From Comamonadaceae bacterium (GTDB lineage Bacteria > Pseudomonadota > Gammaproteobacteria > Burkholderiales > Burkholderiaceae_C), in assembly GCA_027486555.1 (NCBI GenBank), contig JAIXOX010000117.1:1-64000 (forward strand): DNA of 64,000 nucleotides, read 5' to 3'. Shown one piece after another: positions 1 to 64,000 of the stretch. The notes under the pieces were generated by a model. That model was given only the letters and a program-made list of their open reading frames with translations, did no database searches and was not told the origin of the DNA. The translations under genes and the position numbers were made by a program. Within the stretch, counting starts at the first letter, position 1. Every line of letters begins with the position of its first letter.

Positions 1-255
1 GATGGCCCACTGGGCACGTACTTCCGCTACATCGGCGACACCGGCACTTATCTGGCGCGTTACGACGACTTGTTCACCGGCAAGGAAGAAAAGATCGACG
101 TGTCGCAAGTGGCCGTGTCAATGAACGGCATCGAGCTGCAAGACCGCGAGTTCTTCGCCGCGATCCGTGAGGGCCGCGAGCCCAACAGCTCGATTGCCCA
201 GGTGCTGCCTTGCTACCAGGTCTTGCACGACTTGGAGCAGCAGCTGAACAGCTGA
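1..255 (+). CDS. Gfo/Idh/MocA-family oxidoreductase, C-terminal fragment
   Basis: Reading frame 1 is open from the first base and stops at TGA 253-255, so only the last 84 residues of a gene starting before the window are present. The tail, with a GIELQDREFFAAIREGREP segment and a final helix ending in LEQQLNS, resembles the C-terminal end of NAD(P)-dependent sugar or cyclitol dehydrogenases of the Gfo/Idh/MocA family. The Rossmann domain and catalytic residues lie outside the window, so the substrate cannot be inferred. The next gene begins about 105 bases downstream behind its own operator-like palindrome and is probably a separate unit. Confidence 0.7.
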   Translation, partial: DGPLGTYFRYIGDTGTYLARYDDLFTGKEEKIDVSQVAVSMNGIELQDREFFAAIREGREPNSSIAQVLPCYQVLHDLEQQLNS

Positions 256-328
256 GTGTCTGCACAAAGGCCGCAGCAAGCGGGTGCCGCGGCATATGGG
301 CTGGGCACTGCCCAATGTTATTTTGGGT

Positions 329-351
329 TAAAGTAATGAATCCTTACTTTA
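329..351. promoter_or_regulatory. Operator-like palindrome before the toxin-antitoxin operon
   Basis: Two perfect 8-base arms, TAAAGTAA and TTACTTTA, are separated by 7 bases and end 9 bases before the ATG at 361. A perfect inverted repeat directly upstream of an AbrB-type antitoxin is the usual place for autorepression by the antitoxin or the toxin-antitoxin complex. Binding is inferred, not shown. Confidence 0.5.
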
Positions 352-360
352 GGAAAAAAC

Positions 361-693
361 ATGCTTGCCAAAATCACGGCCAAAAACCAGCTCACCCTGC
401 CCAAGAGCCTGACACAGGCGGTAGGGGCCACCGAATACTTTGATGTCGAGGCCCGGGGCGGGCAGTTGATCCTGACGCCTGTGCGTATTCAGCGTGGCGA
501 TGCGGTACGGGCCAAGTTGGCCGAGCTGGATCTCTCCGAAGATGACCTTGCTGCAGCCGTGGCTTGGGCCAGAGCGTCCGCACCGACATCTGACGTGCCA
601 GCCGCCATGGTCAACGAGCCTGCTGCTGTGTATGACACAAGGCCTGACAAGCCCAAGGAGGCCGTCGCCAAAAAGGCAAAGCCCAAAGCATGA
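361..693 (+). CDS. AbrB/SpoVT/MazE-type antitoxin
   Basis: This 110-residue protein starts with MLAKITAKNQLTLPK, the swapped-hairpin DNA-binding fold of AbrB/SpoVT/MazE antitoxins (about residues 1-45). The charged C-terminal half ends in a Lys/Ala-rich tail, likely the toxin-neutralising part. It is expected to bind the palindrome at 329-351 and repress its own operon. Its last 4 bases overlap the start of the PIN-domain toxin gene (ATGA at 690-693), so the two are translationally coupled in the normal antitoxin-first order. A GGA seven bases upstream of the ATG is a modest ribosome binding site. Confidence 0.8.
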   Translation: MLAKITAKNQLTLPKSLTQAVGATEYFDVEARGGQLILTPVRIQRGDAVRAKLAELDLSEDDLAAAVAWARASAPTSDVPAAMVNEPAAVYDTRPDKPKEAVAKKAKPKA

Positions 694-1127
694 GCCCCCC
701 TGTTCGTGTGGTGCTGGACACCAACGTGGTTTTGTCTGCCTTGGTTTTTCGCGGGGGCGCAGCCGGTCTGGTGCGGCAGGCCTGGCAGCGTGGCACCATC
801 GTGCCCTTGGTCAGCGCGTTCACCGTGCAAGAACTGGTGCGTGTGTTGGCCTACCCGAAGTTTCGCTTGTCGAAAGCCGAGCAAGAAGAGTTGCTGGCCG
901 ACTTTCTGCCTTATGCCCAAACCGTGCGGATGGCGCAGCCGCTACCCGTGGTGCCTGAATGCCGTGATGCGATGGATCTGCCTTTCATGCAGCTGGCGGT
1001 GGCGGGCCAAGCGCAGGTGCTGGTGTCCGGTGACCGAGACTTGTTGGCCATTGCTGCTGAGTTTGAGCAAGCCAGCGCTTGTCCCATTTTGTCCTTGGAC
1101 GTGTTTTGCCAAAGCTTGAACCCATGA
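690..1127 (+). CDS. PIN-domain toxin (VapC-like ribonuclease)
   Basis: The 145-residue protein has the PIN nuclease layout: VVLDTNV with Asp10, a Glu in FTVQELVRVL, then the acidic RDAMDLPF and SGDRDL segments that complete the Mg2+ site. It matches the group annotated as putative toxin component of a toxin-antitoxin system, PIN family. Such toxins cut RNA and are held inactive by the partner encoded just upstream. The gene overlaps the antitoxin gene by 4 bases and the following MFS gene by 4 bases (ATGA at 1124-1127), so all three are probably one transcript. All acidic positions expected for activity are present. The RNA target cannot be predicted. Confidence 0.85.
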   Translation: MSPPVRVVLDTNVVLSALVFRGGAAGLVRQAWQRGTIVPLVSAFTVQELVRVLAYPKFRLSKAEQEELLADFLPYAQTVRMAQPLPVVPECRDAMDLPFMQLAVAGQAQVLVSGDRDLLAIAAEFEQASACPILSLDVFCQSLNP

Positions 1128-2308
1128 CTTCTTCACACCAATTTGAGCAGAGCCACTTGCGCCTGTTGGGCCTGGCTGGTTTTGCCAGCATGGCGTCCAT
1201 GCGCATCGGTGACCCGATGTTGGTGGTGCTGGGCCAGGAGTTTCAGGTCAGCACCGGCGAGGCTTCGGGCGTGGTGTCGGTGTTCGCCGTTGTTTACGGT
1301 TTGATGCAGTTGTTCTATGGCCCCTTGGGCGAGCGTTTTGGCAAGCTGCGTGTGGTCTCGTTGGCCGTGACCGCGTGTGCGCTGTTCAGCGCCCTCACGG
1401 CGCTGTCGGTCAATCTGCCCATGCTCTTGGTGATGCGCGGCCTCATGGGTGCGGCGGCGGCGGGCATCATCCCGCTGTCCATGGCCTGGGTGGGTGACCA
1501 GGTGCCGTATGAACGACGGCAGGAAACCTTGGCCAAACTGATGAGCGCTACGGTCATCGGCATGATGAGCGGCTTGTGGTTTGGTGGCTTTGCCGCCGAC
1601 ACGCTGGGTTGGCGCTCGGCCTTTGTGCTGTTGGCGGCGATGTTCGCATTGGCTGCGGTGCTGCTGTGGCGTGCGCGTCAAAAGTCGCCTGCACCTGCAG
1701 CAACCCAGCCCCCCAGCTTGATCGCTTCGTTTCGTCTGACGGGTCAGCTTTTGGGCACACCCCGCGTGCGCTTGATCTTGACCGTCACGGCGGCCGAGGG
1801 GGCTTTGGTGTTCGGGGCCATGGCCTTCATGCCCACGCATTTGCACCAGCAGTTTGGTTTGAGCGTGGTGGCCGCAGGTTCGGTCATGATGCTCTATGGG
1901 GTAGGTGGCTTGCTCTACAGCCAAATGGCGCGGCGCTGGCTGGCTTGGCTGGGCGAGCGGGGTCTGGTGCGCACGGGGGCTGCATTGGTCGCAGTGGGTT
2001 TGCTGGTCTTGGCGTGGGGCAGTGGGGTGTGGCTGGGGATGCTGGCTTGCCTGATGACGGGGCTGGGCTTTTACATGCTGCACAACACTTTGCAGGTGCA
2101 GGCCACCCAAATGGCCCCGGCCGCACGCGGAAGCGCTGTGACCTTGTTCGCCTGCTCCCTGTTTTTTGGCCAATCCACCGGGGTGCTGATCATGGCCCAA
2201 AGTGTGGACATGGGCTGGCTGGCCTATGCCTTCACGGGTGCGGCGTTGGGGGTGGTGGGGTTGGGGGCGGTGGTTTACCGGCTGGTGGGGCGGCACGTTT
2301 CCCCGTAG
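1124..2308 (+). CDS. MFS transporter, 12-TM type
   Basis: The 394-residue protein has regularly spaced hydrophobic helices and the MFS loop 2-3 signature YGPLGERFGKLRV. It is a proton-coupled inner-membrane transporter, probably an exporter of the drug/H+ antiporter or sugar-efflux type. The substrate cannot be told. The start at 1124 is chosen because its ATGA overlaps the toxin stop codon; the frame is open further upstream, but that stretch lies inside the toxin gene. An MFS gene translationally coupled to a toxin-antitoxin pair is unusual. The stop codon abuts a roughly 100-base inverted repeat. Confidence 0.85.
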   Translation: MTSSHQFEQSHLRLLGLAGFASMASMRIGDPMLVVLGQEFQVSTGEASGVVSVFAVVYGLMQLFYGPLGERFGKLRVVSLAVTACALFSALTALSVNLPMLLVMRGLMGAAAAGIIPLSMAWVGDQVPYERRQETLAKLMSATVIGMMSGLWFGGFAADTLGWRSAFVLLAAMFALAAVLLWRARQKSPAPAATQPPSLIASFRLTGQLLGTPRVRLILTVTAAEGALVFGAMAFMPTHLHQQFGLSVVAAGSVMMLYGVGGLLYSQMARRWLAWLGERGLVRTGAALVAVGLLVLAWGSGVWLGMLACLMTGLGFYMLHNTLQVQATQMAPAARGSAVTLFACSLFFGQSTGVLIMAQSVDMGWLAYAFTGAALGVVGLGAVVYRLVGRHVSP

Positions 2309-2409
2309 GTAGGTGCCTTTACGGTCCGACATCCATCTTCTCGCGTAACGACATTTCAAATGGTGGCGGTGCGCCACCCAACATGTCGGACCTGAAGGTG
2401 CCGACCTAC
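2309..2409. repeat. Imperfect inverted-repeat element, possible MITE or REP-like
   Basis: The left arm (2309-2332) starts GTAGGTGCC and ends GGTCCGACAT. The right arm (2383-2409) is its near reverse complement, starting ATGTCGGACC and ending CCGACCTAC. The right arm carries 3 extra bases. A second hairpin, GGTGGCG with CGCCACC, sits just inside the right arm. The element begins one base after the MFS stop codon. It has no coding capacity. Whether it is mobile needs further copies in the genome. Confidence 0.5.
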
Positions 2410-2429
2410 AAATCCAGTCGCCTGCAAGC

Positions 2430-2456
2430 GTGGGTGGAACCTATCGTTCCAACCAC
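2430..2456. terminator. Stem-loop between converging genes
   Basis: The arms GTGGGTGGAAC and GTTCCAACCAC pair over 11 positions with one G-T pair, around a 5-base loop. It lies between the rightward MFS gene and the leftward M20 gene, where a bidirectional terminator is expected. There is no T-tract, so this is a weak call. Confidence 0.35.
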
Positions 2457-2463
2457 TCGGCCG

Positions 2464-3648
2464 TCAAGCGATTTGCGCCAGGCTGCGCAGTGAAAACTCG
2501 ACGTGCATGGCCACGCCCCGGTGCAGGGCGCTTTCATCGATGTTGAACTGGGGGTGGTGGTGCGCGTGGCATGCGCCCAGCGCGGTGTTGCGCACGCCTA
2601 CCAAGGCCATCAGGCCGGGGTACTGGTCCAGAAAATCGCCAAAGTTTTCCGACACCATGAGCGACGGAAAATCGATCACCGCTTCTGCGCCAAACAAGTC
2701 GCTGGCGCACTGTGCGGCCAAGGCGCTGCTGCGCGCTTCATTGATCAGCATCGAGCCGCCCTTGCGGATGTTCAGCGTCGCCTGCGCCCGGAAGCTGGCG
2801 GCGGTGCTGTCCACCACGCGCCGAATCGCTTCGTGCAGGTGCTGTTGGTCGTGGCGCTGGGTGGTGCGCAGGGTGCCTGCCAGCAAGGCCTGATCGGGAA
2901 TCACGTTGCCCGCAAAACCGCTTTGAAACTTGCCAAAGGTCAGGCTGGCCGCGTGCGCCGGGTTGATTTCACGCGTCATCATCATGGCCAGGTTGTTGAC
3001 CAGCGCTGCACCGGCGGCAATCGGGTCCACGCCTTTGTGTGGGGATGCACCGTGGCAGCCCACGCCGCTCAGTTCGATCTCCACCAGGTCGCAAGCGGCC
3101 ATGCGAGGGCCGGCCTGCACGCTGATCTGGCCCGCTTCGATCTCGGACCACAAGTGAATGGCAAAGGCCCGCTGCACCGGAAATGCGGCCAAGTGGGCCA
3201 GCAACTCGGCCGTGCCGCCGCCTTGTTCTTCGGCTTGCTGAAAGCACAGCTTCACACTGCCTTGCAGCTCGCCCGAAAACTGCTGCAGCACCTTTGCCGC
3301 ACCCAGCAGCATGGCCACATGCCCGTCGTGGCCGCAGGCGTGCATCACGCCGGGCACTTGCGAGCGGTAGGGCAGGTGCTCGTTTTGCTCCTGAATGGGC
3401 AGGGCGTCCATGTCGGCGCGCAGCGCCACCATGGCGCGGCTGTGCTGGCCTGTGACTGTGGCCACCACGCCGTGCTCGCCCACGGCTTCCCAAGGCACGC
3501 CCATGGCGCTGAGCTCGGTCTTGATGCGCTCGGCCGTGGCCTGCTCGCGGTAAGACAGTTCGGGCAGGCGGTGCAGCTGCTGGCGCAAACCGACCAGCCA
3601 GTCGTGGCAAGACAGCGCGGCGTCAAGAACAGGGTGCGAGGGCTTCAT
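2464..3648 (-). CDS. M20-family amidohydrolase (hippurate hydrolase / N-acyl-amino-acid hydrolase type)
   Basis: The 394-residue protein is a two-domain M20D metallohydrolase. Visible motifs are the MHACGHDGH metal-binding segment and QQAEEQGGG with the catalytic and metal-binding Glu pair, plus a HHHPQFNIDE segment near the C-terminus with a further metal ligand. Relatives hydrolyse N-acyl or N-benzoyl amino acids such as hippurate, or indole-3-acetyl conjugates, in the cytoplasm. The frame is open much further upstream, but the start at 3648 gives the normal family length and an ATGA overlap with the upstream MFS gene. It is the last gene of a trans-sulfuration enzyme / MFS / M20 operon, which fits uptake and breakdown of an amino-acid conjugate. 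Confidence 0.85.
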   Translation of the reverse strand: MKPSHPVLDAALSCHDWLVGLRQQLHRLPELSYREQATAERIKTELSAMGVPWEAVGEHGVVATVTGQHSRAMVALRADMDALPIQEQNEHLPYRSQVPGVMHACGHDGHVAMLLGAAKVLQQFSGELQGSVKLCFQQAEEQGGGTAELLAHLAAFPVQRAFAIHLWSEIEAGQISVQAGPRMAACDLVEIELSGVGCHGASPHKGVDPIAAGAALVNNLAMMMTREINPAHAASLTFGKFQSGFAGNVIPDQALLAGTLRTTQRHDQQHLHEAIRRVVDSTAASFRAQATLNIRKGGSMLINEARSSALAAQCASDLFGAEAVIDFPSLMVSENFGDFLDQYPGLMALVGVRNTALGACHAHHHPQFNIDESALHRGVAMHVEFSLRSLAQIA

Positions 3649-4904
3649 GGCAAGGACTCCTTCAAAGAAGAGGGCTTCAAGAGCGGGCGCAAGGCCCACA
3701 GGCCCAGCGCCGGGCCGGGGGCCAACAACCACAGGGCCATGCTGCCCCAGTGTTGCACGGCCCAGCCCAGCAGCAAGATGCTGAGCACGGTGATCAAAAA
3801 GCCCAAGCCGTTTTGCAGCACCAGCGCGCTGCCCAGCCACTGGGGCGGTGCGTATTGCGACGACATGGCTGAAAACTGCGGTGAATCGGCCACCACACAA
3901 ACGCCCCAAAACAGCAAAGCGCCCAGCTGCAGCAGCGGCCAGCTGTCCGGAATGAAGGGGTAGCCCAGGCACATCAGGCCCGAAGCGGTCAAGGCCGTGG
4001 CCGCCACCCGAGCACTGCCCACGCGGCGGCTCCACAAGCCGCCCAGCACGCAGCCGAAAAAGCCGATGCCGATGGCCGCAAAACTGATGAGCGCTACCGA
4101 AGGAGCCCAGCTGTAGCCAGCGGCCACCAGCGAACGGCTGATGGGCAGACCCAACCAGGGCAACACACTCCAAAAAGCATAGAGCTCCCACATGTGGCCA
4201 AAGTAGCCCAACGCTGACGCGCGAAAGCCGCGCACTGCAATGACCTCGCGCAAGGCCTGGGTGTTCAGGCGAACGGGGGCAGGGGCTGAGGGTTGACTCG
4301 GCGATGCGGCCTGCTTGGGCGGTTGGCCCATCCAGGCCACCAGCGCCGCGCCCACCAAGGCCAGCACCGACGAGCCCAACAGCACCTCGGGCCAGGGCCA
4401 GCTCTGGCCAAGAGCCCGCAAGCCGTGCGGCATGGCCGTGCCCAAGGTCAGCATGCCCACCAGCCAGCCGAGCGCGGCGGCCGGTTTGCTGCCTACGCGC
4501 TGCACCAGCATCTTCATGCCCAGCGGGTAGATGCCGGCCAGGCACATGCCCACGACAAAGCGCAGGCTCCAGAACACCCCGTAATCGGTCACGCCCCAAG
4601 TGACGGCGGCGTTCGCCAGCGCCCCGATCGCGCTGCACACCACAAAAATGCGTGTGGGCTGAAACCGGTCGGCCGCGCCGCTGAGCGCAAAGACCAGCGT
4701 GCCCGCAATAAAACCCAGCTGGGTGGCGGCCAGCAGCCAGCCAAAGTAGGTTGCGCTCAGTTGCCAGGCCTGCATCAGGCTGTCGGCCACCCCGCTGGGG
4801 CTGAACCACAGCGAGGTGCTCAGGCACTGGGCCAGAACAATGACGGCCACCGCCAGCGAGGGGCGGTGGCCAACCTGGGTGCGCTCAGGCGCTCGCGCGA
4901 TCAA
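3645..4904 (-). CDS. MFS transporter
   Basis: The 419-residue protein has about 12 hydrophobic segments in two bundles separated by a polar proline-rich loop near residues 200-220. An SGAADRFQPTR stretch after TM2 stands for the MFS A-loop. The substrate is unknown; the downstream M20 amidohydrolase suggests an acylated amino acid or similar conjugate. It overlaps the upstream PLP enzyme by 20 bases and the downstream M20 gene by 4 bases, so the three genes are tightly coupled. The next in-frame ATG lies after TM1, so the 4904 start is favoured. Confidence 0.82.
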   Translation of the reverse strand: MIARAPERTQVGHRPSLAVAVIVLAQCLSTSLWFSPSGVADSLMQAWQLSATYFGWLLAATQLGFIAGTLVFALSGAADRFQPTRIFVVCSAIGALANAAVTWGVTDYGVFWSLRFVVGMCLAGIYPLGMKMLVQRVGSKPAAALGWLVGMLTLGTAMPHGLRALGQSWPWPEVLLGSSVLALVGAALVAWMGQPPKQAASPSQPSAPAPVRLNTQALREVIAVRGFRASALGYFGHMWELYAFWSVLPWLGLPISRSLVAAGYSWAPSVALISFAAIGIGFFGCVLGGLWSRRVGSARVAATALTASGLMCLGYPFIPDSWPLLQLGALLFWGVCVVADSPQFSAMSSQYAPPQWLGSALVLQNGLGFLITVLSILLLGWAVQHWGSMALWLLAPGPALGLWALRPLLKPSSLKESLP

Positions 4905-6033
4905 GGGCTTGCGCCAAGTCGTCGATCAGGTCATCGGCATGCTCCAGGCCCACCGAGACGCGCAGCAAGCCTTGCGGGGTCTTGCTCTCAGGCCCTTCGA
5001 TCGAGGCGCGGTGCTCGATCAGGCTTTCCACGCCGCCCAAGCTGGTGGCGCGGGTGAAGATCGCCACATTCGCAGCCAGGGCCATGGCTGCGTCTTTGCC
5101 GCCTTTGACTTCAAACGACAACATGCCGCCAAAGCCCGACATCTGTTTTTTGGCAATCGCGTGAAAGGCGTTGCCCTCCAGGCCCGGGTAGTGCACGGCG
5201 CTGACCTGTGGGTGCTCGTTCAAAAAGCGAGCGACCTTGCCGGCGTTGGCGCAATGCGCCTGCATGCGGTAGGGCAGGGTGGGCAAGCTGCGCATGACCA
5301 ACCAGCAGTCAAACGGTGAAGGCACACCGCCGCCAAACAGTTGCGCAGTGCGCAAAGCGGCAAAGTGCGCGTCGTCCTGGCGGGTGATGACAATGCCGCC
5401 CAGCACATCGCTGCGGCCACCCAAGTACTTGGTGGTGGCGTGCATGACCATGTCGCAACCCAAATCGAGTGGGCGCTGCAACACGGGCGATGCAAAGGTG
5501 TTGTCGGCAATCGCGCGCGCACCGCCTGCGTGGGCAATCTCGACCATGGCGGCAATGTCCACGCACTGCATCAGCGGGTTGGAGGGGGTTTCAATCCAGA
5601 CCATTTTGGTGTTGGGCTGCATGGCCGCACGCACCGTGTCCAGACGGGTCATGTCCACAAAGCTGGCGCTGACCTGCCACTTGGCAAACAGGTGTTTGAG
5701 CACATTGGCCGTGCCGTGGTAGATGTCGGACGGGGCCAGCACATGGTCGCCCGGCTGCAGGCCCTGAAAGATGGCCGTGACACCGGCCAGGCCCGAGCCA
5801 AAAGCGGCAGCGCCCGCGCCGCCTTCCAAGGCCGACAAAGCGGCCTCCAGGCCATTGCGGTTGGGGTTGTGGTTGCGCGAGTACAGGTAGCCGTGCGGGT
5901 AGCTGCCGTCGGGGTCCCGCTCAAAGGTGGTGGACAGGTGGATGGGATCAACCACCGCTCCAGTGGAAGGGTCGACGCCGTGCCCCGCATGCACAGCCAA
6001 AGTTTCAAAACGCAGGGGTTTGTTTGTTTTCAT
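4885..6033 (-). CDS. Trans-sulfuration family PLP enzyme (cystathionine gamma-lyase / gamma-synthase / beta-lyase type)
   Basis: The 382-residue protein has the Cys/Met-metabolism PLP fold. TLAVHAG at the N-terminus, YSRNHNPNRN, the SGLAGVTA phosphate loop, ETPSNPL, DNTFASP with the pyridine-binding Asp, and MHATTKYLGGRSD with the Schiff-base Lys are all present. Family members cleave or form C-S bonds of cystathionine, methionine or homocysteine derivatives, and the motifs do not separate these. An ATG 18 bases upstream (6051) is also in frame; 6033 (MKTNKPLRF) is chosen because it begins nearer the conserved core. A TATACT sequence between the two ATGs could be a -10 box. First gene of the operon with MFS and M20. 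Confidence 0.85.
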   Translation of the reverse strand: MKTNKPLRFETLAVHAGHGVDPSTGAVVDPIHLSTTFERDPDGSYPHGYLYSRNHNPNRNGLEAALSALEGGAGAAAFGSGLAGVTAIFQGLQPGDHVLAPSDIYHGTANVLKHLFAKWQVSASFVDMTRLDTVRAAMQPNTKMVWIETPSNPLMQCVDIAAMVEIAHAGGARAIADNTFASPVLQRPLDLGCDMVMHATTKYLGGRSDVLGGIVITRQDDAHFAALRTAQLFGGGVPSPFDCWLVMRSLPTLPYRMQAHCANAGKVARFLNEHPQVSAVHYPGLEGNAFHAIAKKQMSGFGGMLSFEVKGGKDAAMALAANVAIFTRATSLGGVESLIEHRASIEGPESKTPQGLLRVSVGLEHADDLIDDLAQALDRASA

Positions 6034-6111
6034 TCGAAAAAGTATAGCCATCGGTCATTGGGGGCGGGTCCGCGAGGCGACAGTTGCGGTGGCAGCGGAG
6101 GTGGCACCGAT

Positions 6112-6402
6112 TCAGGCCATGGCGCGCAAGATTTCGGGCCATTGCTGCGCTACTTTGATCAAGGTTTGCGCTGCGCCCGAAGGCTGGCTGCGGCCTTGCT
6201 CCCAGTTTTGCAAAGTGCGCACCGACACGCCCATCAACTGCGCAAAGGCCGTTTGTGTCAGGCCCACTTTGGCCCGCGCTTCGGCAGCGGCCGACAGCGT
6301 GACCTGGTGCACCTGACCTTCGCCGCGCTGGGCTTGCTGGATCGAGGTCAGCACATCCTGTGCAAACGCCTGCATTTCAGCGTCCATTTTCTTGTCAGGC
6401 AT
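6112..6402 (-). CDS. XRE-type HTH regulator / antitoxin (HigA/NadS-like)
   Basis: This 96-residue protein has a helix-turn-helix in its second half: KVGLTQTAFAQLMGVSVRTL followed by QNWEQGR. This is the classic XRE recognition helix of small antitoxins of the HigA/NadS type. The N-terminal 40 residues are helical and charged. Its start codon overlaps the stop of a short degraded frame upstream (6395-6550), where a toxin gene would sit. It may now be an orphan antitoxin or a local regulator. Confidence 0.75.
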   Translation of the reverse strand: MPDKKMDAEMQAFAQDVLTSIQQAQRGEGQVHQVTLSAAAEARAKVGLTQTAFAQLMGVSVRTLQNWEQGRSQPSGAAQTLIKVAQQWPEILRAMA

Positions 6403-6550
6403 CGAATGCCTCCTTCCATGTTTTCAAAATTGACAGTGGCACGTTGTCGAACTTGGATTTGAAGCAAGCTCCCAAGCGCTTGCTTTCGCAGCGCGGTAGT
6501 CGTGGAGTTGCAGGGCTTGGCGGTGGAAGGCTTGATGGCGTGTCGCTCAA
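6395..6550 (-). pseudogene. Possible frameshifted remnant of the antitoxin's partner gene
   Basis: A frame ending at TGA 6395-6397 overlaps the antitoxin ATG and reads as plausible protein over its last 29 residues (ending KTWKEAFDA). Upstream, protein-like sequence (HRQALQLHDYRAAKA) continues in a different frame. One indel near 6470 would join the two into a short protein of about 50 residues, still shorter than usual RelE/HigB toxins. No start with a good ribosome binding site was found. The family is not recognised. Confidence 0.3.
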
Positions 6551-6563
6551 GGCGCTTTGGATT

Positions 6564-7628
6564 TCAGCGCGGCAATTTGGGAGCCGACTGCAGCAACTGC
6601 CCCACTTCTGCTTTCCAGAATCGCGAATTGCCTGTGGTGCCGTGTCCCAACGTGTCAGGGCTGCCCGGAATGATCAATGCTTTGGCATTTTTGATGCGGG
6701 GCAAAGCTTTTTCCAGAATGCCCAGCTCGGGTGGGTTGCGTTCGTCATCGGCTGAATTGATCACCAGCACAGTGGCTTTGATGCGCTCCAGACCCGCAGA
6801 GACGTCGTAGTCTTTGGAGGACTCCCACTGGTACAGGTGGTCGTTGGCGTCACCCGCCAACGGAGGTGTCAGGCGGCGCTTGAGCAAGGCGTCACCCATA
6901 TCGCTGGTGGGGGCAATTTTTTGCAAGCCCTGGTTGCCGCCGTTGGTGGCTGTTGCAAAAAAAACGGAAGCAAACTGCCAGCTCGGTGGCGGCTCTTTGT
7001 AGTTGCCGCCCATCCACAAGGGGTCTTTGCGGATGGATTCGGTCAGCATGCGACGCAGCATCCAGTTGCGACCCGACATGGCCGAGGGCAGCGACGCCAT
7101 GGGCACAGCGATGTCCATCATGTCCGGGTATTTGACGGCCCACATCCAGGTTTGCATGCCCCCCATGGAGTTGCCCAGCACCAAGCGTAGATGGCGAATG
7201 CCCAAATGCTCGGTCACCAAGCGATGCTGAGCCGAGACCATATCGTCGTAGTTGTAGGCCGGGAACTTGGCCCGCAGCCCGTCGGAAGGCTTGCTGGATT
7301 TGCCTGTGCCAATGGCGTCGGGCAGGATCACAAAGTAACGTTTGGCGTCCAGAATTTGGCCGGGGCCAAAAAGCTCTCCCCCGAAATTCGCCCCCAGCAT
7401 GCCGGCACCCGAGCCGGTGGTGCCGTGCAAAATCAGCACGGCTTCATTTTTGGGGTCTCCCAAGGTGGTGTAGTTGAGCCGCAGTTCGGGCAAGACTTCG
7501 CCCGTGTGGAACTTGAAATCTTTGACGATCCAGCTGCCGTTTTGCGGGGTTTCTTGGGCCTGCAAGGCACCGCACAAACTGAACCAGAATAAGCAAAGAC
7601 TGGCCCAGAGGGGTAGACGATTTTTCAT
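6564..7628 (-). CDS. Secreted alpha/beta hydrolase, homoserine O-acetyltransferase-like fold
   Basis: This 354-residue protein has a clear signal peptide (MKNRLPLWASLCLFWFSL, cleavage near ALQA). Its alpha/beta-hydrolase core has LHGTTGSG, a GNSMGG nucleophile elbow with the catalytic Ser, a SADDERNPPE Asp and a late GHGTTG His. Arrangement and length recall MetX-type acyltransferases, but MetX is cytoplasmic; an exported copy is more likely a hydrolase acting on an extracytoplasmic ester. The 7628 start is chosen over upstream in-frame ATGs because it places the signal peptide at the N-terminus. Substrate unknown. Confidence 0.8.
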   Translation of the reverse strand: MKNRLPLWASLCLFWFSLCGALQAQETPQNGSWIVKDFKFHTGEVLPELRLNYTTLGDPKNEAVLILHGTTGSGAGMLGANFGGELFGPGQILDAKRYFVILPDAIGTGKSSKPSDGLRAKFPAYNYDDMVSAQHRLVTEHLGIRHLRLVLGNSMGGMQTWMWAVKYPDMMDIAVPMASLPSAMSGRNWMLRRMLTESIRKDPLWMGGNYKEPPPSWQFASVFFATATNGGNQGLQKIAPTSDMGDALLKRRLTPPLAGDANDHLYQWESSKDYDVSAGLERIKATVLVINSADDERNPPELGILEKALPRIKNAKALIIPGSPDTLGHGTTGNSRFWKAEVGQLLQSAPKLPR

Positions 7629-7717
7629 GGTTTGTCTCCAAAGTGAAGGAGACAATTTAGGCCTTCTCTCGCGCTCAAGCTGACGCCAGCGTGTCACTGA
7701 CGCGATCAATCGGGGCT

Positions 7718-8137
7718 TTAGAACGACCCCAGACTGCTCAAGATCGCAATCAGTTGGGTGGCATTGATCAGGATGGCCGACTTGTGCATTTTCCTGAAAG
7801 TGGGAATCGCCACCAGCTCATCGGCCCGAATTTGCGCCCCGAAATGGTCCATGCGGGTGATCAAATGTTGGCGCATCAGCCAAGTCAACAAGGCAATGCC
7901 GCCCGCGCCGATGGACAAACCGGGTTTGCCAGCGAAGGCGAAACTGATGGCCGCGGCCAAAGCGGCAATCAGGGCGAGGCGAAAGTAAGTGATATAGAAC
8001 GAGCGGATGAAGCGGGAATCCATCGGGTTGTCGTGCTTGAGTGTCAACAGGGGAATGGAGCCCAACAAAAAGTAGGTGGTGACCGCCAGCAAGATCACGG
8101 TGAAGAGCAGTGCCAACATTTGGGGTTGCAGTGTCAT
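7718..8137 (-). CDS. Small integral membrane protein of unknown function
   Basis: The 139-residue protein has about four hydrophobic segments (roughly residues 5-28, 45-65, 68-85 and 115-137) and short charged loops. I do not recognise the family. The start at 8137 (MTLQPQ) is preceded by a good GGAGA ribosome binding site; an ATG 14 codons upstream lacks one. It lies 89 bases upstream of the secreted hydrolase on the same strand and divergent from aroE. Confidence 0.65.
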   Translation of the reverse strand: MTLQPQMLALLFTVILLAVTTYFLLGSIPLLTLKHDNPMDSRFIRSFYITYFRLALIAALAAAISFAFAGKPGLSIGAGGIALLTWLMRQHLITRMDHFGAQIRADELVAIPTFRKMHKSAILINATQLIAILSSLGSF

Positions 8138-8270
8138 GTGGTGTCTCCGTCTTGAGCCAATTTGAACGGGAATCATCATAAAGCGGATTGACCTTGGCCT
8201 CAGGCCTGACGGGTCAGAGGGGAGGGGCCTTCAGCGATAAGATCGACAGATTGTTGTTCGAGATGACCCC

Positions 8271-9101
8271 ATGACAGACCGCTACGCCGTGATCGGCAAC
8301 CCCATTGTGCAAAGCAAATCGCCCTTGATCCACAGCGCTTTTGCGCAGGTCACGGGGCAAGACATCGACTACGGCAAGTTGCTGGGCCACTTGGGCGAAT
8401 TTGCAGCCACGGTGGACGCGTTTCGGGCCTCGGGTGGCCGGGGCATGAATGTGACCGCGCCTTTCAAGCTCGACGCATTTGCCTACGCCACCGATCTGGC
8501 CCCGAGTGCGCAAATGGCCGGTGCCGTGAATGCGATGAAGTTCGAGGGTGACAAGGTGTATGCCGAAAACTTTGACGGGGTGGGCCTGGTGCGCGATGTG
8601 GTGCACAACTTGGGCTGCTCGCTGCAAGGGCGGCGTGTGTTGATTTTGGGCGCGGGGGGTGCCACACGCGGGGCCTTGCTGCCGCTGTTGGCCGAGCAGC
8701 CAGCTGAGTTGGTGATCGTCAACCGCACGGTGGCCAAGGCGCAGGAGCTGGCGCTGTTGGCGCAGCAGCACCAAACTGGTCAGGTGCCGGTGACGGGCTT
8801 GGCTTATGACGCGGTGCAGGGCGTGTTTGACGTGGTGCTGAACGCCAGTTCATCCAGCCTCACGGGCGAGCTGCCGCCGCTGCAAGCCAGTGTGTTTGCC
8901 CCGGGCTGCTTGGCCTATGACCTGACCTATGGCAAAGGCCTCACACCGTTTTTGAAGCTGGCGCAGCAAGCGGGTGTGACACAAGTAGCCGATGGCGTGG
9001 GCATGCTGGCCGAACAAGCGGCCGAGGCCTTTGCTTGGTGGCGGGGCGTGCGGCCCGATACAGCTGCGGTCATTGCCACGCTGACGGTGCCTTTGGTGTG
9101 A
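8271..9101 (+). CDS. aroE: Shikimate dehydrogenase (housekeeping type)
   Basis: This 276-residue enzyme reduces 3-dehydroshikimate to shikimate with NADPH in aromatic amino acid synthesis. The shikimate-binding QSKSP segment keeps both serines (Ser15, Ser17). The catalytic pair is present as Lys66 (NVTAPFK) and Asp102 (NFDG), and the nucleotide-binding GAGGATRG and NRT motifs follow. This is the only one of three AroE-family proteins in the window with the canonical substrate pocket, so it is the likely biosynthetic enzyme. Its stop overlaps the GTG start of a small ferredoxin gene. Confidence 0.93.
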   Translation: MTDRYAVIGNPIVQSKSPLIHSAFAQVTGQDIDYGKLLGHLGEFAATVDAFRASGGRGMNVTAPFKLDAFAYATDLAPSAQMAGAVNAMKFEGDKVYAENFDGVGLVRDVVHNLGCSLQGRRVLILGAGGATRGALLPLLAEQPAELVIVNRTVAKAQELALLAQQHQTGQVPVTGLAYDAVQGVFDVVLNASSSSLTGELPPLQASVFAPGCLAYDLTYGKGLTPFLKLAQQAGVTQVADGVGMLAEQAAEAFAWWRGVRPDTAAVIATLTVPLV

Positions 9102-9319
9102 AGCTGCCCCACATCCACACGCCCCGCTGCACCGGTTGCGGCTGGTGTGTGGCGGCCTGTCCGCCGGGTGTGCTGAGTTTGCAGGTGGTGGCCTGGCGCA
9201 AGCATGCGGTGTTGCACGATGAACAGGGCTGCACAGGGTGTAGCCGGTGTGAGCGGCAGTGCCCGTTTGGGGTGATCACGATGGTAAAAACGGAAAAGCC
9301 TGACAGACGTCAGGCTTGA
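9098..9319 (+). CDS. Small 2x[4Fe-4S] ferredoxin-like protein
   Basis: The 73-residue protein has two complete cluster motifs, CTGCGWCVAAC (near residue 11) and CTGCSRCERQC (near residue 47), each contributing four cysteines to 4Fe-4S clusters. It probably shuttles electrons in the cytoplasm; the partner is unknown. The GTG start at 9098 overlaps the aroE stop by 4 bases (GTGA), indicating translational coupling, though aroE itself needs no ferredoxin. The stop codon sits inside the terminator hairpin of the opposing gene. Confidence 0.8.
   Translation: MKLPHIHTPRCTGCGWCVAACPPGVLSLQVVAWRKHAVLHDEQGCTGCSRCERQCPFGVITMVKTEKPDRRQA
9296..9317 (-). terminator. Rho-independent terminator for the CoA-transferase gene
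   Basis: AAGCCTGAC and GTCAGGCTT pair perfectly around a 4-base loop. Read on the minus strand, the stem is followed by a T-rich run (TTTTCCGTTTTT), giving a proper intrinsic terminator 21 bases after the CoA-transferase stop. On the plus strand there is no T-tract. The hairpin overlaps the last codons of the ferredoxin gene. Confidence 0.75.
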
Positions 9320-9337
9320 TCCGGGACGATTTGAACT

Positions 9338-10912
9338 TCATGCTTTGAAGTGTGCGCTGTCCATCACCTTCAGGTCTGGGGCTACCCTGGGCGCAAAGTC
9401 CATCTGGTCGAGCACATCGTGTTGCAAGTCAATGCCGGGGGCGATTTCGAACAGTTCGATCCCTTGGGGTGTGAGGCGAAAGCTGGCACGTTCGGTCAGG
9501 TAAAGCACCTCTTGTTTTCGCACCAAGCCTTGCGGGCCTGAAAAAGTGATTTGATCCACTTTCTTCACCAGCTTTTTCACAGCCCCTTGTGTGGCCACGC
9601 GTATCTGGCCATCGCCGGTCTCAAGCTTCACGCCCTTGGCGGCGAGCGTGCCGCAGAAGACCACTTTTTTGGCGTTCTGCGCGATGTCGATGAAGCCTCC
9701 GGGGCCGACAGTGACGCCGCCCAAGCGTGACACGTTGACCGAGCCTTCTTCGTCGAACTCGCCAAAGCCCAAAAAGGCGATGTCCAGCCCGCCGCCGCCG
9801 TAAAAGTCGAACTGCGTGGCGGCGTCCAGCATGGCGGTGGCGTTGCGGGCATAGCCAAACAGCACGCCGTCCATGAGCGTGCCGCCATAGGTGCCGTGCT
9901 CGATGGTTTGGTAGATGCGGTGCTGTTCGTTGCGCGCCGCGATCAGCTTGGCCACCGCGTCGGGCACGCCCACACCGTAGTTGATGACCGGGCGGGCCTT
10001 GTCGGTGTTGAAGAGTTCCAGGTATGCACGGCGCGCCACGGCCTGACGCTCGCTGAAAGCCTCTTGCGAGGCAGCCAGTTCGCGGGCGTGGTCTTGCGCT
10101 TCGCTGGTCGCGCGTTCAGCGCCGGTCAGCTCGCCACTGAAAGCCGGATCAAATGGGATGTCGTAGCTTGTGGACTGCTGCGGATCGACCACGATGGCGT
10201 CCACCCAGGCCGAGGGGATGCGCACTTCGCGGGCTTTGAGGGCGCCCTTGGGTATGCGCTCCTTGACCTGCACGATGACTTTGCCGCCGCTGTTGCGCGC
10301 TGCCAAGGCCAGCGATTGAGCGTCCAGGTTGGCCGCTTCGTGCTCGAAGCTGATGTTGCCGTCTTCGTCGGCGCTGCTGGCGCGCACGATGGCCACATGG
10401 ATGGGGAAGGGCTTGTAGCGGAGGTATTCGCGGTCATCGATGGTGATGACTTCGGCCAAGTCGTCTTGGGCGGCATCGTTCATGCGGCCCCCGCCGTGGC
10501 GCGGGTCGCATACGGTGCCCAGACCCACATGGCTGATGAGGCCGGGACGGCCTGCGCCGATCTCGCGCATGAGTTGGCTGCTCACGCCGCCGGGCAGGAT
10601 GTAGGCCTCGATCTTGTTGGCCAGGGCCAGTTGCTGCATGGCCGGTGACCAGACCCAGTGGCCACCGATGACGCGCTTGACCAGGCCTTCGTGCGCGAAA
10701 CAGCTCATGCCTTTGGTTTTCTTGTCGCCAATGCCCAGGGCATGGATGACGGTGAGGTTTGTCGGTGTCTGCGTGCTCATGAAGCGTTCTTGCACCGCTT
10801 CAAACAGGTGGGTCGCTTCCATCAAGCCGCCACCACCGCCCATGAGGCCCACGGTGTCGCCGTTTTGGATCAGTTGCGCCGCTTGTGCTGCGGTCATGAA
10901 TTTGGTTTGCAT
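9338..10912 (-). CDS. Acyl-CoA:acetate/propionate CoA-transferase (fused alpha-beta)
   Basis: The 524-residue protein contains both halves of a family I CoA-transferase: an N-terminal half with LMGGGGGLMEA and a C-terminal half with GVGVPDAVA and an EHGTYGG segment carrying the likely catalytic Glu that forms the CoA thioester. Length and architecture match YdiF/propionate CoA-transferase. It would move CoA from acetyl- or propionyl-CoA onto a carboxylic acid, or the reverse. It lies downstream of an acyl-CoA dehydrogenase, so it may activate that enzyme's substrate, although about 320 bases of repeats separate them. It ends at the terminator at 9296-9317. Confidence 0.85.
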   Translation of the reverse strand: MQTKFMTAAQAAQLIQNGDTVGLMGGGGGLMEATHLFEAVQERFMSTQTPTNLTVIHALGIGDKKTKGMSCFAHEGLVKRVIGGHWVWSPAMQQLALANKIEAYILPGGVSSQLMREIGAGRPGLISHVGLGTVCDPRHGGGRMNDAAQDDLAEVITIDDREYLRYKPFPIHVAIVRASSADEDGNISFEHEAANLDAQSLALAARNSGGKVIVQVKERIPKGALKAREVRIPSAWVDAIVVDPQQSTSYDIPFDPAFSGELTGAERATSEAQDHARELAASQEAFSERQAVARRAYLELFNTDKARPVINYGVGVPDAVAKLIAARNEQHRIYQTIEHGTYGGTLMDGVLFGYARNATAMLDAATQFDFYGGGGLDIAFLGFGEFDEEGSVNVSRLGGVTVGPGGFIDIAQNAKKVVFCGTLAAKGVKLETGDGQIRVATQGAVKKLVKKVDQITFSGPQGLVRKQEVLYLTERASFRLTPQGIELFEIAPGIDLQHDVLDQMDFAPRVAPDLKVMDSAHFKA

Positions 10913-11012
10913 TTTTCCAGTCTCTTCTTATTTCTGAGTTGGCAGTTTTGTGGTGTGCTGCGTGGGTCTGTTCTGGCGTTGGTCGGGTTTGGTGTTGTGG
11001 TCGCTGGGTTTT

Positions 11013-11100
11013 GTCATGCCGGACTTGATCCGGCATCCAGGTTTGCAGTCATGGACCCCGGATCAAGTCCGGGGTGACAGTCTTTCAAGTCCGGGGTGAC
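11013..11100. repeat. BIME/REP-like palindromic repeat, copy 1, with a partial tandem copy
   Basis: One unit has GCCGGACTTGATCCGGC, itself a hairpin, facing CCCCGGATCAAGTCCGGGG about 20 bases later. The two halves are also complementary to each other. A direct duplication of TCAAGTCCGGGGTGAC follows. A second copy of the element is at 12416-12505. Similar GATCAAGTCCGG palindromes occur between genes in many proteobacteria. Confidence 0.8.
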
Positions 11101-11114
11101 AATCTTTCAAGTCT

Positions 11115-11215
11115 ATGCAGACCTGCCGTGTGAGTGGGATGGGCGGCCGACGATTTCTGGTACCCCAGTATGAGGAGGCCGCCCATCCCATTCACTCGGC
11201 CCCCGCCATGCAGAC
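11115..11215. repeat. Long inverted repeat flanked by 8-base direct repeats
   Basis: The arms GTGAGTGGGATGGGCGGCC (11130-11148) and its reverse complement (11177-11195) pair over 19 positions with one mismatch. The 28-base loop holds a further CTGG/CCAG pairing. ATGCAGAC occurs on both sides (11115-11122 and 11208-11215), as a target-site duplication would. No coding capacity. It could be a MITE-like element or a structured transcript end. Confidence 0.5.
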
Positions 11216-11233
11216 ACAGCGGGCACACCCTCA

Positions 11234-12394
11234 TCAGCGGTTCACATCAAACAGCACGGCACCCTTCTTGAGCGCGCTCTTGGCGATCACGCCCCGGTGG
11301 ATCTCGCTGGTGCCGTCGTAGATGCGGTAAATGCGGGCATCGCGGTAATAGCGCTCGATGGTCAGTTCCTTGCAAAAGCCCATGCCGCCAAACACCTGCA
11401 CTGCACGGTCCACCACGCGACCCAGGGTCTCAGCCGCGTGCACTTTGACCATGGCAATCTGCTCGCGTGCGTCCATGCCTTGGTCCAGCATCCAGGCGGC
11501 GTGGTAGACCATCCAGCGGGCCGCGTTGATCTCGATCACACTGTCGGCGATCATCTGCTGCACCATCTGGAAATCGCCGATCTTGGTGCCGAACTGCTTG
11601 CGCTCATTGGCCCAGTTCACCATCAGCTCGCACACATGCGTGGCCTTGCCCACGGCGCGGGCACCCACCTGGGCCAGGCGCACCACATTGAGTGCGCCCA
11701 TGGCCAACTTGAAGCCCTGACCCGCCTCGCCCAGCAAGGCAGCGTCTTCGACTTGCACGTTGTCAAAGAACAGCTCCAAGTGTGGCGTGCCGCGCAGGCC
11801 CATCATCTTCTGGTCCTTGCCCACGGTGAAACCGGCTAGGCCCTTGTCCACCATGAACATCGAAATTTCTTTTTCACCTGTTTTGGCCGACACCAAAAAG
11901 AAATCGCTCCACTCGCCATCGCTGATGAAGTGCTTGGTGCCGTTCAGTACCCATCCTTGGTCATTTTTCTTGGCGTTGGTTTTGATGCCTGCCGCGTCCG
12001 AGCCTGCGCCCGATTCTGTGATGGTGATGGCGCAGGTGCGCTTGCCGGCCACGGCGGGTTTGAGCCAGCGTTCAATTTGCTCGCCCTTGCAGTGCAGCAG
12101 AGGCTCATACACATTGCCAAAAGCGCGGCGGATCAGGATGTCGGTGGTGTGGCCGAACTGCTCTTCGCACAGGATGCGGTCGATGTTGGACAGACCACCA
12201 CCGCCCATTTCGGCGGGCATGTTCATGCCGTAAAGGCCGAGCGCTTTGGCTTTGTCGTGGATGGCCTGGGCTTTGGTCTTGTCCAGAAAACCTGTTTCCT
12301 CGACCTCGTTTTCTAGGGGCTGAAGTTCTTCGGCGATGAAGCGGCGCACCGTTTCGATCATCATTCTTTGTTCGTCGTTGAGAGAAAAGTCCAT
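11234..12394 (-). CDS. Acyl-CoA dehydrogenase
   Basis: The 386-residue flavoprotein shows ITITESGAGSDAAGIKT (FAD and substrate loop), FISDGEWSDF, RKQFGTKIGDFQ and the C-terminal IYDGTSEIHRG. Family members insert a double bond alpha-beta to the CoA thioester and pass electrons to ETF. The usual YEGTSE catalytic Glu is Asp here (YDGTSE), a change also seen in dehydrogenases acting on cyclic acyl-CoAs. MDFSLN at 12394 is chosen because AAGGAAAC precedes it; an upstream in-frame ATG lies within a repeat. It is probably expressed with the TIM-barrel and flavoprotein genes upstream. Confidence 0.88.
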   Translation of the reverse strand: MDFSLNDEQRMMIETVRRFIAEELQPLENEVEETGFLDKTKAQAIHDKAKALGLYGMNMPAEMGGGGLSNIDRILCEEQFGHTTDILIRRAFGNVYEPLLHCKGEQIERWLKPAVAGKRTCAITITESGAGSDAAGIKTNAKKNDQGWVLNGTKHFISDGEWSDFFLVSAKTGEKEISMFMVDKGLAGFTVGKDQKMMGLRGTPHLELFFDNVQVEDAALLGEAGQGFKLAMGALNVVRLAQVGARAVGKATHVCELMVNWANERKQFGTKIGDFQMVQQMIADSVIEINAARWMVYHAAWMLDQGMDAREQIAMVKVHAAETLGRVVDRAVQVFGGMGFCKELTIERYYRDARIYRIYDGTSEIHRGVIAKSALKKGAVLFDVNR

Positions 12395-12415
12395 GGTGTT
12401 TCCTTGCATGTAGTG

Positions 12416-12505
12416 GTCATGCCGGACTCGATTCGGCATCCAGGTATTGATGTATTCGAGTGCTCAGGGCATCATCGATAGACCCCTGATCAAGTCCGGG
12501 GTGAA
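12416..12505. repeat. BIME/REP-like palindromic repeat, copy 2
   Basis: This carries the same elements as the copy at 11013: GCCGGACTCGATTCGGC on the left and TGATCAAGTCCGGGG on the right, with a longer and more diverged middle. The two copies flank the acyl-CoA dehydrogenase gene. Confidence 0.75.
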
Positions 12506-12541
12506 AGTGGTGGGGTTCGGGTCAAAACGTTGGAATATGGC

Positions 12542-13351
12542 TCAGGCTTCCACAAACGGGCGGCTCTTTGCCAGGCATTCGATGGCCCAGTCTTGCTCCG
12601 AGGTGAGGGCTTCACGGCCCAGGTTCACCACTTCGACGCTGATCGGCAAGTCCGAGGGCAGGGCGGCAAACAGGCCTTGCAAGTCAATCGTGCCGTCGCC
12701 AGGCAAGAGGCGTTCGCAACGGGCGGTGTGGATCATTTGTTCGGTCGTGAACTGAAGTCCCGCTTGGGCATCGCATATTTGTGCGTAGTGCAGCAGTTCT
12801 CGCGGGATGGCACGGATGTCGTCGAGCGTGGTGGTGGACCGGCCAAAGTGCAGGGCATCGACCAGGATGCCCGCGTTGGCGGGCATGCCTGCGTTTTGCA
12901 TGATGCGCAGCGCCGACTTGGCGTCTTTCACCGCTGTCCAGGGCATGAATTCCAAATCGGCCGTCATGCCAAAAGGCTTCATCACCTCGCACAGTCGGGC
13001 GTAGTTCTCCGTCAGGCGGGCTTCGTGTGCATCGTCACCCGCCACCAGAATGGCCTTGGCTTGCAAGGCTGCGCCTGCGGCATACAAGGCATCCCAGGTG
13101 TGCGGGTCAAAGTTGTCGCCGATGCGGATGATTTCAAGATCGAACACGCCCACGCCGGTGTCGCGTTGTGCGGCCAGGGTTTCGCGCAGGGCCTCTGGCT
13201 GGTTCAGCAGGTGTTGCTGTTGTGCGCCGGGGGCGTTGGGCCACAGGCGCAGACCCACAAAGTGGTAGCCGGTCTGCGCCGCGACGCGGATCGCCTCGGC
13301 GGGCGAGCAGCGGTGCGAGCCGAGGTAGGCGAGGGAGTAGATGCGTGACAT
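12542..13351 (-). CDS. Sugar phosphate isomerase/epimerase-like TIM-barrel protein
   Basis: The 269-residue protein is an AP-endonuclease-2-type TIM barrel. Metal-site residues appear as LEIIRIGD, DLEFMPW, GILVDALHFGRS and SVEVVN. The superfamily includes sugar isomerases, inosose dehydratases and 3-dehydroshikimate dehydratases. It is 6 bases from the NIPSNAP/flavoprotein gene upstream, so it belongs to the same operon and probably acts on the same ring compound, for instance as dehydratase or isomerase. The exact reaction cannot be read from the sequence. Confidence 0.8.
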   Translation of the reverse strand: MSRIYSLAYLGSHRCSPAEAIRVAAQTGYHFVGLRLWPNAPGAQQQHLLNQPEALRETLAAQRDTGVGVFDLEIIRIGDNFDPHTWDALYAAGAALQAKAILVAGDDAHEARLTENYARLCEVMKPFGMTADLEFMPWTAVKDAKSALRIMQNAGMPANAGILVDALHFGRSTTTLDDIRAIPRELLHYAQICDAQAGLQFTTEQMIHTARCERLLPGDGTIDLQGLFAALPSDLPISVEVVNLGREALTSEQDWAIECLAKSRPFVEA

Positions 13352-13357
13352 GGTGGT

Positions 13358-13984
13358 TTATTTCAAAGGTGAGACAGCCGTGGGCATGGCGATGGTCGAG
13401 ACCATGTTCGTGGTCAGCTGCGCCGGGCCGCCTTTGGGCGGCCAGATGCCCTGGGCCACCGATTCGCCACGGATCTGGCTGCGGGCGTTCAGGCTGTCGT
13501 AGGCCCAGATGTTGGTGAAGCGCAGTGGGCCGTCGAGTGCCACCATCGCGATCACGCAAGGCGATAGCTTGTCGCGTGCGGGCACGTACTGTTCCCACAG
13601 GTCGATGGTGGGTTGCACGCCGCCTGTCTTGATGCCGTAAGTGCGGATTTCATAGACCGGGCCTGTGATGCCGGATTCGGCGCTGGGGCGCACGGGCTTC
13701 ATCCAGGGGAAGCCTTTGTAGCTGTGCTGCTCCAGCGTTTGATAAATCTCGCCACATCCAAGGGGGTTGGTGCTTTGTTGGGTGCGATCGCGCTCGGCCT
13801 GCAAGGCGTCCAGCGTGGCAAAGCCGCGCAACACGATCATCTGGTTGAGCACGCCAATGTCGGTGAACCAGCAGCCCAGCAATTCGCCTTGCGCTTCGGG
13901 GGCTGTGGCAAAGGCCTGCACATTCGTGGCGGCTTGGCCAGCGGTACCAAAGGGCAGGGTCATGGTGGCGAGTTCGTAGTACAT
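13358..13984 (-). other. NIPSNAP domain with possible internal start
   Basis: ATG at 13984 begins MYYELATMTLPFG, a typical NIPSNAP-family N-terminus, and is preceded by an A-rich GAAAGAAAAC sequence that could act as a ribosome binding site. The 208 residues contain two ferredoxin-like repeats, the second starting at VYEIRTYGIKTGG. The family's role is poorly known; bacterial members often sit in ring-compound catabolic operons. It may be made both as the fused C-terminus and as a free protein. Confidence 0.6.
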
Positions 13985-15766
13985 GGTGTTTTCTTTCGAG
14001 GTGTCGGTTGACGTTGTTGTGATCGGGTATTCGCAGGTGGCGGCTGGGTCGCGGCCAGCCGCGTGGTGCGCGGCAATGAAGCCAAAAGTCATGGCCGGGC
14101 CGAGTGTGATGCCGCCGGCTGGGTAGTGGCCGCCCATCATGCTGCTCAGGTCATTGCCCCCGGCATACAGACCTGCAATGGCCTGGCCTTGGGCGTTGGT
14201 GACTTGCGCGTGGTCGTTCACGCGTAAACCGGCAAAAGTGCCAAGGCTACCCATGACGACTTTGACGGCATAAAAAGGGCCATGCTCGATGGGGCCCATG
14301 CAGGGGTTGCGCAAGCCGTGTCGTGCGGCGTTGATCGCATCACCCTGGATGCGGTTGTAGGGCGTTTCGCCTTTGCCAAAGTCACGGTCTTTGCCGTCCT
14401 GTACCAAGGCGTTGTAGCGCTGTACCGTTGCCTGCAAAGCCTTGGCGTCTATGCCGCAGGCCTGTGCCAGTTCAGCCAGAGACTGTCCGCGTTTCAGGTA
14501 AGCATTCTTCAGCCAGGGGCCGAGCGGCATGGGCGCCGGTTTGACCGCACCCAGGCCGTAGTAGCGGATGAAGTCGTGGTCGCAGACCAACCAGGCCACG
14601 GGTGGCTGACCGGTGGGTGTCGCGGTCAGTAGGTCCTGCATGAAGTCGTGGTACGAGTCGGCTTCGTTGGCAAAGCGCAAACCCTTTGCCGTGACGGCTA
14701 TCAGCCCGGGCTTGGCGCGCTCGATCAGGTGCGGAAAGTGCGCCACGCTGCCATCGGTACGGGGTACCAGTGATACCGGGGCCAGCGCAGCGGCTTGCAC
14801 CAGATCGCCCGCCACCTCACCTCCTGCGGATTCGCCCAGGCGCAGGCCGTCGCCCGTGTTGCCCCGGTTGCCCGCAGACCAGTGCTCATGGCCTGTGGGG
14901 GCGTGGGGCAGCAGTTGTTGTTTGCGGGCGGGGTCGTGCGGAAAGCCGCCTGTGGCCAGCACCACGCCGCAGCGGGCTTGGATGCTGACTTCCCCCTGAG
15001 GCATTTGAACCACGGCGCCCGTGACACGCGCTCCGTCTTGCAGCAAACGCACGGCTGGGCTGTTCACGCGCATGTCCACCCCAAGGTCCAGCGCTGACTT
15101 GGCCAGTCCGCCAATCAAGGCATTGCCATTGACCAGTCGCGTGCCACGGTCGTGCACCAACAGGTCACGTCCGTGGCGCAGCAGCAGTTTGGTGACGTAC
15201 CAGAACGAAGCTGGCTTGTGCAGCGCATTCAAAAAGTGGCGCAGCTCCGCACCCGAGGCGATGCCCATGCCCCACAGCGTGGTTTCGTACAAAGGTGGTT
15301 TGAGGTCGTGCAGGCGCTCGCCAAGTTGGCGGGCGTCAAACGGTGCGGCGCAGATCGAGCGGCCACCGGTGGCGGCATCGGGTGTGTGGCCATGAAAGTC
15401 GGGGATGGTGTTGCCGTCGATGAACTGCAGCGCAGTGTGGCGGCGGAAAAACTCAACCATGCGCGGACCGTTGTTCAGGAAGGCGAGGGCCCGGGACTCG
15501 TCGAACTTCTCGCCCAGCTCGCGGCGCAGGTACGACAGCGGTTTTTCAATGCGCTCCAGCAGACCCGCTTCGACGGCCAGGGGGTTTCGCGGCACCCACA
15601 TCCAGCCGCCCGACCAGGCGGTGGTGCCGCCGTATTTCGGGTCTTTTTCAACCACGATGACTTTGAGGCCCAGGTGGGCCGCGGTCACGGCCGCAGACAG
15701 GGCGCCGGCCCCAGAACCGATGACCAGTAAGTCGCAGGTGTTGTCAGGAGTGAAGCTCGAAGTCAT
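13358..15766 (-). CDS. FAD-dependent ketosteroid-dehydrogenase-like enzyme fused in frame to a NIPSNAP domain
   Basis: One open frame of 802 codons holds two proteins usually separate. Residues 1-575 are a succinate dehydrogenase/3-ketosteroid delta1-dehydrogenase-type flavoprotein: LLVIGSGAGA at 13-22 (third glycine of the FAD motif replaced by Ala), VVEKDPKYGGTTAWSGG, RGTRLVNGNALIGGL, and the C-terminal GGHYPAGGITLG with Tyr548 and Gly552. The Tyr and Gly correspond to the residues that bind the ketone in ketosteroid dehydrogenases. After a Thr/Ser-rich linker, residues 595-802 are a NIPSNAP protein. No stop codon lies between. The start MTSSFTPDN at 15766 precedes the FAD motif by the usual distance. 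Located 17 bases after the IclR gene. Confidence 0.82.
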   Translation of the reverse strand: MTSSFTPDNTCDLLVIGSGAGALSAAVTAAHLGLKVIVVEKDPKYGGTTAWSGGWMWVPRNPLAVEAGLLERIEKPLSYLRRELGEKFDESRALAFLNNGPRMVEFFRRHTALQFIDGNTIPDFHGHTPDAATGGRSICAAPFDARQLGERLHDLKPPLYETTLWGMGIASGAELRHFLNALHKPASFWYVTKLLLRHGRDLLVHDRGTRLVNGNALIGGLAKSALDLGVDMRVNSPAVRLLQDGARVTGAVVQMPQGEVSIQARCGVVLATGGFPHDPARKQQLLPHAPTGHEHWSAGNRGNTGDGLRLGESAGGEVAGDLVQAAALAPVSLVPRTDGSVAHFPHLIERAKPGLIAVTAKGLRFANEADSYHDFMQDLLTATPTGQPPVAWLVCDHDFIRYYGLGAVKPAPMPLGPWLKNAYLKRGQSLAELAQACGIDAKALQATVQRYNALVQDGKDRDFGKGETPYNRIQGDAINAARHGLRNPCMGPIEHGPFYAVKVVMGSLGTFAGLRVNDHAQVTNAQGQAIAGLYAGGNDLSSMMGGHYPAGGITLGPAMTFGFIAAHHAAGRDPAATCEYPITTTSTDTSKENTMYYELATMTLPFGTAGQAATNVQAFATAPEAQGELLGCWFTDIGVLNQMIVLRGFATLDALQAERDRTQQSTNPLGCGEIYQTLEQHSYKGFPWMKPVRPSAESGITGPVYEIRTYGIKTGGVQPTIDLWEQYVPARDKLSPCVIAMVALDGPLRFTNIWAYDSLNARSQIRGESVAQGIWPPKGGPAQLTTNMVSTIAMPTAVSPLK

Positions 15767-15782
15767 TGGCGATCCGCTCGGC

Positions 15783-16616
15783 TCAGAGCGCGTAAATCGG
15801 CTTGCGCCCATCGGTGGGTGCTGCGTTGCCGACCTCAGCGGTCAGGCTGAAAAAGGGCGATGCACCGCTGGATGCGGCCAACTGTTGCGCGATGCTGATC
15901 AGCTCGGGCGCGAGGGCTTGCATTTTTTCGGGTGTGAAGCGTACCGTGGGGCCTGCAATCGTCAGCACGCCAAATGCGGGCTGACCGGCAAAGCGCACTG
16001 GCGTTGACATGGCCGACAAGCCAATGCTGTAGGTGTCGGTCGTCATGCTGTAGCCTCGCGTGCGGGTTTGAGTCACGGCGCCCATCACGGCTTGCAAGCT
16101 GGTCGGGGCAGCGGGGCCGAATTGTTCAGGTGAGCCCAAGCCTTGTTTGGCCACCAGCGCCAGGGCCGCGTCATCACTCAGCGTGGAGAGCAAGGCCCAG
16201 CCTGACGACGAGCAGGACAGGCGGGCATCGCTGCCCATGTCGGGGTCGTAGCGCAGACCTTGGCGAGCACCTTGGGCACGGGCCACCCAAGTCAGGCGTT
16301 CGCCGTCTACCACCGACAGGCGAACCAGCTCACCCGAAACCTCGGCCAAGCGGTTGAGCAGCGGTTGTGCAATGTCCACGATGCCGCTGTTGCTGAGGTA
16401 GCTCAGCCCCATGGACACCAGCTTGGTGGTCAGCAGGTAGTCGCCGTGACCGCGCGTCTGGCGCACATAGCCCAGGCGCACCAAGTCGGTCAGCAAGCGG
16501 TGCGTGCCGCTTCGGGGAATGTCGAGCCGATCGGCAATGGCGGCCAGCTCCAGGCCTTCACCGTGTTGCGAGAGCAACTCGAGAATGCCCAGGGTTCTTT
16601 CGAGGACGCCGCTCAT
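15783..16616 (-). CDS. IclR-family transcriptional regulator
   Basis: The 277-residue protein has an N-terminal winged helix (ILELLSQHGEGLELAAIADR, then RSGTHRLLTDLVRLGYV) and a C-terminal GAF-like effector domain ending PIYAL. IclR regulators bind organic acids and control catabolic operons. The frame is open further upstream, but MSGVLERTLGIL at 16616 is the standard family start and overlaps the preceding Gfo/Idh/MocA gene by ATGA. Two palindromes of IclR type at 17726-17758 are the probable operators for this leftward operon and the divergent rightward one. Confidence 0.88.
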   Translation of the reverse strand: MSGVLERTLGILELLSQHGEGLELAAIADRLDIPRSGTHRLLTDLVRLGYVRQTRGHGDYLLTTKLVSMGLSYLSNSGIVDIAQPLLNRLAEVSGELVRLSVVDGERLTWVARAQGARQGLRYDPDMGSDARLSCSSSGWALLSTLSDDAALALVAKQGLGSPEQFGPAAPTSLQAVMGAVTQTRTRGYSMTTDTYSIGLSAMSTPVRFAGQPAFGVLTIAGPTVRFTPEKMQALAPELISIAQQLAASSGASPFFSLTAEVGNAAPTDGRKPIYAL

Positions 16617-17674
16617 GTGTGTTTCCTTGATGCCGCGAAGGTCGGGCAGGTTTGACGTTGACCGCTGCGGGCCGCCTGCAGCAAGGCCAAAGTGGCTTGC
16701 AGGGTGCGCCAGCCGTCCAGGGCCGAGCAGATTGGCTTTTCGCGCCGCTCTGCCACAGCGCGGAAATGCCGCAGCTGCTGCAAGTACACGTCGATCTCGT
16801 GTACCCGGCTTTGCTCGCGCATCATTTCGTGGTGCCAGTGGCGCTCGCCCTCGTAGCGCCAAAGCGCCAGATCGGGCAGTGACAGCGAGCCTTGCGTGCC
16901 CGATAAAAAGTGCGACTGCACGTTTTGACGCGGGTATTGACTTTGCTCGCCCGCACAAAAATCCCAGCACCAGGGAGACACTGCCGTGTCTGACACCGTC
17001 ATCACAGCTTGCGTGCCAGATGCAAATTCGAACAAGGCAGAGCCGGTGTCTTCTACTTCAAAACCCCGCACGGCGCTGGACAGGCTGCCTTGCACTGCAC
17101 GCACTTCGCCCAGCAGAAACACCAGCATGTCGATGTCATGGATCAGGTTGATCAGCACTGGCCCACCACCGGCTTGGCGGCGCCATGCCACATCAAAGTA
17201 TGCAGCGGGTTTATAAAAGTTGGCCATCACGTTGGCACTGAGCACTTGGCCCAAGCGACCGTCAGCAATGAGCTGACGGGCCCTTTGCAAGATGGGGTTG
17301 TGGCGGCGGTGGTGACCCACCAGCACCGGCACGCCGGTGCCTTGTTCGAGCTGTATCAGCCGCTCGGCGGCGGCCAGCGTGTCGGTCACCGGCTTTTCAA
17401 TCAGCACCGCGGTGCTGCTTGCCATGCAGTCAGCCGCCACCTCCACATGCGTGGCGTTGGGGGTGGCGATCACCACGCCCTGAGGGCGTGTGGCGTCCAG
17501 CAAACTTTGGTGGTTTTCAAAAACAGGGATGTTCCGTTCGGCGCACCACTGGTGACCGGCCTCACCTGGCTCGGCTACGCCCACCAGAGCGAACTCGGGT
17601 GTTTTCAGGATTCGCTCGATGTGCGTCCGGCCAATCACGCCAGCGCCAATCACGGCCAGAGGGAACTTTTGCAT
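16613..17674 (-). CDS. Gfo/Idh/MocA-family NAD(P)-dependent oxidoreductase
   Basis: The 353-residue enzyme has an N-terminal Rossmann fold (LAVIGAGVIGRTH at residues 6-18), the EKPVTDT motif with the family's catalytic-region Lys, and a C-terminal alpha/beta domain with GGGPVLINLIHDIDML carrying the His often used in catalysis. Substrates are usually sugars, cyclitols or related polyols. It is the first gene of the leftward set and overlaps iclR by 4 bases. With the neighbouring AroE-like and TIM-barrel genes it fits oxidation of a hydroxylated ring such as a cyclitol or quinate-like acid. The start at 17674 is the family-normal one. Confidence 0.85.
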   Translation of the reverse strand: MQKFPLAVIGAGVIGRTHIERILKTPEFALVGVAEPGEAGHQWCAERNIPVFENHQSLLDATRPQGVVIATPNATHVEVAADCMASSTAVLIEKPVTDTLAAAERLIQLEQGTGVPVLVGHHRRHNPILQRARQLIADGRLGQVLSANVMANFYKPAAYFDVAWRRQAGGGPVLINLIHDIDMLVFLLGEVRAVQGSLSSAVRGFEVEDTGSALFEFASGTQAVMTVSDTAVSPWCWDFCAGEQSQYPRQNVQSHFLSGTQGSLSLPDLALWRYEGERHWHHEMMREQSRVHEIDVYLQQLRHFRAVAERREKPICSALDGWRTLQATLALLQAARSGQRQTCPTFAASRKHT

Positions 17675-17725
17675 GGTGCTTTGCAGGGGAACAAGGGGTC
17701 TCAATGGCGCAAGTATATTGATTTT

Positions 17726-17758
17726 CGGAAATATATTCAAAAATGGAATTTAATTCCG
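17726..17758. promoter_or_regulatory. Two IclR-type palindromic operators in a divergent promoter region
   Basis: CGGAAATATATTCA (17726-17739) and TGGAATTTAATTCCG (17744-17758) are palindromic and share GGAA/TTCC half-sites. The second is perfect around one central base and resembles the E. coli IclR box (GGAAAT-N-ATTTCC). They lie in the 105-base gap between the leftward Gfo/Idh/MocA-iclR operon and the rightward AroE-like operon, so one IclR protein probably controls both. Confidence 0.55.
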
Positions 17759-17779
17759 TTTATATGTATCATCGCTGTC

Positions 17780-18586
17780 ATGAACACGAACAAGCCTTTG
17801 ACTCTGGACGGTGCTTCGCGCATCCATTTCATCGTGGGCGATCCGATTGCCCAAGTCAAATCGCCTGCGGGCGTGAGCCAGTCTTTTCAGGATGCGGGGC
17901 TAAACGCCTTGTGCATCCCGGCCCATGTGGCCCCGGCCGATCTGGCCGCCTGGACGGCGGGCGTGTCCTTGTGCAAAAACGTGGACGGCATCATCGTCAC
18001 GGTGCCGCACAAGTTTGCCTACTTTGATTTGTGCACCACCACCTCGGAGCGTGGAGCGTTTTTGAAATCCATCAACACCTTGCGCCGCAATGCCGATGGC
18101 TCTTGGCATGGCGACATGTTTGATGGCCAAGCCTATGTGCAGGCTTTGGCTTTGAAAGGCCTCAAGCTGGCGGGCCACAAAGCCTTGCTGGTGGGTGCAG
18201 GCGGTGCCGGTTCGGCCATCGCGTATGCCCTTGCCACAGGCGGTTTGCGCGAACTGGCCATCCATGACCAAGACACGGCGCGCCGCGATGCCTTGGTGCA
18301 GCGCCTGGCCTCGCTGGGCCAGTGCAGCGTGGTCGCAGGCAGCAGCGACCCGACAGGCTTTGACATCGCCATCAACGCCACGCCGATCGGCATGAAAGAG
18401 GGCGATCCGTACCCGATGGATGCTTCGAAGTTCAAGCCGGACATGTTTGTCGGTTGCGTGATCACCGCGCCCGCTGTGCCTCCGATGATTGCCGCAGCTC
18501 GTGCGCTGGGTTGCAACACCCTGACGGGTACAGAGATGTTTGCCCAAGTCAAAGGCCTGATGGTCGAATTTTTGATGGGGAAATGA
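17780..18586 (+). CDS. Divergent shikimate-dehydrogenase-like enzyme (AroE family paralogue)
   Basis: The 268-residue protein has the AroE fold: an N-terminal substrate domain, then GAGGAGSAIAYAL for NADP/NAD. The catalytic pair is kept as Lys78 (TVPHK) and Asp115 (DMFDG). The first of the two serines that hold the shikimate carboxylate in AroE is Val26 here (QVKSP). PHK and DMFDG replace the canonical PFK and NTDG, exactly as in the paralogue at 45454. It therefore probably oxidises a related but different hydroxy ring acid. ATG 17780 is 21 bases after the operator. It is followed after one base by a flavoprotein gene, suggesting sequential steps. Confidence 0.85.
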   Translation: MNTNKPLTLDGASRIHFIVGDPIAQVKSPAGVSQSFQDAGLNALCIPAHVAPADLAAWTAGVSLCKNVDGIIVTVPHKFAYFDLCTTTSERGAFLKSINTLRRNADGSWHGDMFDGQAYVQALALKGLKLAGHKALLVGAGGAGSAIAYALATGGLRELAIHDQDTARRDALVQRLASLGQCSVVAGSSDPTGFDIAINATPIGMKEGDPYPMDASKFKPDMFVGCVITAPAVPPMIAAARALGCNTLTGTEMFAQVKGLMVEFLMGK

Positions 18587-18587
18587 G

Positions 18588-20309
18588 ATGCAAGTCCTGA
18601 AGAACGGTCTGGATGGCTTGCAAGACGGCACCGAATTTGACCTGGTGGTCATCGGTGCGGGCGGTGCGGGCTTGTCGGCGGCGGTGTTTGCCGCCATCGA
18701 CGGCGCCAAAGTGTTGGTGGTCGAGCGCACCGAATTTGTGGGCGGCACCACCGCTTGGTCAGCGGGCACCACCTGGGTGCCGGGCACGCACCACGGTTCA
18801 GCAGTCAACCCAAACGACACCCTGGCCGATGTGACGACTTACCTGAACCACGCTGTGGGCTCGCAAGCGCCAGCGGCCTTGCGTGACGCCTTTTTGAAGA
18901 GCGGTCCCGAGGCTGTGGCCAAGATCGAAGCGCAGACCCCAGTGAGGTTCCGTCCTTACCCCAAGCACCCGGACTACATCAGCGATTTGCCTGGCTCGAC
19001 CTTGAACGGCCGTGCGCTGGAGCCCGTGCCTTTCGATGGCCGCTTGCTGGGCGAATTGTTCCCGCTGCTGCGCCCGCCGATTCCTGAATTCACGGTGCTC
19101 GGCGGCATGATGGTGGACCGCACCGACATCAACCATTTGCTGGCCATGACCCAGTCCTGGCCCTCGTTCAAACATTCGCTCAGCATCCTGTGGCGGCATC
19201 TGCGCGATCGCATGTCCCACGCCCGCGGCACCCGTTTGGTGATGGGCAACGCCTTGGTGGGCCACTTGCTGCATGCCTTGTCGAAGCAAGGCACTGCGAC
19301 CTTGGCGCTCAAGACCTCGGTCGATGCGCTCGAGCGTGACGACAAAGGCCGCGTGGTGGCCGTGTGTTTGAGCAGCGCCACTGGCAAGGCCCGAGTGCTG
19401 GCCAAGCGTGGCGTGGTGCTGGCCAGTGGCGGTTTCAACCGCGACCCGGTTTTGCGCGCTGAAAAATTGCCCTGCATTCCCGCCGAGTGGTGCCCCGCCG
19501 CGCCCGGCCACACTGGCGAGGCACTCGCTTTGGCGCGGGGCTTGGGCGCCGTTGAAGGGCAGGGCGCACAAAGCCCGGCCTTCTGGGCGCCGGTGTCTTT
19601 GCGCCAACGCCCCGATGGCAGCACCGCCGTGTTCCCGCACTTTGTGATGGACCGCGCCAAGCCCGGCATGATCACCGTCAACCAGGCGGGTCAGCGCTTT
19701 GTGAACGAGAGCACTTCTTACCACCTGTTTGCGCTGGGCATGCAGTCGGCCCAGCAAGCCATTCCCGCCTACTTGATCGCCGATGCCAAAGCCCTGCGCC
19801 AATATGGCGTGGGCATGGTGCGACCGGGTGGTAAAGGCTTGGCACCTTTCTTGGCCGATGGTTACCTCACCGAAGGCAACAGCTTGCAAGAGTTGGCGGA
19901 CAAGCTGTGTATTTCGGCAGACGGTTTGGCTCTATCAGTTGCCAACAACAATGCCTTTGCGCGAGTGGGGGTGGACACCCAGTTCCAGCGAGGTGTCACG
20001 GCCTACCAGCAGAACATAGGTGATGCCGCAGCCGGTGGCCTCAACCCTAACCTAGGTGAGATGAACGAAGGCCCTTACTACGCCGTCAAGCTCTACCCTG
20101 GTGACATTGGCGCAGCGCAAGGCTTGCAGACCAACGAACATGCCCAGGTGCTCAACGCACAGGGTCAATGCATCGCCGGTTTGTATGCGGTGGGCAATGA
20201 CATGAATTCCATCATGGGCGGTGTCTACCCTGCGCCCGGTATCACGATTGGCCCGGCATTGGTCTTTGCCAGCCTGGCTGTGAAAAATGCACTCGCAGAC
20301 GCTTCATGA
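18588..20309 (+). CDS. FAD-dependent ketosteroid-dehydrogenase-like oxidoreductase
   Basis: The 573-residue flavoprotein has the FAD motif GAGGAG at residues 23-28 with Glu46 binding the ribose, ERTEFVGGTTAWSAG, RGTRLVMGNALVGHL, and a C-terminal GGVYPAPGITIG with Tyr547 and Gly551. The Tyr-Pro-x-x-Gly block matches the ketone-binding site of 3-ketosteroid delta1-dehydrogenases; fumarate reductases lack it. It likely removes two hydrogens next to a ring ketone. The gene begins one base after the AroE-like gene, whose product could be that ketone. The annotation 'fumarate reductase subunit A', common for such proteins, is less likely. Confidence 0.85.
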   Translation: MQVLKNGLDGLQDGTEFDLVVIGAGGAGLSAAVFAAIDGAKVLVVERTEFVGGTTAWSAGTTWVPGTHHGSAVNPNDTLADVTTYLNHAVGSQAPAALRDAFLKSGPEAVAKIEAQTPVRFRPYPKHPDYISDLPGSTLNGRALEPVPFDGRLLGELFPLLRPPIPEFTVLGGMMVDRTDINHLLAMTQSWPSFKHSLSILWRHLRDRMSHARGTRLVMGNALVGHLLHALSKQGTATLALKTSVDALERDDKGRVVAVCLSSATGKARVLAKRGVVLASGGFNRDPVLRAEKLPCIPAEWCPAAPGHTGEALALARGLGAVEGQGAQSPAFWAPVSLRQRPDGSTAVFPHFVMDRAKPGMITVNQAGQRFVNESTSYHLFALGMQSAQQAIPAYLIADAKALRQYGVGMVRPGGKGLAPFLADGYLTEGNSLQELADKLCISADGLALSVANNNAFARVGVDTQFQRGVTAYQQNIGDAAAGGLNPNLGEMNEGPYYAVKLYPGDIGAAQGLQTNEHAQVLNAQGQCIAGLYAVGNDMNSIMGGVYPAPGITIGPALVFASLAVKNALADAS

Positions 20310-20614
20310 GCAAGAGCACAAAATGTCCTGTTCATAGCGTGAATCGTCGTGTCCCAGTGGCATGGGCGTTGTCAAAATTTGACGGTTGCAAGTCCTCTGG
20401 ATTGAGGCCTCTGAACAGATCAGCGTTTACCCTTGATGCGTTCGTTTGTCGAACGGTTTCTAATAGGTTGACCGTACTTTTTAGGGTCTGTATGGATCGA
20501 AATGTGGATAGACCCTTTTAAAGTGCATTGACCTGAGGGTTCTGCACAAGCGTGAAACCCATGGGTCCGGGTGATTGGACTAGAGTCTTTTTTATGAAAC
20601 TTGATGGAGACAAA
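20310..20614. other. Intergenic region before tctC
   Basis: These 305 bases hold no credible gene. They contain a palindrome and a promoter-like sequence (20439-20496) and the tctC ribosome binding site. The tct genes may therefore have their own promoter although they share orientation with the AroE-like/flavoprotein pair. Confidence 0.6.
20439..20496 (+). promoter_or_regulatory. Candidate promoter with upstream palindrome for tctCBA
   Basis: CGTTCG and CGAACG (20439-20455) form a perfect inverted repeat with a 5-base centre. It is followed by TTGACC (20468-20473), a 17-base spacer and TATGGA (20491-20496). The -35 and spacing are good, the -10 is weak. The position just upstream of a -35 suits an activator site. 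The regulator is unknown. Confidence 0.4.
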
Positions 20615-21628
20615 ATGACCTTGAAGAAACGACAATTTCTGAGCGCTGCCTTGCTGGCCGTCACAGCGGTCACCGTGGGTGGTCAAGCCATGGCTCAAGC
20701 CTATCCCGCCCGTGATGTGACTGCAGTGATCCAGTGGGGCGCTGGTGGCGGTACCGACGTGGCCATGCGCGGCTATGCGCCCTATGCAGAAGAAGCTCTG
20801 GGCCGAAAAATCGTGCTGCAAAACAAACCCGGTGCCGCTGGTGTGATTGGCGCAAACTTTGTATTGCAACAGCCTGCAGATGGTTACACCATTTTGATGG
20901 GTGCCGAGCCTCAAGCGCTGTTCCGCGTGATGGGCGTGGCCGATTTTGATTACGATAAATTCACCCCGATCAACATCGCTGCAGTGGCCAACACCATTTT
21001 GTTGGTGGCACGTCCCAATGCACCTTGGAACACCACTCAGGATTTGATCAGCCATGTGCAGGCCAACCCCAACAAGGTTAAGCAATACCTTGCTGGACAA
21101 GGTACGGTGCCTTTCACCATGAATGCCATGGTCACCACGTTGACCAAATTTGAAACCATCAAAGTGCCCTTTGACGGTGAAGGTCCTGCGATTGCCGCCC
21201 TTTCAGGGGGGCACGTTGACATCGGATTCATCGCTTCAGGCCCTGCCATTGAGCACATCAAGGCTGGTCGTCTGAAAGCGCTGGGTGTGGTGGACAGCAA
21301 GTCTTTTCAGGGTATTGCACCCGTGACAGATGCGCCGTCACTCAAGAACATCACCAAGTTCTTGCCTTGGGGCTCGTGGTACGGCGTCTTTGTGCGCAAA
21401 GAGACACCTGAAGATGTCAAGGCCAAATTGGTGGCCGCCTTCAAGAAGGCCGGTGATAACCCCCAATACCGCGACATGATGACCGGCCGCGGCACCACCA
21501 TGCTCAACATCAGTGGTGCTGAGGCCGAACGGTTCATTAAAAAGTTCCAGTCCACCACCGCTTGGTTATACCAAGGTGCGGGCGCTGCCAAAGTGGACCC
21601 GGCCACCTTAGGCATCCCCAAACCTTGA
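20615..21628 (+). CDS. tctC: Tripartite tricarboxylate transporter substrate-binding protein (TctC/Bug family)
   Basis: This 337-residue periplasmic protein has a signal peptide (KKRQFLSAALLAVTAVTVGG, cleavage after AMAQA). The Bug-family fold shows WGAGGGTDVAMR at the ligand entrance, NKPGAAGVIG and DGYTILMG. It binds an organic acid and hands it to TctBA. The Bug family is greatly expanded in Burkholderiales. MTLKKR at 20615 is chosen because GGAGA lies at the right distance and the signal peptide starts there. It is followed by tctB and tctA. The ligand is probably a carboxylic acid used by the AroE-like/flavoprotein pair upstream. Confidence 0.9.
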   Translation: MTLKKRQFLSAALLAVTAVTVGGQAMAQAYPARDVTAVIQWGAGGGTDVAMRGYAPYAEEALGRKIVLQNKPGAAGVIGANFVLQQPADGYTILMGAEPQALFRVMGVADFDYDKFTPINIAAVANTILLVARPNAPWNTTQDLISHVQANPNKVKQYLAGQGTVPFTMNAMVTTLTKFETIKVPFDGEGPAIAALSGGHVDIGFIASGPAIEHIKAGRLKALGVVDSKSFQGIAPVTDAPSLKNITKFLPWGSWYGVFVRKETPEDVKAKLVAAFKKAGDNPQYRDMMTGRGTTMLNISGAEAERFIKKFQSTTAWLYQGAGAAKVDPATLGIPKP

Positions 21629-21722
21629 TGCAGATAGCCACATCAGGCACCCCTTTGTGGTGGCCTGATGTGCCTGCTTCACTGAGTCCGTTAAGGGCAT
21701 TTTTGTTTAAGGATTATTTATC

Positions 21723-22232
21723 ATGAGCACCAACCCTCCGCGAATGCCGGGCGAATTGAGTTTCATGGCACTGGTTGTGGTGTTCAGTGCATTCATGCTC
21801 TGGTCCTCCTTCCGCATTTCCAAATTTGATTCTATTTCTTCACCTGGCGTCTTCCCAATGCTCTGCGCTGGTTTGATGCTGGTGACTGGCCTGATGAGTT
21901 TGCGCCAGGCATGGAAGGCTTCACCAAGTGCCGATACCCATCGAACGGTGTTTCAACAGTTTGTGATTCAGTTAGCGCCCTTGAAGCTAGTTTTATTCGT
22001 AGCACTGATTGTGGGTTACATGTTGGCGCTGGAAGTGACAGGATTTTTGTTTTCATCCTACGCGTTTCTTCTGATGTCGATGCAGGTTCTGGGCAGCAAG
22101 AAGATTGTTGTCAATCTCTGGGTCAGTGCCTTGGTCCTTTTTTGTATTTTCATTGTTTTTCGCACTGCGTTTTCTGTGGTGTTACCTGCAGGCTCCTTAT
22201 TAGGTCCTTACACGCCGGAGTTTTTGAAATAA
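21723..22232 (+). CDS. tctB: Tripartite tricarboxylate transporter small membrane subunit
   Basis: The 169-residue protein has four hydrophobic segments (about residues 14-30, 42-60, 84-105 and 128-150) and the ISSPGVFPML motif near residue 39 typical of TctB. With TctA it forms the inner-membrane part of the sodium- or proton-driven TTT system. The stop codon overlaps the tctA start (TAATG), as is normal for this pair. The start is preceded by AAGGAT. Confidence 0.88.
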   Translation: MSTNPPRMPGELSFMALVVVFSAFMLWSSFRISKFDSISSPGVFPMLCAGLMLVTGLMSLRQAWKASPSADTHRTVFQQFVIQLAPLKLVLFVALIVGYMLALEVTGFLFSSYAFLLMSMQVLGSKKIVVNLWVSALVLFCIFIVFRTAFSVVLPAGSLLGPYTPEFLK

Positions 22233-23722
22233 TGGAAGCCCTCGGTTATTTTTTCATGTCATGGTTAGACGTAAAAATGCTGCTGCTGACGGCAGCGGGT
22301 ACTTTTGCAGGTATCTACATCGGCGCTATTCCGGGGCTGTCGGTCACCATGGCCGTGTCCATTTTGATTTCATTCACATTCAGGTGGGACATCAACGAAG
22401 CGCTCGCGCTGATCTCGGGCATTTATCTGGGGGGTGTGTATGGCGGCTCTCGAAGCGCAATTTTGTTGAACATTCCTGGCGCGCCAGCTGCCATTGCCAC
22501 AGGTTTGGATGGCTATCCCTTGGCCAAACGTGGCGAAGCAGGGCAGGCCATTGGGTTGACCACAGTGGTCTCGGTTTATGGCGGTTTCATCGGCATTTTG
22601 GCCTTGGCCATCGCAGCGCCGGCCGTGGCCGATTTGGCCTTGATGTTTGGACCACGCGAGTATCTTTTGTTGGCCTTGTGGGGCATTTTGCTGGTCGGCA
22701 GCTTGTCTGGGCAATCGCTGTCCAAGGGGATTTTCTCAGGCGCATTGGGTGCGCTCATTGCTTGTGTGGGCCTGGACCCGATGACCGGTGAAAACCGCCT
22801 GACTTTTGGCAGCCTTCAGATGTCGGCGGGCATTTCTTATGTGGCCGCCATGATTGGTTTTTTTGGTGTGGCCGAGGTGATCGCGCAAATCCATCAGTTG
22901 GATTTGAAGCCGGTCAAGCAAAACGTGAGCAAAATCATCCCTTCATGGGGCTTGCTGAAAAAATACCTGCCATTGGCCACACGAACATCTGGGATTGGCG
23001 TAGTGGTGGGTGCTTTGCCTGGTGCGGGCGGTGATATTGCCGCTTTGATGGCCTACGACCATGCCAAGCGCACGGTCAAAAATCCTTCACGGCCCTTTGG
23101 CGAAGGTGCATACGAAGGCCTTGTGGCACCTGAATCAGCAAACAATGCGGCTGTCGGTGGTGCTTATATTCCGATGATGACACTGGGTATCCCGGGAGAT
23201 GCCGTGACTGCTGTGATCATTGGCGCGCTCTACATTCATGGCCTCAAACCCGGTCCGATGCTGATGATCGAGACCCCTCACTTGTTCTGGTTTGTGGTGG
23301 GATCGCTCACATTGGCGAATATTTTCTTGCTGATCTTTGGCCTCACTGGTATCAAGATTTTTGCCAAGATTGTGGAGACCCCCAAGCCCGTTTTGTTGCC
23401 CTTGATTTTGGTCTTGTCGGCGGTGGGGGCCTATGCCATCAACAACAACCCGGTCGATGTTTACTGGATGTTGGGCTTCGGTGTGTTGGGTTACTTCCTG
23501 AAGATGTACGGCTTCCAAGTGGGTCCCGTGGTTCTTGGCATGATTTTGGGCCCGATGATGGACCGCAGTTACCGCCAGGCCATGATGGCCACCAACAACG
23601 ATGGGTGGTTGTTTGTCTCCGAGTTTTTCACAACGCCCCTTTCAGCAATCATTCTGGCGGCAGTCGTGTTCACCTTGGTCAGCCAAACGCAATGGTGGAA
23701 GCGTCTTCGCGGACTCAACTGA
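22232..23722 (+). CDS. tctA: Tripartite tricarboxylate transporter large membrane subunit
   Basis: The 496-residue polytopic protein has the two TctA signature repeats: GAIPGLSVTMAVSIL near residue 33 and GALPGAGGDIAALMAYDHAK near residue 260, plus the APESANNAAVGGAYIPM and LGIPGDAVTAV segments. It is the transport channel of the TctABC system and is full length. ATG 22232 shares a base with the tctB stop. No clear terminator follows in the 190 bases before the opposing gene. Confidence 0.92.
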   Translation: MEALGYFFMSWLDVKMLLLTAAGTFAGIYIGAIPGLSVTMAVSILISFTFRWDINEALALISGIYLGGVYGGSRSAILLNIPGAPAAIATGLDGYPLAKRGEAGQAIGLTTVVSVYGGFIGILALAIAAPAVADLALMFGPREYLLLALWGILLVGSLSGQSLSKGIFSGALGALIACVGLDPMTGENRLTFGSLQMSAGISYVAAMIGFFGVAEVIAQIHQLDLKPVKQNVSKIIPSWGLLKKYLPLATRTSGIGVVVGALPGAGGDIAALMAYDHAKRTVKNPSRPFGEGAYEGLVAPESANNAAVGGAYIPMMTLGIPGDAVTAVIIGALYIHGLKPGPMLMIETPHLFWFVVGSLTLANIFLLIFGLTGIKIFAKIVETPKPVLLPLILVLSAVGAYAINNNPVDVYWMLGFGVLGYFLKMYGFQVGPVVLGMILGPMMDRSYRQAMMATNNDGWLFVSEFFTTPLSAIILAAVVFTLVSQTQWWKRLRGLN

Positions 23723-23912
23723 TCGTTCTGCAGACTTGTCTTGCAAGGATCAGCCAATGACTTGAAGACCGTCATACCGCAGCGTTCGCCCATTTTGGTG
23801 GCACTCAGGCGCGGGTGAGCAGCGTCAAAGGCCTCAATGATGTGAAGACATTTTTTAGACCCGCAATCCGATCACGCGAGTCCAATGGTTCTGGCGCAAC
23901 GGTCATCCAGGG

Positions 23913-24794
23913 TTAGGCCTTTGGACGCTTGACCAGCAGCGCCACCAACTCAGGCACCAGCGCATTCGGGTCGCCTTCCTTGCAAGCGGTCTCCAGCGTA
24001 TTTTTAACCGCTTTAGCCACGGTGTGGTCGGCCTGCGTGTCGATGGCCATCTGGTTGTAATAGCTCAAGTCCTTGAGGGCGTTGCTCATGCTGAACCGCA
24101 GGCCCGAGGTGTCGCCAGAAGTCAGAGTGGGTTTGAGGCGGTCGAGCGCAGCGCCCCAACCACCGCCTTTGGACAGCACTTCCACAAAGGTGTGGGCGTC
24201 CACGCCCGCACGTTGCGCGCAGGCTGCGGCTTCGGCCAGCAAAGTCACGGTGCCCAGCGACACGTAGTTGTGCAACAGCTTCATGCGGTGGCCCGAGCCA
24301 ATCGGGCCGGTGTGCACGATGTTCTCTGCAAAGCAGGCCAGGATGGGTTTGCAGGTTTCAAACAAGGCCGCATCGCCACCCACCAGCAAGTTCAAACGGC
24401 CTTCGGCGGCCTCTTTGGGGGTGCGCGTCATGGGTGAATCAAGAAACTGCCCGCCCTGGGCGATGACCAAGGCCGCGACTTTTTCGGTGGAGGCGGGCAC
24501 GGCAGTGGAGCAGTCGATGACGATGGTGCCCGGGCGCATGCCCTTCAGAACACCGTCTTCACCCAGCAGCACCGCTTCTACCTGTGGCGTGCCGGTCACG
24601 CAAAGGATGATCACATCCGATAGCGCGGCGAGGGCCTGGGGCGTGGTGCAGGTGCGTGCGCCAGCGGCCAGCAGGGTGTCCAGCGGTTGGTTGCCAGGGT
24701 GTTCCAGCACCGTCAGGCTTTGCCCGTGCTTGAGCAAATTGCTTGCGATACCGTGGCCCATCATGCCAATGCCGATCATGCCGATTGTTTTCAT
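23913..24794 (-). CDS. 3-hydroxyisobutyrate-dehydrogenase-family NAD(P) oxidoreductase
   Basis: The 293-residue protein has an N-terminal Rossmann fold GMIGIGMMGHGIASNL (residues 4-19), the substrate-binding DSPMTRTPKEAAEGRL (usual form DAPVSGG), and the active-site Lys in GSGHRMKLLHNYV. Relatives oxidise 3-hydroxyisobutyrate, tartronate semialdehyde or other beta-hydroxy acids. The altered DSPMTR loop suggests an unusual substrate. It is the last gene of the leftward run starting at 34438, 92 bases after an SDR gene. GGAG precedes the start. Confidence 0.82.
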   Translation of the reverse strand: MKTIGMIGIGMMGHGIASNLLKHGQSLTVLEHPGNQPLDTLLAAGARTCTTPQALAALSDVIILCVTGTPQVEAVLLGEDGVLKGMRPGTIVIDCSTAVPASTEKVAALVIAQGGQFLDSPMTRTPKEAAEGRLNLLVGGDAALFETCKPILACFAENIVHTGPIGSGHRMKLLHNYVSLGTVTLLAEAAACAQRAGVDAHTFVEVLSKGGGWGAALDRLKPTLTSGDTSGLRFSMSNALKDLSYYNQMAIDTQADHTVAKAVKNTLETACKEGDPNALVPELVALLVKRPKA

Positions 24795-24886
24795 GCTTGC
24801 TCCAAGTTATTGCTTGCAAGTATGAAATGTACCAAGCTCAAACCCCTGTCACCTCTGACGCTTCGGGGGTTTCGCTTTTGAGCGTT

Positions 24887-25666
24887 TCACATCTGGGCCA
24901 GCAAGCCGCCATCGATCGCCAGCGTCTGGCCATTCACATACCCCGCTGCAGGGGACACCAGAAACAAGACCACAGGGGCGATGTCTTCTGGCGTGGCCCA
25001 ACGCGCTTGTGGCACTTCTTGGCGCAAGAAATCCTCAAAACCTTCGCGCTGCTGCAGTCCCGCTGTGAATTCGGTGCGCACAAAGCCAGGCGCAATTGCA
25101 TTGGCCGTGATGCCGCTGGCGCCGTACTCGACCGCGATCGCGCGGGCCATGGCTCCCAAAGCGGCCTTGGCTGTGGAGTAAGCGCCAATGAGCGGCATGG
25201 TGGATTGTCCAGAGACCGACGAGGTCATGACGACACGGCCAAAACCCCGAGCACACATGCCGGGCAAAAACACCCGACAGCAGTTGAACGCACCGCCAAC
25301 ATGGACGTCTTGGATCTGTTGCCACTCTTGCCGGCTCATCTCCACCAGGGCTTTGCGATTTTGGTTGCCTGCATTGTTCACCAGGATGTCGACCGACCAG
25401 CCCGCGGTGTCCAGAGCTTGCGCTGCAGTCTGAACAGCAGTCATATCAGCGACATCAAAGCAGGCTGAACGCGCCTCAATGCCCAGCGCCTGCAGGCTGT
25501 GTACGGCATCGTCTGCGGCTTGCGCGTTCAGGTCATTGATCAGCACGCGCGCTCCGGCATGCCCAAGCGCCGTGCCGATGGCCAAGCCAATGCCTCTGGC
25601 CGAACCGGTGATCAAAGCGGTCCGACCTTGCAGGCCAAACGATTGCGAGAGATAAGTTGGATTCAT
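24887..25666 (-). CDS. SDR-family oxidoreductase
   Basis: The 259-residue classical short-chain dehydrogenase has TGSARGIG (cofactor), NNAG, the catalytic Ser in TSSVSGQ, YSTAK with Tyr and Lys, and PGFVRTEF. Asp in NDLNAQ after beta-2 favours NAD over NADP. Likely an alcohol dehydrogenase or ketoreductase in the catabolic pathway of this operon. It begins one base after the stop of the SDR at 25668. Confidence 0.85.
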   Translation of the reverse strand: MNPTYLSQSFGLQGRTALITGSARGIGLAIGTALGHAGARVLINDLNAQAADDAVHSLQALGIEARSACFDVADMTAVQTAAQALDTAGWSVDILVNNAGNQNRKALVEMSRQEWQQIQDVHVGGAFNCCRVFLPGMCARGFGRVVMTSSVSGQSTMPLIGAYSTAKAALGAMARAIAVEYGASGITANAIAPGFVRTEFTAGLQQREGFEDFLRQEVPQARWATPEDIAPVVLFLVSPAAGYVNGQTLAIDGGLLAQM

Positions 25667-25667
25667 G

Positions 25668-26459
25668 TCAATCTTTCGTGGGTGGTTTGCCGGGGCGTCC
25701 CGGGATCATGGTCAGCATGTGGTCGGCAACACCACCATCGACCACGAGGTTTTGACCATTGACGTAGCTTGCGCCCGCGCTGATCAGGTAATGCACGGCT
25801 TGCCCAATGTCATCGGGCCGACCGATGCGCCCCATGGGCACCAGGGCTTCGCGCCGCGCTTTGGTGTCGGCGTCTTGGTAGACCGCCTCGGTCAGCGGTG
25901 TTCGGACCATGCCCGGACATACCGTATTGGTTCGAATGCCTTCAGGCCCCCATTCTTGCGCCAATTGACGACAAAGCATGATGAGTGCTGCTTTGGCTGG
26001 CGAGTAAGCGCCATAGCCAGGATGCGGATGCAAGCCCGACATCGAAGCAATGGCGGTGATGCTGCCGCTTGAGCGCTTGAGCGACGGGTATGCCGCTTGT
26101 GCCATCAGGAACACCGAGCGGGTGTTGAGATTGAAGGTCAAGTCCCATTGCTCGACCGACAATTCGGCCAATTTGCCAGGCCCTGATGCGCCCGCCACGC
26201 AGACCAAGGCGTCCAGATCGCCATGGACCATCAGGGCCTCTTGCACCATACGCCTTGCATCTTCGGGGCGGGTCACATCGCCCACCACACCCTGTGCCTG
26301 CACGCCCATGTCACGCAGGGCCTCAAGCAAGGCCGACAGGCGTTCGCCGTTTTGTGTGCTGGCCACAGTCAGCTTCAGTTCTTGCGTCGTCTGCGAGGCC
26401 AGCACCTCGCAGATGCCTCGGCCAATTCCCCCGGTCGCCCCCGTTACCAAAATATGCAT
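25668..26459 (-). CDS. SDR-family oxidoreductase
   Basis: The 263-residue short-chain dehydrogenase has TGATGGIG, ASMSG, YSPAK and PGMVRTPL. Its C-terminal tail after GGVADH reads MLTMIPGRPG, closely resembling the MLMDMVPRPG tail of the SDR at 33626. The two may belong to one subfamily with a C-terminal extension in the active-site region. GGAG lies upstream of the ATG. The promoter side is separated from the ABC binding-protein gene by a terminator. Confidence 0.84.
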   Translation of the reverse strand: MHILVTGATGGIGRGICEVLASQTTQELKLTVASTQNGERLSALLEALRDMGVQAQGVVGDVTRPEDARRMVQEALMVHGDLDALVCVAGASGPGKLAELSVEQWDLTFNLNTRSVFLMAQAAYPSLKRSSGSITAIASMSGLHPHPGYGAYSPAKAALIMLCRQLAQEWGPEGIRTNTVCPGMVRTPLTEAVYQDADTKARREALVPMGRIGRPDDIGQAVHYLISAGASYVNGQNLVVDGGVADHMLTMIPGRPGKPPTKD

Positions 26460-26477
26460 GCGTGATCTCCAGTAAAA

Positions 26478-26508
26478 AAGCCGCCTGGCAATGAAACACA
26501 GGCGGCTT
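26478..26508 (-). terminator. Rho-independent terminator after the ABC binding-protein gene
   Basis: AAGCCGCCTG and CAGGCGGCTT pair over 10 bases around an 11-base loop. On the minus strand a run of six T follows. It lies 22 bases downstream of the binding-protein stop and just before the next SDR gene. It probably reduces expression of the last three genes of the run, which may depend on read-through. Confidence 0.8.
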
Positions 26509-26529
26509 GGTTTTCACATCATCCGGGCA

Positions 26530-27720
26530 TCACATCTTGCACAGTGGCGAAGCTGCGGGGACGATGGACGCTGGGAAGGTTTGCTCGATCACAGGGCGCA
26601 AAACACCATCGGCCATCTTGGCGCGACCCACGTAATTTGGCAAGACCAATTGGTTGTCGGCAGCACGCATGGTCACGTTGCCATAGATGGTGTCCATTTG
26701 GGCACCGCGCAGGGCCTTGCTCACATCTTCAGGCTTGTTGCTCTTGGACAGCTTGACGCCTTCCAACATGACCTGAGCGCCGTTGTAGGCCTGACCTTCG
26801 TTGTCGGTGGGCAGGCGGTTGAACTTCGCCTTCCAGGCGGCGACAAAGGCCTTGCTCTTGGGGGTATCGATATCGGGGGTGTAGCCGGTCGTGCCAGGCG
26901 TGCCTTCCAGGGCCTTGCCGGTCGCATTGATCATGAAGTTCAAGATCAAAGAGTGACCGATCAGAGGTGTCTTGGGGATCAGACCAAATTCTTCGGCTTG
27001 CTTGACGAAGGCAATGGCGTCACGGCCGACTTCGGCCACCCAAATGCCATCTACGTTGGCGGCCTTGAGTTGGGCAATGTAGGGTGAGAAGTCCTTGGTA
27101 CCCAAGGGTACGTAAAGGCTCATAGGAACGCTTTTGCCGGAAGCCTCGGCCGCCTTCTTGAACGACTCGCCTGAATCGCGCCCCCAGACATAGTCGGCAG
27201 CAATCACGGCAAATTTGGTGCCCTTGATGTTCTTGGCCCAAGCGTTGATCATCGCAATGTCCATCGCGTCTGAGTGGTTGGTGCGGAAACTGCGTGGCTT
27301 GCAGGTGTCACCGGTCAACTTGTCAGACTTGCTGGCCACCACAAAGAAAGCGGCATCCCAGCGGTCCAGGTTCTGGGCAATGGCCAGCGAAATGGACGAT
27401 GGGATCGCACCGATCAAAAGGTTGTAGCCCTCTCGGGCGAGTTTCTCAGCTTCGCGACGACCCGCATCCGGCGTGCCTTCGTCGTCGGCTTCCTTGACTT
27501 CGATTTTGCGACCGTCTACGCCACCTTTGGCGTTGGCTTCGTCGATGGCGAACCTGATGGCGCGTATGACCTCTTCACCCTGTTGAGCAAAAACGCCTGA
27601 TTTGGACGACACCAGGCCGACCTTGACCGGCTCTTTGCCTTGTGCAACAGCCGCCATGGGCAGCGCAGCAATCAGCGCCGCAGCGGCGAGGGAACGCTGG
27701 ATGAATTTCATTTTGAGCAT
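26530..27720 (-). CDS. ABC transporter periplasmic binding protein (branched-chain / aromatic acid type)
   Basis: The 396-residue protein starts with a signal peptide (KFIQRSLAAAALIAALPM, cleavage after VAQG) and continues as a LivJ-like type I binding protein: VKVGLVSSKSGVFAQQGEE, EVKEADDEGTPD, ADYVWGRDSG. Such proteins in Burkholderiales bind branched-chain amino acids or aromatic and alicyclic carboxylates. It is the fifth component of the adjacent HMGF transporter. AGGAGA lies 5 bases before ATG 27720. An ATG three codons downstream is also possible. Ligand unknown. Confidence 0.88.
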   Translation of the reverse strand: MLKMKFIQRSLAAAALIAALPMAAVAQGKEPVKVGLVSSKSGVFAQQGEEVIRAIRFAIDEANAKGGVDGRKIEVKEADDEGTPDAGRREAEKLAREGYNLLIGAIPSSISLAIAQNLDRWDAAFFVVASKSDKLTGDTCKPRSFRTNHSDAMDIAMINAWAKNIKGTKFAVIAADYVWGRDSGESFKKAAEASGKSVPMSLYVPLGTKDFSPYIAQLKAANVDGIWVAEVGRDAIAFVKQAEEFGLIPKTPLIGHSLILNFMINATGKALEGTPGTTGYTPDIDTPKSKAFVAAWKAKFNRLPTDNEGQAYNGAQVMLEGVKLSKSNKPEDVSKALRGAQMDTIYGNVTMRAADNQLVLPNYVGRAKMADGVLRPVIEQTFPASIVPAASPLCKM

Positions 27721-27787
27721 GCTTGTCTCCTTTTGTGGGAATTTGCCGGAAACCGTCCGGACATCGGTTGGGTAAAACGGTAAGCAC

Positions 27788-28492
27788 TCAGACCATGATG
27801 TGGTTTTCAAGTGCATGCAGGCCATCACGGGAATTGACGACCTCGCCCTGCGCGACGATGGCGCCCTTGGCCATGGCCATGTAACGCCGAGCTACACGCA
27901 CGACCAAGCTCATGTTTTGTTCAATCAACAAAAGCGCCGTGCCCTGGTCGGCAACCTGGTTGAATACACCGGCCAATTGGTCCACGATCACGGGTGCCAG
28001 CCCTTCGGTGGGCTCGTCCAGCAAGATCAGGGCTGGATTGGCCATCAGCGCACGCCCGACCGCCAGCATCTGTTGCTGGCCGCCCGACAGCGCCGTGCCT
28101 GGGGTATGGGCGCGCTCTTGAAGAATCGGGAAAATTTTGTAGATTTCGGACACTGACCAAGGCCCCTTGCGGCCCACGGCGGCACCAAGGATCAGGTTTT
28201 CTTCCACAGTCAGGTTGGCCACAATGCGCCGACCTTGGGGAATCACGGCAATCCCATGCTGCGCCGCCATGTAGGCCCGCAGCTTGGTGTGCTCTTTTCC
28301 GCCAAAAGCCACATGGCCTTCTTTCAGACTGGCCAGCCCCAGGATGGTGTTGACCACCGTGGTCTTGCCCACCCCATTGCGCCCAATGAGGGCTACCCGC
28401 TCACCCGGGTTCACATGCAGGTCAAGACCGTGCAAGATGTGTGCCGCACCGTAGTAGGCGTGCACGTTTTTAAGATTCAACAAGGCGCTCAT
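27788..28492 (-). CDS. livF: ABC transporter ATP-binding protein, LivF type
   Basis: The 234-residue ATPase has Walker A GRNGVGKTT, signature LSGGQQQML, Walker B LILLDEPTEGLAP and the switch His in LIEQNM..., as in LivF. It drives import through LivHM together with LivG. The start overlaps the livG stop by 4 bases. The LivF name is by family; the actual substrate need not be an amino acid. Confidence 0.9.
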   Translation of the reverse strand: MSALLNLKNVHAYYGAAHILHGLDLHVNPGERVALIGRNGVGKTTVVNTILGLASLKEGHVAFGGKEHTKLRAYMAAQHGIAVIPQGRRIVANLTVEENLILGAAVGRKGPWSVSEIYKIFPILQERAHTPGTALSGGQQQMLAVGRALMANPALILLDEPTEGLAPVIVDQLAGVFNQVADQGTALLLIEQNMSLVVRVARRYMAMAKGAIVAQGEVVNSRDGLHALENHIMV

Positions 28493-29208
28493 GCTGCGCT
28501 CCCCAAATAAGCTTCACGCACACGTGGATTGGCGCGAACTTCAGCCGGCGGACCGCTGGCAATCACACGGCCCAACTCAAACACGGTCACCACATCGGAG
28601 ATGCCGAACACCACATCCATGTCATGCTCCACCAGCAAGACCGACACGTCCCAGCTGGAGGTGAGTTTTTTCAAGTGCTGCGCCAGATCCAGGGATTCCT
28701 TGACCGACAAGCCCGCCATGGGCTCGTCCAACAGCAGCACTGTGGGGCGACCCACCAAAGCCAGACCCAGATCCAGTCGGCGTTGTTCGCCGTAGCCCAG
28801 GTCTTCAGCTGTCGAATCCTTGAGCGACCACAGTTCCAGCTCTTTGAGCACGGCCTCGGCGTCGGCGGCGGAATCTTTGACGCCCATCTTGTGGGACGCC
28901 AGTTCAATCTGGCGGTACACGGTCATTTGCCCAAAGATGCTGGTGCGCTGAAAGCTGCGCGACAAGCCGCGCATGCGCCGTTCGACCACGCCAAGTGCTG
29001 ACACGTCTTGTCCGAGCAAACTGACTGTGCCCCGGGTGAGCTTGCGCCTGCCGGTGATCGCATCGATCACGGTGGATTTCCCTGATCCATTGGGGCCAAT
29101 CAGGCCTCGAATTTGGCCTTTTTCAAGCGTGAGGGCGACACCGTCCACGGCTTTGACACCACCGTAATGAATGGCCACGTCTTCTGCTTGCAATACGTAA
29201 TTTGTCAT
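28489..29208 (-). CDS. livG: ABC transporter ATP-binding protein, LivG type
   Basis: The 239-residue ATPase has Walker A GPNGSGKST, a signature reduced to LGYGEQRRLDLG, Walker B TVLLLDEPMAGLS and the LLVEHDMD switch region. The C-terminal YLGSAA matches the LivG end. The frame is open upstream, but MTNYVLQAED at 29208 has GGGAGA before it and the normal length. Confidence 0.9.
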   Translation of the reverse strand: MTNYVLQAEDVAIHYGGVKAVDGVALTLEKGQIRGLIGPNGSGKSTVIDAITGRRKLTRGTVSLLGQDVSALGVVERRMRGLSRSFQRTSIFGQMTVYRQIELASHKMGVKDSAADAEAVLKELELWSLKDSTAEDLGYGEQRRLDLGLALVGRPTVLLLDEPMAGLSVKESLDLAQHLKKLTSSWDVSVLLVEHDMDVVFGISDVVTVFELGRVIASGPPAEVRANPRVREAYLGSAA

Positions 29209-29221
29209 GCTGTTCTCCCGC

Positions 29222-30199
29222 TCAGTGGCCGCCAACCTTGACCGAGGGCTTTTTGCCCAGGACCCACCGGTCAAACATGCCGGCCACTCCTGTGGGTGAA
29301 AACACAATCACCGCGATCAGGGCCATGCCAAAAATCGTCATCCAGTGCGTGGCGTGTTCACCCAAAATATCTTTGAACATGAAATAAACCACGGCACCTA
29401 CTGCAGGCCCCCAAAGCGCCTTGAAGCCACCCACAACCACCATCATCAAAGCCACACCCGACAGACTCCAGTGCATGCTTTCAGGGGACACGAAGCCGGT
29501 GTTCATGGCCGACAGCACACCTGCCACAGAGGTCACCAAGGCGGACAGCGCATACACCGCAGCACGTGGCAGCAAGGTTGAGATGCCAATGAAGCGTGCG
29601 CGCTCTTCGTTGTCGCGCACGGCCTCGGTGATGCTGCCAAAACGTGTCCGCATCAGCCATGCCAAGAGGAACATCACCACCACCAGCGTGCTCCAGCACA
29701 CCAGGAACATCGTGGCTGGTTTGAGCATTTGCGACATCGGAAAACCAAACAGACGCGAAGGCCAATCGATGTTCATGCCGTCGGCGCCTCCGGTTAGACC
29801 TCGGGCGCGTGAAGCCGACAGAAAAAACATCTGACCGATGGCCAGCGTCAACATGCCAAAGGCCACGCCAGGCACCCTCACGATCACCAGACCGATCAAG
29901 AAGGCCCCCACCGTCACGACCAGCAAAGTTACCAAAATGGCCAGTTCGGCCGACATGAGCTGCAGCTGCAGCAAGATCCCGATCAGGTAGCTGGCACCGC
30001 CGAAAAACAAGGCGTGGCCGAAGCTGACCATGCCGTTTTGCTTGAGTAAAACGCCCACACCCAGAGCAAATACCGCGTAAATGATGGACTGTGTGAGCAG
30101 CGACAGCAACGTGCTCGACGGCACACCGAAGGCCACCGCGGCTCCCATGGCCAACGCAACAAGGGCGCCGAGAGAAGATTTCTTCAAACTCATCGTCAT
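29222..30199 (-). CDS. livM: ABC transporter permease, LivM type
   Basis: The 325-residue permease has 8-10 hydrophobic segments and the LivM features NGMVSFGHALFFGGASY and FGSITEAVRDNEERARFIGI (the EAA-like cytoplasmic loop that contacts the ATPases). Two start codons are possible: 30199 has a ribosome binding site only 3 bases away, 30193 has 9 bases. It lies 9 bases after livH. Confidence 0.88.
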   Translation of the reverse strand: MTMSLKKSSLGALVALAMGAAVAFGVPSSTLLSLLTQSIIYAVFALGVGVLLKQNGMVSFGHALFFGGASYLIGILLQLQLMSAELAILVTLLVVTVGAFLIGLVIVRVPGVAFGMLTLAIGQMFFLSASRARGLTGGADGMNIDWPSRLFGFPMSQMLKPATMFLVCWSTLVVVMFLLAWLMRTRFGSITEAVRDNEERARFIGISTLLPRAAVYALSALVTSVAGVLSAMNTGFVSPESMHWSLSGVALMMVVVGGFKALWGPAVGAVVYFMFKDILGEHATHWMTIFGMALIAVIVFSPTGVAGMFDRWVLGKKPSVKVGGH

Positions 30200-30208
30200 C
30201 TACTCCGG

Positions 30209-31060
30209 TTAAGTGCGGCTTCCTGCAAACCCGGAGGGTTTCCAGATCAGGATGATGATCATGAACACGAAGGGCAGCAGCACGGCGACATCGGGCAGGT
30301 AAACCGCACCAATGGCCTGCAACATGCCCAACACCAAGGCCGCGATGAACGCTCCTGCCAAAGAACCCAGGCCGCCAATCACGACCACCACGAAAGAGTC
30401 GATGATGACGTCAGAACTCATGGCCGGTGACAAGGACAGGAAGGGCGCTGCCACCACACCAGCAAGACCCGCGAGCGCAGTGCCCAGGCCCACCACGCCT
30501 GCACTCAGAACATCGGTGTTCACGCCTTGCATGGAAGTGGTCACCGGGTCTGTACTGGCGGCCCGCACAAACAAACCCACCTTGGAAAAGCGCAACCACA
30601 GGCTTAAGCCCAGCGCCACCAGCAAACCGATAAGGATCACGGACAAGCGATAGGCCGGCACAGGCGTACCGAACAAATCGACGCTGAAGGCGAGGGCTTC
30701 AGGAATAGGCACGGACAGGTTGCTTTTGCCCCAAGTGGTTTGCACCAGATCCTCGATGACCAACAGCAGGCCGAAAGTGACAAGCACCACGGTCAGCGGA
30801 TCGCGGTCTTGGAGCAGGCGAAATCCATAACGGTCCAGCAGCACGCCGAACAAGGCCATGATGGCCGGTGCTGCGACCAAAGCCACCCAGAAATTGCTGT
30901 GCATTGAAATCGAATAGCCCAGGTAAGCGCCCAACATGTACAGCGAGCCATGGGCAAAGTTCACCACCCGGCGCAGGCCATAAATGAGGGCCAGGCCCGA
31001 GCACATCACGATGAGCAATGCGCCGTAGACCAGGCCGTTGAATAAATTGATCGTCAACAT
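30209..31060 (-). CDS. livH: ABC transporter permease, LivH type
   Basis: The 283-residue permease has the LivH hallmarks YGLRRVVNFAHGSLYMLGAY near the N-terminus, RAASTDPVTTSMQGVNTD as the ATPase-contacting loop and GGLGSLAGAFIAALVLG near the C-terminus. It pairs with LivM. AGGAGA precedes the start. It follows an SDR gene after 17 bases, so transporter and enzymes are co-transcribed. Confidence 0.9.
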   Translation of the reverse strand: MLTINLFNGLVYGALLIVMCSGLALIYGLRRVVNFAHGSLYMLGAYLGYSISMHSNFWVALVAAPAIMALFGVLLDRYGFRLLQDRDPLTVVLVTFGLLLVIEDLVQTTWGKSNLSVPIPEALAFSVDLFGTPVPAYRLSVILIGLLVALGLSLWLRFSKVGLFVRAASTDPVTTSMQGVNTDVLSAGVVGLGTALAGLAGVVAAPFLSLSPAMSSDVIIDSFVVVVIGGLGSLAGAFIAALVLGMLQAIGAVYLPDVAVLLPFVFMIIILIWKPSGFAGSRT

Positions 31061-31077
31061 CTGGGTTGTCTCCTTTT

Positions 31078-31878
31078 TTAATCTTCTTCAAGGGGGCCAA
31101 GTGCCGCCTCGGGCGCACCCAAGGCGGTCCAGCCACCGTCCACCGGCAACACCGCACCGGTGATGTAGCTGGCAAGGGGTGAGGCCAAAAAGGCGATCAC
31201 TTGGGCAATTTCTTCGGGGGCGGCCATGCGCCCCATGGGGGTTCGGCGGGCAATTGCCTGGGCATCGATGGCACCGCGTTCGGCCAAGCTGGCCACCAAG
31301 GCGGTTTTCACATAACCGGGCGCTACGGCGTTCACGCGTATGCCACGGCGCGCCCATTCGCTGGCCAGAGCCCGGGTCATGCCGAGCACGCCGGCCTTGG
31401 CCGCGCAGTAAGCATTGCGACCGGGAATGCCGCCAAAGCTGGCGATAGAGCCGATGTTCACGATGGCGCCTCGGATGCCGCGTGCATCACGCGGCTGGCG
31501 GGTCATCTGCGCGATCACTTGTTGGGACATGAGAAACACACCCCGCAAATGCACCGACAACACCTTGTCAAAAGCGACGATGTCTTGCTGCAAAGTCGGG
31601 GCGGTCTGGTCGGCGATCCCGGCGTTGTTGACCAGTCCATCGATGCGGCCATGGCGTGACACCACATCGCTCACACGCGTTTGCACCGCGTCCGCATCGG
31701 TCACATCGCAGGACCAGCCCGAGTGTTGGACACCCAGGGCCTGCGCACGTTCAAGCGCGAGCGCACCGTTCAAATCGAACAAGGCCACAGTCCATCCCGC
31801 ATGGGCCAACTGCTGTGCCGTGGCCCAGCCAATGCCATCGGCCGCGCCGGTGACGATGGCCACAGGTGCGCCGCTCAT
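31078..31878 (-). CDS. SDR-family oxidoreductase
   Basis: The 266-residue short-chain dehydrogenase has TGAADGIG, FDLNGA (Asp favours NAD), NNAG, NIGSIAS with the catalytic Ser, YCAAK and PGYVKTAL. It lies between the flavoprotein gene at 31915 and livH in one leftward run. It may supply the ketone for that flavoprotein, or reduce its product. Substrate not determinable from sequence. Confidence 0.85.
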   Translation of the reverse strand: MSGAPVAIVTGAADGIGWATAQQLAHAGWTVALFDLNGALALERAQALGVQHSGWSCDVTDADAVQTRVSDVVSRHGRIDGLVNNAGIADQTAPTLQQDIVAFDKVLSVHLRGVFLMSQQVIAQMTRQPRDARGIRGAIVNIGSIASFGGIPGRNAYCAAKAGVLGMTRALASEWARRGIRVNAVAPGYVKTALVASLAERGAIDAQAIARRTPMGRMAAPEEIAQVIAFLASPLASYITGAVLPVDGGWTALGAPEAALGPLEED

Positions 31879-31914
31879 GCTGCGCTCCCTACCGGCTTGA
31901 TGAGCGTGTTCATT

Positions 31915-33615
31915 TCAGGCACCCACCTTGTCCGCGATGTGGTTGGCCGTCACATAGGCAAACACCATGTTGGGGCCGTGTGTGATGCCTGCGGCCGGGT
32001 AGTTGCCGCCCATGATGCTGGCACGGTCATTGCCGACGGCGTACAGACCCGGGATCACCGAGCCATCGCTTTTCTTGACTTCACCCACCACGCTGGTCTG
32101 GATGCCATCGAAGCTGCCGAGGTCGCCCATCAACAGTTTGACCGCATAGAACGGACCTCTTTCAACCGGTGCCACACAGGGGTTGGGTTGGTGGTTGGGG
32201 TCGGCAAGATAACGGTTGAAGGCGGTGGTGCCGCGGGCGTGTTGCTCATCCACACCTTTGACGGCACCGGTGTTGTATTCGTGCACGGTGGCTTCCAGGC
32301 CGGCCGCATCGATACCGGTGACCTGCGCCAGATCGGCCAATGTCTTGCCCTCAAAGAGGTAACCATTGCGGATGTATTTGCCAAAAGGCATGGGCGCAGG
32401 TTTGACGAAGCCCAGCCCGTATTTGCCCAAGGTGGTCTTGTCACAGACCAGCCACATCACGGTTTCCTTTTGACCCTTGCAGGCCTCGATCATGGCCACG
32501 CCCACATCGTGGTACGAGTTCGATTCATTCGTGAAGCGCTTGCCGTTCCGCAGCACGCCAATCACGCCGGGTTTGTAGCGGTCCAGCAAGTGGGGAAAGA
32601 CACCAAATTCGCCGTTTCCAAATGGCACTTTGGACACTGGCATCCAGGCGGCTGCATCCTTCAAGCGCAAGTCCACATCGGCACCGGCGGTCTCGGCCAT
32701 GCGCACGCCATCGCCTGTGTTGGTTTCGGGGGTAGGGGAGAGGTGTTCCCCGCCACTTTGCAGGTGCGGATAAGCCTTGGCGATGCGCTGTACGTCTTGC
32801 GGAAAGCCACCGCAAGCGAGTACCACGCCACGGCGTGCGCGGATTTCGCGGTCACCCCCTTCGCCGCCGACCAGCATGCCGACCACTTGGCCGTTCTCGG
32901 TCAAAACTCGTTTGGCCGGTGTCGAGGTCAGGATGGGAATGCCCAAGTCCAGCGTCGATTTGGCCAGACGCGCTGCCAGCGCATTGCCGCTGGTCACGTT
33001 GATGGCGCGTTGGTACAGCGCCAGTTCCTTGATGTGATTGAACAGGCGTTTGGCCACATACAAAAAGGACGTCAGTGACTTCGTGAACTGGAAAAAATGC
33101 TTGAGATCCGCATTGGAGGAATTGAACATCATGCCGATGAAGGTGATGGTCTTGAGCGGGGGCTTCAAGCGCGGCATGTCTTTGCCCAGACCTCGGATGT
33201 CATAGGCCTGCGCCAGAATCGAACGGCCAATGGCAGCGCCGCCTGGCACGTCGGGGTGGTAGTCCGGGTAGAGCGTAGGAATAAATTTCATCTCGGTCTC
33301 GCGCTCGAAAAAATCCACCATCTTCGGACCTTGATCCATGAAAGCGGCGACCGCCGCTTCGTCGTAGTAAGTGCCGGTCTCTTGCATCATGTAAGTCCGC
33401 ACGGCATCCAGCGTGTCTTGTGGGTTTTGCTTGCGGCCATGCGCGTTCAGGGGGATCCAGAGCACGCCACCCGACAGGGCGGTGGTGCCGCCGAACACGG
33501 GTTCTTTCTCGATGACCAGCACATCCAGGCCACGTTTTTTGGCCGTGATCGCGCAAGACAAACCTGCTGCTCCAGAGCCCACCACCAGCAAATCACAATC
33601 GAAATGGCTTGTCAT
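31915..33615 (-). CDS. FAD-dependent ketosteroid-dehydrogenase-like oxidoreductase
   Basis: The 566-residue flavoprotein has FAD motif GSGAAG at residues 13-18, EKEPVFGGTTALSGG, VTSGNALAARLAKS and GGNYPAAGITHG near the C-terminus with Tyr539 and Gly543. As in the other two copies in this window, the Tyr-Pro-x-x-Gly block matches the ketone-anchoring site of 3-ketosteroid delta1-dehydrogenases. 4-Oxocyclohexanecarboxylate desaturases of the aerobic aromatisation route are also of this general flavoprotein type. It sits between two SDR genes and is governed by a PobR-like AraC regulator, so a ring-oxo-acid substrate is a reasonable inference. Confidence 0.86.
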   Translation of the reverse strand: MTSHFDCDLLVVGSGAAGLSCAITAKKRGLDVLVIEKEPVFGGTTALSGGVLWIPLNAHGRKQNPQDTLDAVRTYMMQETGTYYDEAAVAAFMDQGPKMVDFFERETEMKFIPTLYPDYHPDVPGGAAIGRSILAQAYDIRGLGKDMPRLKPPLKTITFIGMMFNSSNADLKHFFQFTKSLTSFLYVAKRLFNHIKELALYQRAINVTSGNALAARLAKSTLDLGIPILTSTPAKRVLTENGQVVGMLVGGEGGDREIRARRGVVLACGGFPQDVQRIAKAYPHLQSGGEHLSPTPETNTGDGVRMAETAGADVDLRLKDAAAWMPVSKVPFGNGEFGVFPHLLDRYKPGVIGVLRNGKRFTNESNSYHDVGVAMIEACKGQKETVMWLVCDKTTLGKYGLGFVKPAPMPFGKYIRNGYLFEGKTLADLAQVTGIDAAGLEATVHEYNTGAVKGVDEQHARGTTAFNRYLADPNHQPNPCVAPVERGPFYAVKLLMGDLGSFDGIQTSVVGEVKKSDGSVIPGLYAVGNDRASIMGGNYPAAGITHGPNMVFAYVTANHIADKVGA

Positions 33616-33625
33616 CTTTGTCTCC

Positions 33626-34438
33626 TCAAGCGGTTTGGTTGTAGCCAGGACGCGGCACCATGTCCATCAACATGCAGGACATGCCGCCATCGACAACGAG
33701 CTCGGCGCCGTTGATGTAGCCCGAGCGTGGGCTGGCCAGAAACATCGCGACATCGGCGATGTCTTGCGGCTCGCCGATGCGGCGGCTGGCTGTGACGGCT
33801 GAACGCTTGGCTTCAAAGCCAGGCTCTTCGTAAAACTTGGCCGACAAAGCGGTGCGAATCATGCCGGGGCAAATCGCGTTGCTGCGCACGCCTTGCGGGC
33901 CCCATTCGACGGCCATCTGACGTGACATCAGCAGCACGCCGGCCTTGCTGGCGCTGTAGGCACCACTGTGGCTTTGTGGGAACAGTCCTGAGATGGACGC
34001 CACGTTGACGATGCAGCCTTCACCGGCGTCGCGCATGGCCGCACCGAAGGCGCGGGCGCACAGCAGGTAGCCGGTCAGGTTGACCGCCAGCACTTCGTTC
34101 CACTCGTCCAGGCTCACGTCGGCCAAACCGCCAGAACGCAGCAGTCCCGCGTTGTTGATCAGCGCATAGGCGGTGCCCCATGTGGACAGGACTTTTTCTG
34201 CGGCGGCCTGCACGCGGGCCGCATCGCTGATGTCACAGGTCACGGCCAAGGTCTTCGCGCCTTTCGCTTGCAGTTGATCTTGCATGCGCCTCAAGCCCTG
34301 TGCATCGCGATCAAGCAGCACCACGCGCGCCCCCACTTGCGTCAAACGCTCGGCGACCGATGCGCCGATGCCGCTGGCGGCGCCGGTGACCACACACACG
34401 CGGTCGTCCAACTCAAGCCAGCTTTTGTCTCCACTCAT
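33626..34438 (-). CDS. SDR-family oxidoreductase, first gene of the AraC-controlled run
   Basis: The 270-residue short-chain dehydrogenase has TGAASGIG, LDRDAQG, NNAG, NVASISG, YSASK and PGMIRTAL, with a C-terminal tail MLMDMVPRPG like that of the SDR at 25668. The start at 34438 is preferred over the ATG at 34444 because AAGGA lies 7 bases before the former and only 1 base before the latter. The very long upstream reading frame is an artefact. It is divergent from the AraC-type regulator across a 111-base promoter region. Confidence 0.86.
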   Translation of the reverse strand: MSGDKSWLELDDRVCVVTGAASGIGASVAERLTQVGARVVLLDRDAQGLRRMQDQLQAKGAKTLAVTCDISDAARVQAAAEKVLSTWGTAYALINNAGLLRSGGLADVSLDEWNEVLAVNLTGYLLCARAFGAAMRDAGEGCIVNVASISGLFPQSHSGAYSASKAGVLLMSRQMAVEWGPQGVRSNAICPGMIRTALSAKFYEEPGFEAKRSAVTASRRIGEPQDIADVAMFLASPRSGYINGAELVVDGGMSCMLMDMVPRPGYNQTA

Positions 34439-34504
34439 GTTCATGTCCTTATTCCTGTTCCATATCAAACATTGTTGGAATAATGGTCGAGAAAATTTTT
34501 GACG

Positions 34505-34537
34505 ATTCGTTCGAATAACAGGACAATTCGTGCGAAC
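34505..34537. promoter_or_regulatory. Two operator-like repeats spaced 21 bp in the araC-SDR divergent region
   Basis: ATTCG-TT-CGAAT (34505-34516) is a perfect palindrome, and ATTCG-TG-CGAAC (34526-34537) is a near copy starting exactly 21 bases, two helical turns, later. Repeated half-sites on one face of the helix suit binding by an AraC-family dimer. The region separates the regulator gene from the operon it probably controls. Confidence 0.55.
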
Positions 34538-34549
34538 TGGAGCGCAAAA

Positions 34550-35476
34550 ATGGTGGTTTCTAGGGTTATCCCGAATTACGATTTGTATGGCGATTCGAGC
34601 CGTCATGAAGATTCGGCTGCTTTCAATTTCGAATGGATTCCGCAGCGTTCGACCTTGTACAACTGGCTGATCCATCCCCATCGACACGATTCGTTCATCC
34701 AGGTGCTTTACCTCACAGAGGGGCATGTGGATGTACAGATTGAGCATGTTCAGCAAACACTGCATGCGCCCTGCGTGATGTTGATCCCGGCAGGTCATGT
34801 GCACGGGTTCCGGTTTTCCCAAGACACCAATGGCCCGGTGGTCACGGCCATGCAAAAGGCGCTGGAATCGGCGGCGGCGTTGATGATGCCGCCCTTGTTG
34901 GACACCATACGCACCCCGCGTTTGCTCTCCTTGCAGTTGGAGATGCGCTACATCGACCAGCTCATGCCCTTGTTTTTGGCACTGGAGCAAGAGTCGCACA
35001 CACCGGCTGAAGGTCAGGTGGCCGCGGGTACGTCTTTGTTGTTGGCCCTGATGGTGCAAGTGCACCGCATTTGCAAATTGTCCGATCTGACGGACACCCA
35101 AACCCACTACAGCATCTCGCGCAAGGCGCGGCAAATCGAAAAATTCCGCAGCTTGATCGACAAAAATTTCCGCTCCGAGCATTCCTTGCAAACCTATGCC
35201 AACCAGGTCGGCGTGACGGTGGGGCAACTCTCGCGCCTGTGTCGTGAGGTCTTGGGCAAATCGAGCCTGCAGGTCATGAATGACCGCTTGATTCAGGAAG
35301 CGCAACGCGAACTGGTCTACACCGCTTTGCCCATCAAACAACTGGCCTCCGAACTCGGCTTTGAAGACGACGCTTACTTCAGCCGTTTCTTTCGCAAGCA
35401 CATCGGCATGACCCCCAAGGCTTACCGTGCCAAGTCTTTGGCGCAAATGGGCATTGATGTTAAGACGCATTTCTGA
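34550..35476 (+). CDS. AraC-family regulator, PobR/HpaA-like
   Basis: The 308-residue protein has an N-terminal cupin effector domain (HPHRHDSFIQVLYLTEG, then LIPAGHVHGFRF) and a C-terminal double helix-turn-helix: NQVGVTVGQLSRLCREV and IKQLASELGFEDDAYFSRFF, then HIGMTPKAYR. The layout matches PobR/HpaA regulators that sense 4-hydroxybenzoate or hydroxyphenylacetate. It probably activates the leftward SDR-flavoprotein-SDR-livHMGF run. MVVSRV at 34550 is chosen because GGAG precedes it; an earlier in-frame TTG would place the start inside the operator repeats. Confidence 0.85.
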   Translation: MVVSRVIPNYDLYGDSSRHEDSAAFNFEWIPQRSTLYNWLIHPHRHDSFIQVLYLTEGHVDVQIEHVQQTLHAPCVMLIPAGHVHGFRFSQDTNGPVVTAMQKALESAAALMMPPLLDTIRTPRLLSLQLEMRYIDQLMPLFLALEQESHTPAEGQVAAGTSLLLALMVQVHRICKLSDLTDTQTHYSISRKARQIEKFRSLIDKNFRSEHSLQTYANQVGVTVGQLSRLCREVLGKSSLQVMNDRLIQEAQRELVYTALPIKQLASELGFEDDAYFSRFFRKHIGMTPKAYRAKSLAQMGIDVKTHF

Positions 35477-35666
35477 GCACCTTCGCCAAAGGGGGCCGCG
35501 AGTTTGCAGTTGCTGCACATGCGGCGTACTGATTTGACCGTCTGGCACACATGCAGGTTTTTGGAGACACACCCCTATGCGCTGCACTTGGCGCTTGTCG
35601 TGCTTCAATTGAATGACGTGGTTCAAAGATTCAGCCCAAGCAAAAGTGGCTTTGTCAGACATTCAA

Positions 35667-36458
35667 TCAACGGTGCTGGAAAACAGGTTGGCGTTTGCCC
35701 AGAAAGGCCTGCATGCCTTCGTGCGCGTCGCTGCTGGCAAAGCGGGCATGCAGCTCGCGACGTTCAAAAAGTATGCCTTCGCTCAGGCTGCTCTCGTGGG
35801 CGCGGTTGACGGATTCCTTGATGGCCATCAGCGCGGGCAATGAGTAGCCCGCAATCTGTGTGGCCAGTTTCAAAGCGGTGTTTTGCAGTTCCGCGTCAGG
35901 CACCACACGCGAGACCAGGCCATAGCGGTCCGCTTCTTGCGCCGACAGCACGCGGGCCGACAGGCACATGTCCATGGCCTTGGCTTTGCCCACTGCGCGG
36001 GGCAGGCGCTGCGTGCCGCCTGCGCCAGGCAGCATGGCCAGCTTGATCTCGGGCAGTGCAAATTTGGCCGATTCGGCAGCGACGATGATGTCGCAGGCCA
36101 GGGCCAGCTCGCAGCCGCCGCCCATGGCGTAACCCGCCACAGCCGCGATGACCGGCTTGCGCACCTGACGGATGGTTTCCCAGTTGCGGGTGATGAAACC
36201 GCCTTGGTACACGTCCATGTAAGTCCAGTCGGCCATCACCGCGATGTCGGCACCTGCGGCAAATGCCTTGTCGCTGCCGGTGACGAGGATGGCCCCGACG
36301 TCGGCGTTGCCATCGAAAGCCAGCAAGGCTGCCCCCAGCGCGTCCATCAACTCGTCGTTGAGGGCGTTCAGTTGGGCCGGACGGTTCAGCCGAATCAGGC
36401 CTACGCGGCCATGGGTTTCGGTGAGGATGGTGCGGTTGGTCATGGTGTGGGTAACCAT
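35667..36458 (-). CDS. badK: Cyclohex-1-ene-1-carboxyl-CoA hydratase (crotonase family)
   Basis: This 263-residue crotonase has both catalytic glutamates (GGCELALACD and LPEIKLAMLPGAGGTQRL) and the oxyanion AAGADIAVM segment. The overall sequence, for example DVYQGGFITRNWETIRQVR and ILFERRELHARFAS, matches what I know of R. palustris BadK. It hydrates cyclohex-1-ene-1-carboxyl-CoA to 2-hydroxycyclohexanecarboxyl-CoA. The start at 36458 forms TGATG with the aliA stop and has AAGG before it; MTNRT at 36443 is an alternative. Last gene of the leftward bad/ali operon. Confidence 0.85.
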   Translation of the reverse strand: MVTHTMTNRTILTETHGRVGLIRLNRPAQLNALNDELMDALGAALLAFDGNADVGAILVTGSDKAFAAGADIAVMADWTYMDVYQGGFITRNWETIRQVRKPVIAAVAGYAMGGGCELALACDIIVAAESAKFALPEIKLAMLPGAGGTQRLPRAVGKAKAMDMCLSARVLSAQEADRYGLVSRVVPDAELQNTALKLATQIAGYSLPALMAIKESVNRAHESSLSEGILFERRELHARFASSDAHEGMQAFLGKRQPVFQHR

Positions 36459-38113
36459 CAGCCTTGGGCCAGCATCGCTTGCAGTTGTTCGCGCAGTTTG
36501 AACTTCTGGATCTTGCCCGAGGGGGTCGCGGGCATGGCGTCCAGCACTTGCAGGCGCTCGGGAATGTACTGCGTGGCCACCTGGTGTTCTTTCAGGTAAC
36601 GCACGATTTCGGGCAGGTCCATGCTTTGACCGGGCTTGGTCACCACCACGGCGCAGGCGCGCTCGCCCAGTCGCTCGTCAGGGTAGGCCACGATGGCCGC
36701 CATGGCCACGGCGGGGTGGCGGTACAGCAGCGATTCGATCTCGACCACTGGGATGTTTTCACCGCCTCGAATGATCACGTCCTTGCTGCGACCGGTGATG
36801 CGGATGTAGCCTTGCTCGTCCATGCGGGCCAGGTCTCCGGTGTCAAACCAGCCTTCCGCGTCGGTGCCGTTGAGGTGCGGGCGCTTGAGGTAGCCGCCAA
36901 AGTTAGAGCATCCACGAACATACAACTTACCGGGTGTGCCCGCAGGCAGGGCAGGGCCGGAGGCGTCGATCTCCACCACCTTGAGCTCCACACCGGCCAA
37001 TGCGAGGCCATCGGTGGTGAAGGCGCGCTCGTCTGGGTCGTTCAGCTCGATCAGCGTGACCGCGCCGTTTTCGGTCATGCCCCAGGCCGACACGATCTTG
37101 GTGCCCAGCGCGGCGCGTGCCTGCTCCACCAGCGGGCCTGGAATCGGTGCTCCGGCGCACAGGAAAGTCTTGAGCGTGGGTACCGGCGTGTTGTTTTCGG
37201 TCACACCCTTGGTCAGGTCGGTCAGGAAGGGCGTCGAAGCCATGGTGAAGCTGGCCTTTTCGGTGTTGATCACCTCGACGGCTTTCTTCGGTTCCCAAAT
37301 GTCTTGCAGTACGGCACTGGCCTTGAGCATGATGGGCATCATCAGGCCGTACATGAAACCGGTCTGGTGTGCCATGGGGGAGGCCATCAGTACCACGTCT
37401 TCGGCGTCCAGTTGCAAACGCTGTGCATAAGGAATGATGTTGGCCATCACGGTGTTGGCCGAGTGCATCACGCCCTTGGGCTCGCCGGTGGTGCCCGAGG
37501 TGTAGATCAGCTGGGTGATGTCGTCGGGTCCGGGGCGGTGTGCGCTCAGGATGGCGGCAGCATCCGCTTCTTTTTCCCAGGCGGGGCCACTGAGCAGCGC
37601 TTCAAAGCTGTTGGCGCCTTGCCCGTCTACCGTCACGATGTGTTTCAGATCGGGCAGACCGGGCTGGATGGCCGTGATCATTTGCTCGTAGTCAAAACCC
37701 CGGAAGGTTTTGGGCGCAATGATGACTTTGGCTTCGCCGTGCTTGAGCATGAAGTTCAGCTCGCGCTCTCGGAAGATGTGCATCAGCGGGTTCATCACCG
37801 CACCGATGCGCGAGCACGCTAGGTAAGTCACGGTGAATTGCCACCAGTTGGGCAACTGGCAGGCCACGATGTCGTTCTTTTGCACGCCCAGGCGGGTCAT
37901 GCCCACGGCCACGCGGTCGGCCATTTGCGCCAGTTCGCGGTAATTGAAGCGGCGCGCATCACCGGCTTCCAAGCGGTAAGCCGTCAGGGCCAGCTTGTCC
38001 GGGCAGGCCGCGAGGCAGGCATCCAGTTCACCGTTGATGGTGCGGTCATGCCAAAAACCTTGCTCGATCATGCGGTTACGCCGTGGGGCCAGCAGTACAG
38101 CGTCAAAATCCAT
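36458..38113 (-). CDS. aliA: Cyclohexanecarboxylate-CoA ligase
   Basis: The 551-residue AMP-forming ligase has the P-loop YTSGTTGEPKGVMHS, the AWGMTENG adenylate motif, GWFDTGDLARMDEQGYI, RSKDVIIRGGENI and the C-terminal lysine in PSGKIQKFKLR. The N-terminus MDFDAVLLAPRRNRMIEQGFW is close to AliA. It converts cyclohexanecarboxylate, CoA and ATP to cyclohexanecarboxyl-CoA, AMP and PPi. ATG 38113 follows a strong GAGGAGA site. Its neighbours encode every later step to pimeloyl-CoA, which supports this substrate over plain fatty acids. Confidence 0.87.
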   Translation of the reverse strand: MDFDAVLLAPRRNRMIEQGFWHDRTINGELDACLAACPDKLALTAYRLEAGDARRFNYRELAQMADRVAVGMTRLGVQKNDIVACQLPNWWQFTVTYLACSRIGAVMNPLMHIFRERELNFMLKHGEAKVIIAPKTFRGFDYEQMITAIQPGLPDLKHIVTVDGQGANSFEALLSGPAWEKEADAAAILSAHRPGPDDITQLIYTSGTTGEPKGVMHSANTVMANIIPYAQRLQLDAEDVVLMASPMAHQTGFMYGLMMPIMLKASAVLQDIWEPKKAVEVINTEKASFTMASTPFLTDLTKGVTENNTPVPTLKTFLCAGAPIPGPLVEQARAALGTKIVSAWGMTENGAVTLIELNDPDERAFTTDGLALAGVELKVVEIDASGPALPAGTPGKLYVRGCSNFGGYLKRPHLNGTDAEGWFDTGDLARMDEQGYIRITGRSKDVIIRGGENIPVVEIESLLYRHPAVAMAAIVAYPDERLGERACAVVVTKPGQSMDLPEIVRYLKEHQVATQYIPERLQVLDAMPATPSGKIQKFKLREQLQAMLAQG

Positions 38114-38159
38114 GTTTGTCTCCTCGTAATGGTGGTTTTTCTGTGGTAGTTCAAGACTC

Positions 38160-39317
38160 TTAGGCCGGCACGTTCTTGCGACCGGCACGGGTGCGCGCAA
38201 TGATGGTTTTCATGATCTGGGCCGTGCCGTCCCCGATCTGGAAGCCCAGCACATCGCGCAAGCGCTGCTCCATCAGGCCGCGGTCGTAGCCTCCGTGGCC
38301 AAAGCACAGCAGGCACTGGTGGATCACGTCATAAGCCAGCTTGGGGCCCCACCACTTGGCCATGCCGGCCTCGGCGGAGTGAGGCAAGCCTTGGTCCTTG
38401 AGCCACAGGCCTTGCAGGCACACCAGTCGGGCACCTTCGACTTCGGTGTCGTATTGCGCCAGAGGGTGGGTCACGCCCTGAAATGCCGACAGCGGCTGGC
38501 CAAAGGCCTGGCGCTGGGTGATGTACTCCCAGGTTTCATCGAGGGCAGCGCGTGCCACGGCCAGGCACTGCAGGCCGATCAATGAGCGTGAGTAATCGAA
38601 CCCGTGCATGACCTGCACGAAGCCTTTGTTTTCGTCACCCAAGCGGTGGCTGACGGGTACACGCACGTTTTCGAAAAATATGGAGCCGCGGCCGATCGAA
38701 CGTTGGCCATGGCAGTCAAAGCGACTGGTGCTCAGGCCCGGGGTGTTCATGGGTACCAGCAAGGCGGTGACGCCATGCGCGCCCGACTCGGGTGTGCCGG
38801 TGCGGCCAAACACCACAGTGATGTCGGCCTGATCTGCGGCAGAGATCGAAGTTTTTTCGCCGTTGATGACATAAAAGTCACCGTCCCGCTCAACCCGCAA
38901 ACGCAGATTCGCCGCGTCTGAGCCGCCACGCGGCTCGGTCAGGGCAATCGCGCAAATGGCGCTGCCTTCGCGGATTTTGTCGAGCCAGGGGCGCACCACT
39001 TCGGGCTTGCCATATTTGTAGAGGATCTGGCTGTTCAGCGAGGCCAAAAGGTTCAGATACGAAAAGCTCAGGTCGGCACGGGCTATTTCTTCGTGGATCA
39101 CGCCTGCGGCCACGCAACCCATGCCCAAGCCGCCGAATTCTTCGGGCACTTCGGGGCAGATGAAGCCCAACTCGCCCATCTCGCGCAGCAAGGCGCGGTC
39201 AAACTCGCGCGTCTTGTCGCGCTCCAGAAAACCGGGCTTGATTTTTTCATCGGCAAAGCGGCGCACGGTCTCGGCCAGCGCCTGCAGGTCTTCGTTAATG
39301 TAGGGATTGGGGTTCAT
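38160..39317 (-). CDS. aliB: Cyclohexanecarboxyl-CoA dehydrogenase
   Basis: The 385-residue acyl-CoA dehydrogenase has IALTEPRGGSDAANLRL, RQAFGQPLSAFQG, and a C-terminal IGDGTAQIMKTIIA where the typical YEGT Glu is replaced by Asp. It should oxidise cyclohexanecarboxyl-CoA to cyclohex-1-ene-1-carboxyl-CoA with ETF as acceptor. Position between the ligase and badI supports AliB. The start MNPNPYINED is 22 bases after the badI stop. Confidence 0.88.
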   Translation of the reverse strand: MNPNPYINEDLQALAETVRRFADEKIKPGFLERDKTREFDRALLREMGELGFICPEVPEEFGGLGMGCVAAGVIHEEIARADLSFSYLNLLASLNSQILYKYGKPEVVRPWLDKIREGSAICAIALTEPRGGSDAANLRLRVERDGDFYVINGEKTSISAADQADITVVFGRTGTPESGAHGVTALLVPMNTPGLSTSRFDCHGQRSIGRGSIFFENVRVPVSHRLGDENKGFVQVMHGFDYSRSLIGLQCLAVARAALDETWEYITQRQAFGQPLSAFQGVTHPLAQYDTEVEGARLVCLQGLWLKDQGLPHSAEAGMAKWWGPKLAYDVIHQCLLCFGHGGYDRGLMEQRLRDVLGFQIGDGTAQIMKTIIARTRAGRKNVPA

Positions 39318-39339
39318 TTGGCGTCCTCTGTTTGCGCGG

Positions 39340-40122
39340 TTACTTGGCGTACTTTCGGAAGTCGGGCTTGCGCTTTTCCTGCAAGGCCTTCACGCCTTCG
39401 CGCGACTCTTCGGTGTCGTAGTAAAGCTTGAGCGCGTACATGCCCATGCCCGCGATGCCCGCCTGGTGCGCGGTGTCCATGTTGAAGCTGCGCTTGGCAA
39501 TGGCAATCGCCGTGGGGCTGCGCTCGCAGATGGTCTCGGCCCATTCCTGTACGGTGGCGTCGAGTTGCTCGTGCGGCACACAGATGTTGGCCAGACCCAT
39601 GTCCACGGCCTCTTGACCCGAGTAGCGCTTGTTGAGGTACCAGATTTCACGGGCTTTTTTCTCGCCGACCACACGCGCCAAAAAGGCGGTGCCGTAGCCG
39701 GGATCGACCGAGCCCATCTTGGGGCCGACTTGGCCAAAGATGGCTTTGTCTGAACAAATGGTCAGGTCGCAGATGGTGCACAGCACGTTGCCACCACCGA
39801 TGGCAAAGCCTTGCACGCGTGCGATCACGGGCTTGGGCACATCGCGGATCGCCGTGTGGAGTTCCTCCATGGGCAAACCAATGGTGCCACGGCCGTCGTA
39901 GTTGCCGTCGTGGGCCGACTGGTCGCCGCCTGTGCAAAAAGCACGGTCACCGGCACCGGCCAAAACAATGCAGCCGATGTCGCGGTCGTATCCCGCCTTG
40001 TTCAAGGCTTTGATGAGTTCGTCGCAGGTGGTGCCGCGAAAAGCATTCATCTTCTCGGGGCGGTTGATCGTGATCCAGGCCACGCCGTTGCGGTTTTCGT
40101 ACAGGATGTCTTCGAATTGCAT
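39340..40122 (-). CDS. badI: 2-ketocyclohexanecarboxyl-CoA hydrolase (ring cleavage)
   Basis: The 260-residue crotonase-family protein matches R. palustris BadI almost throughout as far as I remember it: NRPEKMNAFRGTTCDELIKA, DRAFCTGGDQSAHDGNYDGR, FGQVGPKMGSVDPGYGTAFL, FNMDTAHQAGIAGMGMYALK. It hydrolyses the C-C bond of 2-ketocyclohexane-1-carboxyl-CoA to pimeloyl-CoA, related in mechanism to MenB. The catalytic glutamates of hydratases are absent, as expected. MQFEDIL at 40122 is chosen for the GGAG upstream; an ATG 4 codons earlier lacks one. Confidence 0.93.
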   Translation of the reverse strand: MQFEDILYENRNGVAWITINRPEKMNAFRGTTCDELIKALNKAGYDRDIGCIVLAGAGDRAFCTGGDQSAHDGNYDGRGTIGLPMEELHTAIRDVPKPVIARVQGFAIGGGNVLCTICDLTICSDKAIFGQVGPKMGSVDPGYGTAFLARVVGEKKAREIWYLNKRYSGQEAVDMGLANICVPHEQLDATVQEWAETICERSPTAIAIAKRSFNMDTAHQAGIAGMGMYALKLYYDTEESREGVKALQEKRKPDFRKYAK

Positions 40123-40155
40123 GGAGTTCTCCAAAAAATAGTGCGGGGTGGCAGA

Positions 40156-40923
40156 TCAGCCGTGCATGGTCAAGCCACCAGACACGCTGATGACCTGGCC
40201 AGTGATGAAGGACGCGTCGCCGCTGCTCAGGAAGACGATGGCACCAGCCAAGTCGTCGGGCTGGCCAATGCGGCCGAGTGGGATGGCCTTCTTGAAGGCG
40301 TCCATCAACTTGTCGGGGTTGGCTGCGCCTTCGGCAAAACCGGCCAGCAAGGCGGTGTCGGTCGGGCCGGGGCAGACCACGTTGACCGTGATCTGGTGGC
40401 GGGCGTGCTCGCGGGCCAGTGTCTTGGACAGGGCGACCAGGCCGCCCTTGCAAGCGGCGTAGACGGCTTCGCCAGACGAGCCGCCACGGGCTGCGTCCGA
40501 CGCGATGTTGACGATCCGACCGCCGCCACGCGCCACCATGCCGGGCAGCACCGCATGGTGCATGTGCAGGGCACCGGTCAGGTTGATGGCGATCAGTTTG
40601 TCCCACTCGGCGGGCACAGTCTTGGTGAAGGGCTTGAAGATGTCCCAGCCTGCGTTGTTGACCAATACGTCAATGGGACCCAGTTGTGCTTCAGCAGCAA
40701 CCACGGCGGCGTCGACTTGGGCGCGGTCGGTGATGTTGCACTCGAAGGCGGCGGCTGTACCCCCTGCGGCTTGGATGTCGTCAGCCACTTTTTGAGCTCC
40801 GGCCCAGTTCATGTCGAACACCGCGACTTTGGCACCTTCAGCGGCAAAGCGTCGGCTGGTGGCCCCGCCAATGCCGCCACCGCCGCCGGTCACAATCACT
40901 GTTTTGCCCTTGAGGTTTCTCAT
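40156..40923 (-). CDS. badH: 2-hydroxycyclohexanecarboxyl-CoA dehydrogenase
   Basis: The 255-residue SDR has TGGGGGIGGATSRRFA, NNAGWDIFKPFTKT, LHMHHAVLPGMV, NIASDAARGGSSGEA, YAACK and VCPGPTDTALLAG, the diagnostic sequence of BadH. It oxidises 2-hydroxycyclohexane-1-carboxyl-CoA to the 2-keto compound with NAD. First gene of the leftward operon, with GGAGA before ATG 40923. The promoter carries a perfect TTGACA -35 that overlaps the palindrome shared with badR. Confidence 0.92.
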   Translation of the reverse strand: MRNLKGKTVIVTGGGGGIGGATSRRFAAEGAKVAVFDMNWAGAQKVADDIQAAGGTAAAFECNITDRAQVDAAVVAAEAQLGPIDVLVNNAGWDIFKPFTKTVPAEWDKLIAINLTGALHMHHAVLPGMVARGGGRIVNIASDAARGGSSGEAVYAACKGGLVALSKTLAREHARHQITVNVVCPGPTDTALLAGFAEGAANPDKLMDAFKKAIPLGRIGQPDDLAGAIVFLSSGDASFITGQVISVSGGLTMHG

Positions 40924-40973
40924 GTTTTTCTCCGAATGAATGGGGTTTTTTAAAACTCTGACTGCTGAACATA

Positions 40974-41012
40974 TGTCAATATATTGTCTCATTCTAGGGT
41001 TTGCGATATTCC
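40974..41012. promoter_or_regulatory. Divergent badH/badR promoters sharing a palindrome (candidate BadR operator)
   Basis: CAATATATTG (40977-40986) is a perfect palindrome, extending to GTCAATATATTGTC with one mismatched pair. It overlaps the leftward -35 TTGACA (40979 to 40974). It also overlaps the rightward -35 TTGTCT (40984-40989), which is followed after 17 bases by TATTCC (41007-41012). A MarR dimer here would block both promoters, consistent with BadR repression of bad genes and of itself. Confidence 0.6.
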
Positions 41013-41042
41013 CCATCAAGCGCTTTTGTCATTTAATAACCT

Positions 41043-41555
41043 ATGGTTTTCCCTATGAATAAAACGACTGATGCCCGCATGGAAATGGCCAATCGAATTT
41101 TTTTCAAGTTGTATCAATGCGCCAATATGTTGCACAAAACAGGCAGCAGAGCGGTGCAAGATGAAGGTTTGACCACGCAGCAGTGGGCTGTGCTGGGGGC
41201 CTTGTCGCGGCCCGAGGCTGCGCAGGGCATGGGCGTGGGTGAGCTGGCGCGCTACCTCATGGTCAGCCGACAAAACCTCTCAGGCCTGATTACCCGCATG
41301 ACGCGTGACGGCCACATCGAGATGAGCACCGACGGGCGCGACCGACGCTCGCGCCTGGTGGTGATGACCGATACAGGTCGCCATGTTTGGATGGAGTTGG
41401 CGCAGCCCAAAATCAAGGCCTATTACGAGCAGGCGCTGCAGGACTTCTCGATGGGCGACATGGCGCACACGCTGCACTATTTTTTGAAGTTGCTGGACAA
41501 CATGGAAAAAATTGACAAAGCGTTGCCAGAAGAAGAGGTCAATGCACATGAGTAA
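41043..41555 (+). CDS. badR: MarR-family regulator of cyclohexanecarboxylate degradation
   Basis: The 170-residue MarR protein has an N-terminal dimerisation helix (MEMANRIFFKLYQCANMLHKTG), the winged helix LTTQQWAVLGAL ... LARYLMVSRQNLSGLITRMTRDG, and the DGRDRRSRLVVMT wing. Position and divergent orientation match R. palustris BadR, reported to respond to a CoA-thioester intermediate of this pathway. Two in-frame starts exist, 41043 and 41055 (MNKTTD); neither has a clear ribosome binding site, so the N-terminus is uncertain by 4 residues. Confidence 0.85.
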   Translation: MVFPMNKTTDARMEMANRIFFKLYQCANMLHKTGSRAVQDEGLTTQQWAVLGALSRPEAAQGMGVGELARYLMVSRQNLSGLITRMTRDGHIEMSTDGRDRRSRLVVMTDTGRHVWMELAQPKIKAYYEQALQDFSMGDMAHTLHYFLKLLDNMEKIDKALPEEEVNAHE

Positions 41556-41599
41556 GCCTGTGGGGTGAATCGGCTTGCAGCCGCCCTATACTTCGAAAA

Positions 41600-42283
41600 A
41601 TGAACCAACCGGTACATTCTTCTGATCCCTTGCTGAGCGCCTCCACCGGCACCAGCCGCACCAACGACCCGGCCCGCACCATGGCCGAGATCCTGGCTGT
41701 GGCCACACACGAGTTCGCCGACAAGGGCCTGAGTGGCGCGCGCATCGACGCCATTGCCGCGGCCACGCGCACCAGCAAGCGCATGATCTACTACTACTTC
41801 GGCAGCAAAGATGGCTTGTACCTGGCGGTGCTTGAAGAGGCTTACCGGCGCATGCGGGCCATCGAGTCGGACCTGCACCTGGACGACCTGCCGCCTGCGC
41901 AGGCGCTGCAAAAGCTGGTGGAGTTCACCTACGACCACCACCGCGACAACGAAGACTTCATTCGGCTGGTGATGAATGAGAACATCCAGCGCGGTGATTA
42001 TTTGCGGCAAAGCCAGAGCATTCAGGCGCTCAACTCCAATGCCATCCAGTCGGTGCAGGCGGTGTACGACCGGGGTGTGGCGCAGGGCGTGTTCAGGGCA
42101 GGGCTGGACCCGGTGGACATCCACTCGGCGATTTCGGCGTTCTCGTTTTTCAACGTCTCCAACCGCCACACCTTTGGCCTGATCTTTCAGGACCGGGCCA
42201 GCCAGGACAAGGCCAACACCCTCAAGCGGGTGCATGTGGTCGAGTTGATCCTGCGCTTTGTCAGTCATACCATTTCGGCATAG
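41600..42283 (+). CDS. TetR-family regulator
   Basis: The 227-residue protein has a TetR DNA-binding domain at residues 28-75: AEILAVATHEFADKGLSGAR, then IDAIAAATRTSKRMIYYYFGSKDGLYLAVL. The C-terminal helical ligand domain is TetR_C-like. It precedes the TRAP transporter genes in the same orientation. A 16-base sequence at its own 5' end recurs before the transporter operon, so it probably represses both. Substrate sensed is likely the acid carried by the TRAP system. Confidence 0.85.
   Translation: MNQPVHSSDPLLSASTGTSRTNDPARTMAEILAVATHEFADKGLSGARIDAIAAATRTSKRMIYYYFGSKDGLYLAVLEEAYRRMRAIESDLHLDDLPPAQALQKLVEFTYDHHRDNEDFIRLVMNENIQRGDYLRQSQSIQALNSNAIQSVQAVYDRGVAQGVFRAGLDPVDIHSAISAFSFFNVSNRHTFGLIFQDRASQDKANTLKRVHVVELILRFVSHTISA
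41603..41618. promoter_or_regulatory. Candidate TetR operator at the regulator's own start
   Basis: AACCAACCGGTACATT overlaps codons 2-7 of the TetR gene. The AACCA and GTACATT parts, 4 bases apart, are repeated exactly at 42340-42355 before the TRAP operon. The centre ACCGGT is palindromic. Occupancy here would cause autorepression. Confidence 0.4.
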
Positions 42284-42339
42284 CAGTTAAGTCTCAATAT
42301 CGTCGCGATGCAAGGGTAAACACTTATCCCATAAAAACT

Positions 42340-42355
42340 AACCAGTTCGTACATT
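42340..42355. promoter_or_regulatory. Candidate TetR operator before the TRAP operon
   Basis: AACCAGTTCGTACATT shares AACCA-N4-GTACATT with the site in the TetR gene. It lies about 26 bases upstream of the dctQ start, where bound repressor would block transcription or initiation. Confidence 0.4.
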
Positions 42356-42380
42356 ATTGATATCCCATTTTTGGAGACGT

Positions 42381-42920
42381 GTGTTGGTTCATAAATTCAT
42401 CGACGGTTTTTGCAAAGTCCTGAACGTCGTCATGGCCCTGTGTTTGGCCGTGATGGTGGTGCTGGTCTTTGGCAACGTGGTCATGCGCTACGGGTTCAAC
42501 TCAGGCATCACCTTGTCTGAAGAGCTGTCGCGCTGGCTGTTCGTCTGGATGACCTTCATGGGCGCTGTCGTTGCCTTGAAGGAGCACGGTCACTTGGGCA
42601 CCGACATGTTGCTGGGCCGACTGGGCCCGGCGGGCAAGAAGTTTTGCCTTGGCTTGTCTTACCTGGCCATGTTGTTCATTTGCTGGCTGCTGTTCAAAGG
42701 GGCTTACCAGCAGACCGTGATCAATCTGGGCAGCACCAGCGCGGTGATGGAAGTGACCATGGCTTGGGTCTATGCCCCGGGCGTGGTGTTTGCGGTGCTG
42801 GCGGGCTTGATCTTGCTGACCGATCTGTATCGATTGCTCACCGGCCAAGTGCGTGATGAAGACCTGGTCATGGTTCAGGAATCCGAAGAGTCGCCCCATG
42901 GCGGCAGTGGCAAAGCCTGA
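42381..42920 (+). CDS. dctQ: TRAP transporter small membrane subunit (DctQ family)
   Basis: The 179-residue protein has four hydrophobic segments (about residues 12-35, 48-66, 88-108 and 130-152) and the DctQ signature FGNVVMRYGFNSGITLSEEL. It links the binding protein DctP to the large permease. No ATG is available. GTG 42381 or TTG 42384 follows GGAGA by 3 and 6 bases; the longer form is given. Downstream dctM begins 18 bases after the stop. Confidence 0.85.
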   Translation: MLVHKFIDGFCKVLNVVMALCLAVMVVLVFGNVVMRYGFNSGITLSEELSRWLFVWMTFMGAVVALKEHGHLGTDMLLGRLGPAGKKFCLGLSYLAMLFICWLLFKGAYQQTVINLGSTSAVMEVTMAWVYAPGVVFAVLAGLILLTDLYRLLTGQVRDEDLVMVQESEESPHGGSGKA

Positions 42921-42937
42921 GCGCACAAGGGACTGAC

Positions 42938-44215
42938 ATGACGATCGCTATTTTTGTTTTTTCTCTGCTCGGGGCCATGGCCATTGGCATCCCGATTGCG
43001 TTTTCGCTCTTGATCTGCGGCGTGGCGCTGATGTGGCACCTGAACATGTTCGATGCCCAGATCCTCGCGCAAAACCTGCTTGAAGGCGCCAACAGTTTCC
43101 CTTTGCTGGCCGTGCCGTTTTTCATGCTGGCCGGCGAGATCATGAATGCAGGTGGTTTGTCGCGCCGCATCGTGAACTTTGCAATGGCCTGCGTGGGCCA
43201 CATCAAAGGCGGCCTGGGTTACGTGACCATCATGGCCGCCGTGATCATGGCAGCGTTGTCGGGCTCGGCGGTGGCCGATGCGGCGGCGCTGTCGGCCTTG
43301 CTCTTGCCCATGATGGTGGCGGCAGGCCATGACCGGGCCCGCTCGGCGGGCTTGATTGCTTCAGCGAGCATCATCGCCCCGGTCATTCCGCCCAGCATTG
43401 GCTTTGTGATCTTTGGCGTGGCGGGCAATGTGTCCATCTCCAAACTGTTCATGGCTGGTATCGTGCCCGGCATCATGCTGGGCGCATCGCTGTGGGTCAC
43501 CTGGTGGTGGTTGGCGCGGCGTGAAATGGTGCAGGTACCGCCACGCAAGTCCATGAGCGAGATCCTGGTGGCCATGCGCGAAGCCACCTGGGCGCTGGTG
43601 ATGCCGCTCATCGTGGTGTTTGGCCTGAAGTTCGGCATTTTCACCCCCACCGAAGCGGCGGTGGTGGCGGCGGTTTACGCCTTGTTCATTTCCACTGTCG
43701 TTTACCGCGAACTGGGTTTGAAAGACCTGTACCCCTTGTTTGTGAGTTCGGCCAAAACCAGCGCAGTCGTGATGTTTTTGGTGGCTGCCGCCATGGTCTC
43801 GGCCTGGCTCATCACGGTGGCCAATTTACCAGCCCAGCTGATCGAAATTTTGCAGCCCTTGATGGACAGCCCGCGTTTGCTCATGTTCACCATCATGGTG
43901 ATCATCATTGTGATCGGCACCGCGCTCGACATGACGCCCACCATTTTGCTCTTGACCCCGGTGCTCATGCCGGTGGTCAAGGCGGCAGGCATCGACCCGA
44001 TTTACTTCGGTGTTTTGTTCATCATCAACTGCGCCATTGGCCTGATCACACCGCCTGTGGGCACGGTGCTCAACGCCGTGGCCGGTGTCGGAAAAATCAG
44101 CATGGACGAAGTCACGCGGGGCGTGCTGCCTTTCATGATTGCCCAGTTCACCGTCATGTTTGCCATGGTGCTCTTTCCTGCGTTGGTGATGGTGCCCGCG
44201 CGTTGGTTCTATTGA
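42938..44215 (+). CDS. dctM: TRAP transporter large permease (DctM family)
   Basis: The 425-residue polytopic permease has the DctM hallmarks PFFMLAGEIMNAGGLSRR, SGSAVADAAALSALLLPMM, SIIAPVIPPSIGFVIFG and GLITPPVGTVLNAVAGV. It catalyses sodium-coupled uptake of a carboxylate delivered by DctP. Full length. A strong hairpin lies between it and dctP. Confidence 0.92.
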   Translation: MTIAIFVFSLLGAMAIGIPIAFSLLICGVALMWHLNMFDAQILAQNLLEGANSFPLLAVPFFMLAGEIMNAGGLSRRIVNFAMACVGHIKGGLGYVTIMAAVIMAALSGSAVADAAALSALLLPMMVAAGHDRARSAGLIASASIIAPVIPPSIGFVIFGVAGNVSISKLFMAGIVPGIMLGASLWVTWWWLARREMVQVPPRKSMSEILVAMREATWALVMPLIVVFGLKFGIFTPTEAAVVAAVYALFISTVVYRELGLKDLYPLFVSSAKTSAVVMFLVAAAMVSAWLITVANLPAQLIEILQPLMDSPRLLMFTIMVIIIVIGTALDMTPTILLLTPVLMPVVKAAGIDPIYFGVLFIINCAIGLITPPVGTVLNAVAGVGKISMDEVTRGVLPFMIAQFTVMFAMVLFPALVMVPARWFY

Positions 44216-44224
44216 TTCCCGGGT

Positions 44225-44257
44225 GTGGTTGTCTGATCGGGTACGCCTGACAACCAC
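44225..44257. other. Intercistronic stem-loop between dctM and dctP
   Basis: GTGGTTGTC and GACAACCAC pair perfectly around 15 bases, 9 bases after the dctM stop. No T-tract follows. Binding proteins are needed in excess over permeases, and such hairpins often stabilise or separate the dctP message. Confidence 0.5.
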
Positions 44258-44303
44258 CCCTTTGATGCACAGCGTACGTCCTTCTTTCTACTGGAGACCC
44301 TTC

Positions 44304-45299
44304 ATGAAACGTGTATTCATCAAGTCCTTGATCGCCACCGTGGCACTGGCCGCCATGGGCGTGGCTTCGGCGCAAGACAAAACCATCAAGTTCGCTAACC
44401 AGAATGCAGCGGGCCACCCCATCATTCAGGGCATGGAAAAGTTCAAGGAAATCGTCGAGAAAAACTCCGGCGGCAAGCTCAAGGTCAACGTGTTCCCCGC
44501 TGGCGCTTTGGGCAGCGACCAGGCCAACGTCTCGGCCATTCAAGGTGGCACTTTGGAGATGGCTTCGATGAACTCGGGCATCTTTGCCTCGCAAGTGCGC
44601 GACTTTTCGGTGTTTGATTTCCCCTTCATGTTCGCCAGCGGCCAAGAAGCCGATGCCGTGGTGGACGGTGCCTTTGGCAAGAAATTGCACGCCAAGCTGG
44701 AAGAAAAAGGCCTGGTGGGTTTGGGCTTTTATGAGCTGGGCTTTCGCCATGTGACGAACGGCCGCCGCGCCATCAACAAGGTGTCGGACATCGAAGGCCT
44801 GAAGCTGCGCGTGATCCCCAACCCGATCAATGTGGACTGGGTCAAGGCGCTGGGTGCCAACCCCACACCGCTGCCATTCCCTGAGCTGTACGCTGCGCTG
44901 GAACAAAAAGCCGTGGACGGCCAGGAAAACCCCGTGGCCACCATCAACGGCGCCAAGCTGTTCGAAGTGCAAAAGCACATGGTTCTGACCGGTCACCAGT
45001 ACAACCCCCAGTCGATCGTCATCAGCAAGAAGTTCTGGGACACCTTGTCGGCCGCTGAAAAGAAAATCCTGAGCGACGCGGCTGCCGAGTCCTCGAAGTT
45101 CCAGCGCACCCAAGCGCGCGCCCAGGAAGCCAGCTTGCTGGAGAACTTGAAGAAAAACGGCATGCAAGTGACCAGCTTGCCCGCGGCCGAAGTGGCCATC
45201 TTGCGCGACAAGATGAAGCCTGTGATTGCCAAGCACGGCGAGGCGATTGCCGCCACCGTGGCCGAACTGCAAGCTGAGTTGGCCAAGCTGCGCAAGTAA
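44304..45299 (+). CDS. dctP: TRAP transporter substrate-binding protein (DctP family)
   Basis: The 331-residue periplasmic protein has a signal peptide (KRVFIKSLIATVALAAMG, cleavage after ASA). The DctP fold includes FANQNAAGHPIIQGMEKF and GLKLRVIPNPINVDWVKALGANPTPLPF, with the Arg that salt-bridges the ligand carboxylate, then VDGQENP. Start at 44304 is supported by GGAGA and the signal peptide. The neighbouring AroE-like and dehydratase-like genes suggest a hydroxylated ring acid such as quinate or shikimate as ligand. Confidence 0.9.
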   Translation: MKRVFIKSLIATVALAAMGVASAQDKTIKFANQNAAGHPIIQGMEKFKEIVEKNSGGKLKVNVFPAGALGSDQANVSAIQGGTLEMASMNSGIFASQVRDFSVFDFPFMFASGQEADAVVDGAFGKKLHAKLEEKGLVGLGFYELGFRHVTNGRRAINKVSDIEGLKLRVIPNPINVDWVKALGANPTPLPFPELYAALEQKAVDGQENPVATINGAKLFEVQKHMVLTGHQYNPQSIVISKKFWDTLSAAEKKILSDAAAESSKFQRTQARAQEASLLENLKKNGMQVTSLPAAEVAILRDKMKPVIAKHGEAIAATVAELQAELAKLRK

Positions 45300-45309
45300 G
45301 CCCCATGGC

Positions 45310-45329
45310 GCCACGGCGAGGGCCGTGGC
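45310..45329. other. GC-rich stem-loop after dctP
   Basis: GCCACGGC and GCCGTGGC pair perfectly around a GAGG loop, 11 bases after the dctP stop. There is no T-tract. It could act as a 3' stabiliser or part of a transcript end. Confidence 0.4.
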
Positions 45330-45375
45330 CAGGCTTGACTGAGCCCGCTGCGGCCTGGTGCTGCGGCGGGTCTGA

Positions 45376-45393
45376 CCCCCTGTATTTAGGGGG
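45376..45393 (+). terminator. Possible terminator after dctP
   Basis: CCCCCT and AGGGGG pair around a 6-base loop and are followed by CATTTCCTGATTTC, a broken T-rich stretch. It may partly separate the transporter from the AroE-like gene downstream. Confidence 0.45.
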
Positions 45394-45453
45394 CATTTCC
45401 TGATTTCTTCAGTCCGCAGGCTTTGTCGATGCGGGCCACTTTTTCTTTAGCCC

Positions 45454-46287
45454 ATGATCAACGGCCACACCGAACTCATCGCGCACATCGGCTACCCCAC
45501 GCACACCTTCAAGTCCCCGATGATTTACAACCCGTACTTCAAGGAGGCGGGGATCAACGCGGTGGTGGTGCCCATGGGTTGCAAAGCTGAGCACTACCCG
45601 GTTTTCCTCCGGTCTGTGTTCACCCTCGAAAACATTCGGGGTGCGCTGATCACCATGCCGCACAAGGTCAGCACGGTGGGTTTGCTCGATGAAGTGACCG
45701 CCACCGTGCGCGTGGCGGGGGCTTGCAACGCGGTCAAGCGTTTGGCCGATGGTCGCCTGGTGGGTGACATGTTTGACGGTGCCGGTTTTGTGCGCGGTGT
45801 GCAGCGCAAGGGTTTTGACCTTGTAGGCAAACGCGTACTCGTTGTCGGTACAGGGGGTGTGGGTTGCGCGATTGCGGCATCGCTCGCGGGCGCAGGCATT
45901 GCGGCCATCAGCCTGTTCGATGTGAACTCCGCTTGCTGCGAAGCATTGGCCAAGCGACTCAAAGACAACCACCCGAAAATCGATGTGCGCACCGGCGCCA
46001 ACGATCCGGTGGGGCATGATCTGGTTGTCAACGCCACACCCTTGGGCATGAACGAAGGCGATCCGCTGCCCCTGGATGTCTCGCGCCTGTCGCCCGACAC
46101 TTTTGTAGGCGAGGTGGTCATGCGTGCCGAGACCACCGCGTTTTTGGCGGCAGCCCAAGCGCGCGGCTGCCGCACCCAGGTGGGCACCGACATGCTGTAC
46201 GAGCAAATCCCTGCCTATCTGGAATTTTTTGGCCTGCCCACCACCACGGCCGACGTGTTGCGCCGTGTGGCCCAGCTGAGTTATTGA
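45454..46287 (+). CDS. Divergent shikimate-dehydrogenase-like enzyme (AroE family paralogue)
   Basis: The 277-residue AroE-family enzyme keeps Lys71 (TMPHK) and Asp108 (DMFDG) of the catalytic pair and has GTGGVGCAIAASLAGAG as nucleotide loop. The first carboxylate-binding serine of AroE is Phe19 here (TFKSP). PHK and DMFDG are shared with the paralogue at 17780 and not with canonical AroE. It probably oxidises quinate, shikimate or a similar acid with NAD(P) for catabolism. It follows the TRAP genes and precedes the VOC and TIM-barrel genes by 21 bases. Confidence 0.85.
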   Translation: MINGHTELIAHIGYPTHTFKSPMIYNPYFKEAGINAVVVPMGCKAEHYPVFLRSVFTLENIRGALITMPHKVSTVGLLDEVTATVRVAGACNAVKRLADGRLVGDMFDGAGFVRGVQRKGFDLVGKRVLVVGTGGVGCAIAASLAGAGIAAISLFDVNSACCEALAKRLKDNHPKIDVRTGANDPVGHDLVVNATPLGMNEGDPLPLDVSRLSPDTFVGEVVMRAETTAFLAAAQARGCRTQVGTDMLYEQIPAYLEFFGLPTTTADVLRRVAQLSY

Positions 46288-46308
46288 GCGCCCAACAGGA
46301 GCCTTGAG

Positions 46309-47184
46309 ATGAACCTGAACAAAGTGGACCGCGAAGCCGTGCCGGACATGCCCAACCGATTGGGTATCGCAGGCATTGAATTCATCGAATACGCCACCAG
46401 CCGCCCTCAGGCCCTGGGTCAGGTGCTCGAAAACATGGGCTTTCGCCCGGTGGCCCGTCACCGCTCACGCGAGGTGACGCTGTACCGCCAGGGCAGCATG
46501 AACCTGGTGGTCAACGCCAGCCCGGACGATGCCCGCGTGAGCGGCACGGTCGACGGCCAGCCCGCCATCTCGGCCGTGGCCTTTCGGGTGCAAGACGCCT
46601 TGAAGGCGCACACCCGCTGCCTGGACTTGGGCGCATGGAACGTGGACAGCCACGCGCAGGCCATGGAACTGCACATCCCTGCCATCCACGGCCCGGGCGG
46701 CAGCCGCTTTTACTTTGTGGACCGCTGGCAAGAATTCTCGATTTACGACATCGACTTCAAGCCCATCCCCACGGTGGACCCGAATCCACCGGCACTGACG
46801 GGCATGAGTTATTTCGGTGTGGTGCAGTACATCGGTGCGGCCCGCAGCGCCGACTGGCAGACTTATTACGAACACATGTTTGACTTCAGCAGCATTCCCG
46901 ACGAGGAGCGCTTTGGCATCTTGCCCAAGGGCAAGCTCATGAAAAGCCCCTGCGGCACTTTCTTGTGGCAGCTCATTGAGCCTGAGCCCTGGATGGATGC
47001 CGACGACAGCCCCGAGTGCCTGCAACGCATCGGCTTTGGTGTGCCCGATGTGGGGCAGGCCGTGGCCGCGCTCAAGGCCCGTGGCGTGGAGTTTGTGGAG
47101 TCCACCCGATTGCATCCCGAAGACCGTGGCGCGCTCACCCGCGTCACCTTGGGTTCGGTCGCCTTCGAACTCGTTCACCAGTGA
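46309..47184 (+). CDS. VOC-superfamily protein, 4-hydroxyphenylpyruvate-dioxygenase-like
   Basis: The 291-residue protein has two VOC modules: IAGIEFIEYATSRPQALGQVLENMGFRPVARHRS at the N-terminus, and MSYFGVVQYIGAARSADWQTYYEHMFDF after residue 160. It resembles the HPPD-like half of Pseudomonas QuiC-type dehydroshikimate dehydratases. Possible metal ligands are seen (a Glu in VAFELVHQ), but a full dioxygenase site is not evident. A TIM-barrel gene follows, like the other half of QuiC. Together they may act as a two-subunit dehydratase; a lactoylglutathione-lyase or true dioxygenase role remains possible. Confidence 0.7.
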   Translation: MNLNKVDREAVPDMPNRLGIAGIEFIEYATSRPQALGQVLENMGFRPVARHRSREVTLYRQGSMNLVVNASPDDARVSGTVDGQPAISAVAFRVQDALKAHTRCLDLGAWNVDSHAQAMELHIPAIHGPGGSRFYFVDRWQEFSIYDIDFKPIPTVDPNPPALTGMSYFGVVQYIGAARSADWQTYYEHMFDFSSIPDEERFGILPKGKLMKSPCGTFLWQLIEPEPWMDADDSPECLQRIGFGVPDVGQAVAALKARGVEFVESTRLHPEDRGALTRVTLGSVAFELVHQ

Positions 47185-47225
47185 AAAAAATGAAGTCCCC
47201 ACTTTCATCACTTCGTGTATTCACT

Positions 47226-47240
47226 GCCCCCCAAGGGGGC
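47226..47240. repeat. C5-AA-G5 palindromic spacer repeat
   Basis: GCCCCCCAAGGGGGC forms a hairpin, followed by CTTGGGGCGGCCCTGCGGG, in the 94-base gap between the VOC and TIM-barrel genes. I recall very similar TCACTGCCCCCC-AGGGGGC spacers from many Comamonadaceae genomes. It has no coding role here, although the preceding TTCACTGCCCC-type context suggests a mobile palindromic element. Confidence 0.6.
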
Positions 47241-47278
47241 GTCGGTCTCCCTTGGGGCGGCCCTGCGGGAGACCTGCC

Positions 47279-48160
47279 ATGAACTTGCTCGATGGCTACG
47301 GCATGGACACCATCACCATGGCCGGTACGCTGGAGGCCAAGCTGGCGGCCATGAAGGGCGCTGGCTTTTCTCAGGTGATGCTGATGGCCCGCGATCTGGT
47401 CACGCACCCGGGTGGTGTGCAGGCGGCCGTGGCGGCCGTGCGCCAAAGCGGCATGCGGCCCACCGGTTTTCAGGTGCTGCGCGACTTTGAAGGCCTGTCA
47501 GGCCACTTGCACAGCTACAAGCTCGACATTGCCAAAGCCATGCTGGAGATGTGCGCAGCCAGCGGCAGCAAGGTTTTGCTGGCCTGTTCGTCCACCTCCC
47601 GCCACGCCACACAAGACCTGGATCAGATTGCCGCCGACCTGAAAAAGCTGGCCATGCTGGCCGTGCCTTTGGGCATCAAAATCGCTTACGAAGCGCTGTC
47701 CTGGGGCCGCACGGTCAACGAATTCACCACCAGCTGGGACGTGGTCTGTCGCGCCGATTGTCCCAACCTCGGCATTGGCTTGGACTCCTTCCACATCTTT
47801 GCAGCCAAAACCACGCTCGACGCGATCGAAGAGCTGGACCCGTCCAAAATCTTTTTGGTGCAACTGTCAGACTTCATGTGGCAAGAAACCCCCACCTTTG
47901 AAGAGCGCATGACCACGGCCCGCACTTTCCGTGTGTTTCCCGGCGAAGGGGTGCACAGCGAACAGTTGGCCGATTTGGTGCTGCGCCTGGACCGCATTGC
48001 TTACCGGGGCGATTACAGCTTTGAGGTGTTCAACGACGACTACCAGCAGCTGCCGCTGGAGACTGTGGCCGAGCGGGCACGCCAAAGCGCGCAGTGGTTG
48101 CAACAAGACGTGTTGCACAAACCGGCACCTTTGCCCGCATGGGTTCATACCCGAGGCTGA
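47279..48160 (+). CDS. TIM-barrel sugar isomerase/dehydratase, 3-dehydroshikimate-dehydratase-like
   Basis: The 293-residue AP-endonuclease-2-fold protein has IKIAYEALSWGR (metal Glu), GIGLDSFHIFAAKT (Asp, His), FLVQLSDFMW and RVFPGEGVH, and YSFEVFND (final metal Glu). This set matches QuiC/AsbF-like dehydroshikimate dehydratases, which make protocatechuate from 3-dehydroshikimate. ATG 47279 is the family-normal start, just after the palindromic repeat. With the AroE-like and TRAP genes it suggests quinate/shikimate catabolism. Confidence 0.78.
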   Translation: MNLLDGYGMDTITMAGTLEAKLAAMKGAGFSQVMLMARDLVTHPGGVQAAVAAVRQSGMRPTGFQVLRDFEGLSGHLHSYKLDIAKAMLEMCAASGSKVLLACSSTSRHATQDLDQIAADLKKLAMLAVPLGIKIAYEALSWGRTVNEFTTSWDVVCRADCPNLGIGLDSFHIFAAKTTLDAIEELDPSKIFLVQLSDFMWQETPTFEERMTTARTFRVFPGEGVHSEQLADLVLRLDRIAYRGDYSFEVFNDDYQQLPLETVAERARQSAQWLQQDVLHKPAPLPAWVHTRG

Positions 48161-48161
48161 A

Positions 48162-50696
48162 TCAATCGGGGGCAGGCACGGCACTCTCTTGAGCCTTGTG
48201 CTGGGTATGCCGATGCAAAAGCGCCACCAATTGCTCCAGCATGAAGGGCTTGCCAATGTGGTCTTTCATGCCCGCCTCCAAGCAGGCCTGGCGGTCTGAG
48301 GCCATGGCATTGGCAGTCATGGCGATGATGGGTGGCTGCTTGGAACCCATGTGCAGGCCGATGGCTTTGGCCGCCTCGTAGCCATCCATCACTGGCATTT
48401 GCACATCCATCAGCACAGCGTCAAAGCCGGGCTCGGCCGTGATGGCGGCCCGCATGCCCAGCTCACCGTTGTCGGCCAAAGTGACTTCGGCACCTTCTTG
48501 GGTGAGCAGTTTTTGGGCCACCATCTGGTTGATGGCGTTGTCTTCCACCACCAGCAAGCGCATGCCCTTGAGGCGCTGCGTTTTGGTGGTCGCTGTCAGC
48601 GACGCGACTGGACGCTCAGGGGCACTGGGTGCAGCGATCAGTGTGAGGGTGAATGCGAACTCGCTGCCTTGGCCGGGCGTGCTGCGCACCTGCAGCTCAC
48701 CGCCCATCATGTTCACCAATTGCTTGCAGATGGACAGCCCCAGACCTGTGCCTCCAAAGCGCCGTGTGGTGCTGGCTTCGGCTTGTGAGAAGCCTTCAAA
48801 AATGCGCGACAGGTGTTCCGGTGCAATGCCAATGCCGGTGTCGGTCACAGAAAACCGCAGGGTGACATCCTTTTGCTGGCGCTGGATTTGGGCCAAGCGA
48901 ATCAGCACCTCACCTTGTTCTGTGAATTTGATGGCGTTGCTGCCCAGATTGATCAAAATTTGCCTGAGCCGCATGTCGTCGCCCAGCAAAGTGTCTGGCA
49001 AATTCGGGTCGATGTCGACCTTGACTTGAACCGGCTTGTGGCCCAGGTTGTGGGTGAGGATGACGCTCAGCTCGCGCACCCAATCACGCACCCGAAAGGC
49101 TTGCGCGTCAAGCTGCATTTGCCCGGCTTCCACCTTGGAGAAATCCAAAATGTCGTTCAGCAGACCCAGCAGCGCCCGGGCCGAGTTTTCGGTCTGGGTC
49201 ACGTAGGCTTTTTGAGTGCCATCCATCTCGGTGCGTTGCAGCAGTTGCAGCAGACCCAAAATCGCATTCATGGGTGTGCGAATTTCGTGGCTCATATTGG
49301 CCAAAAACTGGCTTTTGGCCCCTGTGGCCTGTTCGGCCGTTTCTTTGGCGATTTGCAATGAAGTTTCGGCCTGCTTTCGATCGGTGATGTCGGTGCTGAT
49401 GGCAATGTATTGCTGCACCTGTTCATCCACATCCAGAAAGGGCACGATCGTGGCATTGACCCAGAACACCTCGCCATTTTTCTTGCGGCAGCACATCTCG
49501 TTGTGCCAGACCCTGCTTTGAGCAATCGTGCCCCACAGGGTCTCGAAAAACTCTTCCGGGTGCACGCCCGCATTGATGAGGCGATGCGACTGCCCCAGCA
49601 ACTCTTTCTGCGTGTAGCCGCTGATCTGGCAAAACCGGTCGTTGGCATAGGTGATGTGCCCCTGCAGGTCGGACACGCTCACGATGGCATGCTGGTCGAG
49701 TGCGTATTTTTGGTTGTTCAGGTCTTTGATCCAGTTCTCGCGCTCGGAGGCCCATTGCCTTGATCGGGCCAAATACACCCCGCTGCCGATCAAGGCAATG
49801 CCGATCAGCGTGCCCACCAAGATCAAACTCATCCAGGCTTCGTTGCGCCACACGCTGAGCATTTTGTCCCGGTCCAGATGCACCACCACGGTGGCCGGAA
49901 AACTGCGCGATGCCCGGTAAGCGGTCAACCAGGGCGTGCCCGCGTGGCTGTCATCGGGCAATTGGCCCGATTCGGACACTTCAAGTCGCTGGCTCACGCG
50001 CGGGTTATGGCGGCTGTTGGGCTCAAATGTTTTGGCGGTGCTCAGCAACAAGCCCCCATCGGGTCGCAGCAGCTCGATGGTGCTGTTCTCCAGATGCATT
50101 TGGCGGTCGTAAAAATTCAAAAAATAGTCGGGGTTGATGACCGCCAGCATTTTCTTCACGCCCCCATCGGCGCCTGTCACTTGCCTTTGCACCAAGATGA
50201 AGGTCTGGGCGGGTGCGGCTTGCCCGGGTGACAACGCTTGGGCGTTAAACAGGTCTCGCCCACCCGTGAGTGGACCCATGCGCAAGATCGACAGCGGCTC
50301 AGCGCCTTGCGGCAACAAAGCCGCATCGTCCACTTTGAGCCCGATGTTGCGTTCCTCTGAGCTGTGGAACACCACGCCTTGCGCATCGGTGAACGAAATC
50401 GATCTGATGTAGCGTGCATGCCGCAGCAGCACCGCCATGGGCATGTCCGGGCTGTCTTGCTCGGCCAGATTCACCAAATTGACATCCACCAAACTGAGTG
50501 TCTGGCTCAGATGCTCTTCGAAGGCGTGGGCAAATTGGGCAGCAGAGACCAAGCCGTTGTCCATCGCCACGGTGCGCAAACGCCACAGGTTGAACGCCGT
50601 CAAACCCAACACCAAGGTCAGCAACACAGCCGCCGCCACCCAAAACGAAGCAGCCCCCCATTTGAGACCCCAAGGGTTTCGCGGTTGAGGTGTCAT
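48162..50696 (-). CDS. Hybrid sensor histidine kinase with receiver domain
   Basis: The 844-residue protein has TM1 (about 16-36), a periplasmic Cache-like sensor region (about 45-280), TM2 (about 288-310), a PAS domain (about 330-440), HisKA with phosphoacceptor His470 in MSHEIRTP, HATPase (LGSNAIKF with Asn587, DTGIGIAP, GGTGLGLS), and a C-terminal receiver with Asp764 (LMDVQMPVMDG) and Lys816. No output domain is present, so phosphate must pass to an Hpt protein elsewhere. Its start overlaps the upstream periplasmic binding protein gene by ATGA, which suggests that protein feeds signal to this kinase. Confidence 0.9.
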   Translation of the reverse strand: MTPQPRNPWGLKWGAASFWVAAAVLLTLVLGLTAFNLWRLRTVAMDNGLVSAAQFAHAFEEHLSQTLSLVDVNLVNLAEQDSPDMPMAVLLRHARYIRSISFTDAQGVVFHSSEERNIGLKVDDAALLPQGAEPLSILRMGPLTGGRDLFNAQALSPGQAAPAQTFILVQRQVTGADGGVKKMLAVINPDYFLNFYDRQMHLENSTIELLRPDGGLLLSTAKTFEPNSRHNPRVSQRLEVSESGQLPDDSHAGTPWLTAYRASRSFPATVVVHLDRDKMLSVWRNEAWMSLILVGTLIGIALIGSGVYLARSRQWASERENWIKDLNNQKYALDQHAIVSVSDLQGHITYANDRFCQISGYTQKELLGQSHRLINAGVHPEEFFETLWGTIAQSRVWHNEMCCRKKNGEVFWVNATIVPFLDVDEQVQQYIAISTDITDRKQAETSLQIAKETAEQATGAKSQFLANMSHEIRTPMNAILGLLQLLQRTEMDGTQKAYVTQTENSARALLGLLNDILDFSKVEAGQMQLDAQAFRVRDWVRELSVILTHNLGHKPVQVKVDIDPNLPDTLLGDDMRLRQILINLGSNAIKFTEQGEVLIRLAQIQRQQKDVTLRFSVTDTGIGIAPEHLSRIFEGFSQAEASTTRRFGGTGLGLSICKQLVNMMGGELQVRSTPGQGSEFAFTLTLIAAPSAPERPVASLTATTKTQRLKGMRLLVVEDNAINQMVAQKLLTQEGAEVTLADNGELGMRAAITAEPGFDAVLMDVQMPVMDGYEAAKAIGLHMGSKQPPIIAMTANAMASDRQACLEAGMKDHIGKPFMLEQLVALLHRHTQHKAQESAVPAPD

Positions 50697-51490
50697 CGCT
50701 CGGTGGACACAATCGATTCGAGCCGATGCCGCTTGGCCGCCGCCATCAAGCGACCATCTTGTTGGGTGTCCCGTACAAACTGGTTCATCCGGGCCAACCA
50801 GCGCTCGTCACCGGGAGCCACTGCATAGGCGTAAGGCGTCAGGTGGTACGTGCTCGGAGGGCTGACCAACCTGGCCCAATCGGTTTGCTCCAGCATGCGG
50901 CGGCTGAACGGGTAATCGGTCATGAACACATCGGTCCGCCCGGACTCGACGTCTTGCTCACGCCCCTGTGCTGTGGGGTTGACCTTGAGGGTGGCGGCTT
51001 TGAGTTTGTCGCGCATCACGGTCTCGTGCACCGTGCCCTTGGCAACCGAGACCTCGACGCCCAATTGGTCAATGTCGGCCCACGATTTGATGCGGCGGTT
51101 GCTTTTGGTGGTGATGGCATAGATGTCGCTGACCAGATGTGGCCGGGTAAAGCGGAGTTTTTCTGAACGCGCAGGCGTGATGCCAATGGCAAACATGGCC
51201 ACATCGCAACGGTCCTGCAGCAGGTCATCGATCAGGGTGGCGAATGAGCTGTTGACAAATTTCAGGGCCACCTTCAAGTCTTTGGCCAAGTGCTGCGCCA
51301 TGTCCACATCAATGCCCTGCAGCTGCTGGGTTCGGTGGTCGCGGTAAGAAATGCCGTAGTAGTCGGGCCAAATGCACACCCGCAGGCTTTGGCTGGCAGA
51401 GATGCGCTCAAGGTGCCCCATTTGGGCATGAGCCAGTGCACAGCTCAGGCTCATCACGACCACGCCAATGGCTTTGCAGGTGTTCATCAT
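50693..51490 (-). CDS. Periplasmic solute-binding protein (SBP_bac_3 type)
   Basis: The 265-residue protein has a signal peptide (KAIGVVVMSLSCALAHA) and a type II binding fold: LRVCIWPDYYGISYRDHRTQ, LQGIDVDMAQHLAKDL, AIGITPARSEKLRFTRP. Such proteins bind polar amino acids or small organic acids. No permease or ATPase gene is adjacent; the next gene, overlapping by 4 bases, encodes a hybrid sensor kinase. It therefore may serve as a signalling receptor and not in transport. ATG 51490 or 51487 (MNTC). Confidence 0.82.
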   Translation of the reverse strand: MMNTCKAIGVVVMSLSCALAHAQMGHLERISASQSLRVCIWPDYYGISYRDHRTQQLQGIDVDMAQHLAKDLKVALKFVNSSFATLIDDLLQDRCDVAMFAIGITPARSEKLRFTRPHLVSDIYAITTKSNRRIKSWADIDQLGVEVSVAKGTVHETVMRDKLKAATLKVNPTAQGREQDVESGRTDVFMTDYPFSRRMLEQTDWARLVSPPSTYHLTPYAYAVAPGDERWLARMNQFVRDTQQDGRLMAAAKRHRLESIVSTER

Positions 51491-51732
51491 CGGACTCTTT
51501 CTGAAGGAATGGTTGAGTTGGGGGCAGCCTCATTGTATTTTTTGAAATTACAAATGCCTGAAATTGACCCAACAAGTATTCATTTTATGGTTTCAAAACT
51601 GGGTAAGTGGGGGTAAAGCCGCTCAAACCGCCTGTTGATCCAGCCCGAGGATGTTGGCTTTAAGGCTTTTTTTGTGGGAGCGGCACCCTCACCGCGATAG
51701 AGCACGGCAGACCACCACACATCGCTCCGAGG
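51491..51732. other. Intergenic region upstream of the binding-protein/kinase operon
   Basis: No credible gene. A 101-codon frame here has low-quality composition and crosses the IS edge. The promoter of the leftward operon must lie here. The sequence from 51733 onward is shared with the second IS copy. Confidence 0.5.
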
Positions 51733-51890
51733 TGTCATGTCCAAGTGTCCGCAACAGTTTTCATGTGGAATTTCAACCCCTATTTTTTCAAAGACCTGCC
51801 TCTCGGGGCTGATCTTTGATAGGGTTGCGGCACTTTTTTGACTGCGCTGTGCCTGCTTTTTGCACAAAAGCTGCCACTCGCGCATACATT

Positions 51891-51920
51891 GCCCCTGCCC
51901 CTGCCCCTGCCCCTGCCCCT
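51891..51920. repeat. Five tandem copies of GCCCCT
   Basis: A perfect hexanucleotide tandem of five units lies in the IS region downstream of the transposase. The second IS copy has a single unit at the matching place, so the array expanded after the copies diverged. Confidence 0.9.
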
Positions 51921-51967
51921 TGCGGACAGTGCTGTTGGAGTTGATTTGAAGTCTGGCTCGGACTGGT

Positions 51968-52894
51968 CTACCTCCTGATCCAGTAGCCGCGCATCAGACC
52001 CGCTAGGGCTTGCAATGGTGTCACATTCTTGATCGGCATTTGCCGAAGGTCTCTGGGCCTGAGTCCTGCAAAGTGTTCAGACGGCGCGAGCCCGTTCAGA
52101 TTCTGATGGGGTCTGACGTTGTTGTAGAAAACCCTGAATTCATCGAGCGCGCTTTGCAGTGCCCCTCCACTTGGGATGACCAGTTGCCTAAGCAGTGGCT
52201 TGAGCGTGCCGAACAAACGCTCGATCCTGCCGTTTTGCCAGGGCGCGTGTTTCTGGGTGGTTTGGTGGTGGATGCCCACGATCTTCAAGAAGGCGTTGAA
52301 CAACCAGCTTTTGAACACCGCTTCGTTGTCGGTGCGCAGCTTGCGGGGTTTGCCATGCTGGGCAATGGCCAGGCACACATGCCCCAGCATGGACCAACTG
52401 CACCGCCGGGTGAGCACTTGCAGCCGCAGCGCCAATCGGCTGCCGTAGTCGATGAGGCCGATGGCCGCATGGGTGGTTTTGTGGATGTCCGTGAAGAACG
52501 TCATGTCCATGGCCCAAGTGTGGTTGACCGCCACATCGCGGGGTTTGGCCGATCTGATCTGGCGGCGCAGCTGGGCAATCTCCAGTTGGTGTGATGCGAT
52601 GAGATCGGCCACAAAGGTTTTGCCTACGCTCACACCGGGATGCAATCGGTTGAAAGTGTGGGCCACAGCACGGCAACTGGCGCGGGGCATGTGGGCTTTG
52701 AGGCGTAAGACTTCAAGGCGCAACGAGTAGGGTTTGCGGCGGGTGTCCAACCTCTGCAGTGCACAGGTTTTGGGGCGGCGTGTGTAGTCTGGAGTTTGAT
52801 CAAGGTGAGCAAGGCGAAACAGGCGTTTCAAGCCAAGCCATATTTGCCACATCAGGTTCAAAACGGTGTTTAATATCAAGGCAAAATAGGCCAA
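51968..52894 (-). CDS. IS transposase with rve/DDE integrase core
   Basis: The 308-residue protein has the integrase core with Asp130 (WAMDMTFF), Asp189 (LRTDNEAVF) and Glu225 (QNGRIERLFGTLK). The spacing is the DD(35)E pattern of IS3/IS481-like elements. N-terminal residues 45-110 resemble a helix-turn-helix region. It is full length without frameshift, so the enzyme may be active. The frame ends with the WIRR stop at 51968. Confidence 0.88.
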   Translation of the reverse strand: MAYFALILNTVLNLMWQIWLGLKRLFRLAHLDQTPDYTRRPKTCALQRLDTRRKPYSLRLEVLRLKAHMPRASCRAVAHTFNRLHPGVSVGKTFVADLIASHQLEIAQLRRQIRSAKPRDVAVNHTWAMDMTFFTDIHKTTHAAIGLIDYGSRLALRLQVLTRRCSWSMLGHVCLAIAQHGKPRKLRTDNEAVFKSWLFNAFLKIVGIHHQTTQKHAPWQNGRIERLFGTLKPLLRQLVIPSGGALQSALDEFRVFYNNVRPHQNLNGLAPSEHFAGLRPRDLRQMPIKNVTPLQALAGLMRGYWIRR

Positions 52895-52918
52895 TTATTA
52901 GACCTAAATATTTGCATT

Positions 52919-53402
52919 TTGTCGCCAGACCATTTCAAGACCCGGCACCGCCGAACCATCGCCCAAGCGGCCCTGCTGGTCTATGTTCTGAACCCCTTGC
53001 TGGTCACAGCACAAGTCATCATCCATGCAGGGGAGGGCAAGCTCTACAACAACGGCAGCGTCATCTTGGCAGGCACGGCGCAAGGCGATGTGGACAACCT
53101 GGCTGACTCGTTCGTCACCCGCACCGAAGCGCCTAACCAGGGCCAATTGGCGGGCAGCTACAAGCTCAACCCCCCGGTGTACGACCTGGGCAAAAACACG
53201 GTGGTCGTGGAAGAAAAACTCATCAATTACTCAGACGTGGTCACCCGCGCCTTCTTCCAGTCGGCGGGCCTGACCGGGGTTAGCCACCGTGTGGTTTGCC
53301 GGCCCCTCGGGGTATGCGGCAGCGGCTGGAGAGGTGGTCGGCACAGGCGTGACGCCACCATGGCCTCGGCAGCAGCGACAGCGGCGTTTGGGCCGTTTCT
53401 GA
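52919..53402 (+). pseudogene. Fragment of an exported protein, frameshifted
   Basis: From 52919 (TTG) the frame reads KTRHRRTIAQAALLVYVLNP, like a signal anchor, followed by beta-rich sequence (LYNNGSVILAG, DVDNLADSFV) reminiscent of secreted adhesins. Near 53290 coding character moves to the next frame, which reads FAGPSGYAAAAGEVVGTG and stops at 53402. It starts right at the edge of the IS, so the 5' end is probably lost. Family not recognised with confidence. Confidence 0.4.
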
Positions 53403-53453
53403 AAGGTGATCACAAACTGTGATCACCTGGGGAGCTGCTTGGATGGGTGCCGT

Positions 53454-53876
53454 TTAAAGCGATTCCAGCACCCGTTGCAAGCCTTGTGCGGGCGTCAATA
53501 TCGGTATTCCCTCAAAGCTTGCCAGGCACAGCAAATCATCATCGCCCGAGATCACGATATTGACCTTCGCGGCAACGGCCAGCGCCAACACCGCGTCATC
53601 ATCCTTGTCGCGACACACCGGCTTCGCCAGGGGTGGCGGATCAATCACTTCCGCTAACAGCCGCACCTCGGCCAACGTCTGCGCCCGTGACGTATGGGTG
53701 CGCAGCAAAATCACATTGAACTTGGGGCGGTCAATCACGCGGGCCAGTTCCTTCAGCAGTGCTGGACTGCTGATCAGCGACACCGTGCCATTGCGCACAT
53801 GCTCCATGAGTGCATGCGGTGTGCCACTCCAAAGCAAAGCGGATAACAGCACATTTGTATCAATAACTGCGCGCAT
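53454..53876 (-). CDS. PIN-domain toxin
   Basis: The 140-residue protein has RAVIDTNVLLSALLW with Asp6, a Glu in LLKELARVI, RDKDDDAVLALA and SGDDDLLCLASF, the acidic set of PIN nucleases. It belongs to the same toxin group as the protein at 690. It lies 5 bases after the antitoxin gene and forms an operon with that gene and an XRE regulator. Confidence 0.85.
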   Translation of the reverse strand: MRAVIDTNVLLSALLWSGTPHALMEHVRNGTVSLISSPALLKELARVIDRPKFNVILLRTHTSRAQTLAEVRLLAEVIDPPPLAKPVCRDKDDDAVLALAVAAKVNIVISGDDDLLCLASFEGIPILTPAQGLQRVLESL

Positions 53877-53881
53877 CGGGT

Positions 53882-54121
53882 TTAGTTCAACGGCCCGTGC
53901 TCATCGCGCGAGGCCTTTACTTCGGCATTAATTTCTTCCATGGTCAAGGGCTCAATGCCTGCGGCGGCCACGCGGTCGGCAATCGACAGCAGCGAATTGG
54001 CCGCTTCGCGCCTGCGCAGCGCCTCAGTCAGCAGCCGGTCTAGAGCCTGCGGTGTCAGCAAGCCCGCAGCGCGTGCTGCCTGTGCGGTGCCATCGGGCAA
54101 TTCAATTTGAAACGTGGTCAT
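53882..54121 (-). CDS. Antitoxin of the PIN toxin
   Basis: The 79-residue protein begins TTFQIELPDGTAQAARAAGL, contains a RRREAANSLLSI helix and an acidic tail (EEINAEVKASRDEHGPLN). The size, position just upstream of a PIN gene and charge pattern identify it as the antitoxin. It overlaps the XRE gene by ATGA. Confidence 0.78.
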   Translation of the reverse strand: MTTFQIELPDGTAQAARAAGLLTPQALDRLLTEALRRREAANSLLSIADRVAAAGIEPLTMEEINAEVKASRDEHGPLN

Positions 54122-54558
54122 GCCTGGGCCTCCTGGGTGTTGGATGGTTGATTGCGCGGTAGGCGCGGTTTTGTCTCTGGGTTGGTGCGCGCCTTCAATT
54201 GTTGCTTCAACTTTTCAGCCTCGATGAACGAGTCCAGTAGCTGCGTGATCTGGCGCTTGGCCTTGGGGTCGAACTTGTCGATCTCCAATAACCGGCGCTC
54301 CAGGCGGTTGGTGGCAATGCGCTTGGGGGTGCGCTGCTCACTCAAACCCAAGAGCACATCCACGCTCAACCCCAGCACAGTGGCCATTTGCGGCAACAAA
54401 TGGGCCGGAGCCTGTGCATCAGGTGCCTCGTAGTAAGCCACCATGCGCTGGGTAATGTCCAGCTCAGCAGCAAACTCCACCTGGGTGTAACCAGCGGTTT
54501 TGCGCAATTGCGCCAAGCGCTCACCAAAGCTTTGCATCACGGGTGTCTTTCGTTTCAT
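54118..54558 (-). CDS. XRE-family transcriptional regulator
   Basis: The 146-residue protein has an N-terminal HTH_3 domain at about residues 9-62: FGERLAQLRKTAGYTQVEFA, then AELDITQRMVAYYEAPD. The helical C-terminus is Lys/Arg-rich. ATG 54558 has GGAGAAGG upstream; longer in-frame starts lack a site. It heads the three-gene regulator/antitoxin/toxin operon and probably binds the perfect palindrome 61 bases upstream. Confidence 0.82.
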   Translation of the reverse strand: MKRKTPVMQSFGERLAQLRKTAGYTQVEFAAELDITQRMVAYYEAPDAQAPAHLLPQMATVLGLSVDVLLGLSEQRTPKRIATNRLERRLLEIDKFDPKAKRQITQLLDSFIEAEKLKQQLKARTNPETKPRLPRNQPSNTQEAQA

Positions 54559-54619
54559 GGGCCTTCTCCGCAACAGAAGGCCCCATTCTAGAGCTGATTC
54601 AGTCATCGGCTTGATTAAC

Positions 54620-54636
54620 TATACGATAATCGTATA
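54620..54636. promoter_or_regulatory. 17-bp perfect palindrome, XRE operator candidate
   Basis: TATACGAT-A-ATCGTATA is perfectly palindromic around one base. On the minus strand it overlaps TATA-type -10 sequences upstream of the XRE gene, with TTGTAC (54660 to 54655) as a possible -35. Autorepression is the simplest reading. Confidence 0.65.
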
Positions 54637-54648
54637 CCATCGCATCAG

Positions 54649-55018
54649 TGTAATGTACAAGTGTCCGCAACACTTTTTGCGTTGAATTTCCCTCCTTTTT
54701 TTAAATATCATCCTCTCGGGGCTGGTTGTTGATGGGGTTGCGGCACTCTTTTGTTTTGCGCTGTGCTTGCTTTTTCTGCAAAAGCCGATACGCACGCAGG
54801 CATTAATCCTGCCCCTTGCGGGCCGTGTTATCAGTGCTGATTTGAAGTCTTGCTTGCGGCGATCTACCGCCTGATCCAGTAACCGCGCATCAAGCCTGTC
54901 AAGGCTTGCACTGGCGTCACATTCTTGATGGGCATTTGCCGAATATCGGTTGGTCTGAGTCCTTCAAAGTGTTCGGTCGGCGTGAGCACTTGCAGGCGCA
55001 GCGCCAAGCGTGAACCGT
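54649..55018 (-). mobile_element. Remnant of a second IS copy, internally deleted
   Basis: From TGTAATGT (54649) the sequence parallels 51733-52090 with many substitutions (CAAGTGTCCGCAACA, CTCTCGGGGCTG, GTTGCGGCAC, GATCCAGTAACCGCGCATCA). It then jumps to sequence matching about 52417 (TGAGCACTTGCA). More than 300 bases of the transposase gene are missing. It ends within about 5 bases of the tadC stop codon. No functional frame remains. Confidence 0.75.
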
Positions 55019-55020
55019 GC

Positions 55021-55986
55021 TCAGCTGCCCGCCGCTCTGGAAAATTGCTTGGACAGTGTCACGACAACGGGTCCAACCAGAACCGTGAGCAAGGATGGGA
55101 AGACACAAAAAATCAGCGGGATCAGCAATTTGACCGGCAGTTTGGCCGCAGCTTCTTCGGCCCGCAAACGACGCTGCGATCTCAAGGCATCGGAATGGAC
55201 CAGCAAAGAGTCCGAGACACTGGAGCCAAAACGATCCGCTTGAATCAAGACCGAAACCAAGGCGTCAATGTCTTTCAATCCAACGCGCTCAGACAGGCTG
55301 CGCAGTGCCTCTGCCCGTGAAGAGCCTGACCGAAGGGCCAGTCCAGTCAAGGCAAATTCCTCAGACAATTCGGGGCGCGCATAACGCATTTCACGGCCCA
55401 CGCGTTCCATGGCGGCGTCCAGTCCCAAACCGGCTTGCACACACACACGCAGCAAATCCAAGGCATCGGCAAAGGCATGCAGCAAAGCCAACTGCCTGCG
55501 TTGAACACGCATCTTGACAAACCCATTGGGCAAGTAATAACCGGCAGCAGCGCAAGCAATGAGCAAACTGGTGCGCACCATGGTGTCCAAGGTCCATGAG
55601 TTGCCCGCCATCACGAGCCAAGCCACGGCAGGCAGCAGCAGTGTCAGCAAAGTTTTGCTGGTGAAATAAATTTGCAGTGCTGTGGATGTGCGCCAACCGG
55701 CATGCGCAAACTGCCGTTTCAGGGGCGAAGGCGCATCGCTTGGTGCATCAGAAGAGCCTCCCGAAAAACTGGCAGCCCAAGGGCTGAACCACAACAAGGC
55801 CAACATCGATCGATTTTTGGCGCGACCCCATGCAAGGTTGGGTGTGGGCTTGTTGGCGTTCATCAGCTTTGCCAGACGCTCGTGTCCAGGCTTGGGCAGC
55901 CAAAGACTCAACACGACCAAACTCAGGCTCAGCGTCAAAGCAAAAACAATCGCCACAAACACAAAGGAAAAAGAGCTCATGGCCAT
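55021..55986 (-). CDS. tadC: Tad pilus inner-membrane protein TadC
   Basis: The 321-residue protein is a GspF/T2SSF-type membrane protein with an N-terminal TM (about 8-30), two TMs near 110-160 and a C-terminal TM near 285-312. The T2SSF core has HAFADALDLLRVCVQAGLGLDAAMERV and ADRFGSSVSDSLLVHSDALR. With TadB it forms the platform for Flp pilus assembly. The C-terminus seems complete although an IS remnant abuts the stop. Confidence 0.88.
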   Translation of the reverse strand: MAMSSFSFVFVAIVFALTLSLSLVVLSLWLPKPGHERLAKLMNANKPTPNLAWGRAKNRSMLALLWFSPWAASFSGGSSDAPSDAPSPLKRQFAHAGWRTSTALQIYFTSKTLLTLLLPAVAWLVMAGNSWTLDTMVRTSLLIACAAAGYYLPNGFVKMRVQRRQLALLHAFADALDLLRVCVQAGLGLDAAMERVGREMRYARPELSEEFALTGLALRSGSSRAEALRSLSERVGLKDIDALVSVLIQADRFGSSVSDSLLVHSDALRSQRRLRAEEAAAKLPVKLLIPLIFCVFPSLLTVLVGPVVVTLSKQFSRAAGS

Positions 55987-56002
55987 CCTTCTAAATCGGT
56001 CA

Positions 56003-56977
56003 TCAAACGCGGATCTTGATCAGTCGCCACATCCAGAAAATGCCCACGACCATCAAACACAATGAGGTGTAGACCATTTTTAAGCCCGTGGGATCGGTCC
56101 AGAGTTTGGAGATGAAGCCGGGGCTGAGCAGGCTCATCAAGGCCGCGAGTGCAAAGGGCATGACCGACAAAATTACAGCAGAGATGCGGCCTTCAGCCGA
56201 CAAAACACGGACAAGACCTGCGATTTTTTGTCGCTTGCGGATCAGCTGGGCGGTGTTTTGAAGGACCTCGGCCAAGTTGCCGCCCGTCTCGCTTTGGATG
56301 ATGACGGCCACCACAAAGTACCGAATGTCTTCACTCGCCACCCGGTTGGACAAGGATTGCAAGGCTTGCGAGCTGCTGACCCCAAAATTGATTTCATCAA
56401 ACACGTTGCGCAGTTCGGTGGACAAAGGCGCTGGACTGTCTTTGGCTGCAATTTGCAGGGCACTGATGAAGGCGTGCCCCGCTTGCATGGACCGTGCAAT
56501 CAGATCCAGGGCATCGGGCAGGGCGTTGCCGATGTGGTCCATGCGTTGAGTTCGGTGGTGGTTCAATAGTGTCCAGAGCAGCACGACACCCATGGGTGAG
56601 AACAACCACACGAGCCAAGCAGGCCAGTTCAGGCTCAGCCCGACCAAGAGGCTGGTCAAAACAAGCGCCATGACCCCAGCCGCGATTTGACCCACACTCA
56701 GTTTCAAGCCGCTCTGGAGCAAAAAAATGTCCAGCTGCGATATGCCCGGTAGGGTTTGCAAGCTATTTTCGGCCCAATGCCACTGACTGAGCCGCCGTCG
56801 GGGCCGCAAACTCAGCGAGGATGAATGCACTTTCGCCGGCTCTGAAGATGCCAAACGCTGTGCCAAGGCTTTGTAGCGGGGGTCAAACCATTGCTGCCAA
56901 ATGTCTCTCAGGCCCCAAACGAGCGCGCCGATGCACATCGCTGTCAGCGATAAAAAGGTGATGTAGGCCGCGCTCAT
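56003..56977 (-). CDS. tadB: Tad pilus inner-membrane protein TadB
   Basis: The 324-residue protein is the second GspF-type platform subunit. LPDALDLIARSMQAGHAFISALQIA and SETGGNLAEVLQNTAQLIRKRQKI are the T2SSF core; hydrophobic helices lie near the N-terminus, 100-140 and the C-terminus. ATG 56977 is taken; an upstream in-frame TTG overlaps the cpaF end. Order cpaF-tadB-tadC is standard. Confidence 0.88.
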   Translation of the reverse strand: MSAAYITFLSLTAMCIGALVWGLRDIWQQWFDPRYKALAQRLASSEPAKVHSSSLSLRPRRRLSQWHWAENSLQTLPGISQLDIFLLQSGLKLSVGQIAAGVMALVLTSLLVGLSLNWPAWLVWLFSPMGVVLLWTLLNHHRTQRMDHIGNALPDALDLIARSMQAGHAFISALQIAAKDSPAPLSTELRNVFDEINFGVSSSQALQSLSNRVASEDIRYFVVAVIIQSETGGNLAEVLQNTAQLIRKRQKIAGLVRVLSAEGRISAVILSVMPFALAALMSLLSPGFISKLWTDPTGLKMVYTSLCLMVVGIFWMWRLIKIRV

Positions 56978-56979
56978 GG

Positions 56980-58350
56980 TCAAGTCCAACGCTTGGCAGG
57001 TTCAAACAACGCATCTTTCAGGACGATGCCGCGTGTCAGCAGGCGCTGGGCAAATTGGGGACGAATGCCAGTGGCCATGAATTGGCCTTGCACGCCGCCC
57101 GTAGGGTTGAGGCCGGTTTGCTCAAATTTGAAAATCTCCTGCATGGTGATCACTTCGCCTTCGATGCCGGTGACTTCCTGGATGCTGGTGATTTTGCGCT
57201 GGCCGTCCGAGAGACGGGAGACTTGAATCACCACCGAAAATGCGGCGCTGATTTGTTGGCGCATGGCCCTCGATTCGGCCTTGAGACCCGCTATGCCCAG
57301 CATGTGTTCAAGGCGGGTCAGTGCGTCTCTTGCGGAGTTGGCATGAATGGTGGTCATGGAGCCGTCGTGGCCTGTGTTCATGGCCTGCAGCATGTCCAGC
57401 ACCTCCGCCCCACGCACCTCTCCCATGATGATGCGATCGGGGCGCATGCGCAAACTGTTGCGCAGCAAGTCACGCTGCGTGATCTCGCCTTTGCCCTCGA
57501 TGTTGGGAGGGCGCGACTCCATGCGGATGACGTGCGGTTGTTGCAGCTGCAATTCGGCCGCGTCCTCGATGGTGATGATCCGCTCATCTGCAGGAATGCT
57601 CGAAGACATGACATTGAGCAGCGTGGTTTTGCCGCTGCCTGTGCCGCCCGAAACCAGCATGTTCAGTTTTGCTTTGACCAGGCCCTGAAGGAATTCGGCC
57701 ATTCCTTCGGTCAGTGTGCTCCTGCGGATCAGGTCCAGCATGGTGAAAGGGATCACGGAAAATCGGCGAATGGACAGCAAGGGGCCATCCAGCGCCAAGG
57801 GGGCAATGACGGCATTCACGCGCGAACCATCTGGCAAGCGCGCATCGACCATGGGGCTCATTTCATCCACGCGCCGGCCAATGCGTGAAACGATGCGGTC
57901 AATCACCCGCAGCAGATGGGCATCGTCTTCAAATTGGATGTTCGTGGCCACGATCTTGCCGTGTCGTTCGGCATACACCTTGTGGGGGCCATTGACCAAA
58001 ATGTCTGACACGGTGGGGTCGGCCAAAAGAGGTTCGATGGGGCCCAGGCCCAGCATCTCGTCTTGTATGGCCTGGATGACTGTCTGGCGTTCAGTCACGT
58101 TCAAGGCCATTTTGTGTTTGACCATGAGTTCTTCGGTCAGGTTTTTCAGCTCGGGCCGTAAACGCTCTGCGGGCATGCTTTCCAGCCGTTGCCAATCCAT
58201 GCGAGACAAAATTTCCTGATGTATGCGTGTTTTTAATTCATCCAGATGCAAGTCCGATTCTTGAGCCATGGGTGCCAGCAGGGGGGCAGGCCGTTGCTCA
58301 AGGCCTGCAGACGACATTGTTTCAAACTGCGATCGAAGATTGGGTTTCAC
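56980..58350 (-). CDS. cpaF: Tad pilus assembly ATPase CpaF/TadA
   Basis: The 456-residue secretion ATPase has Walker [13 protein letters not shown], the Asp box [20 protein letters not shown], Walker B-like [14 protein letters not shown] and the His box MTTIHANSA. It powers extension, and probably retraction, of Flp pili at the cytoplasmic face of TadBC. The N-terminal domain (about residues 30-150) matches CpaF. Full length. Confidence 0.93.
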
Positions 58351-58398
58351 AAATCAGCCTTGTCGAAAAGAAGCCATGAGGTGATGCGCAAGCAGGGT

Positions 58399-59631
58399 TC
58401 ATGCATGTTGTCCCATCCAGCGTTGCAACCAATGCCGGTTTTTGGTGGGGGCCGTGTCCAGCAGTGCACCGGCCATTTCGCGCAAAGCGTGCATGACACC
58501 GTTGTGGTCATGCACGGCGGCCAAAGGCTTTCCGGTGTGCAGGGCTTCGTTGACCCACTGGGGGTTGCTGGGAAGGGTGTGTGTGACTTTCAGTCCAACC
58601 GCTTTTTCCAACTCGGCAACGCTGACCCAGGCCCCCTTGGTGTGCTGGTTGACCAAGAGGCGTAATTTGTTGTCGCCATAGCCCAAGGTCCGCAATGTGC
58701 TGACCAAACGCTGGGCATCGCGCACGTCGGGCGTGTTGCATTGGGTGACGATGTAGATCACATCGGCCATGTCCAGCACCTTCAAAGACAGGATGTTCAG
58801 TGTGCGCGGCAAATCCACCAAAATATGCTCGTATTGGCTTTGGACGATGTCGAGCACTTTTTCGATATCGCGGGCCGTAATGGTCAGGGCACTTTCCATT
58901 TCATGAGGCGCTGCCAGCAAGCCCAGACGAGGTGTAACAGCATGCATGCAACTGGCCAGCAGCTGAATGTCAAGGCGGTCAATTTGCCGCGTCAGGTCAA
59001 ACAGGGAATTGGTGTGGCTGCCACTGCTCAGGTAAAAAGAGGCGTCACCGCACTGAAGATCCATGTCCACAAATGCACAGGATCGGTCGAATTCTGTGGC
59101 CAAAATGTGGCCGATATTGGCGGCGATGAAGCTGCTGCCATTGCCCCCTTTGGTGCCCATGAACGCCATCAGTTTTCCGCGCGGCGGTGAAGCCAAAACG
59201 GCATGGGAGGGCAGCGGGGTGGGTGCTGGGCGAATGGTTTGCAAAGCTGCGCGCGCCGCACCACGCGCTATCCCTTCCAGGATCTCTTGGGGGTTCAGGG
59301 GCAAGGCCAGAACCTCGCGAACACCCGATCGCATGGCTTGCAACAAAAACGCGGGGCTGTTGTCCTCGCTCAGGGCCATGACGTGCAGGTCGGGTCGTGT
59401 GCTGAGCCCGTTTTGAAGCGCAGACAAGTCGTCCTTACTTGTTGTCAAGGGGATGTCAATCAGCAATACATCACCGGCCGCAGCCTCGTGCAGGGTGTGT
59501 TCGATCCAAGGCTGTAAACCTTGGTCAGGGCCACGCACCTTGGAGCTTGTCAAGCTGAGACCACTTTGAAGCAGGGTCTCCCGCAAGGTGTTTTGCGTGG
59601 CTTCATGAGAGGCGATGGCATGAATGAACAT
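58399..59631 (-). CDS. cpaE: Tad pilus localisation ATPase CpaE/TadZ
   Basis: The 410-residue protein has an N-terminal receiver-like domain (residues 1-130) and a ParA/MinD-like ATPase with MGTKGGNGSSFIAANIG as deviant Walker A and VDMDLQCGDASFYL. It positions the Tad machine at a cell pole or site in studied species. Located between the lipoprotein and cpaF genes in the standard order. Confidence 0.88.
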   Translation of the reverse strand: MFIHAIASHEATQNTLRETLLQSGLSLTSSKVRGPDQGLQPWIEHTLHEAAAGDVLLIDIPLTTSKDDLSALQNGLSTRPDLHVMALSEDNSPAFLLQAMRSGVREVLALPLNPQEILEGIARGAARAALQTIRPAPTPLPSHAVLASPPRGKLMAFMGTKGGNGSSFIAANIGHILATEFDRSCAFVDMDLQCGDASFYLSSGSHTNSLFDLTRQIDRLDIQLLASCMHAVTPRLGLLAAPHEMESALTITARDIEKVLDIVQSQYEHILVDLPRTLNILSLKVLDMADVIYIVTQCNTPDVRDAQRLVSTLRTLGYGDNKLRLLVNQHTKGAWVSVAELEKAVGLKVTHTLPSNPQWVNEALHTGKPLAAVHDHNGVMHALREMAGALLDTAPTKNRHWLQRWMGQHA

Positions 59632-59640
59632 GGGGGTCTT

Positions 59641-60012
59641 TCAGGGCGTTTGGATGGAACCCACGCCGATGTGGATGGCCGGTGCGCGCTCGTGTGATTT
59701 TTGATAACTCTGCTGGTATTGCTCAATGGCTGATTTGACCGAGATGCCATCGCTGTCGTGTTCGGTGTTGTATCGGACTGTGCAGGCGGTGTTGTGGTGT
59801 GGCATGGCAAGGTGGACACCCGAGGCCCGGGTGCCGTGCCGGGGGCAGGCCACATCTGCGGGGTGGCGTGTTTGCTGGGTTAGAGCCGCTTGGACGGACT
59901 GACCAAAATGTTGGTCAAGCCAAGTGGGTGATGATTGGCATGCCATGAGAAGAAAGGACATGCCGCACATGTTGATCCATCGGGCTAAATTTTTTGGTGT
60001 GAGCAGGGTCAT
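59641..60012 (-). CDS. Tad-locus lipoprotein (CpaD/RcpB position)
   Basis: The 123-residue protein has a lipoprotein signal ending in the lipobox LLMAC with the lipidated Cys about 23 residues from the start. The mature part has an IEQYQQSYQKSHERAPAIHI tail. Sequence similarity to CpaD is not obvious, but the position between secretin and CpaE is that of the pilotin or lipoprotein subunit. MTLLTPKN at 60012 is favoured over 60045, as it gives a normal signal peptide. Confidence 0.65.
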   Translation of the reverse strand: MTLLTPKNLARWINMCGMSFLLMACQSSPTWLDQHFGQSVQAALTQQTRHPADVACPRHGTRASGVHLAMPHHNTACTVRYNTEHDSDGISVKSAIEQYQQSYQKSHERAPAIHIGVGSIQTP

Positions 60013-60035
60013 GTTGGTGCCTGTGGCGCGACGGA

Positions 60036-61532
60036 TCAATCGCATGTCGGTTTGACGGGTGGGATGGGACTGGAAACGGGCGCGGGGCCTTCCATTTGGC
60101 CTTCCAGAAAATACTCACGGCGTGTGGGCTGGATGTAGGCGTCCGTGGGCAAGCCGTAATTGGGCGGCAATACTTTGGCCAAGCGGGGTGTGATCACAAA
60201 CAGCAGCTCTGACTTTTCTGTCTGAAAAGCGGTGCTTCGAAACAGGGCACCCAAAATGGGCAGCTCACCCAAAATGGGAAAGGCTTTGACGGTTTGTGTG
60301 ACATTGCTTTTGACCAGTCCGCCAATCGCAAAACTTTCACCATCGCGCAATTGCACCGTGGTTGAAGCACGCCGTGTGGTGATGGACGGCAACAAGCTGC
60401 TTTGGTTGCCTAGCCCTTTGACCAGGGTGCCGATTTGTGAAAGTTCAGAGACTTCCGGGGTCACGCGAAGATGGATCAGGCCGTCTTCCAGCACGGTGGG
60501 TAAAAAACGCAAGCCCACACCGAATTCTTTTTCTTCGAGCGTGATGGTGGTGCTGCCGTTGGCGTTGGCCTGCGGCACAGGGATGTAGATTTTTCCACCC
60601 GCCAAAAACGAACCCTCTTGCCCGCTGATGGCGGTGATCGTGGGTTCAGCCAGCACTTTGACCAAACCCTTTTTCATTTCAGCCGTCAAGGTCACCGTGC
60701 TCATGCCATTGGCGCGGCTGGTGCTCAGGGCGGTGGAGCCGGCACTGAGCAATTGCGACAAAAGATTGACCGACGTGGAGCCGAATGTGCGGGTCAGGTT
60801 GACATCGACCCCCAGTTCATCCAGAAGTGTCTTGGACACTTCGGCCACTTTGACCTCGAGCATGACTTGTTGTGCGCCATGAACACGCAACAAGTTGATG
60901 ACTTTTTTGTTGCCGTTGAATGCTTCGGTCAAAGCCATCAAGCGCTGAACCTTCATGCCATCGCTGACCCGCCCACTCAGGACGAGGCTATCGGCCACAC
61001 TGTCCACGCGCAAATTTTCGACACCGGGCACGTATTCATTGAGCTTGGCAAACAGGGCGTCGGTGTCGGTGCCCACGCTGATGTCACGCAAAGTGGTGGT
61101 GCCTTGTGCTGTCCACACCAGCAAATTGGTGTAGCCAGGTTTTTTGCCGAGCAGGTAGATCTCGCGGTTGTTGATCAGCATCACATCGGCCACATCGGGG
61201 TTGCCGACCGACAAGCGTGCAGCCCCTTCAGACAGTTGCAGCAAGAGCGATTTGCCTGTGGTCAGGCGCAGGGGTGGGGCCATTTGCACAGCCCCGTGGG
61301 TTTGGATCTCGGGCTGACTCGATGTTTTGCTGCCGGTAAGGCTTGTTGGCAAGGCCTTGCGCAGCGTGTCTGTGCCCAGTGTGATGGCCGTTGGCACCTT
61401 GGGCGGTGCATTGGACAAGGTGGCCGCGCTGATCCACGGTGGTGTCATGCACAGCAGCATCCACAAAGCAGCTGCAAACGGGGTGGCTTTGAGGCCATGC
61501 AAATTGAGATGGGTGGGCAGTTGTCTTGGCAT
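60036..61532 (-). CDS. cpaC: Tad secretin CpaC/RcpA
   Basis: The 498-residue outer-membrane secretin has a signal peptide (about residues 14-36), an N-terminal pilus-secretin domain (SLLLQLSEGAARLSVGNPDVADVMLINNREIYLLGKK region), a BON-like segment (DSVADSLVLSGRVSDG), and the secretin domain with EVKVAEVSKTLLDELGVD, PTITAISGQEGSFLAGGKI and DGESFAIGGLV. It forms the pore for the Flp pilus. Confidence 0.92.
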   Translation of the reverse strand: MPRQLPTHLNLHGLKATPFAAALWMLLCMTPPWISAATLSNAPPKVPTAITLGTDTLRKALPTSLTGSKTSSQPEIQTHGAVQMAPPLRLTTGKSLLLQLSEGAARLSVGNPDVADVMLINNREIYLLGKKPGYTNLLVWTAQGTTTLRDISVGTDTDALFAKLNEYVPGVENLRVDSVADSLVLSGRVSDGMKVQRLMALTEAFNGNKKVINLLRVHGAQQVMLEVKVAEVSKTLLDELGVDVNLTRTFGSTSVNLLSQLLSAGSTALSTSRANGMSTVTLTAEMKKGLVKVLAEPTITAISGQEGSFLAGGKIYIPVPQANANGSTTITLEEKEFGVGLRFLPTVLEDGLIHLRVTPEVSELSQIGTLVKGLGNQSSLLPSITTRRASTTVQLRDGESFAIGGLVKSNVTQTVKAFPILGELPILGALFRSTAFQTEKSELLFVITPRLAKVLPPNYGLPTDAYIQPTRREYFLEGQMEGPAPVSSPIPPVKPTCD

Positions 61533-61604
61533 GGCGTTTTCTTTTTCAAAGCGGTCAACAGGTGCTGCAAGGCAGATTTAAAAAAAATGGCGGGACTGGC
61601 GCAT

Positions 61605-62456
61605 TTAATCCCTGGTCAAGTGAAGACCGCGAATGACTTCCAACCGAGGCTCATCGACCTCTTTGGTGGGCTGGGAAGGTATGGGCAGGCTGGTTTTTTG
61701 GCTGCTTGTTCTCTTGGCGACCGGGGGCGATGAAGGGATGGACTTGATGGGTTCTTTGACCATCGCTGTGCCTTGCAAAAGGTCTGTTTTGCGTGCCCCT
61801 TGGGTGAACACAGAGGACTGGTCGCTTTGACTTCTGAGCACCAATGACAGGGTGCCAATGCTGCGCGCCAGGTCAATTTGTTCGGCCTGAACGGGGGTGA
61901 CCTGCAATGTGACGGCATTGACCACTCGGGGCTTGTTTTCGGTGCTGGCCACATCTTGCGCAACGGCGAGCACCTGAATGCGTTCGAGCACAATTTTTGA
62001 CACCGGTTGGTTCAGCTGGTCAGGGGTGTTGACCATGACATCAACGTAATTGCCGGGCAGCGCAAAGCCGGCCACACCCACAATTTCGTTGACTTTGACC
62101 GTCACGGCGCGTTGCCCTTCACTGAGCACAGAAGACAGTCCACCTTTGTCGCCCACGGGGGCCAATTTGTTCAGCAAAAAGGGCTCACCGCGCAGAACGG
62201 GAATGCGAATCACGCGCCCGACCGCTTGGTCCATGCGGGTCAAGGGGTCTTTGAGTGCGGCGGCTTTGGGCCACTCCAAGGTGGTCATCATGTCGGGCAT
62301 GAGGCGTGTGCCCATTTGCAAGTCCCGTGCGGCCACCAGCACTTGAATGGTGGACCCCGAATTTTGTTGTTGTATCCATTTGGCCGCGTAACCCGCAGCG
62401 GCCAAGCCCAGGATCAACGCGATCATCAAAACACCAAAAGGGCGAAGGTTTCTCAT
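61605..62456 (-). CDS. cpaB: Tad pilus assembly protein CpaB/RcpC
   Basis: The 283-residue protein has one N-terminal TM (MRNLRPFGVLMIALILGLAAAGY), a SAF domain (VLVAARDLQMGTRLMPDMM), and a following RcpC-type beta domain with RAVTVKVNEIVGVAGFALPGNYVDV. It lies in the periplasm and works with the secretin. The C-terminal 60 residues are Ser/Lys-rich and variable. Confidence 0.9.
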   Translation of the reverse strand: MRNLRPFGVLMIALILGLAAAGYAAKWIQQQNSGSTIQVLVAARDLQMGTRLMPDMMTTLEWPKAAALKDPLTRMDQAVGRVIRIPVLRGEPFLLNKLAPVGDKGGLSSVLSEGQRAVTVKVNEIVGVAGFALPGNYVDVMVNTPDQLNQPVSKIVLERIQVLAVAQDVASTENKPRVVNAVTLQVTPVQAEQIDLARSIGTLSLVLRSQSDQSSVFTQGARKTDLLQGTAMVKEPIKSIPSSPPVAKRTSSQKTSLPIPSQPTKEVDEPRLEVIRGLHLTRD

Positions 62457-62486
62457 GGCTCATCTTTGTTGTGATCGTTATGCAAT

Positions 62487-63023
62487 TCATGCAAACCATG
62501 TGCTCAGGACATGAATGGCGGTGCCTGCGCCAATGGCCAGGGCGTAGGGCAAACGCGTTGGACCTGTGGGAACATCAATGCGGGGTGAGTTGGGGGTGTG
62601 TGTCGTTTGCCAGGTCAATGACATGGCGGTACGCAAGTTTTTAACCGTTTGACCCATTTGATCGGTGAACCAAGCCCAGCCGACGGACAAGATGCCACCG
62701 GTTAAAAAAATGAGCAAGACGACACCCCATATGTCGGGGTAGCCGAGGAAGAATCCTGTCGCTGCGACCAATTTCACGTCGCCAGCGCCAACCATGCCGA
62801 AGCGGTATAAAACGCCAAAAACAAAGAAGCCCACCACGCCACCTGCCAGTGCCGAATTCAGACCTGCACCCAGTGTGGACACAGACAGACCGATAGCGGT
62901 CAGGCTGCCCCACAACACCAGTGTGTTTGGAATTCGGCGATAACGTGTGTCGTACCACATGGCCGCCATGAGCATGGCCAGCAAGGCGAGACGGTGCACA
63001 AGTTCGAAACTGTTGTGTGTCAT
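62487..63023 (-). CDS. cpaA: Prepilin peptidase CpaA/TadV
   Basis: The 178-residue A24 aspartyl peptidase has six hydrophobic segments and both active-site motifs: WYDTRYRRIPN (first Asp) and GAGDVKL (second Asp). It cleaves the Flp prepilin and probably TadE. Lying directly after flp, as in most tad loci. It lacks the methylase domain of PilD, as usual for TadV. Confidence 0.9.
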   Translation of the reverse strand: MTHNSFELVHRLALLAMLMAAMWYDTRYRRIPNTLVLWGSLTAIGLSVSTLGAGLNSALAGGVVGFFVFGVLYRFGMVGAGDVKLVAATGFFLGYPDIWGVVLLIFLTGGILSVGWAWFTDQMGQTVKNLRTAMSLTWQTTHTPNSPRIDVPTGPTRLPYALAIGAGTAIHVLSTWFA

Positions 63024-63052
63024 GGTGGCTTCTTTTTTTTCAGGCCTGGCCT

Positions 63053-63226
63053 TTATGTCAGCGCGGTGGTCAGGCTTTCAAACACATCTTTTAAAGCCCC
63101 GCCTACGGCTGTCACGGGCACGATGATGGCCACCGCAATCAGCGAAGCGAGCAGGCCATATTCAATGGCCGTCGCACCACTTTCATCGGCGCAAAATTCC
63201 TGAAACGCTGTGTACATTTTTTTCAT
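63053..63226 (-). CDS. flp: Flp-type IVb pilin
   Basis: This 57-residue protein starts MKKMYTAFQEFCADESG and continues ATAIEYGLLASLIAVAII, the Flp prepilin motif with cleavage after Gly17 and Glu at +5 of the mature protein, followed by Tyr. The mature pilin is about 40 residues. AGGAG lies 9 bases upstream. It heads the tad operon. One Cys (residue 12) lies in the leader. This is the structural subunit of the pilus. Confidence 0.92.
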   Translation of the reverse strand: MKKMYTAFQEFCADESGATAIEYGLLASLIAVAIIVPVTAVGGALKDVFESLTTALT

Positions 63227-63527
63227 GATGGATAACTCCTGTATGGATGGATCGAGCTGAACTTGGTGCCATTGAATGGAAGGGTGGAGTCCACAGGTGT
63301 GTCGTCACTTATCGCTTCAAGGACATTGCATCGGTGCTGATGGATGGCCACCGACACTTGAATGTAAAAAAAAATCCTGTCCCCGACTGTGTTTCAAAGC
63401 ACCAAAGTGGGTGGATGTGTGCAACTTCGCAAACCATGTCATGCAGCGCACAGAATCTCTAACCTGGTCTGTCTACGCTGGGCTTGATGCAGCATGTGCT
63501 GCATGCTTGATGACAAGGATGGGCGAT
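63227..63527. other. Divergent promoter region between flp and tadE
   Basis: About 300 bases without a credible gene. It should hold the leftward flp promoter and the rightward tadE promoter. Noted are an A9 run near 63366-63374 and a palindrome at 63487-63504. No clear sigma-54 or sigma-70 promoter could be assigned. Confidence 0.5.
63487..63504. promoter_or_regulatory. Palindrome upstream of tadE
   Basis: ATGCAGCA and TGCTGCAT are perfect inverted arms around TG, 24 bases before the tadE start. The position suits a regulator operator or a transcript hairpin. The binding protein is unknown. Confidence 0.4.
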
Positions 63528-64000
63528 ATGTGCAGGTCAGTGCGCGGTAGGGCAGGGCGGGGCGGTTTGTTACCAGAGCGGCTTCATGTCGAGGAGGCAG
63601 CGGCATGCGCTGCGGTACGCACTTTGCAGCGCGGAAGTGCCGTGGTGGAGTTCGCTTTGATCCTTCCACTGCTTTTGCTGCTGTTGTTGGGTTGCATCGA
63701 CATCAGTTTGGCCTTGCTCGACAAATCGCTCATCACCAACGCCAGCCGCGAAGGGGCCCGGGCTGGCATCGTGGCTCGCAATCCCAAGTTGGGGGATGCT
63801 GAAATTGAGCAGGTGGTGCTGTCCTATACCCAAGGTTCACTCATGCAGTGGGGCGCAAGCGCCCAGAACCCCACGGTCCAGATTGCGCGTGCCAAGTGGA
63901 TGGGTGATCAGCAAAGCCTCAGAGTGACCGTGTCCTTTACCTTCCAGGGCGTGGGTATGGGGCAACTGTTCAGTGTGTTGGGTCAACCCTGGGTGTTGTC
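63528..64000 (+). CDS. tadE: TadE-family pseudopilin, partial at window end
   Basis: The frame is open to the last base. About 35 residues after the start comes RGSAVVEFALILPLLLLLLLG, the TadE signature with prepilin-like Glu and TM helix, then DISLALLDKSLITNASREGARAGI, typical of TadE. It is a minor pseudopilin of the Tad system, likely processed by CpaA. ATG 63528 follows AAGGA by 8 bases; the in-frame ATG at 63519 lacks a site. It is divergent from flp. Confidence 0.85.
   Translation, partial: MCRSVRGRAGRGGLLPERLHVEEAAACAAVRTLQRGSAVVEFALILPLLLLLLLGCIDISLALLDKSLITNASREGARAGIVARNPKLGDAEIEQVVLSYTQGSLMQWGASAQNPTVQIARAKWMGDQQSLRVTVSFTFQGVGMGQLFSVLGQPWVL

Follow-up and report, generated by a model that had tools for sequence, protein, structure and literature searches.

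What does a catabolic region do when it sets genes for opening six-membered ring acids beside flavoproteins resembling ketosteroid dehydrogenases (KSTDs)? The question arises at positions 9338..48160 of a 64,000-nucleotide stretch (the window) from the genome of a freshwater, Limnohabitans-like bacterium. Using profile models and re-reading of the open reading frames (ORFs), we located in the sequence every item counted in the initial annotation, among them three FAD_binding_2 flavoproteins (Flav1, Flav2 and Flav3), five SDRs (BadH counted), two AroE-like genes, two AP_endonuc_2 TIM barrels, four regulators (IclR, AraC, MarR and TetR) and three transporters (TTT, ABC and TRAP). The mechanically called ORFs were partly overlong, and starts were re-set for five genes (likely starts: SDR4, 34444; AroEL1, 17780; TIM2, 47279; BadH, 40923; IclR, 16616).

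A region of separable modules

Because the model scores lie well beyond chance and other genomes carry these gene groups too, the grouping is more than accidental. We read the region as several separable modules rather than a single pathway. In a survey of 80 loci with Flav3 relatives, at least three genes of module 3 (defined below) stood near Flav3 in 22 loci and ali/bad genes in 10, with no locus shared at that threshold, although one (L009) carries ali/bad plus two module 3 genes; the view of the modules as one unit does not survive this result. The known ali/bad opening route for six-membered ring acids probably lies side by side with aromatising genes. We lean, with modest confidence, towards a scheme of neighbouring modules, every one with its own regulator, that deliver ring acids to two kinds of central metabolism: module 1 opens the ring, and modules 2–4 aromatise their substrates. 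Substrates, products and step order of modules 2–4 are our inference; their gene content, residues, conservation and neighbourhoods were read directly.

Several genes stand outside the steps of this scheme. These are a one-chain, FadX-like CoA-transferase (CoAT; 9338..10912, minus strand; PF01144, 81 bits; NF052271, 360 with a cut-off of 750), an acyl-CoA dehydrogenase besides AliB (ACAD2; 11234..12439, minus; PF00441, PF02770, PF02771), SDR1 (24887..25666, minus; PF13561, 200 bits), SDR2 (25668..26459, minus; PF13561, 201 bits), a HIBADH-type beta-hydroxyacid dehydrogenase (23913..24794, minus; PF03446, PF14833; under NCBIfam cut-offs) and a NIPSNAP domain in frame after Flav1. CoAT and ACAD2 are unaccounted for by the scheme and count against it. 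The HIBADH-type gene and the NIPSNAP domain, as well as an HPPD/VOC-like gene in module 4, had not been listed in the initial annotation. Just beyond the region, a third AroE-like gene (8271..9101; 327 bits to 3pwz, 233 to 1nyt) looks like an ordinary biosynthetic enzyme.

Module 1 carries the known ring-opening genes

On the minus strand, AliA (cyclohexanecarboxylate-CoA ligase; 36458..38200; TIGR03208, 925.6, cut-off 792.3), AliB (cyclohexanecarboxyl-CoA dehydrogenase; 38160..39317; TIGR03207, 673.5, cut-off 575.35), BadI (2-ketocyclohexanecarboxyl-CoA hydrolase; 39340..40134; TIGR03210, 529.3, cut-off 467.6) and BadH (2-hydroxycyclohexanecarboxyl-CoA dehydrogenase; 40156..40923; TIGR03206, 449.6, cut-off 431.2) are contiguous, and all four exceed curated NCBIfam equivalog cut-offs. 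The complete badH-badI-aliB-aliA-badK set described initially thus holds for its first four members, while the badK place is filled by an enoyl-CoA hydratase gene (35667..36458, minus) that passes a general model (NF004517, 399.8, cut-off 396) and has no BadK model among its 25 best matches listed. A MarR regulator and BadR candidate (41043..41555, plus; PF12802, 43 bits) diverges from badH. Between the two lies a BadR-type operator, CAATATATTG (40977..40986), of the form CAAN4TTG; the consensus recurs in six of nine related gaps and is absent from L029, L030 and L110. Judged by its genes, module 1 is the already known bad-ali pathway, in which AliA, AliB, the enoyl-CoA hydratase, BadH and BadI would convert cyclohexanecarboxylate to its CoA ester and open the ring to yield pimelyl-CoA.

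The flavoproteins resemble KSTDs

The best solved match of Flav1 (13985..15811, minus, start uncertain; NF004789, 876.4, cut-off 747), Flav2 (18588..20309, plus; NF009477, 844.5, cut-off 758) and Flav3 (31915..33615, minus) is the KSTD 7p18, at 319, 265 and 291.5 bits, respectively, whereas neither urocanate reductase nor the fumarate reductases of the flavocytochrome c type exceed 106 bits with any of the three. We take Tyr119, Tyr318, Tyr487 and Gly491 to be the KSTD catalytic positions. Equivalents of the last three are kept in all three flavoproteins and that of Tyr119 in Flav2 and Flav3; Flav1 has Phe there and retains three of the four, which counts against our reading. Among relatives, Tyr318 and Tyr487 are conserved in 29/29 (Flav1), 17/17 (Flav2) and 90/90 (Flav3) rows, and Gly491 in 29/29, 16/17 and 90/90. 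The initial annotation had called for comparison with KSTDs and had named a grouping with fumarate or urocanate reductases as evidence against its proposal; given the 7p18 matches, the low reductase scores and the retained catalytic residues, that grouping is therefore not what we find.

The other comparison it had called for, with characterised 4-oxocyclohexanecarboxylate desaturases, turned out differently. We used the NCBIfam models ChcB2, ChcC1 and ChcC2, and the cut-offs of both desaturase models were missed by a wide margin: ChcC2 (cut-off 900) scored 547 for Flav3, 479 for Flav1 and 415 for Flav2, and ChcC1 (cut-off 1000) scored 301, 297 and 291. Counting against our reading, no protein in 200 Burkholderiales genomes reached the ChcC2 cut-off. 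Likewise, SDR3 (201) and SDR4 (175) stayed under the ChcB2 cut-off of 350. The flavoproteins may be KSTD-type ketone desaturases, perhaps working like ChcC1/ChcC2.

Module 2 and a probable route to 4-hydroxybenzoate

Module 2 comprises an AraC regulator (34499..35476, plus; PF12833, 79 bits) divergent from SDR4 (33626..34444, minus; PF13561, 214 bits), followed by Flav3, SDR3 (31078..31878, minus; PF13561, 235 bits) and an ABC importer of the branched-chain amino acid type (SBP, LivF, LivG, LivM, LivH; 26530..31060, minus; PF13458, PF00005, PF02653). Near Flav3 relatives, pobA occurs in 6/80 loci (five distinct, Derxia being represented twice) against about 0.4 expected on rough assumptions, pcaH in 4/80 and either gene in 8/80; two of seven annotated regions with relatives of the Flav3 module also lie near pobA. 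Gene order is pobA-NIPSNAP-AraC-Flav3 in Haematobacter, and a Paraburkholderia atlantica locus holds AraC, SDR4, Flav3 and pobA. A plasmid region of Paracoccus sp. MA brings together pobA, pcaD, pcaC, pcaH, pcaG and a full QuiC with homologues of module 2 (Flav3, SDR3, SDR4, AraC) and of Flav1, Flav2, AroEL1, AroEL2, IclR, NIPSNAP and TIM1. These neighbourhoods and the Paracoccus plasmid therefore favour, for module 2, ketone desaturation leading to 4-hydroxybenzoate. SDR3 and SDR4 would probably oxidise a ring hydroxyl to the ketone and Flav3 would probably desaturate the ring beside it; we propose that the resulting dienone therefore tautomerises to 4-hydroxybenzoate, which PobA and an extradiol dioxygenase encoded elsewhere in the genome would take on.

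That genome holds PobA-like genes, two over the NF006091 cut-off and none over TIGR02360. It also encodes an extradiol dioxygenase subunit of class III that aligns to protocatechuate 4,5-dioxygenase. Several observations count against this assignment. The only whole PobA-like gene scores 466 against the TIGR02360 cut-off of 538.7, yet passes the subfamily model NF006091; contig ends truncate two more pobA pieces, and no PcaH over cut-off was found in the genome. The Haematobacter SDR4 homologue is distant (33%), SDR4 fell below the threshold used in 22/80 Flav3 loci (some of them short), and of the 55 loci in which AraC and SDR4 are both present, 19 lack ali/bad, module 3, pobA and pcaH alike.

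Modules 3 and 4 resemble hydroaromatic acid catabolism

Module 3 consists of AroEL1, a divergent AroE-like dehydrogenase (17780..18586, plus; 4k28, 149 bits, next 86), Flav2, a TTT transporter (TctC-TctB-TctA; 20552..23722, plus; PF03401, PF07331, PF01970), an IclR regulator (15783..16616, minus; PF01614, PF09339), Flav1 with the NIPSNAP domain as the C-terminal part of its frame (13358..13984, minus; PF07978, 84 bits; a separate ORF in other genera) and TIM1, a TIM barrel with dehydroshikimate-dehydratase residues (12542..13351, minus; PF01261, 48.7 bits; 5hmq, 20.5 bits; 2g0w, 41 bits). Flav1 and Flav2 co-occur in the same 27 of 90 Limnohabitans genomes, two Flav2 copies being partial. In Paracoccus alcaliphilus, homologues of AroEL1, Flav1, NIPSNAP, TIM1 and Flav2 adjoin QuiC in a stretch that yielded no Flav3. 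Paracoccus methylovorus has Flav1 with no Flav2 within 32 kb, which counts against our reading. Module 3 probably aromatises hydroaromatic acids towards protocatechuate: AroEL1 would make a ketone from a polyhydroxylated hydroaromatic acid, Flav1 and Flav2 would introduce double bonds, and TIM1 would remove water to give protocatechuate or a closely related compound.

Module 4 lies on the plus strand and contains a TetR regulator (41600..42283; PF17938, 144 bits), a TRAP transporter (DctQ-DctM-DctP; 42357..45299; PF04290, PF06808, PF03480), the divergent AroE-like AroEL2 (45454..46287; 4k28, 172 bits, next 98) and a split QuiC pair. The latter is formed by the HPPD/VOC-like half (46309..47184; PF14696, 152 bits; QuiC model positions 289–494) and the TIM-barrel half, TIM2 (47279..48160; 5hmq, 134 bits; positions 6–261). 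The QuiC model NF042435, built on the fused form (cut-off 1200), was not reached by TIM2 (153), the VOC gene (82) or TIM1 (23 bits), nor were the AroE cut-offs of 252 by AroEL1 (best 127) or AroEL2 (best 145). TIM1 and its Paracoccus homologue share all five active-site residues tested (Glu134, Asp165, His168, Gln191 and Glu239) with TIM2 and Paracoccus QuiC, and AroEL2, an aroQ-like ORF and TRAP genes adjoin in two related loci (L017, L025). Module 4 is probably a quinate/shikimate route to protocatechuate. The initial annotation had proposed a possible flavin-dependent aromatising route beside the CoA route and suggested that the SDR/AroE-like plus flavoprotein modules may be variants of the 4-oxocyclohexanecarboxylate pathway. 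The first part is upheld, in that KSTD-type flavoproteins with pobA/pcaH neighbours form a probable aromatising route adjoining ali/bad; the AroE-like and TIM-barrel modules, by contrast, look more like quinate/shikimate catabolism.

Alternative roles for the flavoproteins

The KSTD-like modules might instead serve other alicyclic ketones (terpenoid acids, plain cyclic ketones or steroid fragments), with ali/bad and pobA nearby through loose catabolic clustering. According to excerpts of PMC10966990, this catalytic set also occurs in a characterised enzyme that uses plain cyclohexanone, and Flav3 relatives occur in further settings; we nevertheless consider this unlikely, given the pobA or pcaH (8/80) and ali/bad (10/80) neighbours, both kinds of which recur in annotated records, and the surrounding AroE-like and QuiC-like ring-acid enzymes.

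Slightly less probable still is a CoA-dependent role, in which hydroxylated cyclohexanecarboxyl-CoA is oxidised and desaturated as thioesters in partnership with CoAT, ACAD2 and ali/bad. CoAT is present in 13/80 and ACAD2 in 14/80 Flav3 loci, TIM1 also being found in 11 and 12 of these, and one closely read relative (L055) sits, by eye, among CaiB-, MaoC- and acyl-CoA dehydrogenase-like genes, a CoA setting that counts against our main reading. AliA exceeds its cut-off in 10/15 Limnohabitans genomes with Flav3 versus 9/75 without, but in 0/13 with Flav1 and no Flav3. Moreover, no CoA ligase gene lies between pobA and Flav3 in Haematobacter or P. atlantica, a point qualified by acyl-CoA synthetase and acetyl-CoA hydrolase/transferase genes at most 12 kb away in Haematobacter. 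A role in respiration or redox balance, as reductases of the fumarate or urocanate type, is highly improbable for the flavoproteins from the scores and retained Tyr and Gly residues described above, even though FAD_binding_2 is common to both classes. Three entries under the title fumarate reductase/succinate dehydrogenase flavoprotein domain protein (8am3, 8am6 and 8am8), which may be cyclohexanone dehydrogenase, match at 92–123 bits.

Returning to aromatisation, modules 2–4 are probable, little-studied routes turning six-membered rings into aromatic acids before breakdown. More tentatively, and as a possibility we would not yet call probable, module 3 would be an undescribed pathway by which Beta- and Alphaproteobacteria process reduced hydroaromatic acids, and module 2 a Gram-negative gene set aromatising hydroxylated cyclohexanecarboxylates. 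Module 3 would then use a 4k28-type AroE-like dehydrogenase, a pair of KSTD-like desaturases and a TIM barrel resembling dehydroshikimate dehydratase to convert dihydroshikimate, 3,4-dihydroxycyclohexanecarboxylate or similar compounds to protocatechuate. Excerpts of PMC9795900 cite aromatising cyclohexanecarboxylate breakdown in Alcaligenes, Acinetobacter and Pseudomonas strains, and the literature searched, represented in part, named no genes for this route in Gram-negative bacteria. The conserved AraC-SDR4-Flav3 and AroEL1-Flav2-Flav1-TIM1 units offer candidates for flavoprotein groups named merely 'FAD-dependent oxidoreductase' and make the funnelling of ring acids into aromatic metabolism testable.

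Comparison with known systems

Like the bad-ali clusters of R. palustris and Aromatoleum sp. CIB, as described in excerpts of PMC9795900, the locus has AliA, AliB, BadH and BadI equivalogs, a divergent MarR gene and CAAN4TTG in the intervening gap; it differs in the adjoining flavoprotein modules and in the enoyl-CoA hydratase gene at the badK place, most Burkholderiales clusters lacking badK according to the same excerpts. With the aromatising Chc pathway of Sinomonas (a 2021 paper cited there) it shares SDRs, KSTD-like desaturases and PobA-like genes in the genome. Unlike that pathway, its candidates fall far under the Chc cut-offs, module 2 has one desaturase instead of two, and no P450 was found among the window proteins scanned, P450 matches lying on five other contigs. 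KSTD (7p18, 4c3x) and cyclohexanone dehydrogenase (PMC10966990, in excerpt) are the nearest solved relatives of Flav1–Flav3, with the catalytic set complete in Flav2 and Flav3 and three-quarters kept in Flav1; in contrast to KSTD, the flavoproteins here score only 265–319 bits and neighbour ring-acid genes. Finally, relative to quinate/shikimate catabolism with QuiC1/QsuB (excerpts of PMC7442255; 5hmq), the QuiC halves of module 4 are encoded separately and in reversed order, TIM1 shares 24–25% identity with TIM2 and QuiC, and AroEL1 and AroEL2 are nearest to 4k28 and under the AroE cut-offs, yet both TIM barrels keep the tested active-site residues, AroE-like dehydrogenases are present, and an aroQ-like ORF stands beside module 4 in relatives.

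Gene content of the region

The window lies inside contig 10, which is 70,087 bases long and belongs to a 3.83-Mb genome, and every gene counted by the initial annotation at 9338-48160 was found in the sequence. Most of the genes can be read as four modules: module 1 (ali/bad), module 2 (AraC-SDR4-Flav3-SDR3-ABC importer), module 3 (AroEL1-Flav2-Flav1/NIPSNAP-TIM1-IclR-TTT) and module 4 (TetR-TRAP-AroEL2-split QuiC). The nearest named records for Flav3, among the best 80 of 228 relatives, come from Limnohabitans sp. (99-100%). Two candidate gene models were discarded: the frame at 33626-35662 is not a fused SDR, as the AraC gene overlaps its first part on the other strand, and the ORF at 41477-42268 (minus strand) has no family match and lies opposite the TetR gene. 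Just left of the region is an AroE gene (8271-9101) of the ordinary biosynthetic type, judged by likeness to ordinary AroE. Two minus-strand genes come directly after the region (48162-51490), one encoding a hybrid PAS histidine kinase and the other a family 3 solute-binding protein, and an integrase-core (rve) transposase-like gene (51968-52894) lies just past the region. The GC content of the TTT transporter region (20001-24000) is 0.53, against 0.61-0.63 around it.

The flavoproteins are nearest to ketosteroid dehydrogenases

Flav1, Flav2 and Flav3 had been annotated as ketosteroid dehydrogenase (KSTD)-like, and the comparisons agree with this and not with a placement among true fumarate or urocanate reductases. 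The best solved relative of all three is the ketosteroid dehydrogenase 7p18 (about 291 bits for Flav3, 265 for Flav2 and 319 for Flav1), whereas flavocytochrome c fumarate reductases and urocanate reductase score at most 73, 76 and 106 bits, respectively. On these scores, together with the catalytic residues, the reductase reading was rejected. Equivalents of KSTD Tyr318, Tyr487 and Gly491 are present in all three proteins, while that of Tyr119 is Tyr in Flav2 and Flav3 and Phe in Flav1; we take this numbering to be that of the KSTD of strain SQ1. Among alignment rows of relatives, Tyr318 and Tyr487 are conserved throughout (29/29 for Flav1, 17/17 for Flav2, 90/90 for Flav3), Gly491 in 29/29, 16/17 and 90/90, and Tyr119 in 4/29, 17/17 and 90/90. 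Structure entries 8am3, 8am6 and 8am8 presumably represent cyclohexanone dehydrogenase. The catalytic set of cyclohexanone dehydrogenase is given as four residues, Tyr, Tyr, Tyr and Gly (PMC10966990). A quick tree of 84 rows, built with two KSTDs, placed Flav1, Flav2 and Flav3 in three separate groups (support 99-100), with a fourth small group; the flavoprotein groups stood apart from the KSTDs, whose branches are long.

Module 2 lies near genes of aromatic-acid metabolism in some loci

In the best 80 of 228 Flav3 loci, several of which extend less than 10 kb on one side, genes were scored at presence thresholds of our own: SDR4 was present in 58, AraC in 55 and SDR3 in 32, and the ABC-importer gene LivH in 24. 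Genes for pobA, pcaH and pcaG were identified in the loci by likeness to annotated Paracoccus genes. On this basis, pobA occurred in six of the 80 (L067, L071, L074, L084, L085 and L087, of which L071 and L074 seem to be the same Derxia stretch counted twice), against a rough chance expectation of ~0.4 that assumes 5-Mb genomes with 1.3 copies; pcaH occurred in four (L065, L070, L071 and L074), and one or the other in eight. In Paraburkholderia atlantica, AraC-SDR4-Flav3 is followed by pobA as the next long ORF, and in Haematobacter pobA adjoins NIPSNAP-AraC-Flav3, with the SDR4 homologue distant. Annotated plasmid regions with a Flav3 relative were read for 7 of 60 listed matches (373 records matched), and Flav1 regions for 3 of 15 listed matches, in both cases mostly picked for having annotation; two further stretches, from actinobacterial plasmids, carry none. 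Two of the seven Flav3 regions (L104, L109) carry pobA, Salipiger (L110) carries aliA, aliB, badI and a badH-like SDR gene, and four (L105, L106, L107 and L111) have neither pobA nor ali/bad; a NIPSNAP gene is annotated at most two genes from Flav3 in six of the seven.

We take the region of Paracoccus sp. MA as the best evidence that the modules may feed aromatic-acid metabolism. It brings together pobA, pcaD, pcaC, pcaH, pcaG and full-length QuiC with homologues of module 2 (Flav3 62%, SDR4 51%, SDR3 57%, AraC 31%), of modules 3 and 4 (AroEL2 64%, AroEL1 47%, Flav1 58%, Flav2 46%) and of further module 3 genes (IclR 49%, NIPSNAP 47%, TIM1 46%); its ABC genes are only 23-36% like those of the window. 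The window's own genome encodes one whole PobA-like protein, which scores 466 bits with TIGR02360 (cut-off 538.7) and 537 with NF006091 (cut-off 351), and two further pobA pieces cut by contig ends, which were kept separate. It has no PcaH over the cut-off and three LigB-family genes, of which one is HpaD-like, the second is over the threshold of a model for class III extradiol subunits and can be aligned with protocatechuate 4,5-dioxygenase, and the third has no NCBIfam match at E 1e-40. P450 matches lie on other contigs, so the genome may also encode a cyclohexanecarboxylate hydroxylase.

Several observations count against this reading of the modules. SDR4 is absent at the chosen threshold from 22 of the 80 loci, one such locus (L055) has a CoA-dependent look by eye, and 19 of the 55 loci with both AraC and SDR4 have no ali/bad, module 3, pobA or pcaH. 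The genes for CoAT, a CoA-transferase (13/80 Flav3 loci), ACAD2, an acyl-CoA dehydrogenase (14/80), the beta-hydroxyacid dehydrogenase HIBADH, SDR1, SDR2 and NIPSNAP were assigned to no step. L055, read by eye, has no SDR4 or AraC near its Flav3-like gene (71%), which sits within 3189-19170 amid TctC, CaiB-like, MaoC-like and acyl-CoA dehydrogenase-like genes; CaiB-like, MaoC-like and aroQ-like ORFs were named by eye and not by family search.

Modules 3 and 4 resemble hydroaromatic-acid pathways

For both AroE-like dehydrogenases, 4k28, presumably RifI2 of Pseudomonas putida, is the clear best solved match (149 bits for AroEL1, next 86; 172 for AroEL2, next 98), and neither reaches the AroE cut-offs of the NCBIfam models. 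The TIM-barrel protein TIM2 matches the QuiC1 structure 5hmq with 134 bits across the dehydratase domain, and the gene ahead of it matches the other QuiC domain. At 46309-48160, QuiC thus appears as two genes, the HPPD-like half before the TIM-barrel half, the reverse of the order in the fused enzyme. TIM1 matches 5hmq only remotely (20.5 bits; best match 2g0w, 41 bits). Glu134, Asp165, His168, Gln191 and the last Glu are nevertheless invariant in TIM1, its Paracoccus homologue, TIM2 and Paracoccus QuiC; all belong to the active-site set described for QuiC1 and QsuB (PMC7442255). In the reading proposed here, module 3 would aromatise hydroaromatic acids, and module 4 would serve quinate/shikimate catabolism.

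Flav1 and Flav2 share the same 27 of the 90 genomes of the window's genus (two Flav2 copies being partial), and Flav3 occurs in 15, 14 of which have Flav1. These sets were read by eye (Flav3 matches of at least 71%; 27 Flav1 matches of 44-47% and 474-528 bits; 25 Flav2 matches of 35-40% plus the two partial ones), leaving out as other groups ten matches of 46-49% (566-603 bits), and also G258 and G202 (43%, 492-496 bits) and others of 34-40% or shorter; Flav1 and Flav2 were checked by sequence in six genomes plus the window's own. Two loci (L117, L118) carry module 3 without Flav3 within the 10 kb examined. A stretch of Paracoccus alcaliphilus in which no Flav3 homologue was found has QuiC, another AroE-like gene and TTT genes next to homologues of AroEL1, Flav1, NIPSNAP, TIM1 and Flav2. 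In P. methylovorus, phenylacetate genes neighbour homologues of AroEL1, IclR, Flav1, NIPSNAP and TIM1, and Flav2 and QuiC are both absent within 32 kb, so the Flav1-Flav2 pairing is not strict outside the genus. Flav1 and NIPSNAP form one open frame at 13358-15811, as in L114, L115, L117 and L119, and are separate ORFs in L116, in L118 and in other genera; since the fused frame recurs in five of the loci read, four of them in other genus genomes, a sequencing error is an unlikely cause. AroEL2, an aroQ-like ORF and TRAP genes are contiguous in L017 and L025, and in L019 (Malikia) the aroQ-like ORF lies by TRAP genes at the locus end. Within 21.7 kb, the Malikia locus joins aroQ, TRAP and TetR, AraC, SDR4 and Flav3, and CoAT, ACAD2, TIM1, NIPSNAP, Flav1, IclR and AroEL1, with no ali/bad in that span.

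The modules are linked in some lines and separate in others

The initial annotation treated the region as one candidate catabolic island, which the relatives do not bear out: a single island is rejected because the modules occur apart, both across loci and in other genomes. Among the 80 Flav3 loci, ali/bad is present in ten (six Limnohabitans records, two Curvibacter and two uncultured Burkholderiales), as it is in Salipiger, and at least three module 3 genes are present in 22; at our thresholds, on which this result depends, none of the 80 has both. L009 comes nearest, with AliA and AliB together with Flav2 and AroEL1, and the window itself holds ali/bad and module 3. Cultured Limnohabitans such as MMS-10A-192 and T6-5 (L012 and L013) carry modules 1 and 2. 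Within the genus, and uncorrected for relatedness, 19 of 90 genomes have an AliA above the cut-off (10/15 with Flav3, 9/75 without); among those with Flav1 but without Flav3 the count is 0/13. The ali/bad and flavoprotein routes are linked in some lines and not bound together.

Comparison with known systems

Searches of open literature found no paper describing these modules in Gram-negative bacteria; subscription papers may say more. Four ali/bad proteins exceed curated equivalog cut-offs of NCBIfam models. The badH and MarR genes are divergent, and the gap between them carries CAATATATTG at 40977-40986, which has the form CAAN4TTG reported for the BadR operator of Aromatoleum sp. CIB (PMC9795900). 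This form recurs in six of nine related badH-marR gaps and was not found in those of L029, L030 and L110. It is frequent across the whole window (58 matches against a mean of 33 in shuffles, 0/100 of which were as high), so the weight of the match rests on its position.

The flavoproteins were also compared with the characterised 4-oxocyclohexanecarboxylate desaturases of the Sinomonas aromatising route, as the initial annotation had suggested, and all three fell far below the family cut-offs: 547 (Flav3), 479 (Flav1) and 415 (Flav2) bits with the ChcC2 model (cut-off 900), and 301, 297 and 291 with that of ChcC1 (cut-off 1000). By these models they do not qualify as members of either family. 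No match among 200 Burkholderiales genomes reached the ChcC2 cut-off, and the L113 flavoprotein scored 505 against 900. Given the KSTD best matches and kept residues alongside these scores, Flav1-3 likely perform the same kind of chemistry as the characterised ring-ketone desaturases.
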